Assembly: GCF_027924665.1 (NCBI RefSeq)
Contig: NZ_AP027043.1
Location: 4,464,001-4,528,000 of the forward strand
Length of the DNA stretch: 64,000 bases
Source of the DNA: Flavobacterium sp. GSB-24
Lineage (GTDB): Bacteria; Bacteroidota; Bacteroidia; Flavobacteriales; Flavobacteriaceae
Direction: 5' to 3'
In this document: piece by piece, positions 1 to 64,000 of the stretch
How positions within the stretch are numbered: position 1 is the stretch's first letter
Layout of the letters: the number at the start of each line of letters is the position of its first letter
Notes under the pieces: generated by a model
Told to the model about the DNA's origin: nothing
The model's input: the letters and a program-made list of their open reading frames with translations, nothing else
The model's database searches: none
Made by a program: the position numbers and the translations under genes

Positions 1-808
1 CAGCTCCTTGTTCTTTGGTTTTTTGTATTTTTTTCATTTCTGCTTCGGCTTCAATGTTTGGTGTTCCGTCTGGATGCAGTGCACCTATTGCAACAAAATC
101 TTCAAAAGTTAAATATCTGCTCAAATTTGTCTCTAGAATTAAACCAGGGTGTAAGCTATAAGCACGAACACCAAACTGCTGTGCTCTTTTATCCAGTTCT
201 ACCGTAAAAAGCACGTTTGCTGTTTTGGCTTGCCCGTAAGCTTCAAATTTGTCGTATTTCCTAACATTGTAATTTACATCTTCAAAAAGAACTGGCGAAA
301 AGTGATGCCCTGAGGATGAAACATTTACCACCCTTGCTCCATTTGCTTTTTTCAAGGCGTCCCACAGCTTCGCAGTCAAATGAAAATGCCCTAAATGATT
401 GGTAGAAAATTGTCCTTCATAACCACGCTGATCACGCTGCAAAGGGGTCCACATAATACCTGCATTGTTTATAAGCATATGCAGCGGTCTACCCGAAGCT
501 AAAAAATTTTCAGCGAATGCATCAATAGAATCTGGGTTTGTTAGATTTAATGTTTCTACTTCTACATTCAAAATTCCTTGCAGATTTTTCTTTGCTTTTT
601 CCGTATCTCTTGCTGGAACGATAACTGTTGCCCCTGCCGAAGTCAGTGTTTTGGTGATTTCTAATCCAAGTCCACTGTCACCACCTGTAACAATTGCGGT
701 TTTGCCTGTAAGATCGATTCCTTGGATAACATCTGTTGTTGTTGATGCTTTGTTGAAGCCTGAACCTATCGGTTTTTGTAAAGCTCCGTTGTAATTATTT
801 TGTTCCAT
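1..808 (-). CDS. SDR-family oxidoreductase (C-terminus cut by window edge)
   Basis: Short-chain dehydrogenase/reductase that should use NAD(P)H to reduce or oxidise an alcohol/carbonyl; the substrate cannot be told. The reading frame starts at the ATG on 808-806 and runs off the window, so the C-terminus is missing. Visible family features, in order, are a Rossmann TGGDSGLG cofactor motif, an NNAG motif, a serine-rich strand (VNVSSSG) and the catalytic YGQAK (YxxxK). The overall form resembles the retinol dehydrogenase/protochlorophyllide reductase-like branch of SDRs, which has a roughly 35-residue N-terminal extension before the Rossmann fold. It stands alone, with a possible promoter just upstream. 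Family assignment is firm; function is open. Confidence 0.9.
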   Translation of the reverse strand, partial: MEQNNYNGALQKPIGSGFNKASTTTDVIQGIDLTGKTAIVTGGDSGLGLEITKTLTSAGATVIVPARDTEKAKKNLQGILNVEVETLNLTNPDSIDAFAENFLASGRPLHMLINNAGIMWTPLQRDQRGYEGQFSTNHLGHFHLTAKLWDALKKANGARVVNVSSSGHHFSPVLFEDVNYNVRKYDKFEAYGQAKTANVLFTVELDKRAQQFGVRAYSLHPGLILETNLSRYLTFEDFVAIGALHPDGTPNIEAEAEMKKIQKTKEQGA

Positions 809-830
809 TTTTTTAAAAATTTTATTAGAA

Positions 831-857
831 CAAAAATAAAAAGCATTTATCCTGCAA
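831..857 (-). promoter_or_regulatory. possible promoter of the SDR gene
   Basis: On the minus strand a TTTG (-33-like) is followed after 16 bases by TATTTTTG, matching the Bacteroidota -7 element TAnnTTTG. It lies about 25 bases before the SDR start. The spacer is one base shorter than the usual 17-19, so this is tentative. Confidence 0.35.
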
Positions 858-985
858 ACTTTGTTTAAAAGTCCTATTTACTTTGTTTATAGGGTCGGTT
901 GTTGTTAATGTGCTTACACCTCTCTCCTTATTATAAAAGCATATATAAAGGAAGCTTTGCAAGCTGAAATATTATACGTCTGAGA

Positions 986-1663
986 TCAATTGTCCTGAGA
1001 TGAAAATGCATCAGCTTTCGGATCATAAAGCATTGCCGTACATAAACAGTTTTTTCTTTCTTTACTGAGCAATATTGGGCAATTCACGCAAGTCTTGCAA
1101 TTTTCCCAAAAAAGATCGTCACTTGTAAGTTCCGAGAATGTAACCGGTTCAAAACCTAGTTCATGGTTCATTTTCATTACGGCAAGACCAGAAGTCAAAC
1201 TGAATATACGGGCAGTTGGATACTTCTCACGGCTCAGCTCAAAAATAGTTTTCTTAATCCTTTTTGCAAGTCCAGTATGTCTGAATTCAGGTGCTACAAT
1301 TAATCCTGAATTAGAAACATATTTTCCGTTCTCCCATGCAGAAATAAAAGAAAAACCTGCCCACCTGCCATCTGATGCAAAAGCGATGACAGCTTCTCCT
1401 TTTTTCATTTTTGCTTCAAGCATTTCTGGAGAGCGCTGAGAAATACCTGTTCCACGTGCGATAGCCGATGATAATGTTACCTCACAGATTTGCTTGATCC
1501 AAAAAGTATGAACAGATCTGGCTTTCTCAATAATAAATTCAACTGGTTCCAAAACATCCGCGGCAGTTGAAGGGATTGTTTTAGTGTAAAATGAGCTGGA
1601 AAATAAAGCACTTTTACTAGGCAGCTGTATTTTAGGATCTATAATAGGGTTTATAATTTTCAT
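986..1663 (-). CDS. GNAT-family N-acetyltransferase, paralogue of the arginine-cluster type
   Basis: Acetyl-CoA-dependent N-acetyltransferase of 225 residues. The acetyl-CoA loop is visible as PEFRHTGLA (R-x-x-G-x-A), followed by the block FELSREKYPTARIF and by GLAVMKMNHELGFEPVTFSEL. A cysteine cluster of form C-x2-C-x2-C, then RKNCLC and MLYDP, closes the protein. From memory, this C-terminal arrangement is typical of the GNAT protein encoded at the head of arginine biosynthesis clusters in Bacteroidota. Here no arginine gene is near, and there is an extra N-terminal stretch of about 45 residues, so it looks like a stand-alone paralogue. The substrate is unknown. A small ORF lies 11 bases upstream on the same strand. 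Confidence 0.85.
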   Translation of the reverse strand: MKIINPIIDPKIQLPSKSALFSSSFYTKTIPSTAADVLEPVEFIIEKARSVHTFWIKQICEVTLSSAIARGTGISQRSPEMLEAKMKKGEAVIAFASDGRWAGFSFISAWENGKYVSNSGLIVAPEFRHTGLAKRIKKTIFELSREKYPTARIFSLTSGLAVMKMNHELGFEPVTFSELTSDDLFWENCKTCVNCPILLSKERKNCLCTAMLYDPKADAFSSQDN

Positions 1664-1674
1664 AATAATTTAGT

Positions 1675-1821
1675 TTACAATATTTTAGAGATTAGCAAAA
1701 CAGTAATAAAGAAAACTATGGTGAACACCATTAAATTTATTACCCTTCCTTTATTGTGTGTAGATTTATTTGTTATGTATTGTTTCGTAATCTCTTTACT
1801 TCTAGTCTTATTTGTTTTCAT
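1675..1821 (-). CDS. small single-span membrane peptide (48 aa), tentative
   Basis: An open frame from ATG (1821-1819) to TAA encodes 48 residues. The first 27 are polar and strongly basic (MKTNKTRSKEITKQY...), followed by a hydrophobic helix (LMVFTIVFFITVLLI) and a short end. It stops 11 bases before the acetyltransferase start, so the two could be co-transcribed. I recognise no family. The clear polar/hydrophobic division favours a real small membrane protein, but there is no strong ribosome site and no comparative support. Confidence 0.35.
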   Translation of the reverse strand: MKTNKTRSKEITKQYITNKSTHNKGRVINLMVFTIVFFITVLLISKIL

Positions 1822-2133
1822 ATATCTATATTGTTAAAGTTGCAGCAAAAGTTTTAGAACCTACAAATCAATTCGATTCTATCAAGTTTAAAACAACTGT
1901 AATTTTTCTGAAAGCTAAAAAACAAAGGGTATGCCAAGAAAAACAAATATTTGCAAGTAATTAATTATCAAGATAATAAAGAACAAAATAGTAATTACAC
2001 TATTCAAATTATTATCAAAATGATAAGATAATAATCAAAATGAGAGGCACACTAGGCTTATAATATTAAATTTCTTAACCCATAAGACATCCCAAAAGTT
2101 TATGACCAAAGAACTTTCAATTACTTTTTGGAT
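1822..2133. other. AT-rich intergenic stretch
   Basis: About 310 bases with no convincing gene, promoter or repeat. An open frame crossing 2035-2217 on the minus strand runs through the terminator at 2134-2167 and is not believed. Confidence 0.6.
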
Positions 2134-2167
2134 AAAAAAAACTGCCAGCATAAATACTGGCAGTTTT
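2134..2167 (-). terminator. intrinsic terminator after the double-glycine peptide gene
   Basis: An 11-bp perfect stem (2138-2148 with 2157-2167) and an 8-base loop are followed on the minus strand by seven consecutive U. It lies 78 bases after the stop of the small peptide gene and supports that gene being transcribed. Confidence 0.85.
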
Positions 2168-2244
2168 AATTTGGAATTATAAAGTGTCTTTAAGAACAGC
2201 ACTAAAATGAGCTTCATGATCCTGATGTTCTATTCAAGGCTGAA

Positions 2245-2400
2245 TTAACACTTATAATATCTGTTTCTAATTTCATCATAACACAGATTCGGGTACTGAT
2301 AACCTCCCATAGTCTGTTTTAACTGTTTTTCAGTTAGTTTTTGCACATCACTCGGTAGAAATTTTTTAACTTCTTTGTCTTTTGGTTTTTTGTTAAACAT
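2245..2400 (-). CDS. double-glycine leader peptide (bacteriocin/RiPP precursor-like, 51 aa)
   Basis: A 51-residue peptide beginning MFNKKPKDKEVKKFLPSDV. Its N-terminal half reads like the leader of peptides exported and cleaved by C39-peptidase transporters: a charged amphipathic stretch, then KLTEKQLKQTMGG with glycines at 32-33. In Bacteroidota, peptides with an L..eqlk.I.GG pattern of this kind are annotated as natural-product or bacteriocin-like precursors. The predicted core after GG is 18 residues, begins YQYPNLCYDE, ends YYKC, is rich in tyrosine and has two cysteines (40 and 51) that could form a disulfide. An intrinsic terminator follows. The upstream gene on the same strand encodes a putative glycosyltransferase, a possible modifying enzyme. 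No transporter or peptidase gene is in the window. The leader reading is fairly secure; product and activity are unknown. Confidence 0.7.
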   Translation of the reverse strand: MFNKKPKDKEVKKFLPSDVQKLTEKQLKQTMGGYQYPNLCYDEIRNRYYKC

Positions 2401-2709
2401 AACTTATAGTTTTAAAGTGATTATTATTCCAATCATTTAAAGACACTTGGAATTTATGTCTGTTTTAGCGCAGTTTTTTTACTGCTTAAATATCTTTGAA
2501 TTAACTGTGCAAAGTCATGATTAAGTTCTGGTATCCACAAAACCAAAATTATACTTACAAATATGATTTATTTTTACGATAATTACTTACTTTTAACCTA
2601 TTTTTTTTATATTTTAACATAATTACTGATTTTATAACAAGGAGTATCTAAAAATATTCATGAAACAATGAACCCATGAAATGTTTGACCAATATGCTTT
2701 AGATTATTC
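2401..2709. other. intergenic region between the peptide and the glycosyltransferase-like gene
   Basis: 309 bases, very AT-rich. On the minus strand a TAATTTTG at 2551-2544 fits the -7 element of Bacteroidota promoters, but no TTG sits at the right distance upstream. It may serve the peptide gene; evidence is weak. Confidence 0.4.
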
Positions 2710-4047
2710 TTATTTATAAATTGCGATTATTTTTAAAACAATATAACTGGCAAGAAGTCCGTTTAAAAGTGTTAAAATGCCGTCTTGCTGCTCCTGTGTG
2801 TCGTAATCAAAATGAACCAGCATTTCTGCAATAAACTCAGAATACAGGATTCCCGGTTCTATTGCGCCTAATGCAATTTGATCTAAATCATCCAGCTGGT
2901 ATTTTCCAGGAGCAACGTTATGCTCCTTTATTTCCAGAAAAAAGACTTCTTCATCATTGAGCTCAGAGACTGTCTGTTCAAGGCCGTCTAACAGCGCGAT
3001 ATTAAAATCTTCCTTCTTCCCAAGCAGGCTTTTCAGATAACCTGACAGACCTTCTGTATAAAGGTCCCTTTTCAGCAGATAATGTTCAGCAGAAAACTTT
3101 TTACTTTTGAGCTCATGATCAAACATAGAAATCAGTTCTGCTGCCATTTCTAGGGTCAAAAATTCAATTTCATTATGCTCGCCTTCCGCCTCATTGATCA
3201 TTAAGGCCCATTTTGAATAATACTGCGGATAATTTTTCATTACATAAACTTCCATAGCTTTACATACGGCAGGATTTTTTTTATAGGCTCCCAGTAAATG
3301 TAAATACTTTTTATCGGGAACATCCTGAAATTCAGCAAAACCAGAATAGTAGCCGTCATTGTACACTTCACTAAACAAAAAATCAATTTTTGCCTCCCTC
3401 TTCTGAGCATACTGATAGAACAGCACCTGCTCAAAAAATAGATTAAAATTAAGGCAGTTAATTTTGGACCAGGCTTTTCTGTTTTTATCTAAAAAATCAA
3501 TGCTGATTCTGGCATACTCTTTAAAAAAATCAATATCATTTCCCCCTGTAACGCCCATATTGCATCCAAAATTATCGGGACGCTTATGATAGCTCTCCAT
3601 TTCATCGGGCATGTAGATAAGTTCGGGTGAAATTTCATTCCACATTTTAGCATAGTTACTGGCAGTAATTTCTAAATTCTGAGTGAGTACAGCCGCATCC
3701 CGAAATTTTTCATTCAAAGATTCCCAAACAAAAACATCTCCGTCAATGTGCAGAAACGGCTCGGTCTGCATCTGGTATACTTTAATTTTAGAAACAGCCC
3801 AGAGATCACTGTGATAATCATTTAAATCATCTAAAACGACATGAACTTTGGTATACGGAAGATGAAGTTTTGTAATTAAGATCTCATATCCGAAACGATC
3901 TGTGTACAATTCAACATCTTTATGAAATTTCACCAATTGGTGACAGCTTAAAATCCAGCTCAGCCAATTATATTTATAGGAAAACCAGCCATAATTACTT
4001 TTTAAATCAGTTGAATTACTGGTCCAAAAACTTTGTATTATCTTCAT
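2710..4047 (-). CDS. glycosyltransferase-like protein with DGD motif (DUF6734-like)
   Basis: 445 residues, no signal peptide, so probably cytoplasmic. The N-terminal 280 residues resemble a GT-A fold. A start MKIIQSFWTS is followed by a region on body and movement (LYTDRFGYEIL) and then by FLHIDGDVFVW, where D102-G103-D104 would be the metal/nucleotide-sugar DxD motif. Later FGCNMGVTGGND resembles the acceptor-side loop of such enzymes. By memory it resembles the uncharacterised family DUF6734. The C-terminal 150 residues are acidic and look like a separate domain, with a hydrophobic last helix (LLNGLLASYIVLKIIAIY). The next gene downstream on the same strand encodes the double-glycine peptide, so glycosylation of that peptide is a plausible but untested role. 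A cell-surface glycan role is the main alternative. Confidence 0.6.
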   Translation of the reverse strand: MKIIQSFWTSNSTDLKSNYGWFSYKYNWLSWILSCHQLVKFHKDVELYTDRFGYEILITKLHLPYTKVHVVLDDLNDYHSDLWAVSKIKVYQMQTEPFLHIDGDVFVWESLNEKFRDAAVLTQNLEITASNYAKMWNEISPELIYMPDEMESYHKRPDNFGCNMGVTGGNDIDFFKEYARISIDFLDKNRKAWSKINCLNFNLFFEQVLFYQYAQKREAKIDFLFSEVYNDGYYSGFAEFQDVPDKKYLHLLGAYKKNPAVCKAMEVYVMKNYPQYYSKWALMINEAEGEHNEIEFLTLEMAAELISMFDHELKSKKFSAEHYLLKRDLYTEGLSGYLKSLLGKKEDFNIALLDGLEQTVSELNDEEVFFLEIKEHNVAPGKYQLDDLDQIALGAIEPGILYSEFIAEMLVHFDYDTQEQQDGILTLLNGLLASYIVLKIIAIYK

Positions 4048-4911
4048 TTAAATGGAGCTGAGCTTATATTTTTAAATTAAAATGCCAATTATTCCCGATT
4101 CTTGATTCATACTGTATCTGATAAAAATGCCTTAAACATCATTTTTTCAAATTTGAATCAGTATAATACCAGTTGCAATATAACTTAATTATTTATAAGT
4201 TTTTACGGTATTCCGTATTATCAAGAGATTCTACTCTCAGCCGCTCAAAACATTAGATCCAACTGGAGTCCAAAAAAATAAAAAATGGATGATGTAGCTG
4301 ACAACACCAATACGGCCAGCAGAAGTAGATGGGAGCAGGATATCTTAACAGTATGAAAGAGGCCTTGAAAACACAGGATTTTAATAAATAGTACAATCAT
4401 CAATATCCCTTTTCAAAACCTCTGCTTTTAAATTTAATTTCTGCATCTATAGATTCATAAATTCTTTATTTGAATCGCTTCCTGTTGTTCAACATGTATT
4501 TTTTTGTAAAAACAAACTAAAAGCCAGAAATTAAATAGTGTTAAAATCACATTTTATTTATTTTTTAACTTTTATAATGAAAGAAAATTTCTTAACTTAA
4601 CATAATAATTGATCGACTAACGGTTAAAAAAACCGATGTATTACCTAAATTTATTAAAAAACAAATGCTTGGCTTTTTACCATCGATCAATAAAATTTTA
4701 CTATTTATTAATAATTAAAAACAAATTACAAATTTAAAAATCATCGCTAGGGAGAAAAAACTACTCATCACAATCTATTTTGTATTTATTTTGTATTTCT
4801 AGTTTCAGAATATTCATTCTGTGCATCTTTTCTATTGATGATATTTTAAAATTTTTAGAGAACCAAGGTATCAGCGTATATCTCTTTATTAAACATTTAA
4901 ATTATCGTATT
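4048..4911. other. long intergenic region, with a possible decayed gene near 4200-4391
   Basis: About 860 bases between divergent genes. Most is very AT-rich and carries no clear signal. The part from about 4200 to 4391 is noticeably richer in G and C and gives short, interrupted translations (for example RSRWEQDILT followed, after a one-base shift, by MKEALKTQDFNK and a stop), as a degraded coding remnant would. No intact gene, terminator or consensus promoter was found. Confidence 0.3.
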
Positions 4912-5724
4912 ATGAAAAAACTTTTCTTATCATCTGTCCTGCTTTTTCCTATTAATTCGGTTCTCTTATCTAATCCTATTGCTGTCAGCCCTTATCAAAT
5001 CTTTGAAGCTGTAGGCTTTACAAAATCCATTAGCCCACTTGAAACAGAAAGACACAGGGTGTGGATTAATCTAACAAATCCCAACGGTTTATTTAAACAG
5101 ATTCTTATCGGATATGTGAAAGGAGCCACCAACGGATGGGATCTCAATTATGACGCTGTCTCATTGGATGCTAACAAATTCGCCGATTTTTACAGTATCA
5201 ATGAGGATAAAAAACTCGTTATTCAAGGACGTGCGCTGCCATTCGATTTAGCCGATACAGTGCCTCTTGGTTACAGATCCAGTATTGTTGGAGATTTGAC
5301 TATTGCCATTGATCGCGCTGATGGCGATTTATTAAACTACAATATTTATTTACATGATAAAGAAACTGGTACTGTTCATAATTTGAAAAGTGGCGGTTAT
5401 ACATTCTACTCTCCTACAGGTGTTTTTACAGATCGTTTCTTTATAAGTTATGGTACTGATAAAAACTTAGGAATAGATGATTTTAAAAATGTTCCACAGA
5501 AATTAAATGTTGCATCGAAGGATAAAACGATCAGGTTAAAATCGGACAAGACAGGATTAAATGAGGTTTCTGTTTTCGACATAGCAGGAAAACTGCTTTA
5601 CAATAAACAAAATATCGGGGAGTCAGAATTAGAGATTTCCAGCATTCAATCAGGGCCTCAAATTTTATTAGTTAAAACAACATTAGATGATGGCCACATT
5701 ATAACTAAGAAGGTACTTTTCTAG
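4912..5724 (+). CDS. T9SS type A sorting-domain secreted protein
   Basis: A 270-residue exported protein. I chose the ATG at 4912 because it opens a signal peptide (MKKLFLSSVLLFPINSVLL); a longer frame upstream adds unconvincing sequence. Residues 25-195 form an uncharacterised region containing GYVKGATNGWDLNYD and GDLTIAIDRADGD, probably a beta-sandwich. The last 70 residues are a T9SS C-terminal sorting domain: a KLNVASKDKTIRLKS strand, the VSVFDIAGKLLYN core and the end ITKKVLF. The protein should cross the outer membrane by the type IX system. It stands alone and ends in a terminator. Its function is unknown; adhesion is common for such proteins. Confidence 0.8.
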   Translation: MKKLFLSSVLLFPINSVLLSNPIAVSPYQIFEAVGFTKSISPLETERHRVWINLTNPNGLFKQILIGYVKGATNGWDLNYDAVSLDANKFADFYSINEDKKLVIQGRALPFDLADTVPLGYRSSIVGDLTIAIDRADGDLLNYNIYLHDKETGTVHNLKSGGYTFYSPTGVFTDRFFISYGTDKNLGIDDFKNVPQKLNVASKDKTIRLKSDKTGLNEVSVFDIAGKLLYNKQNIGESELEISSIQSGPQILLVKTTLDDGHIITKKVLF

Positions 5725-5749
5725 TTTGAAAAAAGCACAAAAAAAAATT

Positions 5750-5791
5750 AAAGCCAGCGGATACAATCAAGTTTCCGCTGGCTTTTTTTTT
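5750..5791. terminator. bidirectional intrinsic terminator
   Basis: An 11-bp perfect stem (5750-5760 with 5775-5785), a 14-base loop, a T-run on the plus side and an A-run on the other side. It can end both the T9SS cargo gene and the minus-strand PUL operon converging from the right. Confidence 0.9.
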
Positions 5792-5856
5792 ATGTAATTT
5801 TAAGAACATTTGTTGTTTATATTTCAAAAGATACTAATAGAGTAAAAAATATTCAT

Positions 5857-7230
5857 TTATCTATTTTTACTTTTTAATTGATACAAAACAGAACTGTGCG
5901 GTTTTAAATCTGTTTCTATTTCTTTTGAAATTATTTTTGATTTTTCTCCTGTCCACATATTTAAAACCTCCACAGAACCTGAAATTCCAAGATCTGAAAG
6001 GTTTACAGTTACTTTTTTTGAAACTGTATCTGAGATATTAAACAAAGCCAGATAAATACTTCCATCTTTTGCATTTTTTGAAGTCACGGCAATCTTTCCC
6101 TCTTTCTGGAAAAGTTGTTTTACTGCTGTACTTTCGTTATGCATTTTCAAGACCTCATTATTTGTCAATAATGATATCGTAAAGGCATCGTTGCTAGGTA
6201 AGTCTCCCCCAAAGAACAATGGTGATTTAAAAATGTTGAAAAATGTAATCAACGTATATTGTTCGTCTTTTGTTAAACGCGTCATTCTTTCTTCGCCACG
6301 CTCTCCCCTAATCGAAATACGTCCTAACGGAATCATATCGCAGTCTGGCCATGTTCCCGGTGCAATGTATGGATACCATTTTTGTGCTACATCCATCAAA
6401 TGTGTGATATGCGGCCATGTGTCCCAAACATCATCCACCATACGCCACATATTGGCATGTTTAGTTACATGTGGTGCAGCAGAAATTGGTGTTTCTCCAG
6501 GTGAAGTGCTCAAAACTATTTTACGTCCGCAATTGTCGATTGCATTTCTTATTAAGTTGATTTCTCCTTCGTGATAAGGTCTTGATAAATCATCGATTTT
6601 AATGAAATCTACTCCCCATTGTGCATATAATTCGAAGATAGAATTATAATATTCCTGAGCTCCGGGTTTATCTGCCACAACAGTATAATTGTCTCTTAAC
6701 CATTCACATTGTAATGCTGTAGAATAAATCTGGTCTGCTGTGATTCCGTTGGTTCCTTTTACTGGGAGTTTATCTTCAACTGCTTTCTTCGGAATTCCAC
6801 GCATTATATGAATTCCGAATTTTAATCCTTTTTTATGGATATAATCGGCTAAAGGCTTAAAACCTTGTCCATCTTTCGCAGAAGGAAATCGATTAACGGC
6901 TGGAAGATATCTGCCGTACTGATCGATTACATATCGCGGGTTTGTCTGATTATAACCTCCTGCTTTATCATTTTCAACAAACCATCGAATATCAACAACA
7001 ATATATTCCCATCCAAATTTCTTGAGCTCTTTTGCCATGTAATCGGCATTGGCTTTTACTTCGTGTTCTTCAACTGTTGGGCCATAGCAATCCCAGCTGT
7101 TCCACCCCATTGGCGGTGTCTGAGCCCATTGCTTGAATTCTTCTTTTTGAAAGGTTTTATTTTGACAATTCGCTGAGATCGAATACATAATAATTACTAA
7201 TACCAACACAACTGTGTTTTTTATCTTCAT
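5857..7230 (-). CDS. GH27 glycosidase, probable beta-L-arabinopyranosidase or alpha-galactosidase
   Basis: Secreted retaining exo-glycosidase, 457 residues with signal peptide. The GH27 start TPPMGWNSWDCYG is at 38-50, the nucleophile D213 lies in FIKIDDLS, and the acid/base D267 lies in MWRMVDDVWDTW. A beta-sheet C-terminal domain follows. In alpha-galactosidases the sugar C6 hydroxyl is held by a DD pair after strand beta-2; here that site reads VVDIRW, D80-I81. As I recall, an Ile in place of the second Asp marks the Streptomyces GH27 beta-L-arabinopyranosidase. So removal of L-arabinopyranose is as likely as removal of alpha-galactose. It is the last gene of the long operon and sits 31 bases after the GH2 gene. 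Confidence 0.9.
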   Translation of the reverse strand: MKIKNTVVLVLVIIMYSISANCQNKTFQKEEFKQWAQTPPMGWNSWDCYGPTVEEHEVKANADYMAKELKKFGWEYIVVDIRWFVENDKAGGYNQTNPRYVIDQYGRYLPAVNRFPSAKDGQGFKPLADYIHKKGLKFGIHIMRGIPKKAVEDKLPVKGTNGITADQIYSTALQCEWLRDNYTVVADKPGAQEYYNSIFELYAQWGVDFIKIDDLSRPYHEGEINLIRNAIDNCGRKIVLSTSPGETPISAAPHVTKHANMWRMVDDVWDTWPHITHLMDVAQKWYPYIAPGTWPDCDMIPLGRISIRGERGEERMTRLTKDEQYTLITFFNIFKSPLFFGGDLPSNDAFTISLLTNNEVLKMHNESTAVKQLFQKEGKIAVTSKNAKDGSIYLALFNISDTVSKKVTVNLSDLGISGSVEVLNMWTGEKSKIISKEIETDLKPHSSVLYQLKSKNR

Positions 7231-7261
7231 CTTAATTTGAATTAATTTGAATACTATTTTT

Positions 7262-9682
7262 CTATTTAACGTTTATGGTTACTTCATCAGGTTTTAACCA
7301 CTGGCTCGTAAATTTAATTTTGATAGGTTGTACTTCTCCATTTGCCTGAATGTAAGCTGCAATGTGTCCATGAAAAACTCGCTGTACATTATCTGTGTAA
7401 TCTGTCATATCGCTGTTGTTTCCTGCTTCAAGTCCTAATAAAGTTCCGGGTCCGCTTATTGTACATGTCACTTCATTGTCTGAAAGCATAACTGGAAGAC
7501 CGTTTTGATCTTTAACCTGAACCATGATTTTAGCCACTCCTTTGTCTCTGCTGATGGTAATATCTTTATTGTCAATAACTAATTCAACTGGCTGGTTTGT
7601 TGTTTTAATTGCATAATGAGTTACTTCTTTATCGCTTTTATCTAAACCAACTACTTCTAATTTTCCTGAAACAAACGGAATATCCCAATATATTATTCCC
7701 GTTTTTTCATCGTACGATTTGGTATCGCCTACTACTTTTCCATTTAATTCTAAACGTGCTTTTACCGCATTGGTATAACAAACCACGCGAATTTTTTGTC
7801 CAGTTTCGTAATTCCAGATTGCCCAAGCATCTTTAGAAATATCTTTTTCATTTGTCAGCGGATACGTTCCTAAATAAGCCATTGGTTTATCTGACCACAA
7901 TGACTGGCGGAAATATCCTCTTGGTTTGATTACGCCCGCAAAATCAACTAAACCAGAATAAAATCCTCTCGAGGGCCATCTTCCAGATTCTCCTAGATAA
8001 TCAATTCCTGTCCAGAGAAACTGCCCGAAAATATGTTTGTTATTTTTTACAGCAAGCCAAGGCTCTATATTATGCGTATTTTCACTTCCATAAATCACTC
8101 TTCGAGGGTATTTTTTGTGATCTTCTAGATATTTACTTTCTGTATAATTGTATCCTGTAATATCTAAAGCACCTGGATATTCTGTTTCGTTAGACATTGC
8201 AACACCCGCCAAACCAGCCGTTGCAGGACGAGATTTGTCGTATTTTTTAACCGCTGCAACCAAGCGTTTGGCAATAGCCCCTAGTCGCATGGCATCTGGT
8301 GCATCTTTTTTGTAACCACCATACGCAGCCTGTCCAAAACCATTGGTTCCTTTATCTAAAACTGGATGCGAATACGGATCGTTTGGATAATCTACTTCAT
8401 TGCCAATACTCCACGCAAATACGGAAAGATGATTTCTATCACGACGGACAAAATCTTCTAAATCTCTTTCTGCCCAATTGGCAAAAATATCAAATGAACC
8501 TTCAAATCCTGGCGTTCCATAATTCCAGCCTTGTAACCATTTGCGTTTTGGAAATTCCCATTCGTCATAAGCTTCGTTTAAAACCAATAATCCTAATTCG
8601 TCACAAAGCTCATAAAAATCTGGTGCCTGCGGATTATGACTTGTACGAATCGCATTTACTCCAATTTCTTTCAGGGTTTTCAATCTGGTCTTCCAAACTT
8701 CTCTAGGAACGGCAGAACCTAGAACTCCAGCATCGTGGTGTAAACAAACGCCTTTCATTTTCATCCATTTTCCGTTTAGGGCAAAACCGTTATTAGGATC
8801 GAATGTAAAAGTTCTAAAACCTGTTTGTGTTACTGTTTTGTCAATTTCTTTTCCATTTTGTAAAACTGTAGTTTTGAGTTCGTATAAATTCGGATTATCT
8901 AAATCCCATAATTGTGGATTTTTTACGTTTATTTTAGCAGCTATTTTTCCTTTCTGATTTGCTGCAACTTCAACTTTAGAAGAAGATTTTGCTACTGATT
9001 TTCTATCCTGCGAAAAAAGTTCATTTATAATTGTAAGGCTAGTTTTTTCTTTTGAGCTATTTTCGACTTCAACCTCAACATTTAATATTCCATTTCCTTT
9101 TTTTACTTCTGGATAAGCGTAAACTCCCCATTGTGCAATATGTACTGGATTTGCATAAACTAACCAAACATTTCTATAAATTCCAGAACCGCTGTACCAT
9201 CTTGAATCAGCACTTTGACTGTGGTCTACACGAACAGAAATGATATTTTCACTACCATATTTTACAAATCCAGTAGCGTCATAAGCAAACGATATATAAC
9301 CATTTGGACGCTTTCCTAATGAATGTCCATTAATAAAAACTTCACTTCTATTGTAAACCCCTTCAAAATACAAATAGACTTTTTCGCCCGATTTACTTTG
9401 CGGAATAGTTATAGATTTTCTATACCAGGCAATTCCTCCTGGCAGATAACCTGTACAGCTTGCAAGAGTCGGACTCAGCTGTCCTTTTACGCTCCAGTCA
9501 TGCGGCACATTTACCTGCTGCCATTTACTGTCGTCAAATGAAACGTTTTTGGCATCAGAAATATCCTGAAGATTAAATTTCCAGTTGTCATTGATTTTGT
9601 TCGAATCTCCAAACGAAATCTGGCTGATTGCCGAAAAACAGGAGAAGAGAAATATGGGTAGTAAGATCTTATTTGTACACAT
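7262..9682 (-). CDS. GH2 beta-galactosidase-like glycosidase with DUF4982
   Basis: Secreted retaining exo-glycosidase of 806 residues with N-terminal signal sequence. It has the GH2 order: jelly-roll sugar-binding domain (SFDDSKWQQVNVPHDWSVKG), Ig-like domain, TIM barrel, then DUF4982 and a C-terminal Ig-like domain (VQVKDQNGLPVMLSDNEVTC). The acid/base is the glutamate in WSIGNEVD near residue 427, and the nucleophile is the glutamate in IYGSENTH near 533. The GALDITGYNY block preceding it is typical of the DUF4982 beta-galactosidase group. Beta-galactosidase is likely; beta-glucuronidase or alpha-L-arabinopyranosidase are possible. It lies 22 bases after GH95 in the operon. Confidence 0.92.
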   Translation of the reverse strand: MCTNKILLPIFLFSCFSAISQISFGDSNKINDNWKFNLQDISDAKNVSFDDSKWQQVNVPHDWSVKGQLSPTLASCTGYLPGGIAWYRKSITIPQSKSGEKVYLYFEGVYNRSEVFINGHSLGKRPNGYISFAYDATGFVKYGSENIISVRVDHSQSADSRWYSGSGIYRNVWLVYANPVHIAQWGVYAYPEVKKGNGILNVEVEVENSSKEKTSLTIINELFSQDRKSVAKSSSKVEVAANQKGKIAAKINVKNPQLWDLDNPNLYELKTTVLQNGKEIDKTVTQTGFRTFTFDPNNGFALNGKWMKMKGVCLHHDAGVLGSAVPREVWKTRLKTLKEIGVNAIRTSHNPQAPDFYELCDELGLLVLNEAYDEWEFPKRKWLQGWNYGTPGFEGSFDIFANWAERDLEDFVRRDRNHLSVFAWSIGNEVDYPNDPYSHPVLDKGTNGFGQAAYGGYKKDAPDAMRLGAIAKRLVAAVKKYDKSRPATAGLAGVAMSNETEYPGALDITGYNYTESKYLEDHKKYPRRVIYGSENTHNIEPWLAVKNNKHIFGQFLWTGIDYLGESGRWPSRGFYSGLVDFAGVIKPRGYFRQSLWSDKPMAYLGTYPLTNEKDISKDAWAIWNYETGQKIRVVCYTNAVKARLELNGKVVGDTKSYDEKTGIIYWDIPFVSGKLEVVGLDKSDKEVTHYAIKTTNQPVELVIDNKDITISRDKGVAKIMVQVKDQNGLPVMLSDNEVTCTISGPGTLLGLEAGNNSDMTDYTDNVQRVFHGHIAAYIQANGEVQPIKIKFTSQWLKPDEVTINVK

Positions 9683-9704
9683 TATCTTTAGCTTTAATAT
9701 ATTT

Positions 9705-12173
9705 TTAATTGACTGGTTTTATGGTATAAGATGTTCCCTTTTTAGTTTCAAATACTACGGTGTAACCAATAGACGATTTCTCGCTTTTGATATTAAGTTT
9801 TTCAATTACGAATGGTTCTCCTGCTCTTACAGCACAAATGCCTCCCTTATTAGATACAATTTTGGCCTGGCTCATTTTGCCATCATTCCATTTAATATCT
9901 ACAGTGAAATTACCTTTTGCTGTAATCCCCTTTATTGCTCCGTCTGTCCACGAATCTGGTAAAGCGGGAAGCAGATGTATTTCTTTGTTCTGGCTTTGCA
10001 TGAGCATTTCTATTACACCAGCTGTTCCTGCAAAATTCCCATCGATTTGAAAAGGCGGATGAGCATCAAAAAGATTTGGATAACACCCGCCATGTCGGCT
10101 ATACTCTGTATTGTTTTCTTTTGTTAATCTTAATTGGTTTTTAAATAATCTATAAGCGTGATTCCCATCTAAAAGTCTCGCCCACATATTTACTTTCCAT
10201 GCCAGACTCCAGCCCGTACCATCGTCGCCTCGCAATTCTAATGTTTTCTTTGCTGCCGCAGCCAATTCTGGTGTTTTTAGCGGCGCTATTAAATTTGCAG
10301 GATGTAAAGCATAAAGATGTGATGTATGCCTGTGATGCGGATCTTCTTCTTCAAAATCTTTATACCATTCTAAAAGTTGTCCTTTATTTCCAATTTGAAA
10401 AGGAAGTAATTGATCTGAAGCTTTGTTAACTTTTTGCCTGAATTCTAAATCGGTGCCTAGCACTTTAGACGCTTCTACAGTATTTTCAAATAAATCTTTT
10501 ATGATTCCGATATCCATGGTAGAAGCTGTCGTTACACTTCCTTGCTTTTTTCCATCATAAAAATATTTGTTCTCTGGCGATGTCGAAGGCATCGTTACCA
10601 GATAGCCGTCTTTGTTTTTTTGAAGCCAGTCTAAACTAAATTCTGCTGCTCCTTTTATAATTGGATATACTTTTTTCAAGTATTCTTTATCACCTGTATA
10701 TTCATAATGTTCCCATAAATGCCTGCTCAGCCAGTTGGCTCCCATATACCAGTTGGCCCACATAGGATCTCCTTTTCCAAAATCACCTACAGGATTGGTC
10801 ATTGCCCATATATCTGAATTATGATGCAGTACCCACCCATTGGCATGATAATAACTTTTGGCTGTTTCTGTTCCTGTTACCGAAACATTTTTAATGAACT
10901 CGTCAAGCGGAAAAAACAATTCAGACAAACTTCCCGATTCAACAGGCCAATAATTCATTTGCAAATTAATATTTGTCGTATAATTACTGCTCCAAGGTGC
11001 GCGAAGTTTGTTATTCCAGATTCCCTGAAGGTTGGCCGGCACATTGTGTGTACGCGAGCAAGAAATTAACAAATAACGCCCAAACTGAAAAAATAAAGCT
11101 TCAAGACCAGCATCTTTTTCGCCTTTTGCATATTGCTCTAATCTTGTATCAGTCGGCAGATTCGATTTATCGGTTTCTTTTTCATTAAGCTTTAAAGAAA
11201 CTCTATTAAAAAAATGCTGAAAATCTGCAACGTGATCTTTTAGTAAATTATCATATTTCTTTGTTACAGCTTTTTTAATTGGATTTTCTGCGAATTTATG
11301 TTCATCTTTTCCCTCGCTGTCTGGACATTTATCAAAGCCATTAAAACTGGTTGCTGCCGAAACGAAAAGTAGTATTTCAGATGCATTTTTAATTACTAAT
11401 TTATTTCCATCAGAATTCATTACACCGTCTTTTATTACGGGTTTAATAATCAATTCAAAACGCATTCCTCTACAGCCAAATGCATCTTCATAAACGATTG
11501 GTTCTTTGTTATAATCAATATAATTCGGATCTACATGCGAAGGCGCTTTGCCTTTTAAAACCACTGACTGATTTTGTACTGTTTTTTGATTTCTTAAAAG
11601 ACTTGAAGCATCAATTGTTACTGAAAGTTTCTTCAACTGATCTGCCGAAAGTTTAATTACAATGCATTGCGCTGGTGCAGAAGCAAATATTTCTCTTTTG
11701 TAATTTACACCGTTTATATTAAAACTGGTAGATGCTAATCCCGTTTGTAAATCCAAACTTCTATTATAAGATGCTGCTTTTTGTCCGTCAAAATCCTGTG
11801 TCAAAATAAGATCTCCCAAGGGCATAAAACTTTCGCTGTATGCCCCCTGCATGTTTTTAGTCAAAGCATAGGCTTTTTCAAAATCTTCATTCGTTAGTGC
11901 TTCTCTAATTAGAGCCAGATTCTTAAAAGCATCTGGATTTACATTTTTCTGCACAGGTCCGCCGCTCCACAAAGTTGCTTCGTTCAACTGAATTAATTCA
12001 GAATCTATTCTTCCAAAAACCATTGCACCGAGTGTTCCGTTTCCAATTGGCAGAGCTTCTGTCCATTCAACAGCGGGCTGATTGTATTGGAGTTTTAAAT
12101 CTTGGGCATAACCCACAAAACGCAACAAAAACAAAAGCAAAAAACTTTTTCTTAAAAGATTGTAAAGCATCAT
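9705..12173 (-). CDS. GH95 alpha-L-fucosidase / alpha-L-galactosidase
   Basis: Inverting exo-glycosidase, 822 residues, with signal peptide (MLYNLLRKSFLLLFLLRFVGYAQ). The family start is WTEALPIGNGTLGAMVFG and QLNEATLWSGGP. The catalytic layout known from bifidobacterial AfcA is present: an N-x-N pair in TTNINLQMNYW near residue 401, a glutamate in STSPENKY near 533, and an aspartate in FQIDGNFAGTAG near 709. Family members remove alpha-1,2-linked L-fucose or L-galactose from plant glycans. Located 14 bases after the GH51 gene, in one operon with arabinosidase, galactosidase and GH28 enzymes. Sequence alone does not separate fucose from L-galactose. Confidence 0.93.
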   Translation of the reverse strand: MMLYNLLRKSFLLLFLLRFVGYAQDLKLQYNQPAVEWTEALPIGNGTLGAMVFGRIDSELIQLNEATLWSGGPVQKNVNPDAFKNLALIREALTNEDFEKAYALTKNMQGAYSESFMPLGDLILTQDFDGQKAASYNRSLDLQTGLASTSFNINGVNYKREIFASAPAQCIVIKLSADQLKKLSVTIDASSLLRNQKTVQNQSVVLKGKAPSHVDPNYIDYNKEPIVYEDAFGCRGMRFELIIKPVIKDGVMNSDGNKLVIKNASEILLFVSAATSFNGFDKCPDSEGKDEHKFAENPIKKAVTKKYDNLLKDHVADFQHFFNRVSLKLNEKETDKSNLPTDTRLEQYAKGEKDAGLEALFFQFGRYLLISCSRTHNVPANLQGIWNNKLRAPWSSNYTTNINLQMNYWPVESGSLSELFFPLDEFIKNVSVTGTETAKSYYHANGWVLHHNSDIWAMTNPVGDFGKGDPMWANWYMGANWLSRHLWEHYEYTGDKEYLKKVYPIIKGAAEFSLDWLQKNKDGYLVTMPSTSPENKYFYDGKKQGSVTTASTMDIGIIKDLFENTVEASKVLGTDLEFRQKVNKASDQLLPFQIGNKGQLLEWYKDFEEEDPHHRHTSHLYALHPANLIAPLKTPELAAAAKKTLELRGDDGTGWSLAWKVNMWARLLDGNHAYRLFKNQLRLTKENNTEYSRHGGCYPNLFDAHPPFQIDGNFAGTAGVIEMLMQSQNKEIHLLPALPDSWTDGAIKGITAKGNFTVDIKWNDGKMSQAKIVSNKGGICAVRAGEPFVIEKLNIKSEKSSIGYTVVFETKKGTSYTIKPVN

Positions 12174-12187
12174 TTTTAAATTTTTAA

Positions 12188-14167
12188 TTAAATAGTCTTC
12201 AGTTTTAAAACCGTTACCGAATACGCAGGAAGATTCAATTGCTGTTTCCCTTTTGCAATTTTATATTCGCCTGTTTTCGGACTTATTTTTTTCGGATCTG
12301 CAAACGTATTTTCATCCTGAACATTCGGACTTACAAGTGTAATCATACTTCCTTTTGAACCTAATTTTGCTCCTTTCAAATCAATCGAAACCTCTTGATT
12401 TGATGCCGATGTATTAACCAATTTTACGATTATTTCTTTTGTATTGGCATCTTTTACTGCAGATGCGTATAAATTGTTTTGCCCCGTTAATGGTTTATCG
12501 TCTTTAGTAATACTCAATAAATCTGTCCCTTTATTGGTTGAAAACAATTGCTGTACATAATAATTGGCGGAACCATAAGATTGTAGATTATTAAACCAAA
12601 TCATATCTGGAGTCCATTGCCAAGCATCTTCGTGAGCCATTAAAGGGGCATAAGATGTTAGATGAACTACTTCTGCATTTCTTTCCAGTCCGGTCATAAA
12701 AGCAGCTTCAGAAAAAGCACATTCCCAATTATTCCTGTTATTCGGATTGGCTCCTGAAACACTTTGAGCAGCATATTCTCCAGCAAATATTTTGGGGCCT
12801 TTTCTGTCATAATTATCATAACGCCCGGCATTTTCTCTAAACCATTGCGGACTTTTATAATAATGCTCATCTACAAGTTCTGCATTAAGTTTTTTAAGTT
12901 CTTCCATAGCAAAATCAAAATGTTCACCGTCTGGAGAAGGACCACTTCCAGATACAATAATGATGTTTGGGTATTTTGCTTTTATTGCTTTCTCAAAAAC
13001 TTTATATCTTTCAATATAATCGGGTCCCCATTGTTCGTTTCCAACTCCAATATATTTTAGATTAAATGGCTTTGGATGCCCCATATCCGAGCGGATTTTC
13101 CCCCAAGTAGTTGTGACAGCACCATTGGCAAATTCAATTAAATCTAAAGCATCCTGTACATAAGGGTCAAGTTCGTTTATTGGAGCCAATTCACCAGTAT
13201 TGTATTGACAAGCCATGCCGCAGCTTAAAATGGGAAGCGGTTCTGCACCAATATCTTCTGAAAGCTGAAAATATTCAAAAAATCCTAATCCAAAACTTTG
13301 AAAATAATCTGGAGTTTGTTTATGACTGAATTCTACATTCCAACGGTTCATCATCGTTTTTCTGTCTTCTACATTTCCAACTGATTTTTTCCATTGGTAA
13401 CGATCTGACAACGTTCTTCCTTCAACAATACAGCCTCCCGGAAAGCGTAAAAAACCAGGTTTCATATCATATAAAAGCTGCACCAAATCTTTACGAAGAC
13501 CATTTTTTCTGTTTTTCCAAGTATCCTCAGGAAACAATGAAATCATATCTAAATCTATTGTTCCTGTTCCTTCAAAAGTTATTTTCAATTTTGCTTTGGC
13601 TTCCGTTTGAAGTGCTGTTATTTGTGCGGTATAATTGGTCCATTTTTCAGATTTTGGATCGACACTGGTTTCTCCAATTACTTTTTGATCTTTATCAATA
13701 AGTTGAAATATAATCTTTTTGACACCTTGGTTATGATTTGCTGCTTTTAAAGAAAGGTTATATTTTGCATCCTTTTTCACTCCCATTCCTCTAAAACCTT
13801 CATTTATTAAAACATAACCTTTTGCATTATTAATTTCAACTCTGCAAAAAACAGTATTATCTGCCTCAATTTTTATTGGCGCTGCGCTACCCGATTCTTT
13901 ATTTAATGAAGATCTTTTTGTATTGGGCTGTTCCCATCCCATTAAAGGTTTTTCAAATTCAAAAGATCTGTTTTTAATCATTTCGGCATATAGCCCTCCA
14001 TCTGCAGCAAAATTGATATCTTCAAAAAATAACCCGAACATGGTTGGCTGGATTTTAGTAATGGTTTTAGAGGCATCTACTTCTAAAGTTACTTTTTGAG
14101 CACTTATATAAAAACTGCTTAAAAGAATACCACAAATAGTAAATTTTGTAAGGATCTTATTTTTCAT
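12188..14167 (-). CDS. GH51 alpha-L-arabinofuranosidase
   Basis: Retaining exo-arabinofuranosidase of 659 residues with signal peptide. After the family start (IQPTMFGLFFEDINFAADGGLYAEMIKNRSFE) comes a carbohydrate-binding-like beta-sandwich insert (about residues 90-215). The barrel follows with FLRFPGGCIVEG, the acid/base glutamate in YIGVGNEQWGP near 377 and the nucleophile in FAGEYAAQS near 461. The all-beta C-terminal domain ends in NLPAYSVTVLKLK. It should release L-arabinofuranose from arabinan, arabinogalactan or arabinosylated side chains. It is 19 bases downstream of the GH28 gene and followed by GH95. Confidence 0.95.
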   Translation of the reverse strand: MKNKILTKFTICGILLSSFYISAQKVTLEVDASKTITKIQPTMFGLFFEDINFAADGGLYAEMIKNRSFEFEKPLMGWEQPNTKRSSLNKESGSAAPIKIEADNTVFCRVEINNAKGYVLINEGFRGMGVKKDAKYNLSLKAANHNQGVKKIIFQLIDKDQKVIGETSVDPKSEKWTNYTAQITALQTEAKAKLKITFEGTGTIDLDMISLFPEDTWKNRKNGLRKDLVQLLYDMKPGFLRFPGGCIVEGRTLSDRYQWKKSVGNVEDRKTMMNRWNVEFSHKQTPDYFQSFGLGFFEYFQLSEDIGAEPLPILSCGMACQYNTGELAPINELDPYVQDALDLIEFANGAVTTTWGKIRSDMGHPKPFNLKYIGVGNEQWGPDYIERYKVFEKAIKAKYPNIIIVSGSGPSPDGEHFDFAMEELKKLNAELVDEHYYKSPQWFRENAGRYDNYDRKGPKIFAGEYAAQSVSGANPNNRNNWECAFSEAAFMTGLERNAEVVHLTSYAPLMAHEDAWQWTPDMIWFNNLQSYGSANYYVQQLFSTNKGTDLLSITKDDKPLTGQNNLYASAVKDANTKEIIVKLVNTSASNQEVSIDLKGAKLGSKGSMITLVSPNVQDENTFADPKKISPKTGEYKIAKGKQQLNLPAYSVTVLKLKTI

Positions 14168-14186
14168 AGTTTTTGGAATGAAAGAA

Positions 14187-15626
14187 TTATTTTTTTACTG
14201 CCTCTAATTTAGCTGGAAAAGCTGCTTCTCCGTCTAAATTTGTTACGATTAATTGATCTACGTTTTTACTTTCTACTGCATGTTTAAAATATTCTGGTTT
14301 ATTTTTCCCCCATTGTACTGTACAATTCTGAACTTTAATACGTTCAGCAGCATCAAAATAAAATCCCGAAGTACTTCCTTTTACAAAACCTTCAACATTA
14401 GAAGGCCTTCTATCGTATACTCCACCTGGAAAAGATGTTGTCTTATCTATAAAAATACTCACATTGTCAAAAACAATATTCTTTATTTTATCTTTTGATT
14501 CGCCGCTCACAAACACACCATTTTCTCCTGTACATTGAATATTAGAGAAATAGATGTTTTTTATTTCACCCACTTTTCCTTCTGTTGCACCTTTTGGAAA
14601 ACGCCAATTGGCATCTTTATGATTTCCTTTTGCCCTGCTAAAAGCCGTTACATAAATGGGTTCTGCTTTTCCCCACCAAGTATCTGTGGTCAACTTACTT
14701 TCGATAATGATATTTGAGAAAATGACATCGCTCACTGTTCCTTCATCTCTGTTCTGAATTCCTAATGCTCGATTGCTGTTTTTAATGATGCAATTATTGA
14801 ACACTACTTGTCTGATTGCATCCATGTTTTCTGATCCAATTTTGATCGCACAGCTGCTGCTGGTCATTGTACAATTAGTCACTGTAATATTTTCGCAGGC
14901 GCCAAATTCTTCAAATTCCCTTCTGTTTTTTAAACAAATGCAATCATCACCGCTTTCGATATAACAATCGCTGATTCTTACGTTTTTAGAATGATCCAAA
15001 TCGATACCATCGCTATTGCGTACTTTTAAACTGTTCAATAAAGTAATCCCGCTTATTACAACATCGTTACAACCTACTAAATGTATGGTCCAATAAGCTG
15101 AATTTCCGATATGAACATCTTTGATTCTGATATTTTTTCCTCCAATAATGGTTAACACATGCGGTCTTGGATCCAGTACATTAAATGGTTTTAAAACATA
15201 CGAATCTTCTAATTCCTCGCCCATGAAAGAAATTCCGTTTCCATCAATTTTGCCGCTTCCGCTAATGGTAAAATCCTCAACATTTTCTCCTCCAATCCAT
15301 ATTGTACCTTCTCCTGGATTGGTCCTAAAAGCGCTTTTTGTATATAACTTTTCATCTGGACTAGCCAATAATTTTGCTCCTGCTTCGATATGAAGATCTA
15401 CTTTTGATTTAACATCAATTGGTCCAGCTAAAAATGTAAATGGTGCCGGAATTAAAACTCTTCCTCCAGTTTTACTGCAGGCATCAATTGCTTTTTGAAT
15501 GGCTGCTGCATCATTGGTTTTACCATCTCCTTTTGCTCCGTACTTTTTAACGTCATAAACATTCTGTGCCGAGACTGTTAAAGACAGACAAAAAATCAGG
15601 ATCGCAATTATAGATTTCTTTTTCAT
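14187..15626 (-). CDS. GH28 family glycosidase lacking the GHG histidine (1)
   Basis: Right-handed beta-helix glycosidase, 479 residues, signal peptide. The family start is DVKKYGAKGDGKTNDAAAIQKAID. The catalytic acids are in NSDGIDLDHS near 204 and SGDDCICLK near 224. The next canonical motif, GHG in polygalacturonases, is replaced by TSSSCAIKIGSE. GH28 members with this change include enzymes that are not simple polygalacturonases, so rhamnogalacturonan, xylogalacturonan or another uronic acid linkage is possible. An exported enzyme acting in the periplasm is expected. It is separated from the previous GH28 gene by 102 bases, the only sizeable gap in this part of the operon. Confidence 0.9.
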   Translation of the reverse strand: MKKKSIIAILIFCLSLTVSAQNVYDVKKYGAKGDGKTNDAAAIQKAIDACSKTGGRVLIPAPFTFLAGPIDVKSKVDLHIEAGAKLLASPDEKLYTKSAFRTNPGEGTIWIGGENVEDFTISGSGKIDGNGISFMGEELEDSYVLKPFNVLDPRPHVLTIIGGKNIRIKDVHIGNSAYWTIHLVGCNDVVISGITLLNSLKVRNSDGIDLDHSKNVRISDCYIESGDDCICLKNRREFEEFGACENITVTNCTMTSSSCAIKIGSENMDAIRQVVFNNCIIKNSNRALGIQNRDEGTVSDVIFSNIIIESKLTTDTWWGKAEPIYVTAFSRAKGNHKDANWRFPKGATEGKVGEIKNIYFSNIQCTGENGVFVSGESKDKIKNIVFDNVSIFIDKTTSFPGGVYDRRPSNVEGFVKGSTSGFYFDAAERIKVQNCTVQWGKNKPEYFKHAVESKNVDQLIVTNLDGEAAFPAKLEAVKK

Positions 15627-15728
15627 TTTACTTTATTTATTAAAAACCTTGTTTAAAATAGCTTTAGCAAAGTTTTCGGTTTATTTTTTTAATCTTATTC
15701 TGCTGGTTCGCGTCTCTGCGGCGCAATT

Positions 15729-17291
15729 TTATTTAGCAGGCACTTCAAACTTATTTTGTTCTGGCTCTATTTTCCTTTTTAAAGATTCGCTGTCCAAATT
15801 ACTTGATGGAACATCTTTAAAAATAATTTGGCTGATTTTATCAGAAGGAACATCAATACCTTTCATTGTCAGATTTTGTACATCATCAAAAACAAAAGCG
15901 GGACGAAAATCTTCTTTCTCCAGTATCAGTTTTATGTTTTTCATTTCGATTCCGTTTACATGACGAACGTAAAAACCCCAAGAAGGCAGTTCTCCAAACA
16001 TGGTAAATTCAGGATAACCGCTTATGTTTTCTTTTACATCCTTTAATCTGCTTAAAGGATGATATGCCATTCCTTTTGAAGCTCTTCCAGGATATATAAT
16101 TTCAATATTTTCTAAAGTCACATTTTCTATAAGGTGTCCTGGAATTCCAGCGATCGAAGCAGGAAACGGATTATGGAAATAATCTACTTCTGGCCCGCGC
16201 ATATCGTAATCTATATCTGGACGCCCAAAAGGAACTTGCACTTTTACATTTTTAACCGATACGTTTTTGATATATCCTGGTTTATCTCCATTTCTATGGC
16301 CAAGACGAATCAATATTGCGTTTCCTGTATTTACAGCGGTTATATTGGAAACATTAATATTTTCAATTGCTGCCCCGTCAACAGATTCAATTGCAACTGC
16401 CGATCTGAACGTATCAAAAACATTGATGTTTTCAATTGTTACATTTTTGAAACTGCCATAAGAGCCAGTTCCAAATTTTACGGCATTGGCACTTGATCTG
16501 ATCGTGCAATTTGCAATGTAAATGTTATTATTATGCAAGCCCGGTACTTCTGATTTTAAGCATATTCCATCATCTGCTGCATTTACATTGCAATTGGTTA
16601 TGCGAACATTTTCGCATCCGTCAATATCAATCCCATCATTATTCCAGTAAGCTCTGCTATTGACTTGCATAGCATCAATTACAATATTTTTGCAATCTGT
16701 AAAACACTGCACCCAGCCTGGACTATTCTTTAAGGTAATATGGGTCATGGTTATCGAGTCGCATTTTACAAACGAAATGAGTTTTCCTCTTCCATCTTCA
16801 GGACGCATTCTTCTATAATTATATTTTGGATCAATTCGAACTCCAGTATGATGCAGGCTGTCGATTGCCAATGCCAGTTCTCTTCCTTGTCCATCTATAA
16901 TTCCTTTTCCATTTACGGCAATATTTTTTGATTCATTTGCTACAATCAAAGCTCTTATTTCTCCGTACTTTGGATAATCATTTGGATTGATGCTTCCTAA
17001 TAATACTGCCCCTTCTTCAAAAAACAATTCTACTCCGCTTTTTAAAACGATACTCCCGGATAGAAATTTACCTTTAGAAAAAATAACTCTTCCTCCTTTA
17101 TTTTTATTTGCTGCATCGATAGCTTTCTGAATAGCTTTAGTATTTAAAGTTTTACCATCTCCTACGGCGCCATAAGCAGTTATTAAATAATCTTTATTCT
17201 TAAAAGCATACGTTTCTGGATTGAAGCTCAGCTGCAAAAGAAAAAACAAAATGAAGCAATTCTTGAAAACTTGTTTGTTGTAAATATTCAT
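15729..17291 (-). CDS. GH28 family glycosidase lacking the GHG histidine (2)
   Basis: Second beta-helix glycosidase, 520 residues, with signal peptide. The start LITAYGAVGDGKTLNTKAIQKAID matches the family. The acidic motifs are WNNDGIDIDGCEN and AADDGICLKSE; the GHG position reads RSSANAVKFGTGSYG, so again no histidine. It differs enough from its neighbour to be a separate subfamily rather than a recent duplicate. It is probably exo-acting on galacturonate-containing or related glycans. It begins 29 bases after the stop of the transporter gene. Confidence 0.9.
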   Translation of the reverse strand: MNIYNKQVFKNCFILFFLLQLSFNPETYAFKNKDYLITAYGAVGDGKTLNTKAIQKAIDAANKNKGGRVIFSKGKFLSGSIVLKSGVELFFEEGAVLLGSINPNDYPKYGEIRALIVANESKNIAVNGKGIIDGQGRELALAIDSLHHTGVRIDPKYNYRRMRPEDGRGKLISFVKCDSITMTHITLKNSPGWVQCFTDCKNIVIDAMQVNSRAYWNNDGIDIDGCENVRITNCNVNAADDGICLKSEVPGLHNNNIYIANCTIRSSANAVKFGTGSYGSFKNVTIENINVFDTFRSAVAIESVDGAAIENINVSNITAVNTGNAILIRLGHRNGDKPGYIKNVSVKNVKVQVPFGRPDIDYDMRGPEVDYFHNPFPASIAGIPGHLIENVTLENIEIIYPGRASKGMAYHPLSRLKDVKENISGYPEFTMFGELPSWGFYVRHVNGIEMKNIKLILEKEDFRPAFVFDDVQNLTMKGIDVPSDKISQIIFKDVPSSNLDSESLKRKIEPEQNKFEVPAK

Positions 17292-17320
17292 ACTTATTTC
17301 TTTTCAATTACTAATTAAAA

Positions 17321-18958
17321 TCACCAAAAAACAGTATATAAAGCCACTAAAACGCCACTGATAATAAATGACCCTATAATAAATTCCGAAGACACCTTAA
17401 ACATTGATTTATCTACCTCTATTTTATGGATCTCAGATTCTTCTTCAGAAACTGGTTTTGCCAGACTTATTCCAACCATTATCAACACAATCATGAAAAA
17501 AACAATAGTCATCCTGTCTAAAAAAGGATAATCTGGGAAAGCGCCTTCTGTCCACATTGGAAGGAATTTTAAAACTGCCGCAAGTGGAACTGTCAATAAT
17601 GCTCCTGCAAGTCCCGCTGACGGAGTTGTTTTTTTCCAGAACATTCCCAATAAGAAAATGGCTAAAACTCCAGGAGAAAAAAAGCCCACATATTCTTGTA
17701 TGAATTGATAGGCCTGATCTAATGATTTTAATGCCGGCGCAACAAAAGCGGCAATGATCATGCAGACAACCACACACCATCTTCCTGTACGAACCAGCTT
17801 TTTTTCTGATGCCTGAGAATTAAAATATTTTTTATAAATATCTAAAGAGAAAATAGTCGAAATACTATTGGCTTTTCCGGCTAAAGAAGCTACGATTGCA
17901 GCTGTTAAAGCCGCTAAAGCTACTCCTTTTAAACCTGCAGGAAGTAAATTCATTAAAGTTGGGTACGCATGATCTGGTTTTAAAACTCCAGCAGCATCTA
18001 CCATTTCCTGCTGAAACATGCCGTTTTCATGCATTACAAACATCGCGATTCCTGGTAAAACAGCTATAATTGGAACCAATAATTTTAGGAAAGCAGCAAA
18101 TAAAATTCCTTTACGGGCAGTTTTTAAATCGGCTCCCAAAGCTCTCTGAACAATATATTGATTGCATCCCCAGTACGCCAGATTATTGATTAACATACCG
18201 CCTATTAAAACAGACATTCCAGGCAGTTCATTGTAATGCGGATTCGATTCGTCTAATATCATATGCAAATGTCCTGGCGCTTCATGGGCAATAATAGAAA
18301 GTCCTTTTAAAATGTCTTTTCCAAAACCAAACTGATCCGAAAGTAATGTTAGAGCTAAATAAGTTGTTACTAATCCTCCAAGAATTAGGACTATAACCTG
18401 AAACATATCGGTATATCCAATCACTTTCATTCCCCCTAAAGTAACAATTACCGAGAATAAACTTAATGCAATAACGCAAAACTGAAAGCTTACCGGCGCA
18501 ATAGATGAAATCGCCAAAGCTCCCAAATAAATAATAGACGTAAGATTTACAAATACATATATTAACAGCCAAATAATAGCCATAATAGTACTGACTGTTC
18601 CGCTATATCTTTTGGCCAAAAATTGCGGCATAGTAAATATCTTGTTTTTAAGATAAACTGGTAAAATAAACATTGCCACTATAATTAATGTAGCAGCCGA
18701 CATCCATTCGTAAGAAGCAATCGCAAGTCCGATGGCGAACCCCGAGCCACTCATACCGATAAAATGTTCTGCTGAAATATTCGAAGCAATCAAAGAAGCT
18801 CCGATTGCCCACCAAGTAAGAGATCCTTCGGCTAAAAAATATTCGTTGGAACTAGTGGCTGCAGTTTTCTTGCTTCTGTAAATATACATTCCATAAGCTG
18901 TAACTATGACAAAGTAAATAAAGAAAACAATGTAATCTGCGGTTTGTAATACATTCAT
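17321..18958 (-). CDS. sodium:solute symporter (SSS family, SGLT-like)
   Basis: Inner membrane sodium-coupled symporter, 545 residues, about 14 hydrophobic segments. Family marks are YFLAEGSLTWWAIGASLIASNISAEHFIGMSGSGF near the N-terminus, VIGYTDMFQVIVLILGG, and WGCNQYIVQRALGA. SSS members carry sugars, uronates or inositol; the substrate cannot be read here. In this operon it probably imports the sugar or inositol freed in the periplasm, with the myo-inositol oxygenase three genes upstream as one possible consumer. It lies 57 bases after the acetyltransferase gene and before the GH28 genes. Confidence 0.93.
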   Translation of the reverse strand: MNVLQTADYIVFFIYFVIVTAYGMYIYRSKKTAATSSNEYFLAEGSLTWWAIGASLIASNISAEHFIGMSGSGFAIGLAIASYEWMSAATLIIVAMFILPVYLKNKIFTMPQFLAKRYSGTVSTIMAIIWLLIYVFVNLTSIIYLGALAISSIAPVSFQFCVIALSLFSVIVTLGGMKVIGYTDMFQVIVLILGGLVTTYLALTLLSDQFGFGKDILKGLSIIAHEAPGHLHMILDESNPHYNELPGMSVLIGGMLINNLAYWGCNQYIVQRALGADLKTARKGILFAAFLKLLVPIIAVLPGIAMFVMHENGMFQQEMVDAAGVLKPDHAYPTLMNLLPAGLKGVALAALTAAIVASLAGKANSISTIFSLDIYKKYFNSQASEKKLVRTGRWCVVVCMIIAAFVAPALKSLDQAYQFIQEYVGFFSPGVLAIFLLGMFWKKTTPSAGLAGALLTVPLAAVLKFLPMWTEGAFPDYPFLDRMTIVFFMIVLIMVGISLAKPVSEEESEIHKIEVDKSMFKVSSEFIIGSFIISGVLVALYTVFW

Positions 18959-19015
18959 AATTGTGTGGTTATTGTGTGGTTAGATAGTAAAATGTATTTT
19001 AAGATTTGATTTGTA

Positions 19016-20158
19016 TCAAATTTTTAGAAACCATTTTCTTTTATATAGAAAATAAAGTAAAAGAAGCTGTATAACAGTTACTGATAAAGCGGCAAATACG
19101 GGCTGCCAAATAAGCGGCAGAAAATTTATAAGTCCGCCAAAGACATAATCTGCCGTATGTTTAAAATCTACTAAACCTTCGGCGGCCATGTAAATTAAAA
19201 TAGAATTTGAACCAATTAAAATTAAAGGGAACGCCCATTTATGAAAATCCAGTAAATCGATAATTAAATAAAAACAAACAAAAAATAAAATACTAAACCC
19301 GCCAACAAAACAAACAAAAGAACTTGTCCATAAATGTTTATTGATTGGAAAATTAATATCCCAAATTAAACCAGCAATAATTAAAATTACTGCTGCAAGA
19401 GCCATTAAAAGAACTTTTACTTTTATAGATAAATGACATTTTGATTTTAAAAATGTTCCCGTAAAAACACCCAGCAAAGCAGTCGAAATAGCAGGCAGGG
19501 TTGAAAATATGCCTTCTGGATCGTAAACTGTGCTGTGCAGTCTGCCGGGTAAAAGCAAACGGTCAATATAGCCCTCCAGCGATCCTTCTTTGGTCAAAAC
19601 TCCAGCTCCAAAATCTGGTACGGGAATCCATTTCATTGCAGCGTAATAACCAATTAAAATTCCGAAGAACCAGATCAATTGTTTTTTCAAATCAAAATTC
19701 AAATAGATGATTCCGGCAAAAAACCATGCTAGTCCAATTCTCCCTAAAACGCTTGCAAAACGCGTGTGGTCAACACCGTCAAATCGCAACAATCCATTTA
19801 CTACAAGACCTAAAACCAGTAAAATACAGGTTCTTTTCAGCATGGAAAAATAAATCTTTCGTTTTTCTTTTGAAGGCAATTCCTGAGGTGTTTTTACTCC
19901 CGCTAAACTCATTTTCTTTTCAAAAGAATATGGCATAGAAACTCCTGCAACAAATAGAAACACAGGAAAAATCATATCATAAAAAGTAATTCCATTCCAT
20001 TCTGCGTGATGCAGCTGTGATGACATCCAGATAAAAACAGGAATTGGAGCTGCTTTTGCCAGAGCATGGATAATATGTTCCCCGCTCATAATCCAAAACA
20101 TCACAAATCCCCGCAGTGCATCTAAGGAAATTAATCTTCCATTTGTAGGCTTATTCAT
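19016..20158 (-). CDS. HGSNAT-like transmembrane acetyltransferase (DUF5009 type)
   Basis: Polytopic inner membrane protein of 380 residues with about ten hydrophobic segments. The N-terminus RLISLDALRGF and the motif H51-A-E-W-N-G-I-T followed by DMIFPVFLFVAG match the human lysosomal heparan-alpha-glucosaminide N-acetyltransferase block (HAsWNGlT...D..FP.F.F..G), in which, as I recall, the corresponding histidine is the active site. That enzyme moves acetyl from cytosolic acetyl-CoA to terminal alpha-glucosamine on the other side of the membrane, so that an alpha-N-acetylglucosaminidase (GH89) can act. This PUL also encodes a GH89. Acetylation of a periplasmic sugar is therefore likely, though many PULs hold DUF5009 proteins of unknown substrate. 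It has its own consensus promoter. Confidence 0.8.
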   Translation of the reverse strand: MNKPTNGRLISLDALRGFVMFWIMSGEHIIHALAKAAPIPVFIWMSSQLHHAEWNGITFYDMIFPVFLFVAGVSMPYSFEKKMSLAGVKTPQELPSKEKRKIYFSMLKRTCILLVLGLVVNGLLRFDGVDHTRFASVLGRIGLAWFFAGIIYLNFDLKKQLIWFFGILIGYYAAMKWIPVPDFGAGVLTKEGSLEGYIDRLLLPGRLHSTVYDPEGIFSTLPAISTALLGVFTGTFLKSKCHLSIKVKVLLMALAAVILIIAGLIWDINFPINKHLWTSSFVCFVGGFSILFFVCFYLIIDLLDFHKWAFPLILIGSNSILIYMAAEGLVDFKHTADYVFGGLINFLPLIWQPVFAALSVTVIQLLLLYFLYKRKWFLKI

Positions 20159-20256
20159 TTTTTTAATATTCAGTGGTCGGTTGATAGTTTTTTTAGTATT
20201 CAGCCGCAGTCGCAGTTTTCAGTGTAGTTTATGTTGAATACTGAGGCTGCAAACTG
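20159..20256. repeat. imperfect CTG/CAG-rich intergenic repeat
   Basis: The stretch contains two related segments (about 20199-20222 and 20233-20260) built from cAGTnnCAG-like words that are partly complementary to each other. It resembles small degenerate intergenic repeats seen in Flavobacterium genomes. It lies in the leader of the downstream transcript and may fold. Confidence 0.3.
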
Positions 20257-23423
<3,167 letters not shown>

Positions 23424-23444
23424 TCAAATGAAATTTTGATATTC

Positions 23445-24323
23445 CTAGAACTTCAATTTCTCAGGTAAATATTTAGCCACTAATTCTTTATAATATGGAA
23501 GTAGTGCTTTTACGTCTGGCTTAACAGGTGCTTTGGTATATAAATCATAGGGATTGAACTTTCTTACCCAGTCAAACATTTCGATGTCTTTTTCATTCAT
23601 CAAATGAGCATAAGCATTTTCTTTATGCTGTGAATAAAACGAATGATAGCGAATCATATACAAAGCTGGATCTGGAAGATAATCTTTCATAATCTGGTAC
23701 AGATATTCATCATGTCCCCAGCTCATTTTTACATTATCCAGTCCGCAGTTTTCTGTGTATACACCAAATTTGGTATTGAATCTTTCGTCGGTATAATCTG
23801 GATTTTCTTTAAAAAACTCCGAATAAACAATCTTATCCGAATAAGCACAGCCCACTGGAAATGTATCGCCCACAACCGCCCACTGCGGTTCTCCAAAAAG
23901 ACATAAAACTTTACCCAAATCGTGAATAAATCCTGTCAATACAAACCAATCTGGATGTCCGTCTGCTCGAATGGCTTCAGAAGTCTGTAAAAGATGTTGT
24001 GTCTGGTCTAAGTCAATATCTGGGTCGCTGTCATCTACAAGTGTGTTTAAAAACTCAACAGCTTCCCAGATTGACATTTCTTTTCTATTAAACTGCAGAA
24101 AATCCTGTTCTTTACTGCATACAAAATCATAAGTCTGATAAGTATGGTTTATTCTATAAAACTCCTTAACCGTTTCTACTCTTTCCGAATCGACGTAATT
24201 TCTAAATTCTTCTTTTTGTTTTTCTGGTGTACTTTCTGAAGGATCAGGATATCGCAGCAACAAATCATCTTCCCATTCATCTAAATTATTCAACGGATTA
24301 TCTGTGTCTATATGCTTTTTCAT
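23445..24323 (-). CDS. myo-inositol oxygenase
   Basis: Diiron oxygenase that converts myo-inositol and O2 to D-glucuronate in the cytoplasm (no signal peptide). The 292 residues align by eye with the animal enzyme over the whole length, including [20 protein letters not shown] and [11 protein letters not shown]. All six metal ligands can be placed by comparison with the human enzyme: H110, H134, D135, H204, H227 and D260. Inositol oxygenase is unusual in a PUL. It implies that the substrate yields free inositol or that inositol comes with it. The glucuronate would feed hexuronate catabolism encoded elsewhere. The gene has its own consensus promoter and is followed by a GH2 gene. Confidence 0.96.
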
Positions 24324-24351
24324 AATGCTAAAAAGTTTAAAAGTTATAAGA

Positions 24352-24379
24352 CAAAAATAGAATTACATCTACCGTTCAA
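24352..24379 (-). promoter_or_regulatory. consensus promoter for myo-inositol oxygenase
   Basis: Minus strand TTG (24379-24377), 17-base spacer, TATTTTTG (24359-24352). It lies about 30 bases before the start codon, giving a very short leader. It matches the TTG-N17-19-TAnnTTTG form. Confidence 0.65.
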
Positions 24380-24609
24380 AATGGATTAATACATCAAAAA
24401 CATGGATAATTTTAATTATTGTAAGATTTTTATACTTTTTTATTGACTTTTTTTTATTCCCGCATTTTAATACAGCCCACGGTTTAGCCTATGTGGGAAA
24501 GCCTGAAAAATTAGATTGTGGATTTGCAATGCGAATTTGAAACGCGCGCCGAAAGTCGAAACCTTAGGCTATGTTTCGAAAAACAATTCGTGTAAGTAGC
24601 GGCTAAAAA
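24380..24609. other. intergenic region after the hybrid sensor gene, with a hairpin
   Basis: Contains a 7-bp perfect stem (24556-24562 with 24573-24579) directly after the sensor stop codon, but no U-run follows on the minus strand, so it is not a clear terminator. A GC-rich patch (gcgcgcc) at 24542-24551 stands out from the AT-rich surroundings. Confidence 0.4.
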
Positions 24610-27600
24610 CTAATTGATTATTTTACTAGGCGGAAAACCAAACTGTTTTTTGAAACAACGGCTAAAATATAGTGGATCATTAAAACCAACCAAATTAGTG
24701 ACCTCTGAAACATTATACTTTTTAGTTTTAAGCAGTTCTGCTGATTTTTTTAAACGAATGGTTCTGATGAATTCGTTTGGTGCCAAATCAGTCAGTTCTT
24801 TAATTTTCCTGTACAATTTTGAAGAACTAACTCCCAGTTTATCGCATAGAAATTCTGTGGAAAGATCTACTTCGCTTAAATTATCATTGATTAGTTTGGT
24901 GACTTTTTCCATAAATTCTTCGTCAATTGGAGAGTGAGTCAGCATGCTGATTTTTCCTTCTACTTCTCCAGAGAATTTCTGTTTAAGCTCCAGCCTTGAT
25001 TTAATCATGTTTTCAATCATTGTTTTTAGCAGTAATGGCTCAAAGGGTTTAACCAAATAGCCGTCTGCACCCATGTCGTACCCTTTAACTTTATCCATGT
25101 TTTCAGAAAGGGCGGTAAGCATTACCACCGGAATATGGCTAATAAACTCATCGTTTTTAAGTTGTCGGCAAAATTCAAGTCCATCCATCACGGGCATCAT
25201 AACATCGGTAACGCATAAAATGGGTTTAATTTGTCTGCAGATTCTCAAACCTTCTTCACCATTTTCTGCATCATAAACTTTGTAATAATCAGACAAATAG
25301 TCAACCAGATATTTTCTGAGTTCACTGTTATCTTCAATTACCAATATTTTCTCTTTAAGTTCCGTGTTCTGAATGATTTTCTTAGCCGCTTTTTCTGGAA
25401 TAAGCATACTCAGATTATCATTTTTCAGCGCATATTCAAAAACTTCTTTATGTTCATAAGATGCTCTGTCAATTGGAATTTCAACCTTAAACGTACTTCC
25501 CTTACTTGGTGTGCTTTCTACAGAAATGGTTCCTTTATGAATTGCTACTAAAGATTTTACCAGCGACAAACCAATACCAGATCCTGTATTATTGGCTTTA
25601 CTGTTTGTTGCCTGATAAAAACGTTTAAAAATTTTATCCTGACTCTTTAATGGAATTCCTATTCCGTCATCCGTTACTTCGATTACTAAAATATCTTCAA
25701 CACTATCTTTCAGCCTGACGTAAAAATCTACGTTTCCGTTCTTATTAGTAAACTTTAAGGCATTCGACAACAGATTGTAAAGAATTTTATCGTATTTATC
25801 ATTGTCCAGCCAGCCATTTATTTCCTCATCTTCAGTAATAAAATTGAGCTTAATCTTTTTATTATAAGCCATTTCCTTAAACGAATCGAATATATTTTTC
25901 GAATAAGCAAGAATATCCGTTTGAGTTACCTTTAATTTTAATTCACCAGATTGTGCTTTTCTAAAATCTAATACTTGATTTACTAAATTCAGCAATCTGC
26001 TGGCATTTTGATAAATCAGATTGTATCTGCTTTTTTCATAATCGGTAGCATTGCTGCTTTCGTCCAAAAGCTGTTTTGCCGGACCTAAAATAAGCGTTAA
26101 CGGGGTTCTTAATTCATGCGAAATATTGGTAAAGAAGCGTAACTTCTCATTGTTCAGTTTAATGTCGTGCTCCCTGTTTACTTTTTCAGTAAGCAATTCT
26201 TGCTTTAAACGAATTCGGTTTTTAATTTCTTTTCTGATGAAATAAAAAACACCAAATAAAAGTGCTAAAAACAGTAAAAAAGAAGTCGGCGTAAGCCAGA
26301 AAGGAGGCAGGATTTTTATTTTATATGAAACCGATTTACTCCAATATCCGTCACTGTTGCTTGCTCTTATTTTAAAGACATAATTTCCTGGATAAAGGTT
26401 GGTATACTGGACTATTCTAGAAGTACTGTTTGCCGTAATCCAATGTTTATCAAAACCTTCCAGCATGTATTGAAATTTATTCAGCTTTTCATTTGCAAAT
26501 GAAGGAGCAGAAAACTGAATCGAAAAATTGCGGTTTTTATGGGTAAGTTCTATTTCTTTTCCATAATTCAAATCTTTTGAAAGCGGAATTTCTCCATTGA
26601 TCTCCATTTCTGGAAATACTTCCTCATTTTGAATTTTAAATTCGGATATGACAGGTAACGGCGACCATTTATTTCTTTTCATTTCTGGCGGTGAAAAAGA
26701 AATAATTCCGTTTTTACCTCCAAGGAAAATATTAGAATTATTAAAGTAAAAAAAACCGCTAGAACTAAAAACGTCTAGTCTGTTACCGCTGTTTACGTGA
26801 TAAATACTAATATCTTTTAAATTAGATTTAACAAAAGCAATGTTATTATTATTGATGTTCAGCCACAAATTTCCGTTGGCATCAGATAAAATATCGGTAA
26901 TCCATTTGCCTGAAAGTTCTTTTAGATTTTTTACAGGCTCAAATTGATTATTTTTCGGATTGTATAAACATAATCCAAAACGTGTTGACGCCCAGATTTT
27001 TCCTTTTGCATCTACTAAAATATCGCTGACATTTTCATCGTGCGGCACTCCTTTTTCTTTGATAAAAAGGGATGAATAGGTTTCTATTTTTCCTGAATTG
27101 ATATTGTATTTTACCACTCCTGTTTCGGTGGCAAACCAAACATTGTTTTTGGCATCTCTTTCAATGGCATTAATCTGAAAATCTGGCAAAAGTTTACTAG
27201 AAGTTTGTACTAGAAGCGTATTGGTATTTAAAATCACTGCGCCTTCACCAAAAGAACCCACTATGATCAAATCATCTGTAATTTTTCTAAAAGCAAAAAC
27301 AGGCGATTTATCAAATCCAGCTTTTATTTCTCTCGAAGAATTTGTGCTGTAATTGTAAACTAAAATATTACCATCCCAAAGACCGCAATAAAATATTTTT
27401 CCATCATCAGAATAAATACTGGCAATGTCTTTTCCGGTATTGTGCAAAGGAGTTGAGCCCTTTGTATTAGAAATAAAAAGTCCGTTGTGATAGGTTGCCA
27501 CAATCACTTTTTCGTCATAAGTTTTAGCAAAACCCCTAATGCGAGGTGCCTGATTGCCAATAGAACGTGATATATCTTTATTTAAAGTGAACTGATTTTC

Positions 27601-28644
27601 ATAAGGATCATACTTATCCAATCCATCTTCTGTTCCAATCCACAAAACTCCAGATGCATCAAAATAAAGGGCTGAAATTAAATTATCTACAAGTGAAGTA
27701 TCATCTGATAAAATAGAATAATACCATTTGTAATTTCCTTTCTGAATGTCTTCTAATTGATTACAAACCAATAATCCTCCCAAAGTTCCTACCCAATATT
27801 TTCCGTCTGGAGCGCGGGCTACTGATAAAAAATACGGACCTAAAGCGCCTCTAATTTGTTTGTTTTCTATATATAAATTTACAAACTGGTCGGTGGCTCG
27901 ATCGAGCTTGTATAATCCTTCACGGGTTCCAACAAAAATATCCGATTTGCCATCCTCGTAAATAAAATTAAGATACGGATTTTTTATGTTTGAATTTGGA
28001 ACAGATAGCGTGTAATTGTTAATCTTTACTATCGCTCCTTTTGCATCCATAGTAATTTTTGCTACCGATGCTTTTTCATAACTTCCTATCCAGACATTGC
28101 CCTTTTTGTCTTCAAAAATTTCTTTTACGTAATCAAAACCTTTAAGCTTAATTTTTTCAAATCGGTTCTCTTTGAGAAAAAACAGATATACTCCTTTTGT
28201 TTTAGTACCAACCCAGACTCTTTTAAATTTATCGACATAAACAGATCGCACCTCGTCGTCGGGCAGACTATTTGGATCTTCATTTTTATGAAAAAAAGTG
28301 GTAAAAACATGTGTATCCATTTTGAAAAGAGTCAATCCTTTTCTGGTACCAATCCATAAATGGTTGGATTGTTCATCCAGCTCCAAAGCTGTTATGTCAT
28401 CGTTGTATAGTTTATTCTTTCCAGGGGTAGAACTCATATAGTTTTTGAACTGGTAACCGTCAAAACGATTTAATCCTGAAAACGTTCCAAACCACATGAA
28501 ACCTTTCTTATCCTGTACAATATGGCGCACCGAATTATGAGACAATCCGTTATTGTCATTATAATGCGCAAATTTTATATTCTGTGAATAAGAATGATAA
28601 AAAATGGTAAAAAACAAGACTGCTACAAGGGATTGCTGTTTCAT
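24610..28644 (-). CDS. hybrid two-component system sensor/regulator (HTCS)
   Basis: One-piece sensor and transcription factor, 1344 residues, in the inner membrane. It has a signal peptide, fourteen or so Reg_prop beta-propeller repeats (HNSVRHIVQDKKGFMWFGTFSGLNRFDG and later copies) and a Y_Y_Y domain, all periplasmic; a membrane helix near 785-805; HisKA with phospho-histidine in ISHELRTPL near 841; a HATPase domain (VTDDGIGIP, GSGIGLSLV); a receiver domain with phospho-aspartate in CVTDVMMPVMDG; and an AraC-type HTH at about 1248-1344 (LCDKLGVSSSKLYRKIKEL). Such proteins sense an oligosaccharide released from the target glycan and switch on their PUL. It lies mid-cluster with its own promoter, and is the likely controller of all flanking genes. 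Confidence 0.97.
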   Translation of the reverse strand: MKQQSLVAVLFFTIFYHSYSQNIKFAHYNDNNGLSHNSVRHIVQDKKGFMWFGTFSGLNRFDGYQFKNYMSSTPGKNKLYNDDITALELDEQSNHLWIGTRKGLTLFKMDTHVFTTFFHKNEDPNSLPDDEVRSVYVDKFKRVWVGTKTKGVYLFFLKENRFEKIKLKGFDYVKEIFEDKKGNVWIGSYEKASVAKITMDAKGAIVKINNYTLSVPNSNIKNPYLNFIYEDGKSDIFVGTREGLYKLDRATDQFVNLYIENKQIRGALGPYFLSVARAPDGKYWVGTLGGLLVCNQLEDIQKGNYKWYYSILSDDTSLVDNLISALYFDASGVLWIGTEDGLDKYDPYENQFTLNKDISRSIGNQAPRIRGFAKTYDEKVIVATYHNGLFISNTKGSTPLHNTGKDIASIYSDDGKIFYCGLWDGNILVYNYSTNSSREIKAGFDKSPVFAFRKITDDLIIVGSFGEGAVILNTNTLLVQTSSKLLPDFQINAIERDAKNNVWFATETGVVKYNINSGKIETYSSLFIKEKGVPHDENVSDILVDAKGKIWASTRFGLCLYNPKNNQFEPVKNLKELSGKWITDILSDANGNLWLNINNNNIAFVKSNLKDISIYHVNSGNRLDVFSSSGFFYFNNSNIFLGGKNGIISFSPPEMKRNKWSPLPVISEFKIQNEEVFPEMEINGEIPLSKDLNYGKEIELTHKNRNFSIQFSAPSFANEKLNKFQYMLEGFDKHWITANSTSRIVQYTNLYPGNYVFKIRASNSDGYWSKSVSYKIKILPPFWLTPTSFLLFLALLFGVFYFIRKEIKNRIRLKQELLTEKVNREHDIKLNNEKLRFFTNISHELRTPLTLILGPAKQLLDESSNATDYEKSRYNLIYQNASRLLNLVNQVLDFRKAQSGELKLKVTQTDILAYSKNIFDSFKEMAYNKKIKLNFITEDEEINGWLDNDKYDKILYNLLSNALKFTNKNGNVDFYVRLKDSVEDILVIEVTDDGIGIPLKSQDKIFKRFYQATNSKANNTGSGIGLSLVKSLVAIHKGTISVESTPSKGSTFKVEIPIDRASYEHKEVFEYALKNDNLSMLIPEKAAKKIIQNTELKEKILVIEDNSELRKYLVDYLSDYYKVYDAENGEEGLRICRQIKPILCVTDVMMPVMDGLEFCRQLKNDEFISHIPVVMLTALSENMDKVKGYDMGADGYLVKPFEPLLLKTMIENMIKSRLELKQKFSGEVEGKISMLTHSPIDEEFMEKVTKLINDNLSEVDLSTEFLCDKLGVSSSKLYRKIKELTDLAPNEFIRTIRLKKSAELLKTKKYNVSEVTNLVGFNDPLYFSRCFKKQFGFPPSKIIN

Positions 28645-28691
28645 TAAAATAAATTATAAATGCAATTTAAACTTTTTGACTTAATAAATAT

Positions 28692-28719
28692 CAAAATTAT
28701 TTAACAGATAAATTATCAA
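28692..28719 (-). promoter_or_regulatory. consensus promoter for the HTCS gene
   Basis: Minus strand TTG (28719-28717), 17-base spacer, TAATTTTG (28699-28692). It overlaps the end of the metallophosphoesterase gene and lies about 48 bases before the regulator start, so the regulator can be expressed apart from the rest. Confidence 0.65.
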
Positions 28720-30526
28720 TTTTGTTGTTTTCTAAATCAATTTTAAAATGATCAGAAGGCTCTCCATTCATGGTTTTCAAGAATATTTCGGCCCATAAAA
28801 CGAGTTTGGGATTATTTGATTTTTTCAATTGGATGCAAACCAATTCATATTGCTTTAATCTCTTTTTTCCAATTTGTGAAACAGCCAATTCACCGGCATT
28901 TTTTAAACGGTAAAAATCGAAAATCATATCAAAACCAGTCCATGATTCAAAATCGGAAATTGACAGGGAGTTTGATTTTAAATCTTTGGCAATCTCTGAT
29001 GTGTTTTTATTTATTTCTACTAAATCTTTGCCTGAAATATTTATAATTGATTTTAGAAAATCTTCTGGAAAATCTTCTGGCAGAAATCTTAAACGCACCA
29101 ATTCTTTTAAATGCCAATTTGTAAATTCTTTATAATCGTCAGCTTTTAAAATTTCTTTATTCCAAATATGATCATTTTTAGTGTTTTGCAAATGAGCATA
29201 TTCTTCTTCGTAAAAAGGAAATAAACTATTGAATTTATGGACTTTGCCAATGACAATTGTTTCAACTTCAAACTCAGAATCAGAATGAATGGTCAATATT
29301 TTATAAGCCGGCATATAGGCAGCTAATGAAGGTGTTTGAATATTAAACAAAGTATTCCCCTTTGCAGAAGTTCTTACTCCTGTATCGTTAATATGCATAT
29401 GGCCGCCAAAATGAATCTGAATTCCAGCATCTGCAAATTGCTGTGCTACTTCTTCATCTGGAACTCTTTGTAATTGCATTTTATTGGCACCAAAAAGCTG
29501 TTTTAATTCAGGCGATGCGTTGTCGTTAAAATCTACCATCGGGTAATGACTGAAAGCAATCAGTATTTTTCCTCTTTGTTTCGCTTCTGCTGAAACTTTT
29601 TTTACCCAGTTTAACAAATGGCTTTTATAAATCAGAACGTTATTGTAACCTGTATTGGCTCCTGAAAAATCTTGCGGATTATCTGGTTTTCCTGATAATT
29701 TCTCATTCGGAACATAAGCGTTGGCATCTATCGCCAAAAGCCAGATTCCCTTAATAGGTTCAACTACATAACTGGCATCTGTAAGAAACAAACTGGTATT
29801 TTTAATTACATACGTTCTTTTTTCTAAAGAAGATTCTTTTTGCGCTTCTTCAAAATTATATTGGTCATACGTATAATTTGAAAAAGGCGTTTCCCAATAC
29901 AAATCTGTTTTTTTCGGAAAAAAACCAAAATCACGCATTTCGTGAATGGTTTCTTTATAGCCCCAATTTTTTATATCAGAAGTAATAATAGGTTCTAATT
30001 CACTTTTATTTTTGTTGACATTTTCTTTAGAACTGCTTATAATCTGCTCTTTTCCATCTTTACCCAGAAAATCAGTTTTTACTGCATCTTGCGAAAATGG
30101 CCTTACAACATCATGATTTCCTGTGGTTACCCAAAAAGATAAACCATACTTTTGAGAATATTCATTAAGTATTTTTCTCAATCCGCGCACATGAACGGGT
30201 TGTCCGTCATCGCTAAAATCGCCTGGAAGCACAACTTGTTTGATACCTCTTTTTACAATATTATTCAAGGCCTCTAAAAAGGCAAAATAATTTTCATTGA
30301 AAATTCTGGTAGAATGCAGCTGAGAATTCATTGTTCTGATATTGGCATATTCGCCAGTAATCGGATTTTTGATTCCTTGATAATCGTTATCCTCAAATTT
30401 TGCAAAAATATCTTGTAAATGAACATCGGCTATAAAAGCGATTTGAACTTCTTTTTTAGAGACCTTTTGCGATTTGCAGGAATATAAAAAAAGTAATAGT
30501 ACTACTATAGCCGATATTCTAAACAT
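28697..30526 (-). CDS. calcineurin-like metallophosphoesterase lipoprotein
   Basis: 609-residue lipoprotein (signal ending LLFLYSC, lipidation cysteine 17) with a full dimetal phosphoesterase set: IADVHLQD, GDFSDDG, TTGNHD, FSHYP and GGHMH. It should hydrolyse a phosphomono- or diester in the periplasm or at the cell surface. The C-terminal 200 residues (after about 400) are a helical extension I do not recognise. Phosphoesterases are rare in plant-polysaccharide PULs; next to inositol oxygenase it suggests a phosphorylated substrate such as inositol phosphate. It follows DUF4861 by 14 bases, so they are co-transcribed. Confidence 0.9.
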   Translation of the reverse strand: MFRISAIVVLLLFLYSCKSQKVSKKEVQIAFIADVHLQDIFAKFEDNDYQGIKNPITGEYANIRTMNSQLHSTRIFNENYFAFLEALNNIVKRGIKQVVLPGDFSDDGQPVHVRGLRKILNEYSQKYGLSFWVTTGNHDVVRPFSQDAVKTDFLGKDGKEQIISSSKENVNKNKSELEPIITSDIKNWGYKETIHEMRDFGFFPKKTDLYWETPFSNYTYDQYNFEEAQKESSLEKRTYVIKNTSLFLTDASYVVEPIKGIWLLAIDANAYVPNEKLSGKPDNPQDFSGANTGYNNVLIYKSHLLNWVKKVSAEAKQRGKILIAFSHYPMVDFNDNASPELKQLFGANKMQLQRVPDEEVAQQFADAGIQIHFGGHMHINDTGVRTSAKGNTLFNIQTPSLAAYMPAYKILTIHSDSEFEVETIVIGKVHKFNSLFPFYEEEYAHLQNTKNDHIWNKEILKADDYKEFTNWHLKELVRLRFLPEDFPEDFLKSIINISGKDLVEINKNTSEIAKDLKSNSLSISDFESWTGFDMIFDFYRLKNAGELAVSQIGKKRLKQYELVCIQLKKSNNPKLVLWAEIFLKTMNGEPSDHFKIDLENNKIDNLSVK

Positions 30527-30540
30527 GTATTTTTTATGCT

Positions 30541-31392
30541 TTATTTTTTAATGTAAGCTTCCAATTTATCTAAAGTGTTTAATTCTGTTTCTCTTGCACT
30601 TGAAGAAATAATTGTTGTTTGTAAATTTTTCGTAGGTTTTGAGATCAATAAATATTGAGTTCCGTCATCTGTACTTTTTTCATAATCTTTTGGATTATAC
30701 ATAATTGCTGCTCCAATCTCTACGATTTCAGCGGCAACATCTTCGGGATGCTTTCCCCAGACTGCGATATAATTTGTTCCTTTTTTAGTTCCAAAATCTT
30801 TGAAATAATTAATTCCTGTAGCAAACTGCACTTTTTCTCCGCTTAAAGAAACTGCTTCAACCTTAGCCTCTCTTTTACCAGAAAACACTGTAACACGAAC
30901 TAAGATGTCTACTTTTTTTCCTTTGTATGGCACCCCTCTAGAAATCATTTCCATCCACGAAGTAGTATCTGTTTTTCCTACACGTGCTAAACGATTTGTT
31001 ACTGGATTTAAAGGCACAACTTTTTCGCCGTCCCAAAGTTTTACACCTCCCAAACCAACAGTTGATGCTACTTTATAATAATCAGCTCCCCATCCTTCTT
31101 TTTGCTGCTGCGGTGTTGGGTACCAATTTGCTTTTCTTAACTCTAAACCTGGTTTAGCTTTAGAATAAACATCAATTGCTACTTTATCGCTAAAATAAAT
31201 TCTCAAAGCCATCCATTCATTTTCAACAGCTGGACCGTGATGTCCAATGGTTTTATATAAATCTCCTGTTTCTGAGCCAATATCTGTCAAATAAGTAATT
31301 TTATCAGACTTCATATACAAACTGGTGTCTGTATTATTCTGTCCAAAACAAATGCAGCAAAAAAGTAAAGTGATGATGACTGATAATCTCAT
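30541..31392 (-). CDS. DUF4861 family protein
   Basis: Exported protein of 283 residues with signal peptide MRLSVIITLLFCCICFGQ. The family block HHGPAVENEWMALRIYFSDK and the NWYPTPQQQKEGWGADYYKV stretch identify DUF4861. The family is common in Bacteroidota PULs that deal with uronic acid glycans; a lyase or hydrolase role on uronates has been proposed by context, not shown for this protein. It begins the set that continues with the phosphoesterase gene. A gap of 155 bases separates it from the upstream gene; no consensus promoter was seen in it. Confidence 0.75.
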   Translation of the reverse strand: MRLSVIITLLFCCICFGQNNTDTSLYMKSDKITYLTDIGSETGDLYKTIGHHGPAVENEWMALRIYFSDKVAIDVYSKAKPGLELRKANWYPTPQQQKEGWGADYYKVASTVGLGGVKLWDGEKVVPLNPVTNRLARVGKTDTTSWMEMISRGVPYKGKKVDILVRVTVFSGKREAKVEAVSLSGEKVQFATGINYFKDFGTKKGTNYIAVWGKHPEDVAAEIVEIGAAIMYNPKDYEKSTDDGTQYLLISKPTKNLQTTIISSSARETELNTLDKLEAYIKK

Positions 31393-31546
31393 AATTTCAA
31401 TTATTTATAGTTTAAAATTTAATTCTCGTAAATTTAAACTAAGATTTCAATACTTTCACTATTACGCAAACGATTTCTCAATAAATACTCATTTTGTGAT
31501 AAAAAAAGAGCAGCACTACAAAACAACAGGAGGGAAAATATTTTCT

Positions 31547-32125
31547 TTACTTATCATCCACTTTCACCAAAACATAATTTATCCCTAACGGGTTTTTAAT
31601 TATTTTACAGATTAAAGGATATTCAGGATTTTTTACGATCCACATTTCGGTTTCATCAATTTGCGCGATTACGTGCAAAGCATCGACTATTTTTCCATCA
31701 ATAGAAACAGGATTTTTATCTTCGTTTTTATCTAAGACATAATTTGTGTTATTATAAACGAATGAACTACTTTTTATTAGATCTTGATATGCCGATCTTG
31801 AAATCATAAAAAAAGTTTCTGTTGGTTTTAAGTTTAAAACTGGCTCATATTCTCCTTGGTTAAAGCTTAGGGCGTTACCTTTTTCAACAGCTTCGGGAAG
31901 CATTACAATACTACTTTTTACGCCTCTAGTTTCTAGTTTAAAAGTCAGACCGCCTTTTGCTGTTTCCGCTTTAAGGGATAAAGTTCTGGTCTGTCCGTGC
32001 AATTTGCAGACATAATTCAGTTCTGTATTGTTTTTAAGTGTCGGAATGTAGGTTTGTGCTCTTCCTGTTTCATAAAATGATAAAAACAGAAATACTATTA
32101 TTATATTTTTCATCTTGTTCATCAT
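31547..32125 (-). CDS. small secreted protein of unknown function
   Basis: 192 residues, signal peptide (MKNIIIVFLFLSFYETGRA), then an all-beta-looking body with alternating strands (TRTLSLKAETAKGGLTFKLETRG) and the end MWIVKNPEYPLICKIIKNP. It resembles DUF3108-type beta-barrels only loosely. The start could be 32125, 32122 or 32113. The gene begins one base after the GH92 stop codon, so it is translationally linked to it. I do not recognise a function; a binding or accessory protein is possible. Confidence 0.7.
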   Translation of the reverse strand: MMNKMKNIIIVFLFLSFYETGRAQTYIPTLKNNTELNYVCKLHGQTRTLSLKAETAKGGLTFKLETRGVKSSIVMLPEAVEKGNALSFNQGEYEPVLNLKPTETFFMISRSAYQDLIKSSSFVYNNTNYVLDKNEDKNPVSIDGKIVDALHVIAQIDETEMWIVKNPEYPLICKIIKNPLGINYVLVKVDDK

Positions 32126-32126
32126 T

Positions 32127-34403
32127 TTATTTTGCTGGCGGTAAAACTGTTGTTCCCCATGCGGAAGGTTTTGAATCCATTTCTAAAATTAATTCTCCTC
32201 CATTATTTATATCATCGTGTAAAATCCACGCTTTATTGTACGGTTTTCCGTTTAACCAAGCAGCTTTTATGTATTTGCTTTTATCGTTCATTTTTTTAGC
32301 TGAGATTTTAAACTTTTTACCATTCTCCAATTGTATCGTTGTTTCTTTTATCAAAGGTGTATTAATAAGATAGTAAGGCTGTCCTGCATTTGGATACAAT
32401 CCCATCATGTGGAAAGCTAGCCAGGAAGACATTGCCCCAGAATCATCATTGCCAGGCAGACCTTCTCTTGAGGTATTGAAATTATTTTTGATAATCGTCC
32501 TGATTCTGTCACTGCTCCTATACGGTTTCCCGATCCAGTGATATAGACATGGTGTTAAGAATGACGGCTCGTTGGCAACATTATATAAATCTGAGTTAAA
32601 AAAGGTATTCAATCTTTCTTCAAAAGCTTTTTCTCCTCCAGATTTACGAACCAGTTCTGGAACATCGTGCGGAATGCTAAATGAATATTCCCATGAATTT
32701 CCTTCGTAGAAAAACACACACCAATGACAGACATACCAAGGAGATTCGATAATTACTGGCGTATATTTGAAAGTAGGTTTCTGAATTTTTGATTCTCCAA
32801 AAACAACATCATCCAGCCATTTTCCATCTTTGTCTTTTGGCATAATAAAACCCTTGGCGCCATTATTTTCGTAATCCGAACGCCATAAATTCTGCCAGCT
32901 GTCTGCTTGTTTCATGTATTGATTGTACAAATCTATTTTACCTAATCCCTTAGCTACAATAGCAATATTGTAGTCATTGTATGCATAATCGATTGTTCGG
33001 TTTCCGGCGCGGTCTGTTCCGTAGGGAACGTAACCTAATTTTAGATAATCTAATAATCCGCCTCTTCCTTCTTTTTCTTCATTTCCTCCCGGCGGTACTG
33101 TCGCGTCTTTGATCATAGCCTGAAGCGCCATTTCGTAATCTATTCCTTTTAAGTTTTTGACAAAAGCATCGGCTATAACAACCTCAGCGTTAGAACCTCC
33201 TTGAGTTCTTCCGTTGTCGTTTCCGCTTCTTCCTTCTGGCAGATATCCTTCGCGTTTGTAAATGTTCAGCATCGCATTGATTATTTCAACTTTTCTTTTG
33301 CTGTCAATCAATGTAATTAGAGGGCTCGAAGTTCTAAACGTATCCCAAATTGTATAAAAATCGTCGTAATATGGTTCATCATTTGTCCATAACGGATTTT
33401 CTCCTGTCCGGTCAACTGGCATAATCATGGTATGATATAAACCTGTGTAAAACATTTTTTTATAAGCATCTGATGTATCTTCCGATAATTTAATTCGGTT
33501 TAATAATGTTTCCCATTTATTTTCTAATTCAGCTAAAACAGTATTAAAATTCCAGTGTGCGATTTCTACTTCAATATTATTTTTTGCCTTTAATTCACTT
33601 AAAAATGAGATTCCTATTTTGACATTTAGTTCTTCTTTTCCTGTGTTTCCGAAAGAAATGAGAGCTCCAGTTTTTTTTCCTGAATCAAACTGCTCTTTTT
33701 GATTGTTGTAAAATTTCCCATCTTTAAAGGTTACATATTTTGCAATTGGCTGATCGAAAACTGCCCAGAAATAAACGGTATAAGCGCGTCCGTTATTCCA
33801 TCCGCCTCTTATTCTGCTGTATCCTCGAACTTCGGTATCCGAAACGATTTCAATCTGCGAACCTACAAACTGCTGAGCTTCTCTGGCATCTGGAATCTTT
33901 TCTTCTCCCAGAAAAAATCCGGGATCAATTTTTAATTCTTTTGAAATGTTTTTGGGATAAGTAATACGGTAAAAAGATACTTTTTCTCCAGTGGTTATTT
34001 CTGTTTTGATTTTATTTTCTTTAAAAACAGTTTCGTAATATCCTAGTTTTACATTTTCTTCTGTTCTAAAGGATGTTTGATCCATTTTATCTAAAGCTCC
34101 AGAAAATGGCATGATTTGAATATTTCCGTATTTCGGGCCTCCGCCTGTTCCGCTTACGTGTACCTGGCTAAAACCTGTAACTTCTTTTGGCATTGGAAGC
34201 CAGCCGCTGTTGGGACTTGAGGTACAGTCTGGACTTGGCTTTACCATTCCGTATGGACAAGACGGACCAATGAAAACCCGCCCAACTCCTTCTGATCCTA
34301 TCATCGGATCTACATATTGATGAACTGTTTGCTGTGCTTTAGCCGTACTTGCGCTAAAAATTGATATTCCTAAAAAAAAGATAAACTTGGATATTATTTT
34401 CAT
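32127..34403 (-). CDS. GH92 alpha-mannosidase (1)
   Basis: Calcium-dependent inverting exo-mannosidase, 758 residues, signal peptide. Family features are VDPMIGSEGVGRVFIGPSCPYGMVKPSPD at the N-terminus, the SGTGGGPKYG loop, WDTFRTSSPLITLI, and the catalytic-region motif GNDDSGAMSSWLAFHMMGLYP. It should release alpha-linked mannose (1,2-, 1,3- or 1,6-). It lies 20 bases downstream of a second GH92. The pair fits a substrate with more than one alpha-mannose linkage. Mannose is uncommon in pectin but occurs in N-glycans and in plant inositol sphingolipids. Confidence 0.94.
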   Translation of the reverse strand: MKIISKFIFFLGISIFSASTAKAQQTVHQYVDPMIGSEGVGRVFIGPSCPYGMVKPSPDCTSSPNSGWLPMPKEVTGFSQVHVSGTGGGPKYGNIQIMPFSGALDKMDQTSFRTEENVKLGYYETVFKENKIKTEITTGEKVSFYRITYPKNISKELKIDPGFFLGEEKIPDAREAQQFVGSQIEIVSDTEVRGYSRIRGGWNNGRAYTVYFWAVFDQPIAKYVTFKDGKFYNNQKEQFDSGKKTGALISFGNTGKEELNVKIGISFLSELKAKNNIEVEIAHWNFNTVLAELENKWETLLNRIKLSEDTSDAYKKMFYTGLYHTMIMPVDRTGENPLWTNDEPYYDDFYTIWDTFRTSSPLITLIDSKRKVEIINAMLNIYKREGYLPEGRSGNDNGRTQGGSNAEVVIADAFVKNLKGIDYEMALQAMIKDATVPPGGNEEKEGRGGLLDYLKLGYVPYGTDRAGNRTIDYAYNDYNIAIVAKGLGKIDLYNQYMKQADSWQNLWRSDYENNGAKGFIMPKDKDGKWLDDVVFGESKIQKPTFKYTPVIIESPWYVCHWCVFFYEGNSWEYSFSIPHDVPELVRKSGGEKAFEERLNTFFNSDLYNVANEPSFLTPCLYHWIGKPYRSSDRIRTIIKNNFNTSREGLPGNDDSGAMSSWLAFHMMGLYPNAGQPYYLINTPLIKETTIQLENGKKFKISAKKMNDKSKYIKAAWLNGKPYNKAWILHDDINNGGELILEMDSKPSAWGTTVLPPAK

Positions 34404-34423
34404 TGTATATTATTTCTTTAGTT

Positions 34424-36736
34424 TTAAGGGTTTGGTTGAGAAGCCATCTCTAAGATCAACTCACCTCCACTGGTAATATCTTGGTGTGAAAGATTAAAAT
34501 TTTGTACTTCTTTATGGTTGTATTTTATGTCTTTTATATAAACATTTTCATTGCTGTTGCTGGCTGCTTTAATTACAAATGTTTTCCCTGAATAATACTT
34601 TGGATTTAAATCTATCGAAATTTTATTAAATATTGGGCTTCCTATCTGGTAAACAGCATCTTGGTCTGTTCCTCCATTCATTTGAAATAAACCCAATTTG
34701 AGCAAAACATTTAAACTTCCCATTAATCCTTGATCTTCGTCTCCATTATATCCCGTTGAAGGTGATAATCCACTGAAAGTTTCTTTTACTACGTTTCTTG
34801 TCCAATACTGTGTTAGATCTGGTCTTCCTAAAACCGTAAAAATATTAGAGGTCTGCATAGACGGCTGATTTCCAAAATTTACAGGAATTCTACTGAATTC
34901 TGGATGTAATTCTGCATCGTGCGATGTACCTGAAGTATACTTTTGTTTTTTAGCGGTTTCAAATTGAGTATTCAATTTTACGACTGCTTTCTCTTTTCCT
35001 CCCATCAAAACTGCCAGACCTTCAATATCGTGCGGCACAAACCAGGTTGACTGCGCTCCATTCGATTCTATAAATCCATTTTCATATTGATACGGATCAT
35101 AATTTTCTCGCCATTTTCCTTCTACATTTTTCGGACGCATCCAGCCTATTTTGCTATCAAAAATATTCTGATAGTTTTGGGCTCTTTTCATGAAATACTT
35201 ATAATCTTCTTCATGATTTAATTTTTTAGCCAATTGTGCCAAAGTCCAATCTTGGTAAGCGTATTCTAAAGTCTGGCTTGCACCGTCTTCATGGCTTCCG
35301 AAATTACCTTCTGGAAGCGGATAAGGTACATATCCTTTTTGCAAATAATATTTTAATCCGCCTCCAATGTTCGTATTATGTTCATATCCTGCTTTTTCCA
35401 TAATACCGCCTGGCATATGATTTTTTTTGAGTGCGGTATAAATTCCCTCTAAATCATCTTTTACAATTCCTTTTTGAATGGCGCTTACGATAAATGGTGT
35501 TGCAGAAGCTCCTGTCATGACGTAAGTATCATTTCCTCCTGAAGGTCCGCGCGGAATAATGCCTCCGTCTTTGTAATATTGCATGAGCGAATACACAAAT
35601 TCTTCCATAATTTCAGGATATACAAGTCCCCAAAGATTATTTATTGTCCATTGTGCACCCCAAAAAGCATCTGAATTGTAATGATTGAATTTTGGTTTTC
35701 CATCTGCATTTACAGGCAAATGTCCCACCCTGAATTTTTCCCCTGTATTATCAGGATAGGATCCATTTGCATCACTAATCATTTTTCTCCCTTGCAGGGC
35801 ATGCCAAAGATCTGTATAAAATCTTCTTTGATCGGTTTCGGTTCCGCCTTCTATTTTTATTCTTCCTAATAAATTACTCCATTCATTTCTGGAATTATCA
35901 ACTGTTTTATTAAAATCCCAATTTGGTAATTCGGTTTCTATATTGTTATTGGCATTTTCAATTGAAGTGTAGGATATTCCCACTTTCATCAATAATTGTT
36001 CTTTTGTTTTATTAAAATAAACTAAATAATTTCCTGTTAGATTATCTCTTTCTATAGCCGTAATAGGCTCATTGGTTCTAATTTTAAAAAATACGGTTAA
36101 TGGTTTTGGACGTCTAAAATTGGTACTCAAAACTAATGATCCTGAAAGTTCATAATCATTGTTTTTTTCTAATTTCCCATTTGTATTTTCGCAAGGTCCT
36201 AAAATAGTGTTCAAATTAAAAAGAACTGCTTTTTGTGCTTTTACAGGAAAAGTATATCTATGAAAACCAACTCTTTGTGTGCTGGTTAATTCTGTAATTA
36301 TTTGATAACGATCTAGTTTTAAAGAATGATATCCTGGAGTAATGATTTCGGTTTGGTGACTGAATTTGGAATAAAAGTCTTTAAAGATTGTTAATTTATT
36401 TTCTGGTTCAACTGTTATGGGCATTACTGATACTCCTGACATTTGCCATTCGTGAATGTGGCTGAAACCTTTAATTGTATCTGTAGTATATTTATAACCG
36501 CCACCCCAATCGCCGTTAATTTCGGTATCAGGATTTAGGTTTACCATTCCAAAGGGACGACTTGCTGATGAAAAGTAAAACCATCTAGAATTTTCGGTGT
36601 CCAACAACGGATATACCATATCAGACAGCTGTTTTTTCTTTAAATTAACAGCTTTCTGAGCATTGCATGACACTAAAAAAATAAGAGTTAAACCTATTAC
36701 AATGTGTCCTATTTTATAGATTTTATTTAGTTTCAT
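34424..36736 (-). CDS. GH92 family lipoprotein (2)
   Basis: Second GH92 protein, 770 residues, a lipoprotein with lipidation cysteine in LIFLVSCNAQ. It begins VYPLLDTENSRWFYFSSASRPFGMVNLNPDTE and has WGAQWTINNLWGLVYPE. The catalytic-region motif is altered to GDEDQGLMGSLNVLLKLGLF, so specificity may differ from the neighbour. It is clearly divergent from the downstream copy, so not a recent duplication. First gene after the SusD terminator; no consensus promoter was found in the 350-base gap before it. Confidence 0.9.
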   Translation of the reverse strand: MKLNKIYKIGHIVIGLTLIFLVSCNAQKAVNLKKKQLSDMVYPLLDTENSRWFYFSSASRPFGMVNLNPDTEINGDWGGGYKYTTDTIKGFSHIHEWQMSGVSVMPITVEPENKLTIFKDFYSKFSHQTEIITPGYHSLKLDRYQIITELTSTQRVGFHRYTFPVKAQKAVLFNLNTILGPCENTNGKLEKNNDYELSGSLVLSTNFRRPKPLTVFFKIRTNEPITAIERDNLTGNYLVYFNKTKEQLLMKVGISYTSIENANNNIETELPNWDFNKTVDNSRNEWSNLLGRIKIEGGTETDQRRFYTDLWHALQGRKMISDANGSYPDNTGEKFRVGHLPVNADGKPKFNHYNSDAFWGAQWTINNLWGLVYPEIMEEFVYSLMQYYKDGGIIPRGPSGGNDTYVMTGASATPFIVSAIQKGIVKDDLEGIYTALKKNHMPGGIMEKAGYEHNTNIGGGLKYYLQKGYVPYPLPEGNFGSHEDGASQTLEYAYQDWTLAQLAKKLNHEEDYKYFMKRAQNYQNIFDSKIGWMRPKNVEGKWRENYDPYQYENGFIESNGAQSTWFVPHDIEGLAVLMGGKEKAVVKLNTQFETAKKQKYTSGTSHDAELHPEFSRIPVNFGNQPSMQTSNIFTVLGRPDLTQYWTRNVVKETFSGLSPSTGYNGDEDQGLMGSLNVLLKLGLFQMNGGTDQDAVYQIGSPIFNKISIDLNPKYYSGKTFVIKAASNSNENVYIKDIKYNHKEVQNFNLSHQDITSGGELILEMASQPNP

Positions 36737-37084
36737 TTATTCTATTTATTGGTGGGGCAAATATGGTTTAGACAAATTTTTTTGTTCGGATATAGGCTAA
36801 TTGAAATTAGTAGAGATACTATTTTCTAAACAACAAAGAGTTATATTATTCTTTAAAGTATAAATTGATAGAATGGTACAAAGCTTAATCTTTCATTGAC
36901 TTTCAAGATCGGCATTTGATTAAGCTTTGCATTCATTCAAAAAAATGAAAATGAAACTGAACTGGTTCTCACGAGCAACTAGAAACCAGTTTTTCTTTAG
37001 TAAAAAAGGAGAAGAATTTTTACGCTCTTCTCCTTTTCAAAATTAAAATTGGGTTACAATGCGTACTTAACTAAAACTTTATTT
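36737..37084. other. intergenic region between SusD and the GH92 pair
   Basis: 348 bases. It holds the SusD terminator (37002-37037) and a second 8-bp hairpin (36960-36967 with 36984-36991) with a T-run on the plus strand. A promoter for the GH92 genes is expected here, but no TTG-N17-19-TAnnTTTG was found. Confidence 0.5.
37002..37037 (-). terminator. intrinsic terminator after SusD
   Basis: A 12-bp perfect stem (37004-37015 with 37026-37037), a 10-base loop, and a U-run on the minus strand. It lies 48 bases after the SusD stop, so SusC-SusD is a transcript of its own, with partial read-through likely. Confidence 0.85.
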
Positions 37085-38698
37085 TTAATATCCATCGTTC
37101 TGAATCAGGGCTGGATTTAAGACCATCGCGTTGGTTGGAATTGGGAAAACACGACGATAAACATCTGTATTGGTTTTGTATCCCCATTGCCCTTCATATT
37201 TTCCAAAACGGATCATATCATTTCTATGCCAAGCTTCCCAAGCAAATTCACGGCTTCTTTCTTTGTAAAGCTCTTCTAAAGTTACACCGCTCAAGGCTGC
37301 AGATGTTGTACGGTTAGAGCGAACCATATTTATTAATGCATCTGCACTTTGTCCTAAAGTTACTGCTCCACCTCGAAGAATTGACTCTGCTTTCATTAAA
37401 AGAACATCTGAGTAACGCAAGAAAGGAACGTCGTTCTTTTGGTTACGATTTGTTGATGTTGCATCTGGATAAAATTTAATATTTCTATACCCCATATTCC
37501 AAGCAATTTCATCGTTTCCAAGATCGAATAAGGCTACACTTTGACGAAGAATAATATCTGGTGTTAAATTTACCTGATACGTGTAAGTTGCACCGCCATC
37601 AGATCCTGTATAAAATTGATCATATCCTTTTTTGGTTGTAGTAACCATTACTGGTGTAACTCCATCATTCATATACTGGAGACCCGTAAGCCACTGTTTG
37701 TTACGAATGTCATTTGCATCATTGAAATAAGCATAAAATTCTGGCAGCGTACTTCTTGGTGCACTTGGTGTATAAGGAAGACCAAACTTAGTTCTTTCAG
37801 AACGTGGTACATCATAACGAGCGTGATACATTTGTCCGTTATAACCAACTGTAACGGCTGCTGGATCATAAGGTACTGCAAAAATGAACTCTTTCATTTG
37901 TGGTCCGTTTGCTGGATAAAACATTTGCAAATACGTCGCTCTTGGTTCAACAGCATATAAATTAGAGTTAATTACCTCATCACAAGCTGCAATACATTCA
38001 TTGTAACGTTGTGTCCCTGTATAAACTTCAGCATTTAAATACAATTTAGCAAGCATTGCATTAGCGGTCTGTTTATTTGGTCTACCATAGGTTGTAATTC
38101 CTGCTGCTGGATTTAGATTGGGAACTGCATTTTTTAATTCACTCTCAATAAAATTGAAAACCTCTTTTCTTGGTGTTTTAGCATGAGATGTAAAATCTCC
38201 ATATAAGGTATCCAAAGGTACATCTCCATAACTGTCCATTAACATGAAATACGAAATAGCACGCATAGTTTTTAACTCTGAAATCAAAGTTTTTTTCTCT
38301 GCACCCTCCGGCATTGTTTGTCTTAAAATAGAAATTGCCTGATTACTTGTTCCTATCACTTTAGAAGACCAATCCCAAAGACTTCCGATAATACCATTAT
38401 CAGCATTCCAATCATGATAATGCATCGAAATATAGTTTCTATTATCGAACCAGTTACCTCCTCTTGACGGCAAAATAGCTTCATCTGTAGATAAAGATTG
38501 AGACCACCACCAGGCAAATGAAAATTCACCGCGGAAAGCTGCATAAACAGGTCCAGTAGTTTGAATATATTGTGTTGAGTTTTGAGGAAATACTTCAGGT
38601 GTTAATTGTGTTGTAATAGGCACTTCTAGATCGTCACAAGACCATATTAAACCAGCTATAAGTACTGGAAGTCCTAAATATTTTAATATCTTTTTCAT
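37085..38698 (-). CDS. SusD/RagB outer membrane glycan-binding lipoprotein
   Basis: Surface lipoprotein that captures the glycan and caps its SusC partner. 537 residues from the ATG at 38698, chosen because a TAAAAA ribosome-site-like sequence precedes it; another ATG lies 12 bases upstream at 38710. Lipidation cysteine in AGLIWSCDD. SusD features are the TPR-like helices (ISYFMLMDSYGDVPL, AMLAKLYLNAEVYTG) and the C-terminal FLRYSDVLLMKAESI and YKERSREFAWEAWHRNDMIRFGKY. It lies 19 bases after SusC and ends in a terminator. Confidence 0.96.
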   Translation of the reverse strand: MKKILKYLGLPVLIAGLIWSCDDLEVPITTQLTPEVFPQNSTQYIQTTGPVYAAFRGEFSFAWWWSQSLSTDEAILPSRGGNWFDNRNYISMHYHDWNADNGIIGSLWDWSSKVIGTSNQAISILRQTMPEGAEKKTLISELKTMRAISYFMLMDSYGDVPLDTLYGDFTSHAKTPRKEVFNFIESELKNAVPNLNPAAGITTYGRPNKQTANAMLAKLYLNAEVYTGTQRYNECIAACDEVINSNLYAVEPRATYLQMFYPANGPQMKEFIFAVPYDPAAVTVGYNGQMYHARYDVPRSERTKFGLPYTPSAPRSTLPEFYAYFNDANDIRNKQWLTGLQYMNDGVTPVMVTTTKKGYDQFYTGSDGGATYTYQVNLTPDIILRQSVALFDLGNDEIAWNMGYRNIKFYPDATSTNRNQKNDVPFLRYSDVLLMKAESILRGGAVTLGQSADALINMVRSNRTTSAALSGVTLEELYKERSREFAWEAWHRNDMIRFGKYEGQWGYKTNTDVYRRVFPIPTNAMVLNPALIQNDGY

Positions 38699-38717
38699 AA
38701 TTTTTAGCATTTAATTT

Positions 38718-41700
38718 TTAGAAGATCACATTTAAACCAAACATATAAGTTCTGGTTTTTGGATAGAAATTATTTGAATCTACACCAGGAGCTGTTCCTC
38801 CTTGTTCTACTTCCGGATCAATTCCTGTATATTTGGTAATAACAAATACGTTATTTATTGTTTGGTAAATACGTACGCTTTGTATGTATTTGCCCACCTT
38901 ACCAAAATTATATCCTAAAGTCATGTTGTCTAATCTTACGTAACTGCCGTCTTCTATAAAACGGTCTGAATACTTGTAAGAGTTTAAGTCATTTGGTGAT
39001 TCATTTCCTGCATCAACTAAAATATTATTGGTCATTGCGGTGCTTGGCCTGAATAAATCGGCACGAGTTGCATTGAAAATTTTATTACCAAATACTCCTC
39101 TGAAGAAAATACTTAAATCAAATTTTTTGTATTGAAAATTATTTGCCCATCCTACCAATAATTTTGGTTGTGCGCTTCCTGCATAATGATAATCTACTCC
39201 AATTTGAGGTGTAGTAGTTAAATCACCATTTTTATCATAGTATTGTGAAACTCCTGCAGCATTTTTTCCTGCATATTTCAATGTAAAGAATTGTCCTAAA
39301 GGTTTTCCTTCTTTAAAGATTTGTAATGTACTTCCTGTTTGTCCCCCACCGTCTGGCTGCACACGACGAATGGAATCACCTCCAACAAAGAATGGACTGG
39401 TTAATTTTACGATTTCATTCTTATTATGTGACAAATTCAGATTAGTTGTCCAGCTGAAATTTGCTGTTTTAACTGGAGTTGTGCTTAAACTAACCTCAAT
39501 ACCTTTATTAGACATTGTACCACCGTTTGCTACAATTGTCCCTACTGGCACAAGTACAGGATTAACATTATAATTGAAAATCATGTCTGTTGTTTTTTTA
39601 TTATATAAATCAACAGAACCTGTAACTTTTCCTTTTAAGATAGCGAAGTCAACTCCAATATTTGAAGTAGCTGTTTTTTCCCATTTCAAATCTGGGTTAG
39701 CGGCTTGGTTAGGCCCGTAAGCTCCAATTTGTTGTCCGTTATAATAGAAAGTTCCTAAACTTCCAGAAATAAATTGAGCTGTGTAAGCATTAAATCCAGA
39801 AGAGTTTCCAGTTACCCCCCAGCTTCCGCGGATTTTCAAATCACTAAAAAAGCTTTGATTCTGCATAAAACTTTCTTTGTCTAATCTCCAAGCACCACCG
39901 ACAGAAGGAAAATATCCCCACTGGTTATTTGCTCCAAACATAGAGCCTCCATCTCTTCTAAGAGATCCTTGTAAAAGATATTTATCTTTATAGTTATAAT
40001 TTAAACGTCCAAAATATGAGATCAAACGTGTTTTTTGATATGCTTTACTATCTCCAAAATTTACTACATACCCATTAACAGAAGTGTAATTACTTAAAGC
40101 AAGGTTATTATATCCAACATTGTCTACAGGAAAGTTTGTTGTTGTAGCTTGAAAACCATCACCTAAAGTGTTTTCTTGCCAAGAATACCCTAAAACCGCT
40201 TTTATTTTGTGCTCTCCTATTGACTTGTCCCAAGTAAAGAAGCTCTCAATAATATTGTTTCTTGTTTCATAAGAATTTCTCAATGCAGAACCATTTACAC
40301 CAAAATTTACTAAAGATTTTGTCAAAGGAGGATCTGGATTGTTGTAGAAGTTGGCACTATTGTATTGTGAATAATAACTGTCATAAAATTCTCCATGAGA
40401 TGCAGTTAATCTTTGATGTGCTAAATTCAAATTATAAGTAATTCCAAATGGTAATTTTACTTCTGCAGTAAGATTCCCAACAAGGTTATCCGTTTTAGTT
40501 TCGTCAGTGCCATGCTCGATTAAAGCTACAGGGTTGAAATATCCGGGGCTGACAAAATTTTCAAAATAACTTCCATCAGCATTTCTTACTGGCGAAACAG
40601 GAAGATAACTTGCTGCTTGTAAAAGAACAGTATTACGCTGTGGTACATTTTGATATTTGGTACTAGAATTAGTAACATTCAGACCAAATTTAACCTTATC
40701 ATCAAAAGCAAATTGTTCGACTGACAAACGAGCAATGATACGAGAAAAATCACTTTTCAACATTACTCCTTCTTTGTTAAGAGAAGTAATACTTGCGGTA
40801 TAGTTTCCATGATCGCCTCCGCCGCTCATAGACAAGTTATGACTGCTTGATGCCGCACGTCCTGCTCTTAAAATTTCTTTCTGCCAGTTAGTGTTAGCGC
40901 CTTTATCATTTTCTGGAGTAAAATTCAAATTGTTTTTAGTTGTAAAAGCTCTCAGCTGATCTGCATTCATCATGTCCAGATTATTTGAAACTTCTTCCCA
41001 GCCCACATAACCATTGTATGCAATTTGCGTTCTGCCCTTACTTCCTTTTTTTGTGGTTACCATGATAACACCATTTGCCGCACGGTTACCGTAGATTGCT
41101 GTTGCGGCAGCATCTTTTAAAACGTCAATTGTTGCAATGTCATCTGGAGCAATTACAGAAATATCGACTCCTGGAATTCCATCTATTACATAAAATGGTC
41201 CTTGAGAACTATTTAATGTTGATGCTCCACGCAAAACTACAGATGCTGTCTTAGTTGGGTCACCACTAGAGGAAATGTTCAAACCAGAAACTTTACCCTG
41301 CAAAAGCTGTCCCACGTCACTGATTGCTCCTCGGTTTAAATCTTCGGCTTTTACAGAAGTTACAGAAGTAGTAAGGTTTTTTCGAGATCCTTTTCCGTAA
41401 CCTACAACTACTACTTGTTCTAAGTTAGTTGTTGTTGACTGTAATTTAACCGTATAATTTGATTTTGTCCCGTCTAATTTTACCGGTTGATCATCAAATC
41501 CCATAAAGGAAAATATAAGTGTCGCATTTTTGTTTGAAGCTGAAATTTTAAATTTCCCATCAAAATCTGTTGTTACTGTATTCGTTGTACCTTTCTCTAG
41601 TACATTGGCGGCTGGCAGTGGAATGCCTTTGTCATCTAAAACTACACCGGACACTTCTGTTTTTTGTGCCCAGGTATTAATTGAGAAGCCAAAGCAAAGG

Positions 41701-41729
41701 GCTAATAATAAAAGTTTAAGTTTTTCCAT
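38718..41729 (-). CDS. SusC/RagA TonB-dependent outer membrane transporter
   Basis: TonB-dependent importer for the PUL oligosaccharide, 1003 residues. It has a signal peptide, a CarboxypepD_reg-like domain (TEVSGVVLDDKGIPLPAANV to about residue 100), a TonB-box-like stretch with VVVGYG near 110-115, the plug domain (LQGKVSGLNIS..., FYVIDGIPG, IYGNRAANGVIMVTTKKG), and a 22-strand barrel ending FYPKTRTYMFGLNVIF. This barrel end and the FxPxxR plug are typical of SusC. It pairs with SusD 19 bases downstream. Genes upstream and downstream give the degradative enzymes. Confidence 0.97.
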   Translation of the reverse strand: MEKLKLLLLALCFGFSINTWAQKTEVSGVVLDDKGIPLPAANVLEKGTTNTVTTDFDGKFKISASNKNATLIFSFMGFDDQPVKLDGTKSNYTVKLQSTTTNLEQVVVVGYGKGSRKNLTTSVTSVKAEDLNRGAISDVGQLLQGKVSGLNISSSGDPTKTASVVLRGASTLNSSQGPFYVIDGIPGVDISVIAPDDIATIDVLKDAAATAIYGNRAANGVIMVTTKKGSKGRTQIAYNGYVGWEEVSNNLDMMNADQLRAFTTKNNLNFTPENDKGANTNWQKEILRAGRAASSSHNLSMSGGGDHGNYTASITSLNKEGVMLKSDFSRIIARLSVEQFAFDDKVKFGLNVTNSSTKYQNVPQRNTVLLQAASYLPVSPVRNADGSYFENFVSPGYFNPVALIEHGTDETKTDNLVGNLTAEVKLPFGITYNLNLAHQRLTASHGEFYDSYYSQYNSANFYNNPDPPLTKSLVNFGVNGSALRNSYETRNNIIESFFTWDKSIGEHKIKAVLGYSWQENTLGDGFQATTTNFPVDNVGYNNLALSNYTSVNGYVVNFGDSKAYQKTRLISYFGRLNYNYKDKYLLQGSLRRDGGSMFGANNQWGYFPSVGGAWRLDKESFMQNQSFFSDLKIRGSWGVTGNSSGFNAYTAQFISGSLGTFYYNGQQIGAYGPNQAANPDLKWEKTATSNIGVDFAILKGKVTGSVDLYNKKTTDMIFNYNVNPVLVPVGTIVANGGTMSNKGIEVSLSTTPVKTANFSWTTNLNLSHNKNEIVKLTSPFFVGGDSIRRVQPDGGGQTGSTLQIFKEGKPLGQFFTLKYAGKNAAGVSQYYDKNGDLTTTPQIGVDYHYAGSAQPKLLVGWANNFQYKKFDLSIFFRGVFGNKIFNATRADLFRPSTAMTNNILVDAGNESPNDLNSYKYSDRFIEDGSYVRLDNMTLGYNFGKVGKYIQSVRIYQTINNVFVITKYTGIDPEVEQGGTAPGVDSNNFYPKTRTYMFGLNVIF

Positions 41730-41852
41730 TGTGATATTGGTTAATTGGTTAAATAGTACTGACGAAATTAGTGCTAATGAAATGTTAAGAAATGGACAAG
41801 TTATTCATAAACATGGATAATTTCTATAAAGTCAGTGATAGTAAGGCTTGCC

Positions 41853-41860
41853 AAAGTTAT
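41853..41860 (-). promoter_or_regulatory. possible -7 element of the SusCD promoter
   Basis: TAACTTTG on the minus strand, 123 bases before the SusC start, fits TAnnTTTG, but no TTG lies 17-19 bases upstream. The long leader leaves room for regulation by the hybrid sensor. Weak. Confidence 0.25.
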
Positions 41861-42006
41861 TTTTCTAAAATTCTATAGTTAAAAACTTACTAATAAATCG
41901 TTTTCGCGAAGATTCAGTTCCTGTTTTTCATTGTTGTTTTGGTTTTGGTTACGAAGTATTGGTTATTTTTTATGTATCTACGAATTAATCGCAATTAAGT
42001 ATTATT

Positions 42007-44178
42007 TTAATTACTTTCAGTCCATTTAATTTCCCAATTTTTGATTAATTCTCTTTCATTAGATTCATCAAATTGAGTATTGTTTACAACTGATTTTCTA
42101 AAGGCTTCTAAAAACATTTTCCATCTCGGCCAATAGAATCCTTTGTACATTCCCTGCCATGATCGGGAAGCATAATCATTCAAATGACCTTCTCCACCCC
42201 AAAGCGTAATTAGTGTTTTTGCATTTTTTACATATAATTTTGAAACCTCTGCTGAACTTCCGTAATCAGAAGCCGATTTTACCCATTGATCTAAACTATT
42301 TAATGGCTGCCCAGACATCATTTTATCAATCTCCAAAGCTTGTTTTTCTATTTTTTTAAAAAGCTGGTCTCCTTTGATAACATCTTTCTGCTGATACGCT
42401 TTTACACATTTCATTAAATCCTCATCAATACACAATGAATAATAATGTCTTGAAATATCAATTAAATCGTAGTTAATGAAATTCTTTTTATCATACTTTG
42501 CAGCTTCTTTGTGAAGGATATCCAAAGCTTCTTTTAATTTTTCCTTATCTCCAGGATTTCCTTTAAATTCTGTAATTGTGGCCGTTGGGCGTTTAAATAA
42601 CAAATACGCTCCAGCCCTATCATTCCACCAGCGAGTTTCCCAGTATTTCACATTATAAACAGATTCTAGTAATAGTTCCCAAGCTTGAAAAATAGATTGA
42701 GTATGTTTTTGTCCATATCTCGCATGTAAATATTTAGTCAGCCAGTCATTAAGAGGCTGCTCTCCTTTAGTCCACGCAAGATCATATATGTATTCATAAA
42801 CAATTGAATTATTATTTAAGCCTTCGGGCATTGCCCCATAACCCACAATATTTCCTCTATTTGGATTCTGCAGCAAACTTGTCAATTCATTTTTATAGAA
42901 ATTTAAATCTCCATATACAGGATTTGATCCTCCATAATTATGGACATAACCATAAGTCCATTGTTTACCATAAAAAGCTTCTTGATTTTCCCATACCTTA
43001 TACCTGTCATTGGCATAATCCTGAACCATCAATCTGTCATTTGGAACTTTGCTTAAAAATGCGCTGGTTGCCTCTTTTGTCCAAAACTCTTTATTGTCTC
43101 CAAAAAGCCATCCCTGCATTACCCATACTGCACCAGGAGCTGCTTCATTAATAGTTTCGTAAATTGCACTTCCGTAATTAGAAAGTTCTTCGTATTTATT
43201 ATTCTCAGAAACAGGAGGTTCAATTTCATTAAAAGAATCTGCTAAGTAGAAATTAGATGCGCCATACTTTTGGGTATAAATTTCAATAAAACGTTTTCCT
43301 ATTTTTTTAAACAATGGATCTTTGGAATCTAATAGAAAAGTGCTTGCAAAGCCGCCTCCCGACCAAGATTTTAATTCTGTTATTTTAGCCTCAGTATGTT
43401 TTTCGGCAAAAGCTTTAGGCACATAACCACTAAAAGCAGGAACAACAGGATGCATGTCTAAGGCTCTCATCCTTTCCAATATTTTCTTTTGCAGCTCTTC
43501 TTTTTTACTAAACCATTCTTTTGGCAATGGTCCTTCTAGACTATTAATATTCCCCATTCGCTGCCATGGCAGATAGGCTGGCCCTGCAAAATGGGCTTCT
43601 AACTGATTGCTGGTCAAGCCATACTCTTTCCATAGTTCCTGCCATACTGCTTCCTGACCTTCCATTGCGGTAGGAAGATTTATTCCGTGCATCGCCATCC
43701 AGTCTATTTCTTGTTCCCATCGTTTCCAATCCCACCATGGTGTCGTATAACCAAAAGTACAGGCATTTAAATATTCTCTATATTGAAATGGTGTCTCACT
43801 CTTTTTAGAATATTTTGGCCATGTCTCGGGTAAATGAATTCTATTTCCTTCCCAGCTGACTAAAACTGCACCTATATCCCTAAGAAAATTATAAGCAGCA
43901 TAGCAGACAGCAGTATTATTTGATGCTTTTATTTTTACTTTATTGTTTGTTGTTTCAATTTCAAACCAATCTAATTTATTCCCTTTGTTTTCAATAATGC
44001 TTAATTCGAACTCGCTGGCACGATTACCTATAAGTCTTTCAATTACCTTTTGGGCACTTTCTATTTTTTCTTCATTTTTACAGTATACTTTCACTACACA
44101 AAAAAACAGCAGCATAAAAAATGGTACAATTCTTTTTAAAGAACCGTGCTTTTTATTTAGAAAATTCTCTTTTTTCAT
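42007..44178 (-). CDS. GH89 alpha-N-acetylglucosaminidase (NAGLU-like)
   Basis: Exported exo-enzyme, 723 residues, that removes terminal alpha-linked GlcNAc. I take the ATG at 44178 (a GTG lies three codons upstream). A signal-like helix (FFMLLFFCVVKVYC) is followed by the N-terminal domain, then the GH89 barrel beginning FQYREYLNACTFGYTTPWWDWKRWEQEIDWMAMHG. The two catalytic glutamates of human NAGLU have counterparts in DSFNEIEPP (near 319) and GAMPEGLNNNSIVYE (near 449), at nearly the same distances. In humans this enzyme follows HGSNAT in heparan breakdown; an HGSNAT-like gene lies in the same PUL. It is the first PUL gene, 277 bases upstream of SusC. Confidence 0.95.
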   Translation of the reverse strand: MKKENFLNKKHGSLKRIVPFFMLLFFCVVKVYCKNEEKIESAQKVIERLIGNRASEFELSIIENKGNKLDWFEIETTNNKVKIKASNNTAVCYAAYNFLRDIGAVLVSWEGNRIHLPETWPKYSKKSETPFQYREYLNACTFGYTTPWWDWKRWEQEIDWMAMHGINLPTAMEGQEAVWQELWKEYGLTSNQLEAHFAGPAYLPWQRMGNINSLEGPLPKEWFSKKEELQKKILERMRALDMHPVVPAFSGYVPKAFAEKHTEAKITELKSWSGGGFASTFLLDSKDPLFKKIGKRFIEIYTQKYGASNFYLADSFNEIEPPVSENNKYEELSNYGSAIYETINEAAPGAVWVMQGWLFGDNKEFWTKEATSAFLSKVPNDRLMVQDYANDRYKVWENQEAFYGKQWTYGYVHNYGGSNPVYGDLNFYKNELTSLLQNPNRGNIVGYGAMPEGLNNNSIVYEYIYDLAWTKGEQPLNDWLTKYLHARYGQKHTQSIFQAWELLLESVYNVKYWETRWWNDRAGAYLLFKRPTATITEFKGNPGDKEKLKEALDILHKEAAKYDKKNFINYDLIDISRHYYSLCIDEDLMKCVKAYQQKDVIKGDQLFKKIEKQALEIDKMMSGQPLNSLDQWVKSASDYGSSAEVSKLYVKNAKTLITLWGGEGHLNDYASRSWQGMYKGFYWPRWKMFLEAFRKSVVNNTQFDESNERELIKNWEIKWTESN

Positions 44179-45008
44179 ATCAATCACATATTTATTAAAT
44201 TGTCTTAAAACATTTCTAAAACATAAATAAGGGAGATTAACTATTTAATCTCCCCCACAAAACAAACCAAACAAAAATCTATTACTAATAATTAACAATT
44301 CTTATTTAATAAAATGTAGAGCAAAATAATGGGCTCTGAACTGGAAAATAAAATTATGTATAAGACTATCAGAAAAGATGGATTCATCAATCAAAAACAT
44401 AGACATATTTTACAGTTTGTTTATTTAAAAATGGTATTGTTGAAAATACATATTAAAGGAATTGTTTATTCATTCTATGATTGCCGAAGAAAAGGTTTAA
44501 ATCTTAGAGACTAAAAAATGATACTATTTAGTTTTTTGTGTAAAAACATTTTTTGACCTTGTAAAAATTCCTGAAAAGTTTTTTGACAAAATCGATGCAA
44601 AACTTAGAATTTAAAATATGATTGATTTAAAAAGTAAAGTTCTGTCGAAAAATCAATTACATTTACTTTAATCTACTTTAAAATACCAAATTTAAAAATG
44701 AGATATTAAGTATTAAAATTTTAAATCATTTACTCTTAATTTTCCAATTTCTAAATAATTGATCTATTTAATTGTTAAATATTTTATTTTGTTTAATTAT
44801 TTTAAAACAATGTTAAACAAAATAGAATTGTTTATTTAATTTAGATTTCAATAATAAGCTTTCCTTGTAATAACACAAAACCCCAAATTAAAACGATACT
44901 TTGGAGTTAATATTAGCCACAAATTATGAAACACTTTAGCTTATTAGTGTAACAAAAATGTTTAATAAAAAATTAGATTTGTCAAACAAAAACCTAAAAT
45001 AAATTGCT
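44179..45008. other. long AT-rich divergent region at the PUL edge
   Basis: 830 bases between GH89 (minus) and the PAS kinase (plus). It contains an inverted repeat at 44231-44254 and, at 44974-44981, TAGATTTG, a -7-like element without a -33 partner 28 bases before the kinase start. A 61-codon frame at 44329-44514 is not convincing. Nothing else was seen. Confidence 0.5.
44231..44254. repeat. 9-bp perfect inverted repeat upstream of GH89
   Basis: gggagatta (44231-44239) and taatctccc (44246-44254) with a 6-base gap, 53 bases upstream of the GH89 start. It lacks a T-run, so it is more likely an operator or an RNA leader hairpin than a terminator. Confidence 0.4.
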
Positions 45009-46517
45009 ATGTATCAAAATGTGAGGATCTTAAAAGATATAGTTGACCATACACCATTGCCTATCGCAGTTTATACAGGTGATAATCTAAAAATTGAGCT
45101 TGCCAATACTGCTATGATTCAACTTTGGGGGAAAGGCAATAATGTAATAGGCAAAAATTATCTTGACATTCTTCCTGAGATTAAAAAAGATTCTTTTTTT
45201 GATGAGGCACTTAATGTACTTAAAACTGGAATTCCCTTTCATGCTCAAGACAAAAAGGTAGATCTAATTAGTAATGGCGTCACAAATTCATATTATTTCA
45301 ATTATAGTTTCATTCCTCTTATTGATGAACAAGGAAAAATTTATGGAGTAATGAATACTGGCGCAGATGTAACTGATTTACATATGGCTACGCAACAGGT
45401 TCAGAGTGCAGAAGAAAGGCTTAGAATTGCAATAGAGTCATCTGGAATGGGAACTTATGAAATAGACCTTGTAACCAAAAAAATCAAAACCTGTGGGAAT
45501 TTCAATTCTATATGCGCTATTGAATCAGAAATATCCACTGAAGAATTAGTCGCAAAACTTCATCCGGACGATTTAGCAGCTCGTGAAAAAGCACATAAAG
45601 AAGCTGAAAGCACAGGGAAAATATGTTATGAAGCTCGAATTGTAAATAAAGATAAATCCATACGATGGACAAAAATTAATGGCAAGATTATTAAAGATGA
45701 AAATGGAATTCCAATCACTATAATTGGAATTATTCAGGATATTAGTGAGCAGAGGCAATTTGAAGAAGAATTAAAAAAACAGGTTGCTTACAGCACCGAA
45801 GAACTAAGGAGATCAAATGATGATCTACTTCATTTTGCAAATGTAGTAAGTCACGATCTAAGAGAACCTGTAAGAAAAATTAAAATTTTCAATACTCTTT
45901 TAAAAAATGAAAAAGAAATTAATTTTAATGAGAGCAGTAAAAAATATCTCCATAAAATAGACCAGTCTACACTTAGAATGAACAATATAATAGAAGGTAT
46001 TCTCAGCTACTCTACTATTGATAAAACCAAGCAGTCAATTGAAAAAATTAATCTCAATGAAGTTATTGACGGTATAAAAACAGACCTAGAACTGATTATA
46101 AAAGAGAAAGGCGCAATATTGAGTTCTTGTGACCTGCCCGAAATAGAAGGAGCGCCTATTCTTATTACACAGCTTTTTTATAACCTTATACAAAATGCAT
46201 TAAAATTCTCAAAAGCAGATGAGCCGCCAAGAGTTATTATTACTTGTGCAAATACAACTTTAAATGGTGAAGATGCTGTACAAATTGTCGTTAAAGATAA
46301 TGGCATCGGACTCGACTCTGTTTTCGCTGAAAGGATTTTTAATGCTTTTGAAAGATTAAATTCTAAAGACGAATATGAAGGAAATGGACTCGGGCTTTCG
46401 CTTTGCAGAAAAATAGCAAAAAGACATCATGGTACAATTACAGCCACCGGAGAAAAAGATAATGGAGCCGAATTTACAGTAACGCTTCCTTTAAAACAAA
46501 CAACACAAAGTATATAA
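45009..46517 (+). CDS. PAS-domain sensor histidine kinase
   Basis: Cytoplasmic sensor kinase, 502 residues, no membrane helix. Two PAS domains come first (about 10-130 and 140-250; the second ends IIGIIQDISEQRQFEEEL), then a coiled coil and HisKA with phospho-histidine in VSHDLREPVRKIKIF near 283. The ATPase domain follows with NLIQNALKF, VKDNGIGLDS and GNGLGLSLCRKIAKRH. It is related to the kinase at 62562-64000 (same HDL[RQ]EP HisKA type, phytochrome-like architecture). No response regulator lies next to it; the single-domain regulators at 61.6-62.5 kb are possible partners. Signal unknown. Confidence 0.93.
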   Translation: MYQNVRILKDIVDHTPLPIAVYTGDNLKIELANTAMIQLWGKGNNVIGKNYLDILPEIKKDSFFDEALNVLKTGIPFHAQDKKVDLISNGVTNSYYFNYSFIPLIDEQGKIYGVMNTGADVTDLHMATQQVQSAEERLRIAIESSGMGTYEIDLVTKKIKTCGNFNSICAIESEISTEELVAKLHPDDLAAREKAHKEAESTGKICYEARIVNKDKSIRWTKINGKIIKDENGIPITIIGIIQDISEQRQFEEELKKQVAYSTEELRRSNDDLLHFANVVSHDLREPVRKIKIFNTLLKNEKEINFNESSKKYLHKIDQSTLRMNNIIEGILSYSTIDKTKQSIEKINLNEVIDGIKTDLELIIKEKGAILSSCDLPEIEGAPILITQLFYNLIQNALKFSKADEPPRVIITCANTTLNGEDAVQIVVKDNGIGLDSVFAERIFNAFERLNSKDEYEGNGLGLSLCRKIAKRHHGTITATGEKDNGAEFTVTLPLKQTTQSI

Positions 46518-46752
46518 TATTGAATAAATATTTTTGATTACGGTAATTAAGATCAAAAATTATAATGGCTAAAATTTAGAATCATTCTATTTGTACTAAT
46601 CACATGATAGAAGACATTTTCAGTTAATTTTATTTGGATATAAAAGTGAAAAATAAATGATATAGACAAAAGCCTGCCCAGAATGAAACATAATTATAAA
46701 ATAGGGAATTTCTTAAAACTTATTTCGACTGGACAAATAATTTACATGAACT

Positions 46753-47442
46753 ATGAATACTGAAAATCATTATATCAATAGAAGCGGCTGGTTAAGGGCA
46801 GCTGTCCTAGGTGCAAACGACGGAATCTTATCTACTACAAGTTTAGCAATTGGTGTAGCTGCAGCGAGTGTAACAAGAGAACCTATTTTACTGGCTGCAA
46901 CGGCTGGTTTAGTAGCTGGTGCCCTTTCTATGGCAGCAGGCGAATATGTATCTGTAAGCTCCCAGGCTGATGTTGAATCTGCTGATCTTAAAAGAGAAAA
47001 AGCAGAGTTGGAAAATATGCCAGAACTTGAACTTGAAGAACTGACACATATTTACATTCAAAGGGGACTAAATAAAGAATTAGCAAAACAGGTCGCTCAT
47101 GAACTAACCGCTCATAATGCTCTTGAAACTCACGCAAGAGATGAACTAGGAATAAATGAAATTACGCAGGCCAATCCATTAATGGCGGCATTTGCATCGG
47201 CTGTTTCATTTATTATTGGAGGTATTTTACCGCTTGTAGTAGCTATTCTCGCTCCTAGTAAACAAATGGTATTTTATCAATATGGTTTTTCAATACTTTT
47301 TTTGGCACTATCTGGAATACTAGCTGCAAAGGCAGGCGGATCAAATATTTTAAAAGCAGTAATGCGTATCTGTATCTGGGGTACTTTTGCAATGGCAGCA
47401 TCTGCGCTAGTTGGCTATATTTTTGGAGTTCAGACCGCTTAA
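46753..47442 (+). CDS. VIT/CCC1-family Fe2+/Mn2+ transporter
   Basis: Inner membrane metal transporter, 229 residues, five membrane helices. N-terminal GWLRAAVLGANDGILSTTSL and MAAGEYVSVSSQADVE are the family marks; a cytoplasmic metal-binding helical part (residues about 75-140, rich in E, with HELTAHNALETHA) links to three C-terminal helices. Family members export or store Fe2+ or Mn2+. It stands alone, with a short upstream ORF overlapping its start in another frame. Confidence 0.92.
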   Translation: MNTENHYINRSGWLRAAVLGANDGILSTTSLAIGVAAASVTREPILLAATAGLVAGALSMAAGEYVSVSSQADVESADLKREKAELENMPELELEELTHIYIQRGLNKELAKQVAHELTAHNALETHARDELGINEITQANPLMAAFASAVSFIIGGILPLVVAILAPSKQMVFYQYGFSILFLALSGILAAKAGGSNILKAVMRICIWGTFAMAASALVGYIFGVQTA

Positions 47443-47551
47443 AAAGTTAGGATTTCAATGTAATATAAATTTAATCAAATCTTAAGCGATAAAAAAAAAT
47501 AAGATCCCTTCTAATTCGTTATTTCGTATATACCTAAAAACAAACTGAATA

Positions 47552-47989
47552 ATGAAGCTTATCGCAATGTTTCTCCTATTAACATTTATGTCTCCTGTAA
47601 ATTGGGAACCTGACTTTAATAATGCAAAAAAAATTGCAAAAGAAAAGCACGAATTAATTCTTTTGAACTTCTCTGGTTCAGACTGGTGCGGACCCTGCAT
47701 CGTAACGCGCAAAGAATATTTTGAAAGTCAGGTGTTCACAGATATGGCAAATGAAAATTTAGTACTGGTTAATGCTGATTTTCCAAGAAAAAAGAAAAAC
47801 ATCGGAACACCCGAACAGGTTAAGCGTAATGAAGGGTTAGCTGAAATATATAATAAAGAAGGCAGTTTCCCTTTAACACTTCTTCTGGATGCTGATGGCA
47901 AAGTAATCAAAACCTGGCACGGAAAACCTGAAACCTCACCTGAACAATGGACTGCCGAAATAAAAGCGATCTGTGAAAGCCGAAAATAA
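47552..47989 (+). CDS. thioredoxin-family protein (exported)
   Basis: 145 residues with an N-terminal hydrophobic start (MKLIAMFLLLTFM) and a thioredoxin fold of the DsbD-gamma/thioredoxin_7 type. The redox motif is SDWCGPC, and a basic loop (PRKKKN) precedes FPLTLLLDADGKVIK. It should reduce a periplasmic partner. It starts a four-gene set with an ApbE protein (overlapping by 17 bases), DUF4266 and DUF3570. This gene order recurs in many Gram-negative bacteria, so a shared role in flavinylated extracytoplasmic redox is likely. Confidence 0.9.
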   Translation: MKLIAMFLLLTFMSPVNWEPDFNNAKKIAKEKHELILLNFSGSDWCGPCIVTRKEYFESQVFTDMANENLVLVNADFPRKKKNIGTPEQVKRNEGLAEIYNKEGSFPLTLLLDADGKVIKTWHGKPETSPEQWTAEIKAICESRK

Positions 47990-48923
47990 CATATTCAAAA
48001 AGCAAAAATATTCTCAATCCCTAAAACTCATGGGAAACAACTTTACCATTACAGTTGTAGCTGAAAATGAGAAAAAAGGAAATGAGAATATTAATCTTGC
48101 TATTGAAGAAATCAGGCGGATTGAAAAGCTGCTGACTACTTATAGCACAGATAGCCAGACCAATCTGATTAATGATAATGCAGGAATTCAGCCTGTAAAA
48201 GTAGATCCGGAAGTTTTTAATCTTATTGAAAGATCCATTGGAATTTCGAAAATCACACAAGGTGCATTTGATATCTCTTACGGAAGTATCGACAAAAGTC
48301 TTTGGAATTTTGACAAAACAATGACCACACTTCCTGATGCACTGACAGCAAAAAAAATGGTGCACCTTATTGATTACAGAAATATCATGCTGGACAAAGA
48401 AAACTCAACTGTATTTCTAAAAGAAAAAGGAATGCGGATTGGTTTTGGAGGTATTGGAAAAGGTTATGCCGCTGAAATGGCCAAACAGATCCTTTTAAAA
48501 CAAAATGTTCAAAGCGGCATTATAAATGCCAGTGGAGATCTATCTGCGTGGGGATTACAGCCTGATGGAAAAAAATGGACAATTGGCGTAGCAAACCCTG
48601 ACTCTCCAAATGGTGCTTTTTCGTACATGGAAATATCCAATAAAGCAGTAGCAACCTCTGGCAACTATGAAAAATTCGTAACCATTAATGGAAAAAAATA
48701 TTCGCATACCATTGACCCAAAAACAGGGCTGCCAATAACCGGAATAAAAAGTGTTACCATTATCGCTTCTAATGCAGAATTTGCAGATGCAATGGCAACT
48801 CCAATAGCAGTTATGGGAATTAAGGCAGGCTTATTTTTAATAGATCAGATCCCTGATTTATATTGTATTATTATCGATGACAGCAATAAAATTTACACAT
48901 CAAAAAACATTAACCTGAAATGA
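47973..48923 (+). CDS. apbE: FAD:protein FMN transferase (ApbE)
   Basis: Attaches FMN covalently to a threonine of flavoproteins, using FAD and Mg2+. 316 residues from a GTG start inside the thioredoxin gene; the family normally has sequence before the MGNNFTITV block, which an ATG at 48030 would remove. ApbE marks are GFGGIGKGYAAEMAK, NASGDLSAWG, ATSGNYEKF...SHTIDPKTG, and MATPIAVMG. Unusually for the family, no signal peptide or lipoprotein cysteine is visible. It lies in the Trx-ApbE-DUF4266-DUF3570 operon and overlaps DUF4266 by 4 bases. Confidence 0.92.
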   Translation: MKAENNIFKKQKYSQSLKLMGNNFTITVVAENEKKGNENINLAIEEIRRIEKLLTTYSTDSQTNLINDNAGIQPVKVDPEVFNLIERSIGISKITQGAFDISYGSIDKSLWNFDKTMTTLPDALTAKKMVHLIDYRNIMLDKENSTVFLKEKGMRIGFGGIGKGYAAEMAKQILLKQNVQSGIINASGDLSAWGLQPDGKKWTIGVANPDSPNGAFSYMEISNKAVATSGNYEKFVTINGKKYSHTIDPKTGLPITGIKSVTIIASNAEFADAMATPIAVMGIKAGLFLIDQIPDLYCIIIDDSNKIYTSKNINLK

Positions 48924-49153
48924 AAAAGCCAAAGCAAAAAAAACTGGTACTGTTCTGCAGCATTGCTTTTACAGCTATTCTGTTCACCTCTTGTACTTCG
49001 GTAAAAGAATACCAGAAGGGAAAAATCAACGATTCTGAAATGGTACTTTCTAATCGAAAAATCGAAAAGACAGAACTCAGTTTTCAATCCTACCGTGAAG
49101 GAGCTTCCGGAGCAAATTCAGGAAAAAGCGGTGGCGGCTGCGGGTGTAACTAA
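48920..49153 (+). CDS. DUF4266 lipoprotein
   Basis: 77-residue lipoprotein (lipidation cysteine in ILFTSCTSV) of family DUF4266: TSVKEYQKGKINDSEMVLSNRK and the end SGGGCGCN, whose glycine-cysteine tail is highly conserved. It starts 4 bases before the end of the ApbE gene (ATGA overlap). It is the likely FMN target or partner of the operon, by gene order only. No known activity. Confidence 0.9.
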   Translation: MKKPKQKKLVLFCSIAFTAILFTSCTSVKEYQKGKINDSEMVLSNRKIEKTELSFQSYREGASGANSGKSGGGCGCN

Positions 49154-49171
49154 TTTTCATACTATAAAAAA

Positions 49172-50356
49172 ATGAAAAGAATATTCATAACAGGGTTTGC
49201 TTTGTTGGCATTATTTCAGACAAAAGCACAAAATGTTCCTACTGATTCTATTAGTTATAAAAGCAAAAAATTAAAGCTGGAAGAAGTAAATCTGGTTTCC
49301 AGTTATTATAAACAGGATGGAGATAATTCTGCCGTTACTGGAGGTATTGGTTCTGAGCACCTTACAGATATAGCAAATACTATTGATGTAAAATTAGTAA
49401 AATACGGAGAAACTGGAATTAAGCACACTTTTGATATCGAAGCTGGTATAGATCACTATACCTCAGCATCATCAGATATGATTGATTTGAGTGCCAATTC
49501 ATCTGCATCATCTTCAGACAACCGCTTCTATCCTTCGTTGACTTATTTGAGAGAGAATGAAGAAAAAGGAAGAACATTGGGAATTGGAGTTTCATCATCA
49601 ACGGAGTTTGACTACCAGTCCTTTGGAGGAAACATCAGCTTCTCACAAAAAACAAAAGACAGAAACGGAGAATTTACAGCTAAATTTCAGACCTTTATAG
49701 ATCAGTTAAAATTAATTGAACCAGTCGAGCTCCGCCCTCCAGGCCAGGAAGGCTATGGCAGCGCCAACCGTAATACTTTTGCAGGAACTTTAAGCTACTC
49801 GCAGGTTGTAAACAAGAACCTGCAGGTAATGCTTGTAGGAGATGTAATCAGCCAAAATGGATACTTAAGCCTTCCTTTTCATAGAGTTTATTTTGTAGAT
49901 GGCTCGGTGCATCAGGAAAAAATGCCGGATACCAGATTCAAAATTCCATTGGGAATCAGAGCCAGTTATTTCTTGGGAGACAATATAATTATTCGTGCTT
50001 ATTACAGATATTATACTGACGATTGGAGCTTAAAAGCGCATACTGCCGATATTGAAATTCCTGTGAAATTAACCCAGGCTTTTTCAGTCAGTCCTTTTTA
50101 TAGATATTATACACAAACAGGAACTAAATATTTTAAACCATACGGAGAACATACTGCAGCTGATGAATATTACACCAGCAATTATGATTTATCTAAGTTT
50201 AACAGTAGTTTCTTTGGAATGGGAATGAAATTTACGCCTCTAAACGGAATTTTTGGACTTAAACACTGGAATACATTAGAACTCCGTTACGGGCATTATA
50301 CTAGAACTACTAATATGACTTCGGATATTATCAGCATTAATATAAAATACAAATAA
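49172..50356 (+). CDS. DUF3570 outer membrane protein
   Basis: 394 residues with a signal peptide (MKRIFITGFALLALFQTKAQ) and a long series of amphipathic strands ending in HWNTLELRYGHYTRTTNM...ISINIKYK, as expected for a beta-barrel. It belongs to DUF3570, which co-occurs with DUF4266 and ApbE. It may be an outer membrane porin or redox conduit for the flavinylated partner. Starts 18 bases after DUF4266 and closes the operon. Confidence 0.88.
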   Translation: MKRIFITGFALLALFQTKAQNVPTDSISYKSKKLKLEEVNLVSSYYKQDGDNSAVTGGIGSEHLTDIANTIDVKLVKYGETGIKHTFDIEAGIDHYTSASSDMIDLSANSSASSSDNRFYPSLTYLRENEEKGRTLGIGVSSSTEFDYQSFGGNISFSQKTKDRNGEFTAKFQTFIDQLKLIEPVELRPPGQEGYGSANRNTFAGTLSYSQVVNKNLQVMLVGDVISQNGYLSLPFHRVYFVDGSVHQEKMPDTRFKIPLGIRASYFLGDNIIIRAYYRYYTDDWSLKAHTADIEIPVKLTQAFSVSPFYRYYTQTGTKYFKPYGEHTAADEYYTSNYDLSKFNSSFFGMGMKFTPLNGIFGLKHWNTLELRYGHYTRTTNMTSDIISINIKYK

Positions 50357-50444
50357 AAGATAATCAACCACTTAAAAAATAAAATAAATTTAGGCACGCT
50401 TCTTGTTTATTCTAAATACAGTAATGAATTAAAAAAATGAAATT

Positions 50445-50906
50445 ATGAAAACTTTAAAATATTTATTGATTGGAATCGTATTCTTTTCTTTTAGTCAATC
50501 TCAAGCACAAGTATCTGTAAATGTAAATATAGGAACTCCTCCTGCATGGGGTCCGGTGGGCTACACAGATGTTCGCTACTATTATCTTCCAGATCTTGAG
50601 ACTTATTATGATGTAAGCACGTCAAATTATGTGTACTTAAACAACGGAAGATGGGTCAGAACAAGAGCGTTGCCTGCTGCCTATAGAAATTATGATCTTT
50701 ACAATGAGTACAAAGTAGTTTTGACAGATTATAGAGGAGACCGTCCTTATGACAATTTTAAAACCCATAAGTTAAAATATGCAAAAGGTTATAAAGGAAA
50801 ACCTCAAAAAACAATTGGTCCAAAACCTGGTAAAGGGAATAATGGACATCACGATAGTGGGAACCATAATGGAAATGGTAAGGGCAAAGGAAATGGGAAA
50901 CATTAA
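50445..50906 (+). CDS. secreted hypothetical protein with Gly/Lys/His-rich tail
   Basis: 153 residues with signal peptide (MKTLKYLLIGIVFFSFSQSQA). The mature part has tyrosine-rich strands (WGPVGYTDVRYYYLPDLETYYD) and a 35-residue end rich in G, K, N and H. The form is common in Flavobacteria; function unknown, with metal or nucleic-acid binding only a guess from composition. It is followed by a strong terminator. Confidence 0.8.
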   Translation: MKTLKYLLIGIVFFSFSQSQAQVSVNVNIGTPPAWGPVGYTDVRYYYLPDLETYYDVSTSNYVYLNNGRWVRTRALPAAYRNYDLYNEYKVVLTDYRGDRPYDNFKTHKLKYAKGYKGKPQKTIGPKPGKGNNGHHDSGNHNGNGKGKGNGKH

Positions 50907-50910
50907 TGCA

Positions 50911-50937
50911 AAAGAGGCTTTGGGGAGCCTCTTTTTT
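50911..50937 (+). terminator. intrinsic terminator
   Basis: A 9-bp perfect stem (50911-50919 with 50926-50934), a 6-base loop and a T-run, directly after the secreted hypothetical gene. Confidence 0.9.
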
Positions 50938-50975
50938 ATATAAAATATCTAGAATATTTATTAGCAACCAAGGAA

Positions 50976-51005
50976 AAAACACTTCATTGTGAAGTGTTTT
51001 TTTTT
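50976..51005. terminator. bidirectional intrinsic terminator
   Basis: A 10-bp perfect stem (50976-50985 with 50991-51000), a 5-base loop and a nine-base T-run on plus; A-run on the other side serves the minus gene at 51032. Confidence 0.9.
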
Positions 51006-51031
51006 GTATAATATGTAAAATTGTAAATCTT

Positions 51032-51355
51032 TTACATCAAAGAAAAAACATTCCATCCACAGAGTACTAAAGAAATTATCATCAAAATTTTGGATGTCTT
51101 TTTTAGATAAGCAGCCTTTTTAGCTTTTGAAAAGATAATCGCCGTTATTGCTAATGAAAATATTTCAATAACTGTTAAAAGAAAAGCATCTTGAATACAT
51201 TCGGGAAACACACTAAGATAAGCTGTCTTGCAATCTTCAAACTCAGTGTAGATTTTGCTTATATATATCCACCAAATTTTATCTAGAACATTAATGGCAA
51301 GCAATAATACTCCCATACTATAAATAATCGTTTTGTATCTAGATTTCATAATCAT
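51032..51355 (-). CDS. small membrane protein, unknown
   Basis: 107 residues with three hydrophobic helices and a basic loop (SKAKKAAYLKKTSK). Start could be 51355 or 51349. Two cysteines (FEDCKTAYLSVFPECIQ) lie in the first periplasmic-side loop. I do not recognise a family. It is separated by a terminator from its plus-strand neighbour. Confidence 0.7.
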   Translation of the reverse strand: MIMKSRYKTIIYSMGVLLLAINVLDKIWWIYISKIYTEFEDCKTAYLSVFPECIQDAFLLTVIEIFSLAITAIIFSKAKKAAYLKKTSKILMIISLVLCGWNVFSLM

Positions 51356-51423
51356 ACGAATTAAGCTTTAGAAAACCTCAAAACTGCACATTGCTGTGAC
51401 AGTAATGAGGCTCCGCTAAAATA

Positions 51424-51897
51424 TTATACAATAGTAGATTCAAATTGTTTAAGGTCTCGGGTATTTTTTTGCACAGCAAGGGCCGAGAACAATCCTAATA
51501 CGAATGACATTCCGAAGAAACCTTTTTCACTCAATAGTAAATTAGCATTCCACAAACCAATTATAAGTAAGACTATAGAGGCAATAGTACTAAACCAGCT
51601 TATACTGTAATATAAGTCGGTTACTGGTATTCCTTCCAGCTTGTCACGCACACTTTTTTGTACTGATATTACAGAAAAAAGACCAAAGAGAAGAATTGTA
51701 AAATAATAGCCTTTTTCGTTATAAGCCATTTCCGAATTGTAAAGACCAATACAATAAGAGGTCATACCAATAATTAATGTCATCCAAGATGCTCCCACAA
51801 AGGCAGCGCTCGGTTTTAACGGATTAAATCCATTGTTTGATTTTGCATTTTTTGATTCTGAATTGTTGTTTGATTCATTTGATTTTAGCGGTTCCAT
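51424..51897 (-). CDS. yiaA: YiaA/YiaB-type inner membrane protein
   Basis: 157 residues. After a polar Asn/Ser-rich N-terminus of 24 residues come two copies of a two-helix unit (LYNSEMAYNEKGYYFTILLFGLFSVISVQKSVRD and LWNANLLLSEKGFFGMSFVLGLFSALAVQKNTRD), which is the yiaA/B two-helix domain. Role unknown. No operon partner. Confidence 0.88.
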   Translation of the reverse strand: MEPLKSNESNNNSESKNAKSNNGFNPLKPSAAFVGASWMTLIIGMTSYCIGLYNSEMAYNEKGYYFTILLFGLFSVISVQKSVRDKLEGIPVTDLYYSISWFSTIASIVLLIIGLWNANLLLSEKGFFGMSFVLGLFSALAVQKNTRDLKQFESTIV

Positions 51898-52023
51898 AAT
51901 TTTATGTTTTATAATTATGAGACAAATTTCAGGATGAAGCAGGAGTTATCAAAATCAATTTCCATATAAAACTGACGATATAAAATACATTTTATTATTT
52001 TTACCTCAATAAAAATCTTATTT

Positions 52024-53532
52024 ATGAATGCACTCCAAGAAATATCAAACATAATGAATGAGAATGATAAAAAGGCATTCATACAGTATTTATCAAGAAA
52101 AAACAAGCGAAAAGATGCAGGTAATATCGCTTTATTTAATTCTTTAAAAACTGACGATATAAAACTTAACAAAAAGAATTCATTAGATACAAAAAGTACA
52201 GATGCGTATCATGCCCTTAGAAAAAGACTTTATGACAACATGATTGACTTCATGGCTAATCGAAGTTTTGAAAATGATACTTCACAAGAAAATGCAATAC
52301 TTCGTCTTATTGTTGTGAGCCGCCTATTTTTTGAACATAAACTCGAAAAAACGGCTTTCAAATGTTTGGCAAAGGCTGAAGAAATTGCAGTCAACTTGGA
52401 ACATTTTAGTCTGCTTAATGAAATATATCTGACTCAGATACAGTTTGCCCACTTCGATCTGTCACAGCCAATTGAAAAAATAATACAGAATTTCAAAGCA
52501 AATAAAAAACAGCTCGAATACGAAGAACAGCTTAATTTGGGCTATGCTGTTTTGCGACGCGAACTGGCTGCTATTTATCATGAAAGCCGGATTGTAGACT
52601 TCCAGGCGCTTATAAAAAACACTATTGAAACATACGGAATTTCTTTAAAACAAGGATTAACTTTTAAATCTCTTTACCAGATCTTATTCATTGCCAATGA
52701 GTATGCTTCTATAAACAACAATTTCTCGCTTATACAGCCATTTGTTCTTAAGAGCTATCGCTTCATTAGTAAAAAAGCAGATTTGACAAATAAGCATTTG
52801 TACTATCATATCTACATATTATATTTTATAGCGAACTTCTATTTTAGAAATGGTCAATTTAAAGAATCTTTAAGCTATTTGAATTCGTTGTTTACACAAC
52901 TGAATAATCAGTCTGGTAAGTATTATCAGCGTTTTTGCCTGAGATATTTTTTACTGCTTTCTTTCAATGAAAATTATCTTGGAAATTTTCAAAAAGCGAT
53001 AGAGACTGCCGAGAAGTCTTTAACTTTAAATAAAAAGACAGATCCTAATGACAGTAACGATATTCGTTTGATGCTGATCGTTTTTTATATACAGCAAAAT
53101 GCAGGACGTAATGCCGTAAAAGAAATGGCAAAACTAAACCATACCGACAGCTGGTACGAAAAAAAAATGGGAATGGACTGGACAATCAAAAAGTGTCTTG
53201 TAGAAATCTTGCTTCATGTACAGGAAGAAAATACAGAACTGGCAATATCGCGTATAAAAAGTTTTAAACGCCGTTACAAAAAATATCTTTTAACGGTAAA
53301 TGAAGAGCGAGTTGTGCAGTATCTCTTATTTGTAGAACAATATGTACTGAAACCAGAAATTATAAAAACTGAAAAATTTCAAAAAACAATTGAAGATTTT
53401 ATCATTACATCTCAAAACGGACCTAAGGATATTTTGATCATGAGCTTTTTGGCATGGCTGCTCGCAAAAGTACGACAGAAGCCTATTTATGAGACAACTT
53501 TAAATCTTTTAACTACCTATTTTCCTGCCTGA
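52024..53532 (+). CDS. TPR-like helical protein, unknown
   Basis: 502 residues, no signal peptide or membrane helix. Nearly all helical with repeats reminiscent of TPR (for example FYFRNGQFKESLSYLNSLF and NYLGNFQKAIETAEKSLTLNKK). The N-terminus NALQEISNIMNENDKKAFIQYLSRKNKRKD is typical of a flavobacterial family with no known role. It starts 126 bases from the divergent YiaA gene. Confidence 0.8.
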   Translation: MNALQEISNIMNENDKKAFIQYLSRKNKRKDAGNIALFNSLKTDDIKLNKKNSLDTKSTDAYHALRKRLYDNMIDFMANRSFENDTSQENAILRLIVVSRLFFEHKLEKTAFKCLAKAEEIAVNLEHFSLLNEIYLTQIQFAHFDLSQPIEKIIQNFKANKKQLEYEEQLNLGYAVLRRELAAIYHESRIVDFQALIKNTIETYGISLKQGLTFKSLYQILFIANEYASINNNFSLIQPFVLKSYRFISKKADLTNKHLYYHIYILYFIANFYFRNGQFKESLSYLNSLFTQLNNQSGKYYQRFCLRYFLLLSFNENYLGNFQKAIETAEKSLTLNKKTDPNDSNDIRLMLIVFYIQQNAGRNAVKEMAKLNHTDSWYEKKMGMDWTIKKCLVEILLHVQEENTELAISRIKSFKRRYKKYLLTVNEERVVQYLLFVEQYVLKPEIIKTEKFQKTIEDFIITSQNGPKDILIMSFLAWLLAKVRQKPIYETTLNLLTTYFPA

Positions 53533-53602
53533 ATTTTCGATCAAGTAATCGTAATTTTGATTCTCTAGTATTTGATGATTTTTTGTTTATTTACAAAAAA
53601 CA

Positions 53603-53630
53603 AACCTGCAGCAAGCAACTGCTGCAGGTT
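53603..53630 (-). terminator. intrinsic terminator for the minus-strand lipoprotein gene
   Basis: A 10-bp perfect stem (53603-53612 with 53621-53630), 8-base loop, and a T-rich run on the minus strand. It also lies after the TPR-like gene, where the T-run is weak. Confidence 0.8.
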
Positions 53631-53656
53631 CAACATTAAGTAATCAACCAGGGCAG

Positions 53657-53950
53657 TTATTTACTGCCTTTACTATTAGATGTTGAGTCTGTTTTTACAC
53701 TAGTACTTCCTTTTTGCGTTGTTCCGTCAGATCCAGAACCTGTAGAACCTTCACCAACGGCACCGGTTGTTCCATTTGTACTAGTATTTGTGGTGTCAGA
53801 ATTTGGTCCGACAGTATCAATAGTTGTTTCGGTTGAATCAGCACTATTGGTATAAGTATTATCTTCAGCAGCATTTTCATTCTTTTTACATGAAGAAATG
53901 ACCGCTGCAAATAAGAAGATTAATATCGAGGTTTTGAATATAGTTTTCAT
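53657..53950 (-). CDS. Thr/Ser/Gly-rich small lipoprotein
   Basis: 97 residues: lipoprotein signal (FLFAAVISSCKK), then about 75 residues almost wholly T, S, G, N and D, so disordered. Such Flavobacterium lipoproteins have no known role. The low complexity means codon frame is the main support, together with the terminator downstream. Confidence 0.75.
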   Translation of the reverse strand: MKTIFKTSILIFLFAAVISSCKKNENAAEDNTYTNSADSTETTIDTVGPNSDTTNTSTNGTTGAVGEGSTGSGSDGTTQKGSTSVKTDSTSNSKGSK

Positions 53951-54067
53951 AATTTTTATTTTTTAGTTATTATTCAAAGTTATTTCTCCACACTCTTTTA
54001 TTGTTACATTATCGATCTCTAGATTTTATATATTTCATACATATATCTGAAAATCAAACAACAAACA

Positions 54068-56254
54068 CTATAAAATTATTTTTACAGAAGAATCTCCATT
54101 TATTTTGTACTCTGCTAAAGTTTTGGATTTAGATTCAGGTTCGATTTTTTTCTTATTTTGGAAAACTTCAAAATCGATTTTACTTTTCTCATTTAGTAGA
54201 ATTTTAAAATTGCATTCGAAATCCGCATTTCCTAAAACTTTAAATGTTATTGTTTTTTTTACTTTTTTAAAATTTACAATTGGATAATCTGTAAAAATTA
54301 AAAAGTCTTCATTTCTTACTTGATGATATTGTCTTGTCATGACTCCAAAACCCACGCCAGCTCCATAAACTTCCTGCCCTACCTGTCCGCTTTTTTCCCA
54401 TCCATTATAAAGATCTTCTAGCGGAATCCAAAATGTTTTGCCTATTTCGCCTGTTTTAGCTTCGTCTGAAACCATCTCAGGAGGAAGTTTGGTTGGATAA
54501 TAATAAGGAAATCTGCTGATAGCATATTTTAAGAATTCTGGAATAAGAATTTTTAATGCAGGTTCAAGATCTATCGATTCGGCCTGTATTAAATATTCTG
54601 ATAGCGCTGCGTATACTTCCATTTCTTCGTATGCGGCAGTATAAGGTGCTTCGTTAAGAGGAAAAACAGAAAAGTAATTTGGGTAATTTTTCCCAAATCC
54701 GTATTGGCAATCCCATATCTGCATATTTTTGAAAAGACAAGCCAGACAAGCGTAACTTAAATCCAGGTATTCTTTTTTGTTCGTAATTTTATATAATTCT
54801 AAAAGTGCTCCAGCAGAAAAAGCGGTATTATTGGCTTGATAAAAAATACTAAATCCACAGCCTATGAGTTTCTTAACTGCTTTTTCAGCTTCATTTAGAT
54901 AACGTTTCTCCTTTGTCAAGCGATACAACAGCAACATTAAATGTGCATATGATCCCGGCACATCCTTTTCCCCTCCCTCTCCAGGAGCAGTTTCCTTTTT
55001 AACAACTTCAAGAGTATCCATTTTATAAAATACCGGCCATTCATAATCAAAATGATGCGCAACCTTAATGGCAAATTCAACAGATTTTAAAACGAGATCT
55101 TCTGCTTTTTTTTCGCCATTCAAAGCGAGTCTTGTCAAATTCATGAGAGGATGATGCAGGTACCAGGAATCCATTACCATTTCCTTCTTTTGTTCTTCTG
55201 ACTTATCAAGTTCTTCAATAAGTTCTGGAAGCCATCTGTTTATTGTCTTTATTTTAGGATCATAAAACGAATCTATTCCTTCGAGCAAATCATTATAAAC
55301 TGGATGTGTTTCTCCGTACCAGAGGGTTAATTCATTAAGAGGCATTAATACGGCGAGCTGAACCATAACTTCTGCCGGAGTATCGTAATCGCACAAATAA
55401 GCATTTAAAAAAGAGTTTCCTTTTGTCTGAGTCCAAGATCCTTTATTATGATACAACTCGTCCAGACAATTTTGGGTAATTTCAGGCCAGTTGTGATAAA
55501 TGATTTCAGGATGTGGTAAAACGCAATAAACATCTGCCAAATTTCTAATAAACTCTTGTGTTTCTTGTATTTCATTTTCAATTGTATCTTCAGAAAATAA
55601 AACATAGGCATCTGATATTACATAGGCTTTATCTGAAGGCAAAGGTTTTTCTTCTGTTATTGGTAATTGAAAACCAATTTCAGGCCAGCTTCCGCCAACA
55701 GTATTTTCTAATGATGTTTCTGTTGCCTCACAATATTCGCTTATAGAGCCCAAATCTTGAAAGTAAAAAAAAGAACCTCCTTTTGGTTTGGTCATACTTG
55801 CAAAAAGTAGTCCAGACCTTGAACCTATTTGATTGGTATGGATGGTTCCATTTGTATTGGCAACATTTCCACTTTGGGTTACAGGAATTATATCTCTTGG
55901 CCAAAATGGAATCATAAAAGGCTGATTAGCTTTAAATGTAGTTTTATAATGAAGTAAAGTTTTATCAGAATTCGGAAAAGAAATAGCTGTGCTGTAAGTG
56001 CCCAGTTTTGTTTCTAAATTAATTATGAGTATTTCCTCGTCATCAAATAGATTTGTGACTTCAAAACAACTATTCATAGCAAATGCGGCACGAAAGGCCA
56101 TCTTTACCTGATTTGGCCAAATCACCAAAATCCATAATGAATCGCCTGTATTATAAACTTGGAAAAAATAGTTATGAAATTCCTTTTCCCATATTAAAAC
56201 GCTGTTTTCTAAATCGGCCTGCACTGTGGCTGCCCATGGTGAAATTGTATGCAT
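54068..56254 (-). CDS. unrecognised 728-aa protein, possible alpha/alpha-toroid glycan enzyme
   Basis: 728 residues without signal peptide. The N-terminal 220 residues are beta-rich and W/F-rich; the middle (about 230-620) looks like a six-helix-hairpin barrel with paired acidic and aromatic motifs (WETDSWYLHHPLMNLTRLAL-like, PGEGGEKDVPGSYAHLMLLLYRL, IFYQANNTAFSAGALLELY). A short C-terminal beta domain follows. The fold suggests a carbohydrate-active enzyme (hydrolase, lyase or epimerase), but no family could be named. It sits alone, outside the PUL, and its closest neighbours give no clue. Confidence in the gene is high, in the function low. Confidence 0.8.
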   Translation of the reverse strand: MHTISPWAATVQADLENSVLIWEKEFHNYFFQVYNTGDSLWILVIWPNQVKMAFRAAFAMNSCFEVTNLFDDEEILIINLETKLGTYSTAISFPNSDKTLLHYKTTFKANQPFMIPFWPRDIIPVTQSGNVANTNGTIHTNQIGSRSGLLFASMTKPKGGSFFYFQDLGSISEYCEATETSLENTVGGSWPEIGFQLPITEEKPLPSDKAYVISDAYVLFSEDTIENEIQETQEFIRNLADVYCVLPHPEIIYHNWPEITQNCLDELYHNKGSWTQTKGNSFLNAYLCDYDTPAEVMVQLAVLMPLNELTLWYGETHPVYNDLLEGIDSFYDPKIKTINRWLPELIEELDKSEEQKKEMVMDSWYLHHPLMNLTRLALNGEKKAEDLVLKSVEFAIKVAHHFDYEWPVFYKMDTLEVVKKETAPGEGGEKDVPGSYAHLMLLLYRLTKEKRYLNEAEKAVKKLIGCGFSIFYQANNTAFSAGALLELYKITNKKEYLDLSYACLACLFKNMQIWDCQYGFGKNYPNYFSVFPLNEAPYTAAYEEMEVYAALSEYLIQAESIDLEPALKILIPEFLKYAISRFPYYYPTKLPPEMVSDEAKTGEIGKTFWIPLEDLYNGWEKSGQVGQEVYGAGVGFGVMTRQYHQVRNEDFLIFTDYPIVNFKKVKKTITFKVLGNADFECNFKILLNEKSKIDFEVFQNKKKIEPESKSKTLAEYKINGDSSVKIIL

Positions 56255-56312
56255 ACATCATTTGTTTAAGATAGCATTAATGGTAAATTTTGAAATTTTG
56301 TTTAAACAAATA

Positions 56313-56969
56313 TTACTCGCCAGTTTCTGCGTGAGGTGCATCTACAGGTTTTGATTGTGATGAACCTATCTGTCTCAAATAAATAGAAAGTACTATAATT
56401 GCAAATACTGATAAAAATTCGCTCTGCCAATTTTGAAATGATTCAAACCAAAATCTTGAATCGGTAATATATTTTGATGCTGTTTCTAGGGGCATTCCTT
56501 TGAAAGAGAGCTGTTCATTTTCGTCTTTTAAACTTCCATAAAAATGTGCAACGAATGAAAGCGCAAATAATAAAAACAACATAATACTAAGTGAATGCTT
56601 GTAAAGAGCCAAAATAAATCCTCCTTTTTTAACGGGCCAAGGAGCGTCTTTTTTATTGGGAGAAGGTTCACGGTCAACCTCTTCTTCTTTATCAAAATCT
56701 TTAGATTCTGAAGATCCTTTTTGCTGTAAAAAAATAGTTAATACAACAAGAAGCGCCATTTGCAAAAATTCACTTTCCCAATTTTCAAAAGTAGACTCTA
56801 CAAAATGTCCTGTTGAGAAATAAGATAATATAGTAATTGGAGTCACTCCGTTTTCAATAAGATCTTTATTATATTCTTTAAAACCAAAAAGAATCTGCCC
56901 GGCAAACGAAGCAAAAAATAATAATAAGAAACAAATTGAAAGTCCGTTGTTGCGTATAAAAGTTTTCAT
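56313..56969 (-). CDS. DUF6766-like membrane protein with internal duplication
   Basis: 218 residues with four hydrophobic helices, built as two similar halves. Both have a helix pair, a W-S-E-F-L motif (FENWESEFLQMALL and FQNWQSEFLSVFAI) and the end FLQQKGSSESK or YLRQIGSSQSK. It resembles DUF6766, a family of unknown role, by recollection. Its ATG overlaps the stop of the small ORF at 56966-57133, so the two are translationally coupled. Confidence 0.8.
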   Translation of the reverse strand: MKTFIRNNGLSICFLLLFFASFAGQILFGFKEYNKDLIENGVTPITILSYFSTGHFVESTFENWESEFLQMALLVVLTIFLQQKGSSESKDFDKEEEVDREPSPNKKDAPWPVKKGGFILALYKHSLSIMLFLLFALSFVAHFYGSLKDENEQLSFKGMPLETASKYITDSRFWFESFQNWQSEFLSVFAIIVLSIYLRQIGSSQSKPVDAPHAETGE

Positions 56970-57133
56970 AATATGTTCATTTCAGAAAACATTACTGATA
57001 TACCGCCAGCACTTGGCAATTCATAAAACAGTTTTTGTATTGTAGTTATTTTTTTGTGACCAAATAAACTTTCGATATCCTTTTCTTGATAATCATAGAA
57101 AGTGTTCTTATTATATGTTGAATTCATTTTCAT
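56966..57133 (-). CDS. small ORF (55 aa) translationally coupled to the DUF6766-like gene
   Basis: 55 residues, from ATG at 57133 (an internal ATG lies at 57127) to TGA, which overlaps the next start as ATGA. The peptide is polar, with a central KKITTIQKLFYELPSAGGISVMFSE. The coupled overlap and an A-rich ribosome site support a real gene. No family recognised. Confidence 0.6.
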   Translation of the reverse strand: MKMNSTYNKNTFYDYQEKDIESLFGHKKITTIQKLFYELPSAGGISVMFSEMNIL

Positions 57134-57180
57134 AATTTTAGGTGTATTATATTAAACCATAATCCCTCTATCTTCTGCAT

Positions 57181-57351
57181 TTATTCATCTGCTGGTAAAA
57201 GCTGAGATTCCATAAATTTTCCCGTAACAATAGTTCCTTGTTCATCTTCCCATTGGGTAATGACATTTTCTATCAAATCTGGTTCAAAATCTATAATTTT
57301 CATTACTTGATTACCAAATTCCTGCTGTACTTTTTGACCTTTCTTAAACAT
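57181..57351 (-). CDS. small protein resembling YodC/DUF2158
   Basis: 56 residues from ATG at 57351, MFKKGQKVQQEFGNQVMKI..., ending VTGKFMESQLLPADE. An upstream frame that would make it longer starts in AT-rich non-coding sequence. The start KKGQKVQ and the FxxxQL end recall the SH3-like DUF2158/YodC family (KxGDxVxLKSGGP...F...L); the match is loose. Together with the two neighbouring genes on this strand it may form a small stress-linked operon. Confidence 0.6.
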   Translation of the reverse strand: MFKKGQKVQQEFGNQVMKIIDFEPDLIENVITQWEDEQGTIVTGKFMESQLLPADE

Positions 57352-57561
57352 AATCTTAATCCTTATTGTTATACAAAATCTTCTCTTTTCATTATTTAAT
57401 AAATAAATCACAACATGAAAATTCATTTATTTTTCTCAATGTTAAAATTACTTATACTGGCTTTCAGTATTTTACAACATTATAGAGCTTTATTATATTA
57501 TTAAATGATTTATTGAATATCAAGTATTCAAAAATCCCTAAATAAATAGTGCTGCTTTAAA

Positions 57562-57610
57562 AAAAGAAAAGGAAAGCTTAAATAGTTTTAAAGTTTTCCC
57601 TTTCTTTTTA
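57562..57610. terminator. intrinsic terminator after the alcohol dehydrogenase
   Basis: A 19-position stem (57562-57580 with 57592-57610), with one mismatch and one G-U pair, and A/T-runs at both ends. It lies directly downstream of the minus-strand dehydrogenase. Confidence 0.8.
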
Positions 57611-57645
57611 CTTCAATATAAATTACTGCGTGATATAGAGTTGAA

Positions 57646-58815
57646 TTACTTCCAAGGATCTAAAACGACTTTTACACATCCGTCTTCGCGTTTTTTAAAA
57701 ATGTCGTAAGCATGCGAAATCTCAGATAATGGCAGTCTGTGTGTAATAATATCATCAAGCTGTACTTTTCCCTGAACCACATATTCTAATAATTTATCGA
57801 TATGTTTATGAGCAGGAGCTTGTCCGCCTTTTAGGATAATTCCTTTGTCAAAGAATTGTCCCAACGGAAAATTATCGTAATTAACAGGATAAACGCCCAG
57901 TACAGCAACTATTCCACTTCTTCTTACAGCACTCATACAAGCTTCTAGTACTTTTATGGAACCTTTTTCAAAATTAATAGTTGCTTTAATTCGGTCACCT
58001 AGATTTCGATCAGGTTCAAAACCTACGGCATCAATACAAACATCTGCACCGCGGCCGTTTGTTAAAGAACGAATATGTTCTACAACATCTTTTGGTCCGT
58101 CTTCCCATAAAATAGTAGTGCAGCCCGTTGTAGCTTTTGCTTTATCAAGTCTGTATTGAAGAGTATCTACAACAATAACCTGCGCTGCTCCTCTTAACCA
58201 GGCACTTTTTGCAGCCATTAAACCAACTGGTCCCGAACCAAAAATAGCTACTGTTTCTCCTCCTTTAACTTCTCCCCAATCTACTCCTGTATATCCAGTT
58301 GGGAAAATATCTGTTAGAAAAAGAACCTGCTCATCTGTTAAATTATCAGGAACAACTCTTGGTCCATAATTCGCATAAGGAACTCTTACGTATTGAGCCT
58401 GACCTCCGTCATAACCTCCGTAAAGATCTGTATATCCAAAAAGTGCACCTCCTTTTTCTGTGGCTATGCCTCCTTCAGGTCCATAATGTTCAGGATTGCT
58501 ATGTTCACAATTTCCTGGAACATCGTGATTACAGAAAAAACAATTTCCGCATGCAATAGGAAAAGGAACTACAACCCTATCGCCCCTTTTAACATGAGTT
58601 ACTTCAGAGCCAACTTCTTCTACTATCCCCATAAATTCATGTCCGAGAACCATAGGTCTGGGCTGAGGAAATCCTCCTGAATAAATATGAAGATCAGATC
58701 CGCAAATTGCTGTAGAAGTAACTTTAAGAATGATATCGTCTTTTGCATTTAATTTTGGGTCATCGACTGTATCGTATTTTATGGATCCAGGTCCATGGAT
58801 AACTGCTGCTTTCAT
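57646..58815 (-). CDS. zinc-dependent alcohol/formaldehyde dehydrogenase
   Basis: NAD-dependent medium-chain dehydrogenase, 389 residues, cytoplasmic. Catalytic zinc site: C38 in CGSDLH and H59-E60 in LGHEF. Structural zinc: C89, C92, C95 and C103. Rossmann motif GSGPVGLMAA. Length and the insertion HSNPEHYGPEGGIATEKGGALFGYTDLYGGYDGGQ match the glutathione-independent formaldehyde dehydrogenase-like branch, which oxidises aldehydes and small alcohols. Isolated gene with own terminator; neighbours suggest a stress role. Confidence 0.94.
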   Translation of the reverse strand: MKAAVIHGPGSIKYDTVDDPKLNAKDDIILKVTSTAICGSDLHIYSGGFPQPRPMVLGHEFMGIVEEVGSEVTHVKRGDRVVVPFPIACGNCFFCNHDVPGNCEHSNPEHYGPEGGIATEKGGALFGYTDLYGGYDGGQAQYVRVPYANYGPRVVPDNLTDEQVLFLTDIFPTGYTGVDWGEVKGGETVAIFGSGPVGLMAAKSAWLRGAAQVIVVDTLQYRLDKAKATTGCTTILWEDGPKDVVEHIRSLTNGRGADVCIDAVGFEPDRNLGDRIKATINFEKGSIKVLEACMSAVRRSGIVAVLGVYPVNYDNFPLGQFFDKGIILKGGQAPAHKHIDKLLEYVVQGKVQLDDIITHRLPLSEISHAYDIFKKREDGCVKVVLDPWK

Positions 58816-59026
58816 AATATTTATTTTTACATTAATAGAACGCTAAGTAACTCTTATTTAAACCATTAATATTATATTTTAATTCCATTTTCTTACATAA
58901 AAATTGACTGGTAATGATGTAAACTAATCATTTTAAGCTATAATATTTTGGGGTGTTGATTTTATAAATTTGAGAGAGATTTGAAAAATCTGATTCAAAT
59001 CCAATAATCCTTAAAACAATTTTATT

Positions 59027-60607
59027 ATGTCACAAACAGATGATAAATGGAATGATGGCAGCATTTCGTCAGGAAGCAATGTATCGTATTGGATTGATTC
59101 TACTTCTATTCTTGCTTTTCAAAATCCTGACCAAGATATTACAACAGAAGTCCTTATTATTGGCGGTGGAATTGCTGGTCTGACTACAGCTTATAAATTA
59201 TTAAAAGGAGGTAAAAAAGTGGTTTTAGTAGACGATGGTGTGATAGGAAGCGGAGAAACCGGCCGCACTACAGCACATTTGTCCTGCGCCTTAGATGATC
59301 GATATTATTATTTAGAAGATACTTTTGGCAATGATGGAGCAAAATTAGCAGCCGAAAGCCACAGTGCTGCAATTGATGAAATAGAAAATATAGTGCAGAC
59401 TTTAAATATCGATTGTTCCTTCAAAAGAGTAAACGGTTATTTGTTTCTGCATCCTTCGGATAAAATAGAAAATCTAGAAAAGGAATTCAATGCCACACAA
59501 AACGCTGGAATAGATACCGCTTTTTTAAAAGAAACCCCAACAATAAACGGCGGGGAATCTATGCCATGTATTGTTTTTAATAATCAGGCTCAATTTCATG
59601 TTTTACAATACCTTAAAGGAGTTGCTGATGCAGTTATTGCTCTTGGCGGAACTATTTATACAGAAGCAAGAGCCGAAAAAATTACTAAAGATGGTGCAGA
59701 AGTAAATGGGTATAATTTTTCTGCAGAACATATTGTTGTGGCTACTAATTCGCCTATTAACGATACTTTTACGATGCACACCAAACAAGCGGCCTACAGA
59801 AGTTATGTTATTGCGGGCAAAGTTCCCAAAGGCAAACTGCCAAATTCACTATGGTGGGATACTGGCGATTTAAATTCGAAATGGGTTTCGCAACCCTATC
59901 ATTATGTTCGTTTGGAAAATTTTGATGACGAATATGACCTGCTGATTCCTGGTGGAGAAGATCATAAAACTGGGCAGGCTGATGAAGAAGGAATTTCGGA
60001 ATTTGAACGATATGAAAGACTGGAAAGCTGGACACGAAATTATTTCCCTGTACTTGAAGATATTGCCTACAGATGGTCTGGCCAGATAATGGAACCTGTA
60101 GATGGTTTAGGTTATATGGGGAAAAATCCTGGTGATGATAATATTTATATTATAACTGGTGATTCTGGCAACGGAATGACTCATGCCACAATTGGAGCAA
60201 TGATTATCAGTGATGCAATACTTGGAATAAAAAATAAATGGGAAGAGTTATACAGTCCATCCAGAATTTCACTCAAATCTATTGGAGATTTTGCTAAAGA
60301 AACTGCGAATATGGCTTCACAATATCTGGATTGGGTAAAAGCTTCTGATTTAAAAAATACTGCCGATTTAAATGCTGGTGAAGGAGGTGTTCTTTCGTCT
60401 GGTTTGAAAAAAATTGCCGTATATCGTGATTATGATAATACGCTGCATGCTTTCTCGGCTGTATGTCCGCATTTAGGCTGTATCGTGCAATGGAATACTG
60501 ACGAAAAATCGTTTGACTGCCCGTGTCATGGTTCTCGATTTGCATCAGATGGAACGGTAATGAATGGTCCTGCAAAAACTGATTTGAGTCCAATACACGT
60601 CAAATAA
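59027..60607 (+). CDS. FAD-dependent oxidoreductase with C-terminal Rieske domain
   Basis: 526 residues. DAO-type FAD fold first (GGGIAG at 46-51; GETGRTTAHLSCALDD), which binds FAD and should oxidise an amine or similar. The last 80 residues are a Rieske [2Fe-2S] domain with CPHLGC and CPCHGS (C-x-H-x16-C-x2-H). DAO plus Rieske fusions pass electrons between the two centres; the substrate is unknown. The gene is alone, facing the dehydrogenase divergently, and ends at a terminator. Confidence 0.93.
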   Translation: MSQTDDKWNDGSISSGSNVSYWIDSTSILAFQNPDQDITTEVLIIGGGIAGLTTAYKLLKGGKKVVLVDDGVIGSGETGRTTAHLSCALDDRYYYLEDTFGNDGAKLAAESHSAAIDEIENIVQTLNIDCSFKRVNGYLFLHPSDKIENLEKEFNATQNAGIDTAFLKETPTINGGESMPCIVFNNQAQFHVLQYLKGVADAVIALGGTIYTEARAEKITKDGAEVNGYNFSAEHIVVATNSPINDTFTMHTKQAAYRSYVIAGKVPKGKLPNSLWWDTGDLNSKWVSQPYHYVRLENFDDEYDLLIPGGEDHKTGQADEEGISEFERYERLESWTRNYFPVLEDIAYRWSGQIMEPVDGLGYMGKNPGDDNIYIITGDSGNGMTHATIGAMIISDAILGIKNKWEELYSPSRISLKSIGDFAKETANMASQYLDWVKASDLKNTADLNAGEGGVLSSGLKKIAVYRDYDNTLHAFSAVCPHLGCIVQWNTDEKSFDCPCHGSRFASDGTVMNGPAKTDLSPIHVK

Positions 60608-60626
60608 TTTCATAAAAATATAAAAT

Positions 60627-60665
60627 AAAAAAACCTCCATCCTTATTTCAGATGGAGGTTTTTTC
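60627..60665. terminator. bidirectional intrinsic terminator
   Basis: A 10-bp perfect stem (60632-60641 with 60651-60660), A-run on the left and T-run on the right. It separates the convergent FAD-Rieske and DUF892 genes. Confidence 0.9.
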
Positions 60666-60682
60666 ATAACTAAGCGTTTCTA

Positions 60683-61363
60683 TTATTTATCATCGCCTTC
60701 TGTGGCGTCAAAATTAATAGTATTATAAGCCGCTTCTGTTAAGGTAGTATCAGCTTCTTTTTCTTCGTTTAAAGTTTGAACCAAAAGTGATACTGCTTCA
60801 TCTTCACCTAGTGTTTTAGCAAACGCTGCAAGTGTTCCGTATGTTGCAATTTCATAATGTTCAATTTTTTGAGATGCTGCAATAATTCCGGCATCACGAA
60901 CTGCTCCTTGCTCTGTCTCTTCCATAATTCCTTCACCTTCTTTGATCAAGCCTTCCATTGCATCGCATTTTTTTGCAACAGCTTTTTCTCCAACAGATGC
61001 AAAAACTTCTTCTAAGCGGGTAACTTGTCCTTCAGTAACTTTTAAATGCTCATTAATTGCATCAATAAGATTTTGAGAGGTTGCATTTTTAGCCATTTTT
61101 GGTAATGCTTTAGTCAAAGCTTTTTCTGCCCAATAAATATCTTTTAAAGAGTCAACAAATAAGTCTCTTAATCCTTCTGCTGCTGATGATTTAGCTTTTA
61201 CAGTTCCTTTTGGTGCAGCTGTTTTAGATGCACTTGTCTTAGATGCACTTGTCTTAGATGCACTTGTTTTAGATGCACTTGTTTTAGATGCGTTTGTTTT
61301 AGATGCGTTTGTTTTAGATGCAGCTGGCTTTTTTGCAGCTGTCTTTGTATTTGAATCTTTCAT
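60683..61363 (-). CDS. DUF892 ferritin-like protein (YciF type) with repeat tail
   Basis: 226 residues from ATG at 61363. Residues 1-60 form a lysine-rich low-complexity tail of ASKTN/ASKTS units; residues 65-225 are the four-helix DUF892 domain (GLRDLFVDSLKDIYWAEKALTKALPKM and later EHYEIATYGTLAAFAKTLGEDEAV), which belongs to the ferritin-like YciE/YciF group linked to stress. The tail varies easily through its 15-bp tandem repeats and could bind DNA because it is basic. A 16-bp palindrome lies 84 bases upstream of the start. Confidence 0.92.
   Translation of the reverse strand: MKDSNTKTAAKKPAASKTNASKTNASKTSASKTSASKTSASKTSASKTAAPKGTVKAKSSAAEGLRDLFVDSLKDIYWAEKALTKALPKMAKNATSQNLIDAINEHLKVTEGQVTRLEEVFASVGEKAVAKKCDAMEGLIKEGEGIMEETEQGAVRDAGIIAASQKIEHYEIATYGTLAAFAKTLGEDEAVSLLVQTLNEEKEADTTLTEAAYNTINFDATEGDDK
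61226..61315. repeat. six tandem 15-bp repeats in the DUF892 gene
   Basis: Unit starts at 61226, 61241, 61256, 61271, 61286 and 61301 (each begins agatgc and ends tt), encoding the ASKTS/ASKTN pentapeptide, with partial units on both sides. The copy number is likely to vary between strains by slippage. Confidence 0.85.
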
Positions 61364-61446
61364 GATAATAATTTTTAAAATTAGTTTATCAAATGTATGG
61401 AGCATTCAAACAGTTAGCTTATACAATTCTAATTCAATATTATAAC

Positions 61447-61462
61447 ATTCAAATATTTGAAT
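61447..61462. promoter_or_regulatory. 16-bp perfect palindrome upstream of DUF892
   Basis: ATTCAAATATTTGAAT, perfectly self-complementary, 84 bases upstream of the DUF892 start. It could be an operator; it may also be chance in AT-rich DNA. Confidence 0.35.
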
Positions 61463-61635
61463 ATCAACCAGTAGAAAATTAAAAAAAAATATAATGAATT
61501 CTTAGCTACTATTAAATTAGGTTGTATAAAATTGGGAAATCAAATACTAAAACTATAGTTTAATTTCTTGCAAAATATAAAAGTTCGTTTTTTATAATAC
61601 ACTACTTTTTCCAATAATTGTGGTATATTTACACC

Positions 61636-62061
61636 ATGAGAAGAAATGGAGAAATCATTATAATAGAAGACGACGAAGATGACAGAAATTTTCTTAAAGA
61701 TATCTTTGATAGTCTGGGCTACCCGAACAAAATTGTATTCATTGAAGACCCTACACTTGCAATTCCGTATTTGTTAAAACCTCAGACAAATCCTTTTCTT
61801 ATTCTTTCGGATATTAATATGCCGAAAATTGATGGATTCGAACTTCGCAGCCAGATTCTTGCTCATGACGGAATAAGTCAAAAATGTGTGCCTTATATTT
61901 TTCTTTCTACTTCAAAAAATCCTGAAAATGTAACTAAAGCTTACAATTATAATGTGCAGGGTTATTTTACGAAAGAAGAAAATTTCCCAACATACAAGTT
62001 AATGATTCAAAATATCATGGAATATTGGCGTACAAGTTTAACTCCTTCATCTTCTCATTAA
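61636..62061 (+). CDS. single-domain response regulator (1)
   Basis: Receiver domain only, 141 residues from ATG at 61636 (an earlier in-frame TTG exists). The acid pocket is E11-D12-D13; the phospho-aspartate is D59 in LSDINMPKIDG; FLSTSKNPE and the lysine in YFTKEEN complete the site. With no output domain it passes phosphate on or binds a partner, like the regulators of phytochrome-type kinases. Probable partner: a PAS kinase such as the one at 62562-64000. Confidence 0.93.
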   Translation: MRRNGEIIIIEDDEDDRNFLKDIFDSLGYPNKIVFIEDPTLAIPYLLKPQTNPFLILSDINMPKIDGFELRSQILAHDGISQKCVPYIFLSTSKNPENVTKAYNYNVQGYFTKEENFPTYKLMIQNIMEYWRTSLTPSSSH

Positions 62062-62117
62062 TTAGATCAAAAACTTTGGTGTAATCTACTGAATCTTAAG
62101 ATAAAGAAATAGTTAGA

Positions 62118-62498
62118 TTATTGTAGTACAGATTTGAGCATACTAATGAGTTCATCATAACTATTGGGCTTACTCATATAGTGTATAATTTCTTTTTTTT
62201 GCAATAAGTCCTGAACAAATTCTTGGGAAGGCGTTGAAATCAAGATTACAGGTATGTCTTTCAGTTTCTCATTACTTTTTATTTTCTGCAGAAACTCTTT
62301 ACCATTTAAAAGTGGCATATTGTAATCTAGAAATATCAAATCAGGAAGCTTTTCGGCGCTTTCTAATTTATTGAATGCATTAACGGGGTTACTTTCGACG
62401 CGAAAAACTATTTCTGTGTCGATACTATAGACCGCTTCCATGAATATTTCAGCGTCATCTATATCATCATCAATGAGTAGAATTTCTTTGTATAACAT
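62118..62498 (-). CDS. single-domain response regulator (2)
   Basis: Receiver domain only. I choose the ATG at 62498 (126 residues) because a TAAAATT ribosome-like site precedes it; a start at 62528 would begin in a lysine run made by an 11-base homopolymer. Pocket D10-D11-D12, phospho-aspartate D58 in LIFLDYNMPLLNG, and lysine in YMSKPNSY. It sits 64 bases downstream of the kinase on the same strand, so they probably form one unit. Confidence 0.9.
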   Translation of the reverse strand: MLYKEILLIDDDIDDAEIFMEAVYSIDTEIVFRVESNPVNAFNKLESAEKLPDLIFLDYNMPLLNGKEFLQKIKSNEKLKDIPVILISTPSQEFVQDLLQKKEIIHYMSKPNSYDELISMLKSVLQ

Positions 62499-62561
62499 AA
62501 TTTTATTCTTTTTTTTTTTGCGTGCCATTATCCCAATATACGGATTATTCTTTAATCAGGT

Positions 62562-64000
62562 TTAAATACTATTTCTATCTTTTGGGAAATCTGGCAGGAA
62601 AATATGGAATGTGCATCCTTCTCCTAATTGAGATTCTGCAAATAAAACTCCTTGATGATTCATAACAATTCTTCTGCACAAAGCAAGACCAATACCGCTT
62701 CCTGGAAAAATATTCTGTCCATGCAGACGTTTGAAAATTTCAAAAATTTTATTTTTATAATCTTCCTTAAAGCCAATTCCGTTATCGGTAAATGAAATAT
62801 GATGATACTCGCCTAGTACTAGCGGAGAATCTGTAAACTGCGCTACATATTCTCGAGAAACTAAAGTCGAACTAACTTTAATTTGTGGTATAACCTCTGG
62901 ATTAGTAAATTTTAAAGAATTACTCATAAGATTATAAAACAGCTGATTCATTTGTAAACCTACAGCCTGAACCACTGGCAGTTTTCCCATTTCAATCACT
63001 GCTTTTTTCTCTTCAATAGCCAGCTCAAAATCAGTCCATATATTTTCTATTACTTTATTTAAATCTACAGGCTGTAAACTTTTCTCGGGTTGTATTAATC
63101 GAGAAAAACTTAGAAGATCTGAAATCAACTGACTCATACGCGCTGCTGAAAAAGCAATTTTTTCCACTAAAGTTTTCGGATTTCTTCCTGAATTTTCTTC
63201 CTGCAGCAAACCTGCAAAAATTCGAATTTTTCGTAAAGGTTCTTGAAGGTCGTGACTGGCTACATATGCAAATTGTGCTAGTTCTTCGTTAGAATGTTTC
63301 AAGGCATAGTTGGTCTGCTCCAAATCTAAATTAGAAGCCTGCAGCTCTTGTAAAACATTTTCAAGTTCTCTGGTTCTAAGTGCTACTTCAATCTCCAGTT
63401 CCAATTGCAGTTCACGCTGAATCGTAATGTCTTGTGCTGTCCCGCTAATTGTTAGTGGTTTGCCCTCTATATCAAAATACGTTTGCCCAACAGCATGAAT
63501 TACCTTTTCCTTTCCGCTTTCTCCATGAATAATGCGGTATTCAGCTTCGTACTTTCCGCTAGATCCTGCTTGTTGTGCGGCAAAGAAAGCCTCTGTTACC
63601 CGTTTATGATCTGAAGGCTTGATAAGCGCTTGTATATCTTGAGATGATACATGAGTACCATTAAGTCCAAACATTTCGGCATGGCGTTCAGAAACGGTGC
63701 TCATTCTTGTATTGACATCCATTGACCATGTACCTAACTGTGCTAGTTCTACAGCAGATCGAAGTGCTTCCTCAGCTTGTTCAATTTTCTTAATTGCATT
63801 GATCTCTGTTGTAACATCAGAACTTACATACAGTACCGCATATACTTCACCCTTACTATCCATCAAAGGCGTAAGACTTATATTGTGATACTGCGGCGTT
63901 TCTTCTGTAGTATGGATATCTGCTACCCCATTGGCAGCCAAATGTTCTCCACTGCGATAAACCTCTTGTACGGCTTTTATAAATTCAGGAGAACTTCCTT
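62562..64000 (-). CDS. PAS sensor histidine kinase (N-terminus outside window)
   Basis: The reading frame is open to the window end, so the N-terminus is missing. Two PAS regions are visible (VYAVLYVSSDVTTE and SGTAQDITIQR), then a coiled coil, HisKA with phospho-histidine in ASHDLQEPLRKIRIFAG, and an ATPase domain with NLMSNSLKF, FTDNGIGFKE and GSGIGLALCRRIVMNH. Related to the kinase at 45009 and linked to the two receiver proteins nearby. Soluble in the visible part. Signal unknown. Confidence 0.93.
   Translation of the reverse strand, partial: GSSPEFIKAVQEVYRSGEHLAANGVADIHTTEETPQYHNISLTPLMDSKGEVYAVLYVSSDVTTEINAIKKIEQAEEALRSAVELAQLGTWSMDVNTRMSTVSERHAEMFGLNGTHVSSQDIQALIKPSDHKRVTEAFFAAQQAGSSGKYEAEYRIIHGESGKEKVIHAVGQTYFDIEGKPLTISGTAQDITIQRELQLELEIEVALRTRELENVLQELQASNLDLEQTNYALKHSNEELAQFAYVASHDLQEPLRKIRIFAGLLQEENSGRNPKTLVEKIAFSAARMSQLISDLLSFSRLIQPEKSLQPVDLNKVIENIWTDFELAIEEKKAVIEMGKLPVVQAVGLQMNQLFYNLMSNSLKFTNPEVIPQIKVSSTLVSREYVAQFTDSPLVLGEYHHISFTDNGIGFKEDYKNKIFEIFKRLHGQNIFPGSGIGLALCRRIVMNHQGVLFAESQLGEGCTFHIFLPDFPKDRNSI

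Follow-up and report, generated by a model that had tools for sequence, protein, structure and literature searches.

A Flavobacterium PUL that probably acts on plant glycosyl inositol phosphorylceramide (GIPC) headgroups

The window analysed here is a 64,000-nucleotide stretch of DNA from Flavobacterium sp. GSB-24. Nineteen genes on its minus strand, at positions 5857-44187, make up one Flavobacterium PUL, with a SusC/SusD pair, co-directional CAZymes and a regulator. The pair is a SusC-like TonB-dependent transporter (38718-41729; Pfam) and a SusD-like glycan-binding protein (37085-38710; Pfam 1.1e-17). The regulator is a hybrid two-component protein, HTCS (24610-28644; Pfam), located between myo-inositol oxygenase, MIOX (23445-24323; Pfam PF05153 2.5e-111; 2huo 1e-86), and a metallophosphoesterase, MPE (28697-30526; Pfam PF00149 3.4e-9). 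MPE has an invariant lipoprotein-type Cys17, and no signal peptide was seen in MIOX. Genes for removing alpha-GlcN(Ac) and alpha-Man are present, namely a GH89 alpha-N-acetylglucosaminidase (42007-44187; Pfam PF05089 2.5e-127), an HGSNAT/NagX-like transmembrane glucosamine N-acetyltransferase (19016-20158) and two GH92 alpha-mannosidases, a (32127-34403; Pfam 4.6e-144) and b (34424-36736; Pfam 1.6e-133). The other glycosidases are a GH27 of the alpha-galactosidase/beta-L-arabinopyranosidase type (5857-7230; Pfam Melibiase_2 4.3e-22), the GalA/GalB-like GH2a (7262-9682; Pfam GH2 domains; NCBIfam GalA 565.9, below the cut-off of 900), a GH95 alpha-L-fucosidase/galactosidase (9705-12173; Pfam 3.7e-179), a GH51 alpha-L-arabinofuranosidase (12188-14167; Pfam ASD1_dom 1.7e-66), GH28a (14187-15626; Pfam 5.8e-31; closest NCBIfam PglB, 261.2, below the cut-off of 600), the rhamnogalacturonidase-like GH28b (15729-17291; Pfam 1e-18; NCBIfam BT4146 263.6, below the cut-off of 500) and a LacZ-type GH2 (20262-23402; Pfam). 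An SSF Na+/solute symporter closest to vSGLT (17321-18958; Pfam; 2xq2 E 2.8e-149), a DUF4861 protein (30541-31392; Pfam 1.3e-38) and a 192-residue protein with no Pfam or NCBIfam match (31547-32125) complete the set.

Every enzyme family named in the initial annotation of this DNA was confirmed by Pfam or NCBIfam, except that the acetyltransferase fell below the cut-offs (21.6 against 25 bits for Pfam DUF5009 and 339.8 against 480 bits for the NCBIfam NagX equivalog) and was instead matched to human HGSNAT. HGSNAT is its sole PDB sequence match (8vkj, 6.8e-15), and the His of H-x-x-WNG, which is catalytic in NagX and HGSNAT, is kept in the alignment. The protein would convert terminal GlcN to GlcNAc, the substrate for GH89. 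The GH89 enzyme matches human NAGLU (4xwh, 2.3e-120) with the FNE and PEG motifs aligned. The initial annotation had ended the locus at 44178, where the GH89 ORF has its earliest ATG, the likely start, while the ORF itself opens with GTG at 44187. The iron ligands of MIOX, four His and two Asp with roles as in mouse MIOX, are kept in all 67 aligned sequences. By family, the SSF carrier may take up a sugar or inositol, and MPE is a candidate for inositol phosphate release. Pfam and NCBIfam gave no match to sulfatase or polysaccharide-lyase families in the 19 PUL ORFs, and no sulfatase was found in the 11 flanking ORFs scanned, in agreement with what had been read from the sequence at the outset.

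A comparison anchored on MIOX covered 18 related Flavobacterium PULs and, separately, 17 MIOX genes outside Flavobacterium. GH92, MPE, HTCS, MIOX, NagX and SSF are conserved in 16-18 of the 18 Flavobacterium PULs; MPE itself is found in 16 of the regions and, once more of the region was read, in a 17th (G051). The LacZ-type GH2 and the 192-residue protein occur in 16 each, DUF4861 in 13. GH28b (18/18, identity at least 55%), GH28a (16/18) and GH51 (13/18) also belong to the conserved set, and GH95 (8/18), GH27 (3/18) and GH2a (2/18) are accessory.

Enzymes of families GH28, GH51 and GH95 are usual in the breakdown of pectin and arabinogalactan proteins (AGPs). Could this be a conventional PUL for pectin (RG-I) or arabinogalactan in which MIOX, the phosphoesterase and GH89 are passengers? 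The two GH28 genes of the window, its GH51, GH95, GH27 and GH2 genes, the conservation of GH28a, GH28b and GH51, and the nearest relative of GH28b, a rhamnogalacturonidase, are in keeping with such a substrate, as is the presence in G573 of GH106, GH39, GH97 and GH29 beside MIOX. However, MIOX and MPE, together with GH92, HTCS, NagX and SSF, are equally conserved, and GH95, GH27 and GH2a are not part of the core. Compact PULs elsewhere (G637, G471) hold MIOX, SusCD, a metallophosphoesterase, NagX, GH89, GH92, SSF and GH28; in most of their ORFs, all but a few small or flanking ones being scanned, no further glycosidase was recognised. Another compact PUL (G377) has GH43 and GH97 added. Pfam found no pectin lyase, GH105 or GH78 among the 19 window ORFs, so that GH28 is not accompanied by the unsaturated uronyl hydrolases and rhamnosidases of an RG-I PUL. 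We regard a pectin or arabinogalactan substrate as unlikely.

The second comparison was anchored on MPE, which gave 111 confirmed matches, of which the best 80 were used. The initial annotation had proposed that the absence of MIOX and the phosphoesterase from homologous PULs would count against a GIPC substrate. No such absence was observed; in these 80 loci MIOX lies no more than four genes from MPE in 66, and HTCS follows MPE directly in 77. Since this order is kept in relatives, it is not due to chance. The 192-residue protein occurs in 54 of the 80 loci. PI-PLC (PF16670) is found in 26 and the alpha-glucuronidase family GH115 in 25, with both in 20; they were assigned to loci by BLAST grouping, with Pfam run on representatives. 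A lyase-like protein with a lyase fold (U598) is also found in 25 of these best 80 of 111. In a tree of MPE from the same loci, the 30 outside a derived Flavobacterium clade have PI-PLC in 24, GH115 in 25 and MIOX in 18, within 10 kb, and the 50 inside it have PI-PLC in two and GH115 in none. The window PUL falls in this derived clade, where a PI-PLC fragment persists in one PUL (G293). An alpha-glucuronidase and a ceramide-side enzyme had been pointed out as missing from the PUL; both occur in homologous PULs, as GH115 and PI-PLC, and neither is in the window PUL.

The gene sets of these relatives bear on what the substrate may be. In Maribacter (L060) the order is SusC-SusD-GH115-GH92-PI-PLC-MPE-HTCS-MIOX-SSF, which reads as one enzyme for each bond of Man-GlcA-Ins-P-Cer; the GH115 of this minimal locus is divergent (57.6 bits). 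On a Flavobacterium chromosome (G051), MIOX, SSF, GH92, GH89, NagX, PI-PLC, GH115, MPE, HTCS, KduI and UxaC lie in about 40 kb, and a similar locus (L118/L119) has NagB and a mannonate oxidoreductase. Genes for the catabolism of glucuronate and of glucosamine-6-phosphate thus occur in some homologous PULs; two copies of UxaC lie elsewhere in the window genome. Of the 20 loci in which PI-PLC and GH115 occur together (best 80 of 111), 14 have neither NagX nor GH89 within 10 kb, and ten of these 14 have GH92.

The GPI anchors of plant AGPs, together with their glycans, would be a different target for the same chemistry. GH92 would act on the Man chain, NagX and GH89 on GlcN, PI-PLC and MPE on the phospholipid and MIOX on inositol, and GH51, GH2, GH27, GH95 and GH28 on the attached AGP or pectic glycan. 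NagX, GH89, GH92, MPE and MIOX suit GlcN-Ins-P with Man chains equally well, and the AGP-type enzymes are accounted for. The mechanism of PI-PLC requires a free inositol O-2. This position is free in GPI, where GlcN is on O-6 (PMC6151786), and in GIPC it is free only after GlcA has been removed. The GPI core, however, has no alpha-GlcA, yet GH115 is in 25 of the best 80 of 111 loci and some loci have KduI, UxaC and a mannonate oxidoreductase. Every GPI contains GlcN, yet most of the loci with both PI-PLC and GH115 have no NagX/GH89 within 10 kb, as counted above. GPI anchors are an improbable target, about on a par with pectin.

The absence of GlcA also weighs against two other inositol lipids. 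Actinobacterial phosphatidylinositol mannosides have a core without GlcA. Fungal GIPCs, with Man-Ins and GlcN-Ins cores, would suit GH92, NagX/GH89, PI-PLC, MPE and MIOX; their core, however, lacks GlcA (PMC6151786), whereas GH115, UxaC and KduI of the relatives imply it. Of all the substrates considered, these two are the most improbable.

GH115, PI-PLC and the lyase-like U598 have left no trace in the window PUL, an observation that runs against a GIPC substrate. How would the GlcA-inositol bond be cleaved in this lineage? GH28a is present in seven of seven control genomes from the derived clade of the window and in none of the 24 genomes with GH115 in the PUL. Because of this exclusion, GH28a may have replaced GH115 in the clade, and we infer that it is a candidate hydrolase of the GlcA-inositol bond. 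The exclusion tracks clades and may reflect few evolutionary events, and there is one exception (G614), in which a single stretch carries both a divergent GH115 and a GH28a-like gene (53%). By NCBIfam, GH28a and GH28b are similar to polygalacturonases and rhamnogalacturonidases, and the place of such proteins in the conserved set is a further observation against a GIPC substrate. To our knowledge, alpha-glucuronosyl-(1-2)-inositol hydrolase activity has not been described for GH28. A wider proposal is that an entire lineage of Bacteroidota PULs has GIPC as its dedicated substrate, that terrestrial members use a GH28 enzyme (GH28a in the window) in place of GH115 on GlcA-(1-2)-inositol, and that U598 provides an eliminative second route at this glucuronate; it is plausible but somewhat on the doubtful side.

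For the ceramide side, PI-PLC was searched for and was not found in the window PUL; the window genome has one, 318 kb from MIOX. PI-PLC also accompanies MPE in a phosphate-starvation locus, F. johnsoniae PusI (Fjoh_4168-4173), where a SusCD-like pair is joined to PI-PLC and a CpdA-like phosphodiesterase (PMC8115612). A PusI-like locus (L114), with PI-PLC and an MPE 50% identical to that of the window PUL, is present in the window genome. PusI has been described without CAZymes and as responding to phosphate starvation (PMC8115612), and the window PUL differs from it in having no PI-PLC beside MPE and SusCD. Scavenging of phosphate or inositol, from phosphatidylinositol, from phytate or from galactinol and other free cyclitols, with the glycosidases unrelated, would fit such loci. 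Galactinol is a possible GH27 substrate, and nine of the 17 MIOX genes outside Flavobacterium have none of these enzymes nearby, four of them beside an SSF gene. MIOX alone is therefore no marker of a GIPC-type substrate. The other eight are in PULs with GH92 (seven) or NagX and GH89 (four). Against scavenging, MPE and MIOX remain within PULs with GH92 and HTCS, GH27 is in just three of 18 related PULs, and MIOX destroys inositol as carbon. It is very improbable.

We consider it likely, on gene content and its conservation, that the window locus serves plant GIPC headgroups, which would most probably enter the cell as inositol (phospho)glycans. The plant GIPC core is GlcNAc(a1-4)GlcA(a1-2)myo-Ins-1-P-Cer (PMC6151786, Fig. 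3 legend), and there is a candidate enzyme for each of its bonds in the window locus or its relatives. Plants contain free inositol phosphate glycans branched with hexose, pentose and deoxyhexose, and these occur in uninfected wall extracts as well (PMC11496612). In the order of steps that we infer, with its substrates and the role of GH28, the outer pentoses, galactose and deoxyhexose would be trimmed by GH51, GH27, GH95 and GH2. NagX would acetylate terminal GlcN for release as GlcNAc by GH89, and GH92 would remove the mannose of Man-type headgroups. Glucuronate would be released from inositol by GH115 in deeper-branching loci and by GH28a in the lineage of the window. The ceramide would be split off by PI-PLC in deeper-branching loci and, for the window, perhaps by the PI-PLC located some 300 kb from it, or beforehand by phospholipases of plants or fungi. 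The MPE lipoprotein would free inositol from phosphate, the SSF carrier would import a product, and MIOX would convert inositol to D-glucuronate, feeding the uronate pathway. The GIPC substrate originally suggested is thus partly supported: PI-PLC, GH115 and the glucuronate and GlcN-6-phosphate genes of homologues favour it, but the window PUL has neither PI-PLC nor GH115, GH28, GH51 and GH95 suit pectin or AGPs, and GPI chemistry overlaps.

Like other Bacteroidota HTCS/SusCD PULs, the locus has SusCD, surface and periplasmic glycosidases and one hybrid regulator on one strand. Unlike typical PULs, it joins phosphoester release and cytoplasmic inositol oxidation to glycan trimming, and its proposed substrate is a sphingolipid headgroup. 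In lysosomal heparan sulfate breakdown, HGSNAT acetylates terminal alpha-GlcN and NAGLU (GH89) then removes alpha-GlcNAc. The window PUL would share this pair of steps, and the GlcN(Ac)(a1-4)GlcA unit is also found in plant GIPC; unlike heparan breakdown, the PUL has no sulfatases or heparinases, and inositol rather than polysaccharide would follow the uronate. A GIPC-phospholipase C of Botrytis, BCIN07g04350, acts on plant GIPC and sets inositol phosphate glycans free (PMC11496612), the same pool as that proposed for the window PUL. It is annotated as a fungal sphingomyelinase, whereas the bacterial loci have a Ca2+-dependent PI-PLC (PF16670).

GIPCs are abundant plant membrane lipids. The mechanism of their digestion is, in a passage of one review, still to be clarified (PMC8268314), and literature searches, judged by top-ranked titles and the openings of abstracts, found no bacterial locus for GIPCs. 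The gene cluster of this root-type soil bacterium probably strips and eats their sugar-inositol-phosphate heads. If so, root-associated Bacteroidota would use the headgroups of the plant plasma membrane as a source of carbon, nitrogen and phosphate, the locus would offer headgroup-specific enzymes as a toolkit for analysing GIPCs, and GH28a and U598 would each be a candidate for a new enzyme activity.

With MIOX as the anchor, related PULs also came to light in a different family; they have MIOX, NagX, GH89, GH92 and GH28a with a different metallophosphoesterase. The protein encoded between SusD and NagX is a metallophosphoesterase in three of three scanned, with no BLAST match (E 1e-10) to the MPE of the window.

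The PUL of the 64-kb window, proposed in the initial annotation to act on plant GIPC headgroups, consists of 19 minus-strand genes (5857-44187) in a Flavobacterium genome of 5.35 Mb. The closest named relative is Flavobacterium sp. Root935, with 99% identity in the lipoprotein metallophosphoesterase (MPE, 28697..30526). All the gene families named earlier were borne out by Pfam and NCBIfam. PDB sequence matches link the myo-inositol oxygenase (MIOX, 23445..24323) to mouse MIOX (1e-86), the GH89 to human NAGLU (2.3e-120), the acetyltransferase NagX (19016..20158) to human HGSNAT (6.8e-15) and the Na+/solute symporter (SSF, 17321..18958) to vSGLT (2.8e-149). The MPE has a lipoprotein-type signal at its N-terminus, with Cys17 invariant in 35/35 aligned homologues; its nearest fold is Lmo2642, a likeness that does not settle the substrate. 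No signal peptide was seen on MIOX, thus inositol must get into the cytoplasm. The GIPC headgroup remains the best-supported, if unproven, substrate, with the amendment that the window locus is a derived form without its own PI-PLC and GH115. A full-text search of the open PMC literature, with most subscription papers and bioRxiv outside its scope, found no bacterial GIPC locus among the titles listed.

A search anchored on the MPE, with one genome per species across 84,980 species, gave 124 candidate stretches, 111 of which were confirmed; the best 80 of these 111 were analysed, with at most 10 kb on each side. The hybrid two-component regulator (HTCS, 24610..28644) directly follows the MPE in 77 of the 80 loci, and MIOX lies within four genes after it in 66; two of the 14 loci without MIOX, L007 and L026, end at contig edges. 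MIOX occurs in 38 of 299 Flavobacterium genomes, with a single match in each. Among 30 short MIOX loci the LacZ-type GH2b (20262..23402) adjoins it in all 30 and the HTCS in 28. Eighteen of the 38 genomes were picked by hand and compared around MIOX (about 20 kb on each side, identity at least 55%; genes near stretch ends can escape). GH92a (32127..34403) and GH28b (15729..17291) are present in 18/18 PULs, SusD in 17, SusC in 15, and the MPE, HTCS, GH92b (34424..36736), the 192-aa protein, GH2b, NagX, SSF and GH28a (14187-15626) in 16 each. DUF4861 and GH51 follow with 13 each, the lyase-like protein group U598 with 11, GH95 with 8, GH89 with 7 plus two of a second type, GH27 with 3 and the GalA/GalB-like GH2a (7262..9682) with 2. 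Absence of MIOX and the phosphoesterase from homologous PULs had been named beforehand as evidence against GIPC; both genes are conserved there, so that objection falls away. The 192-aa protein (31547-32125) is secreted-looking, has no family match and is found in 54 of the 80 loci. The HTCS is split into two ORFs in L017 and L056, a possible frameshift or pseudogene, and in L025 (16248-19913), L028, L032 and L037 a protein of 1214-1223 aa lies between HTCS and MIOX, that of L025 weakly DUF2339-like below the cut-off.

A search of 395 genomes of the class turned up MIOX in 37. Outside Flavobacterium, all 17 MIOX in the range of 64-73% identity were examined with about 20 kb on each side, two stretches ending at contig edges. 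Eight lie in PULs with GH92 (seven) or NagX and GH89 (four: G637, G377, G471 and G410, the last with a mannonate dehydratase gene adjoining MIOX). GH92, NagX and GH89 are all absent from the stretches around the other nine, and MIOX alone is therefore not diagnostic; four of these nine adjoin an SSF gene and one (G571) another SusCD pair. In two of the more distant MIOX genomes, G654 and G685, the adjoining SSF gene is of another type. SusC and SusD of G637, G377 and G471 are 53-56% identical to those of the window, which relates these PULs to it and rules out independent invention. Between SusD and NagX they carry a metallophosphoesterase of 326-356 aa (Pfam 3.5e-17, 1.6e-18 and 2.2e-17) with no BLAST match to the window MPE at E 1e-10; judged by sequence, it looks like a different enzyme in the same role. 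In these compact MIOX PULs of another family (L200, L213, L197) this enzyme holds the phosphoesterase place in the SusD-NagX gap.

The alpha-glucuronidase and ceramide-side enzyme noted as missing are absent from the window PUL but present in homologous ones, as GH115 and PI-PLC. When the unassigned genes of the 80 loci were grouped by BLAST and representatives scanned with Pfam, PI-PLC (PF16670) was found in 26 loci (20 as a separate protein, six fused behind an esterase-like domain), GH115 in 25 (21 full-length, four short and divergent) and both together in 20. PI-PLC works via a 1,2-cyclic intermediate, so GlcA would have to leave before it acts, which fits an order of GH115, then PI-PLC. 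The L044 GH115 matches BtGH115A (9.1e-180) as well as xylan alpha-1,2-glucuronidases, and PMC6151786 gives GlcA as alpha-1,2-linked to inositol in plant GIPCs. As a rival substrate, GPI anchors would likewise involve GlcN-Ins-P, Man and PI-PLC, but GlcA is missing from their core, and among the 20 loci that combine PI-PLC with GH115, 14 had no GlcN enzyme within 10 kb. The nearly minimal locus of Maribacter ulvicola (L060) consists of SusC, SusD, a divergent GH115, GH92, PI-PLC, MPE, HTCS, MIOX and SSF, a set with an enzyme for every link in Man-GlcA-Ins-P-Cer as well as functions for uptake and for the oxidation of inositol.

The esterase-like/PI-PLC fusions (L049:7984-9837 and five other loci) are 612-618 aa long, and an esterase-like protein adjoins the separate PI-PLC in four further loci; this domain might take acyl or acetyl groups off the lipid or glycan ahead of cleavage. 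U598 (597-618 aa; L008:7050-8846 and 24 other loci) gave no Pfam or PDB sequence match for the member scanned. Its structural model, of fair quality, is closest to glycosaminoglycan lyases, and U598 may represent a new family of lyases linked with these PULs.

A quick MPE tree (82 rows, SH-aLRT support only, long branches on some rows) separates 30 loci, of which 24 have PI-PLC, 25 GH115 and 18 MIOX within 10 kb, from a derived Flavobacterium clade (50 loci and the window; branch support 98) with two PI-PLC and no GH115. The G293 PUL retains a 50-residue PI-PLC fragment between DUF4861 and GH29 (L126:10493-10642), 86% identical to the PI-PLC of L043 (G204), whose intact gene stands at the matching position ahead of its GH29. 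From these counts and the fragment we infer an ancestor equipped with both enzymes, which then disappeared in the lineage of the window.

How the window fills the two gaps can be suggested. A single PI-PLC is encoded in its genome, at a distance of 318 kb from MIOX; it adjoins an MPE paralogue (50%) and a SusCD pair in L114 (G000:C1:4159000-4178900), the arrangement of the F. johnsoniae phosphate-starvation system PusI (PMC8115612). This PI-PLC could serve the PUL in trans. Alternatively, the PUL may take inositol phosphate glycans released beforehand. PMC11496612 reports such glycans in uninfected Arabidopsis wall extracts, their accumulation on Botrytis infection and, on some, hexose, pentose and deoxyhexose branches, which suit the GH2/GH27, GH51 and GH95 of the window. 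For the glucuronate-inositol bond GH28a is a candidate stand-in for GH115. In a search of 31 genomes (L071 not among them; E 1e-60), GH28a was found in 0/24 whose PUL has GH115 and in 7/7 derived-clade controls, an exclusion that follows clades and is therefore no more than suggestive. Outside Flavobacterium GH28a occurs at 53-69% identity in G637, G377, G471, G573, G406 and G614; the last, of another family, is an exception to the exclusion, since its GH28a-like gene (53%) shares a stretch with a divergent GH115.

Pectin or AGP as the substrate accounts for GH28, GH51 and GH95 while leaving MPE, MIOX, NagX and GH92 without explanation. A mixed pectic role may exist, above all in G573, which has GH39, GH97, GH106 and GH29 in addition; G377 adds GH43 and GH97.

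The fullest locus, about 40 kb on the single-contig chromosome of G051, runs from SSF and MIOX through SusCD, GH92, U598, DUF4861, GH28b, GH92a, GH43, GH89, NagX, PI-PLC, GH115, MPE and HTCS to an MFS carrier, KduI, SDR and UxaC. A similar locus in what is apparently F. flevense (L118/L119, also L078) has after MIOX-SSF a NagB-type glucosamine-6-phosphate deaminase (1060.7 bits, cut-off 384) and a D-mannonate oxidoreductase (351.5, cut-off 281). The deaminase (L119:1662-3590; NCBIfam glucosamine-6-phosphate deaminase-like) adjoins MIOX and SSF and has a long C-terminal extension. L073 has KduI (457.3, cut-off 250) and UxaC (602.5, cut-off 387). In part of the family, genes for GlcN and glucuronate catabolism thus accompany the locus; in the window genome, two UxaC genes lie outside the PUL.
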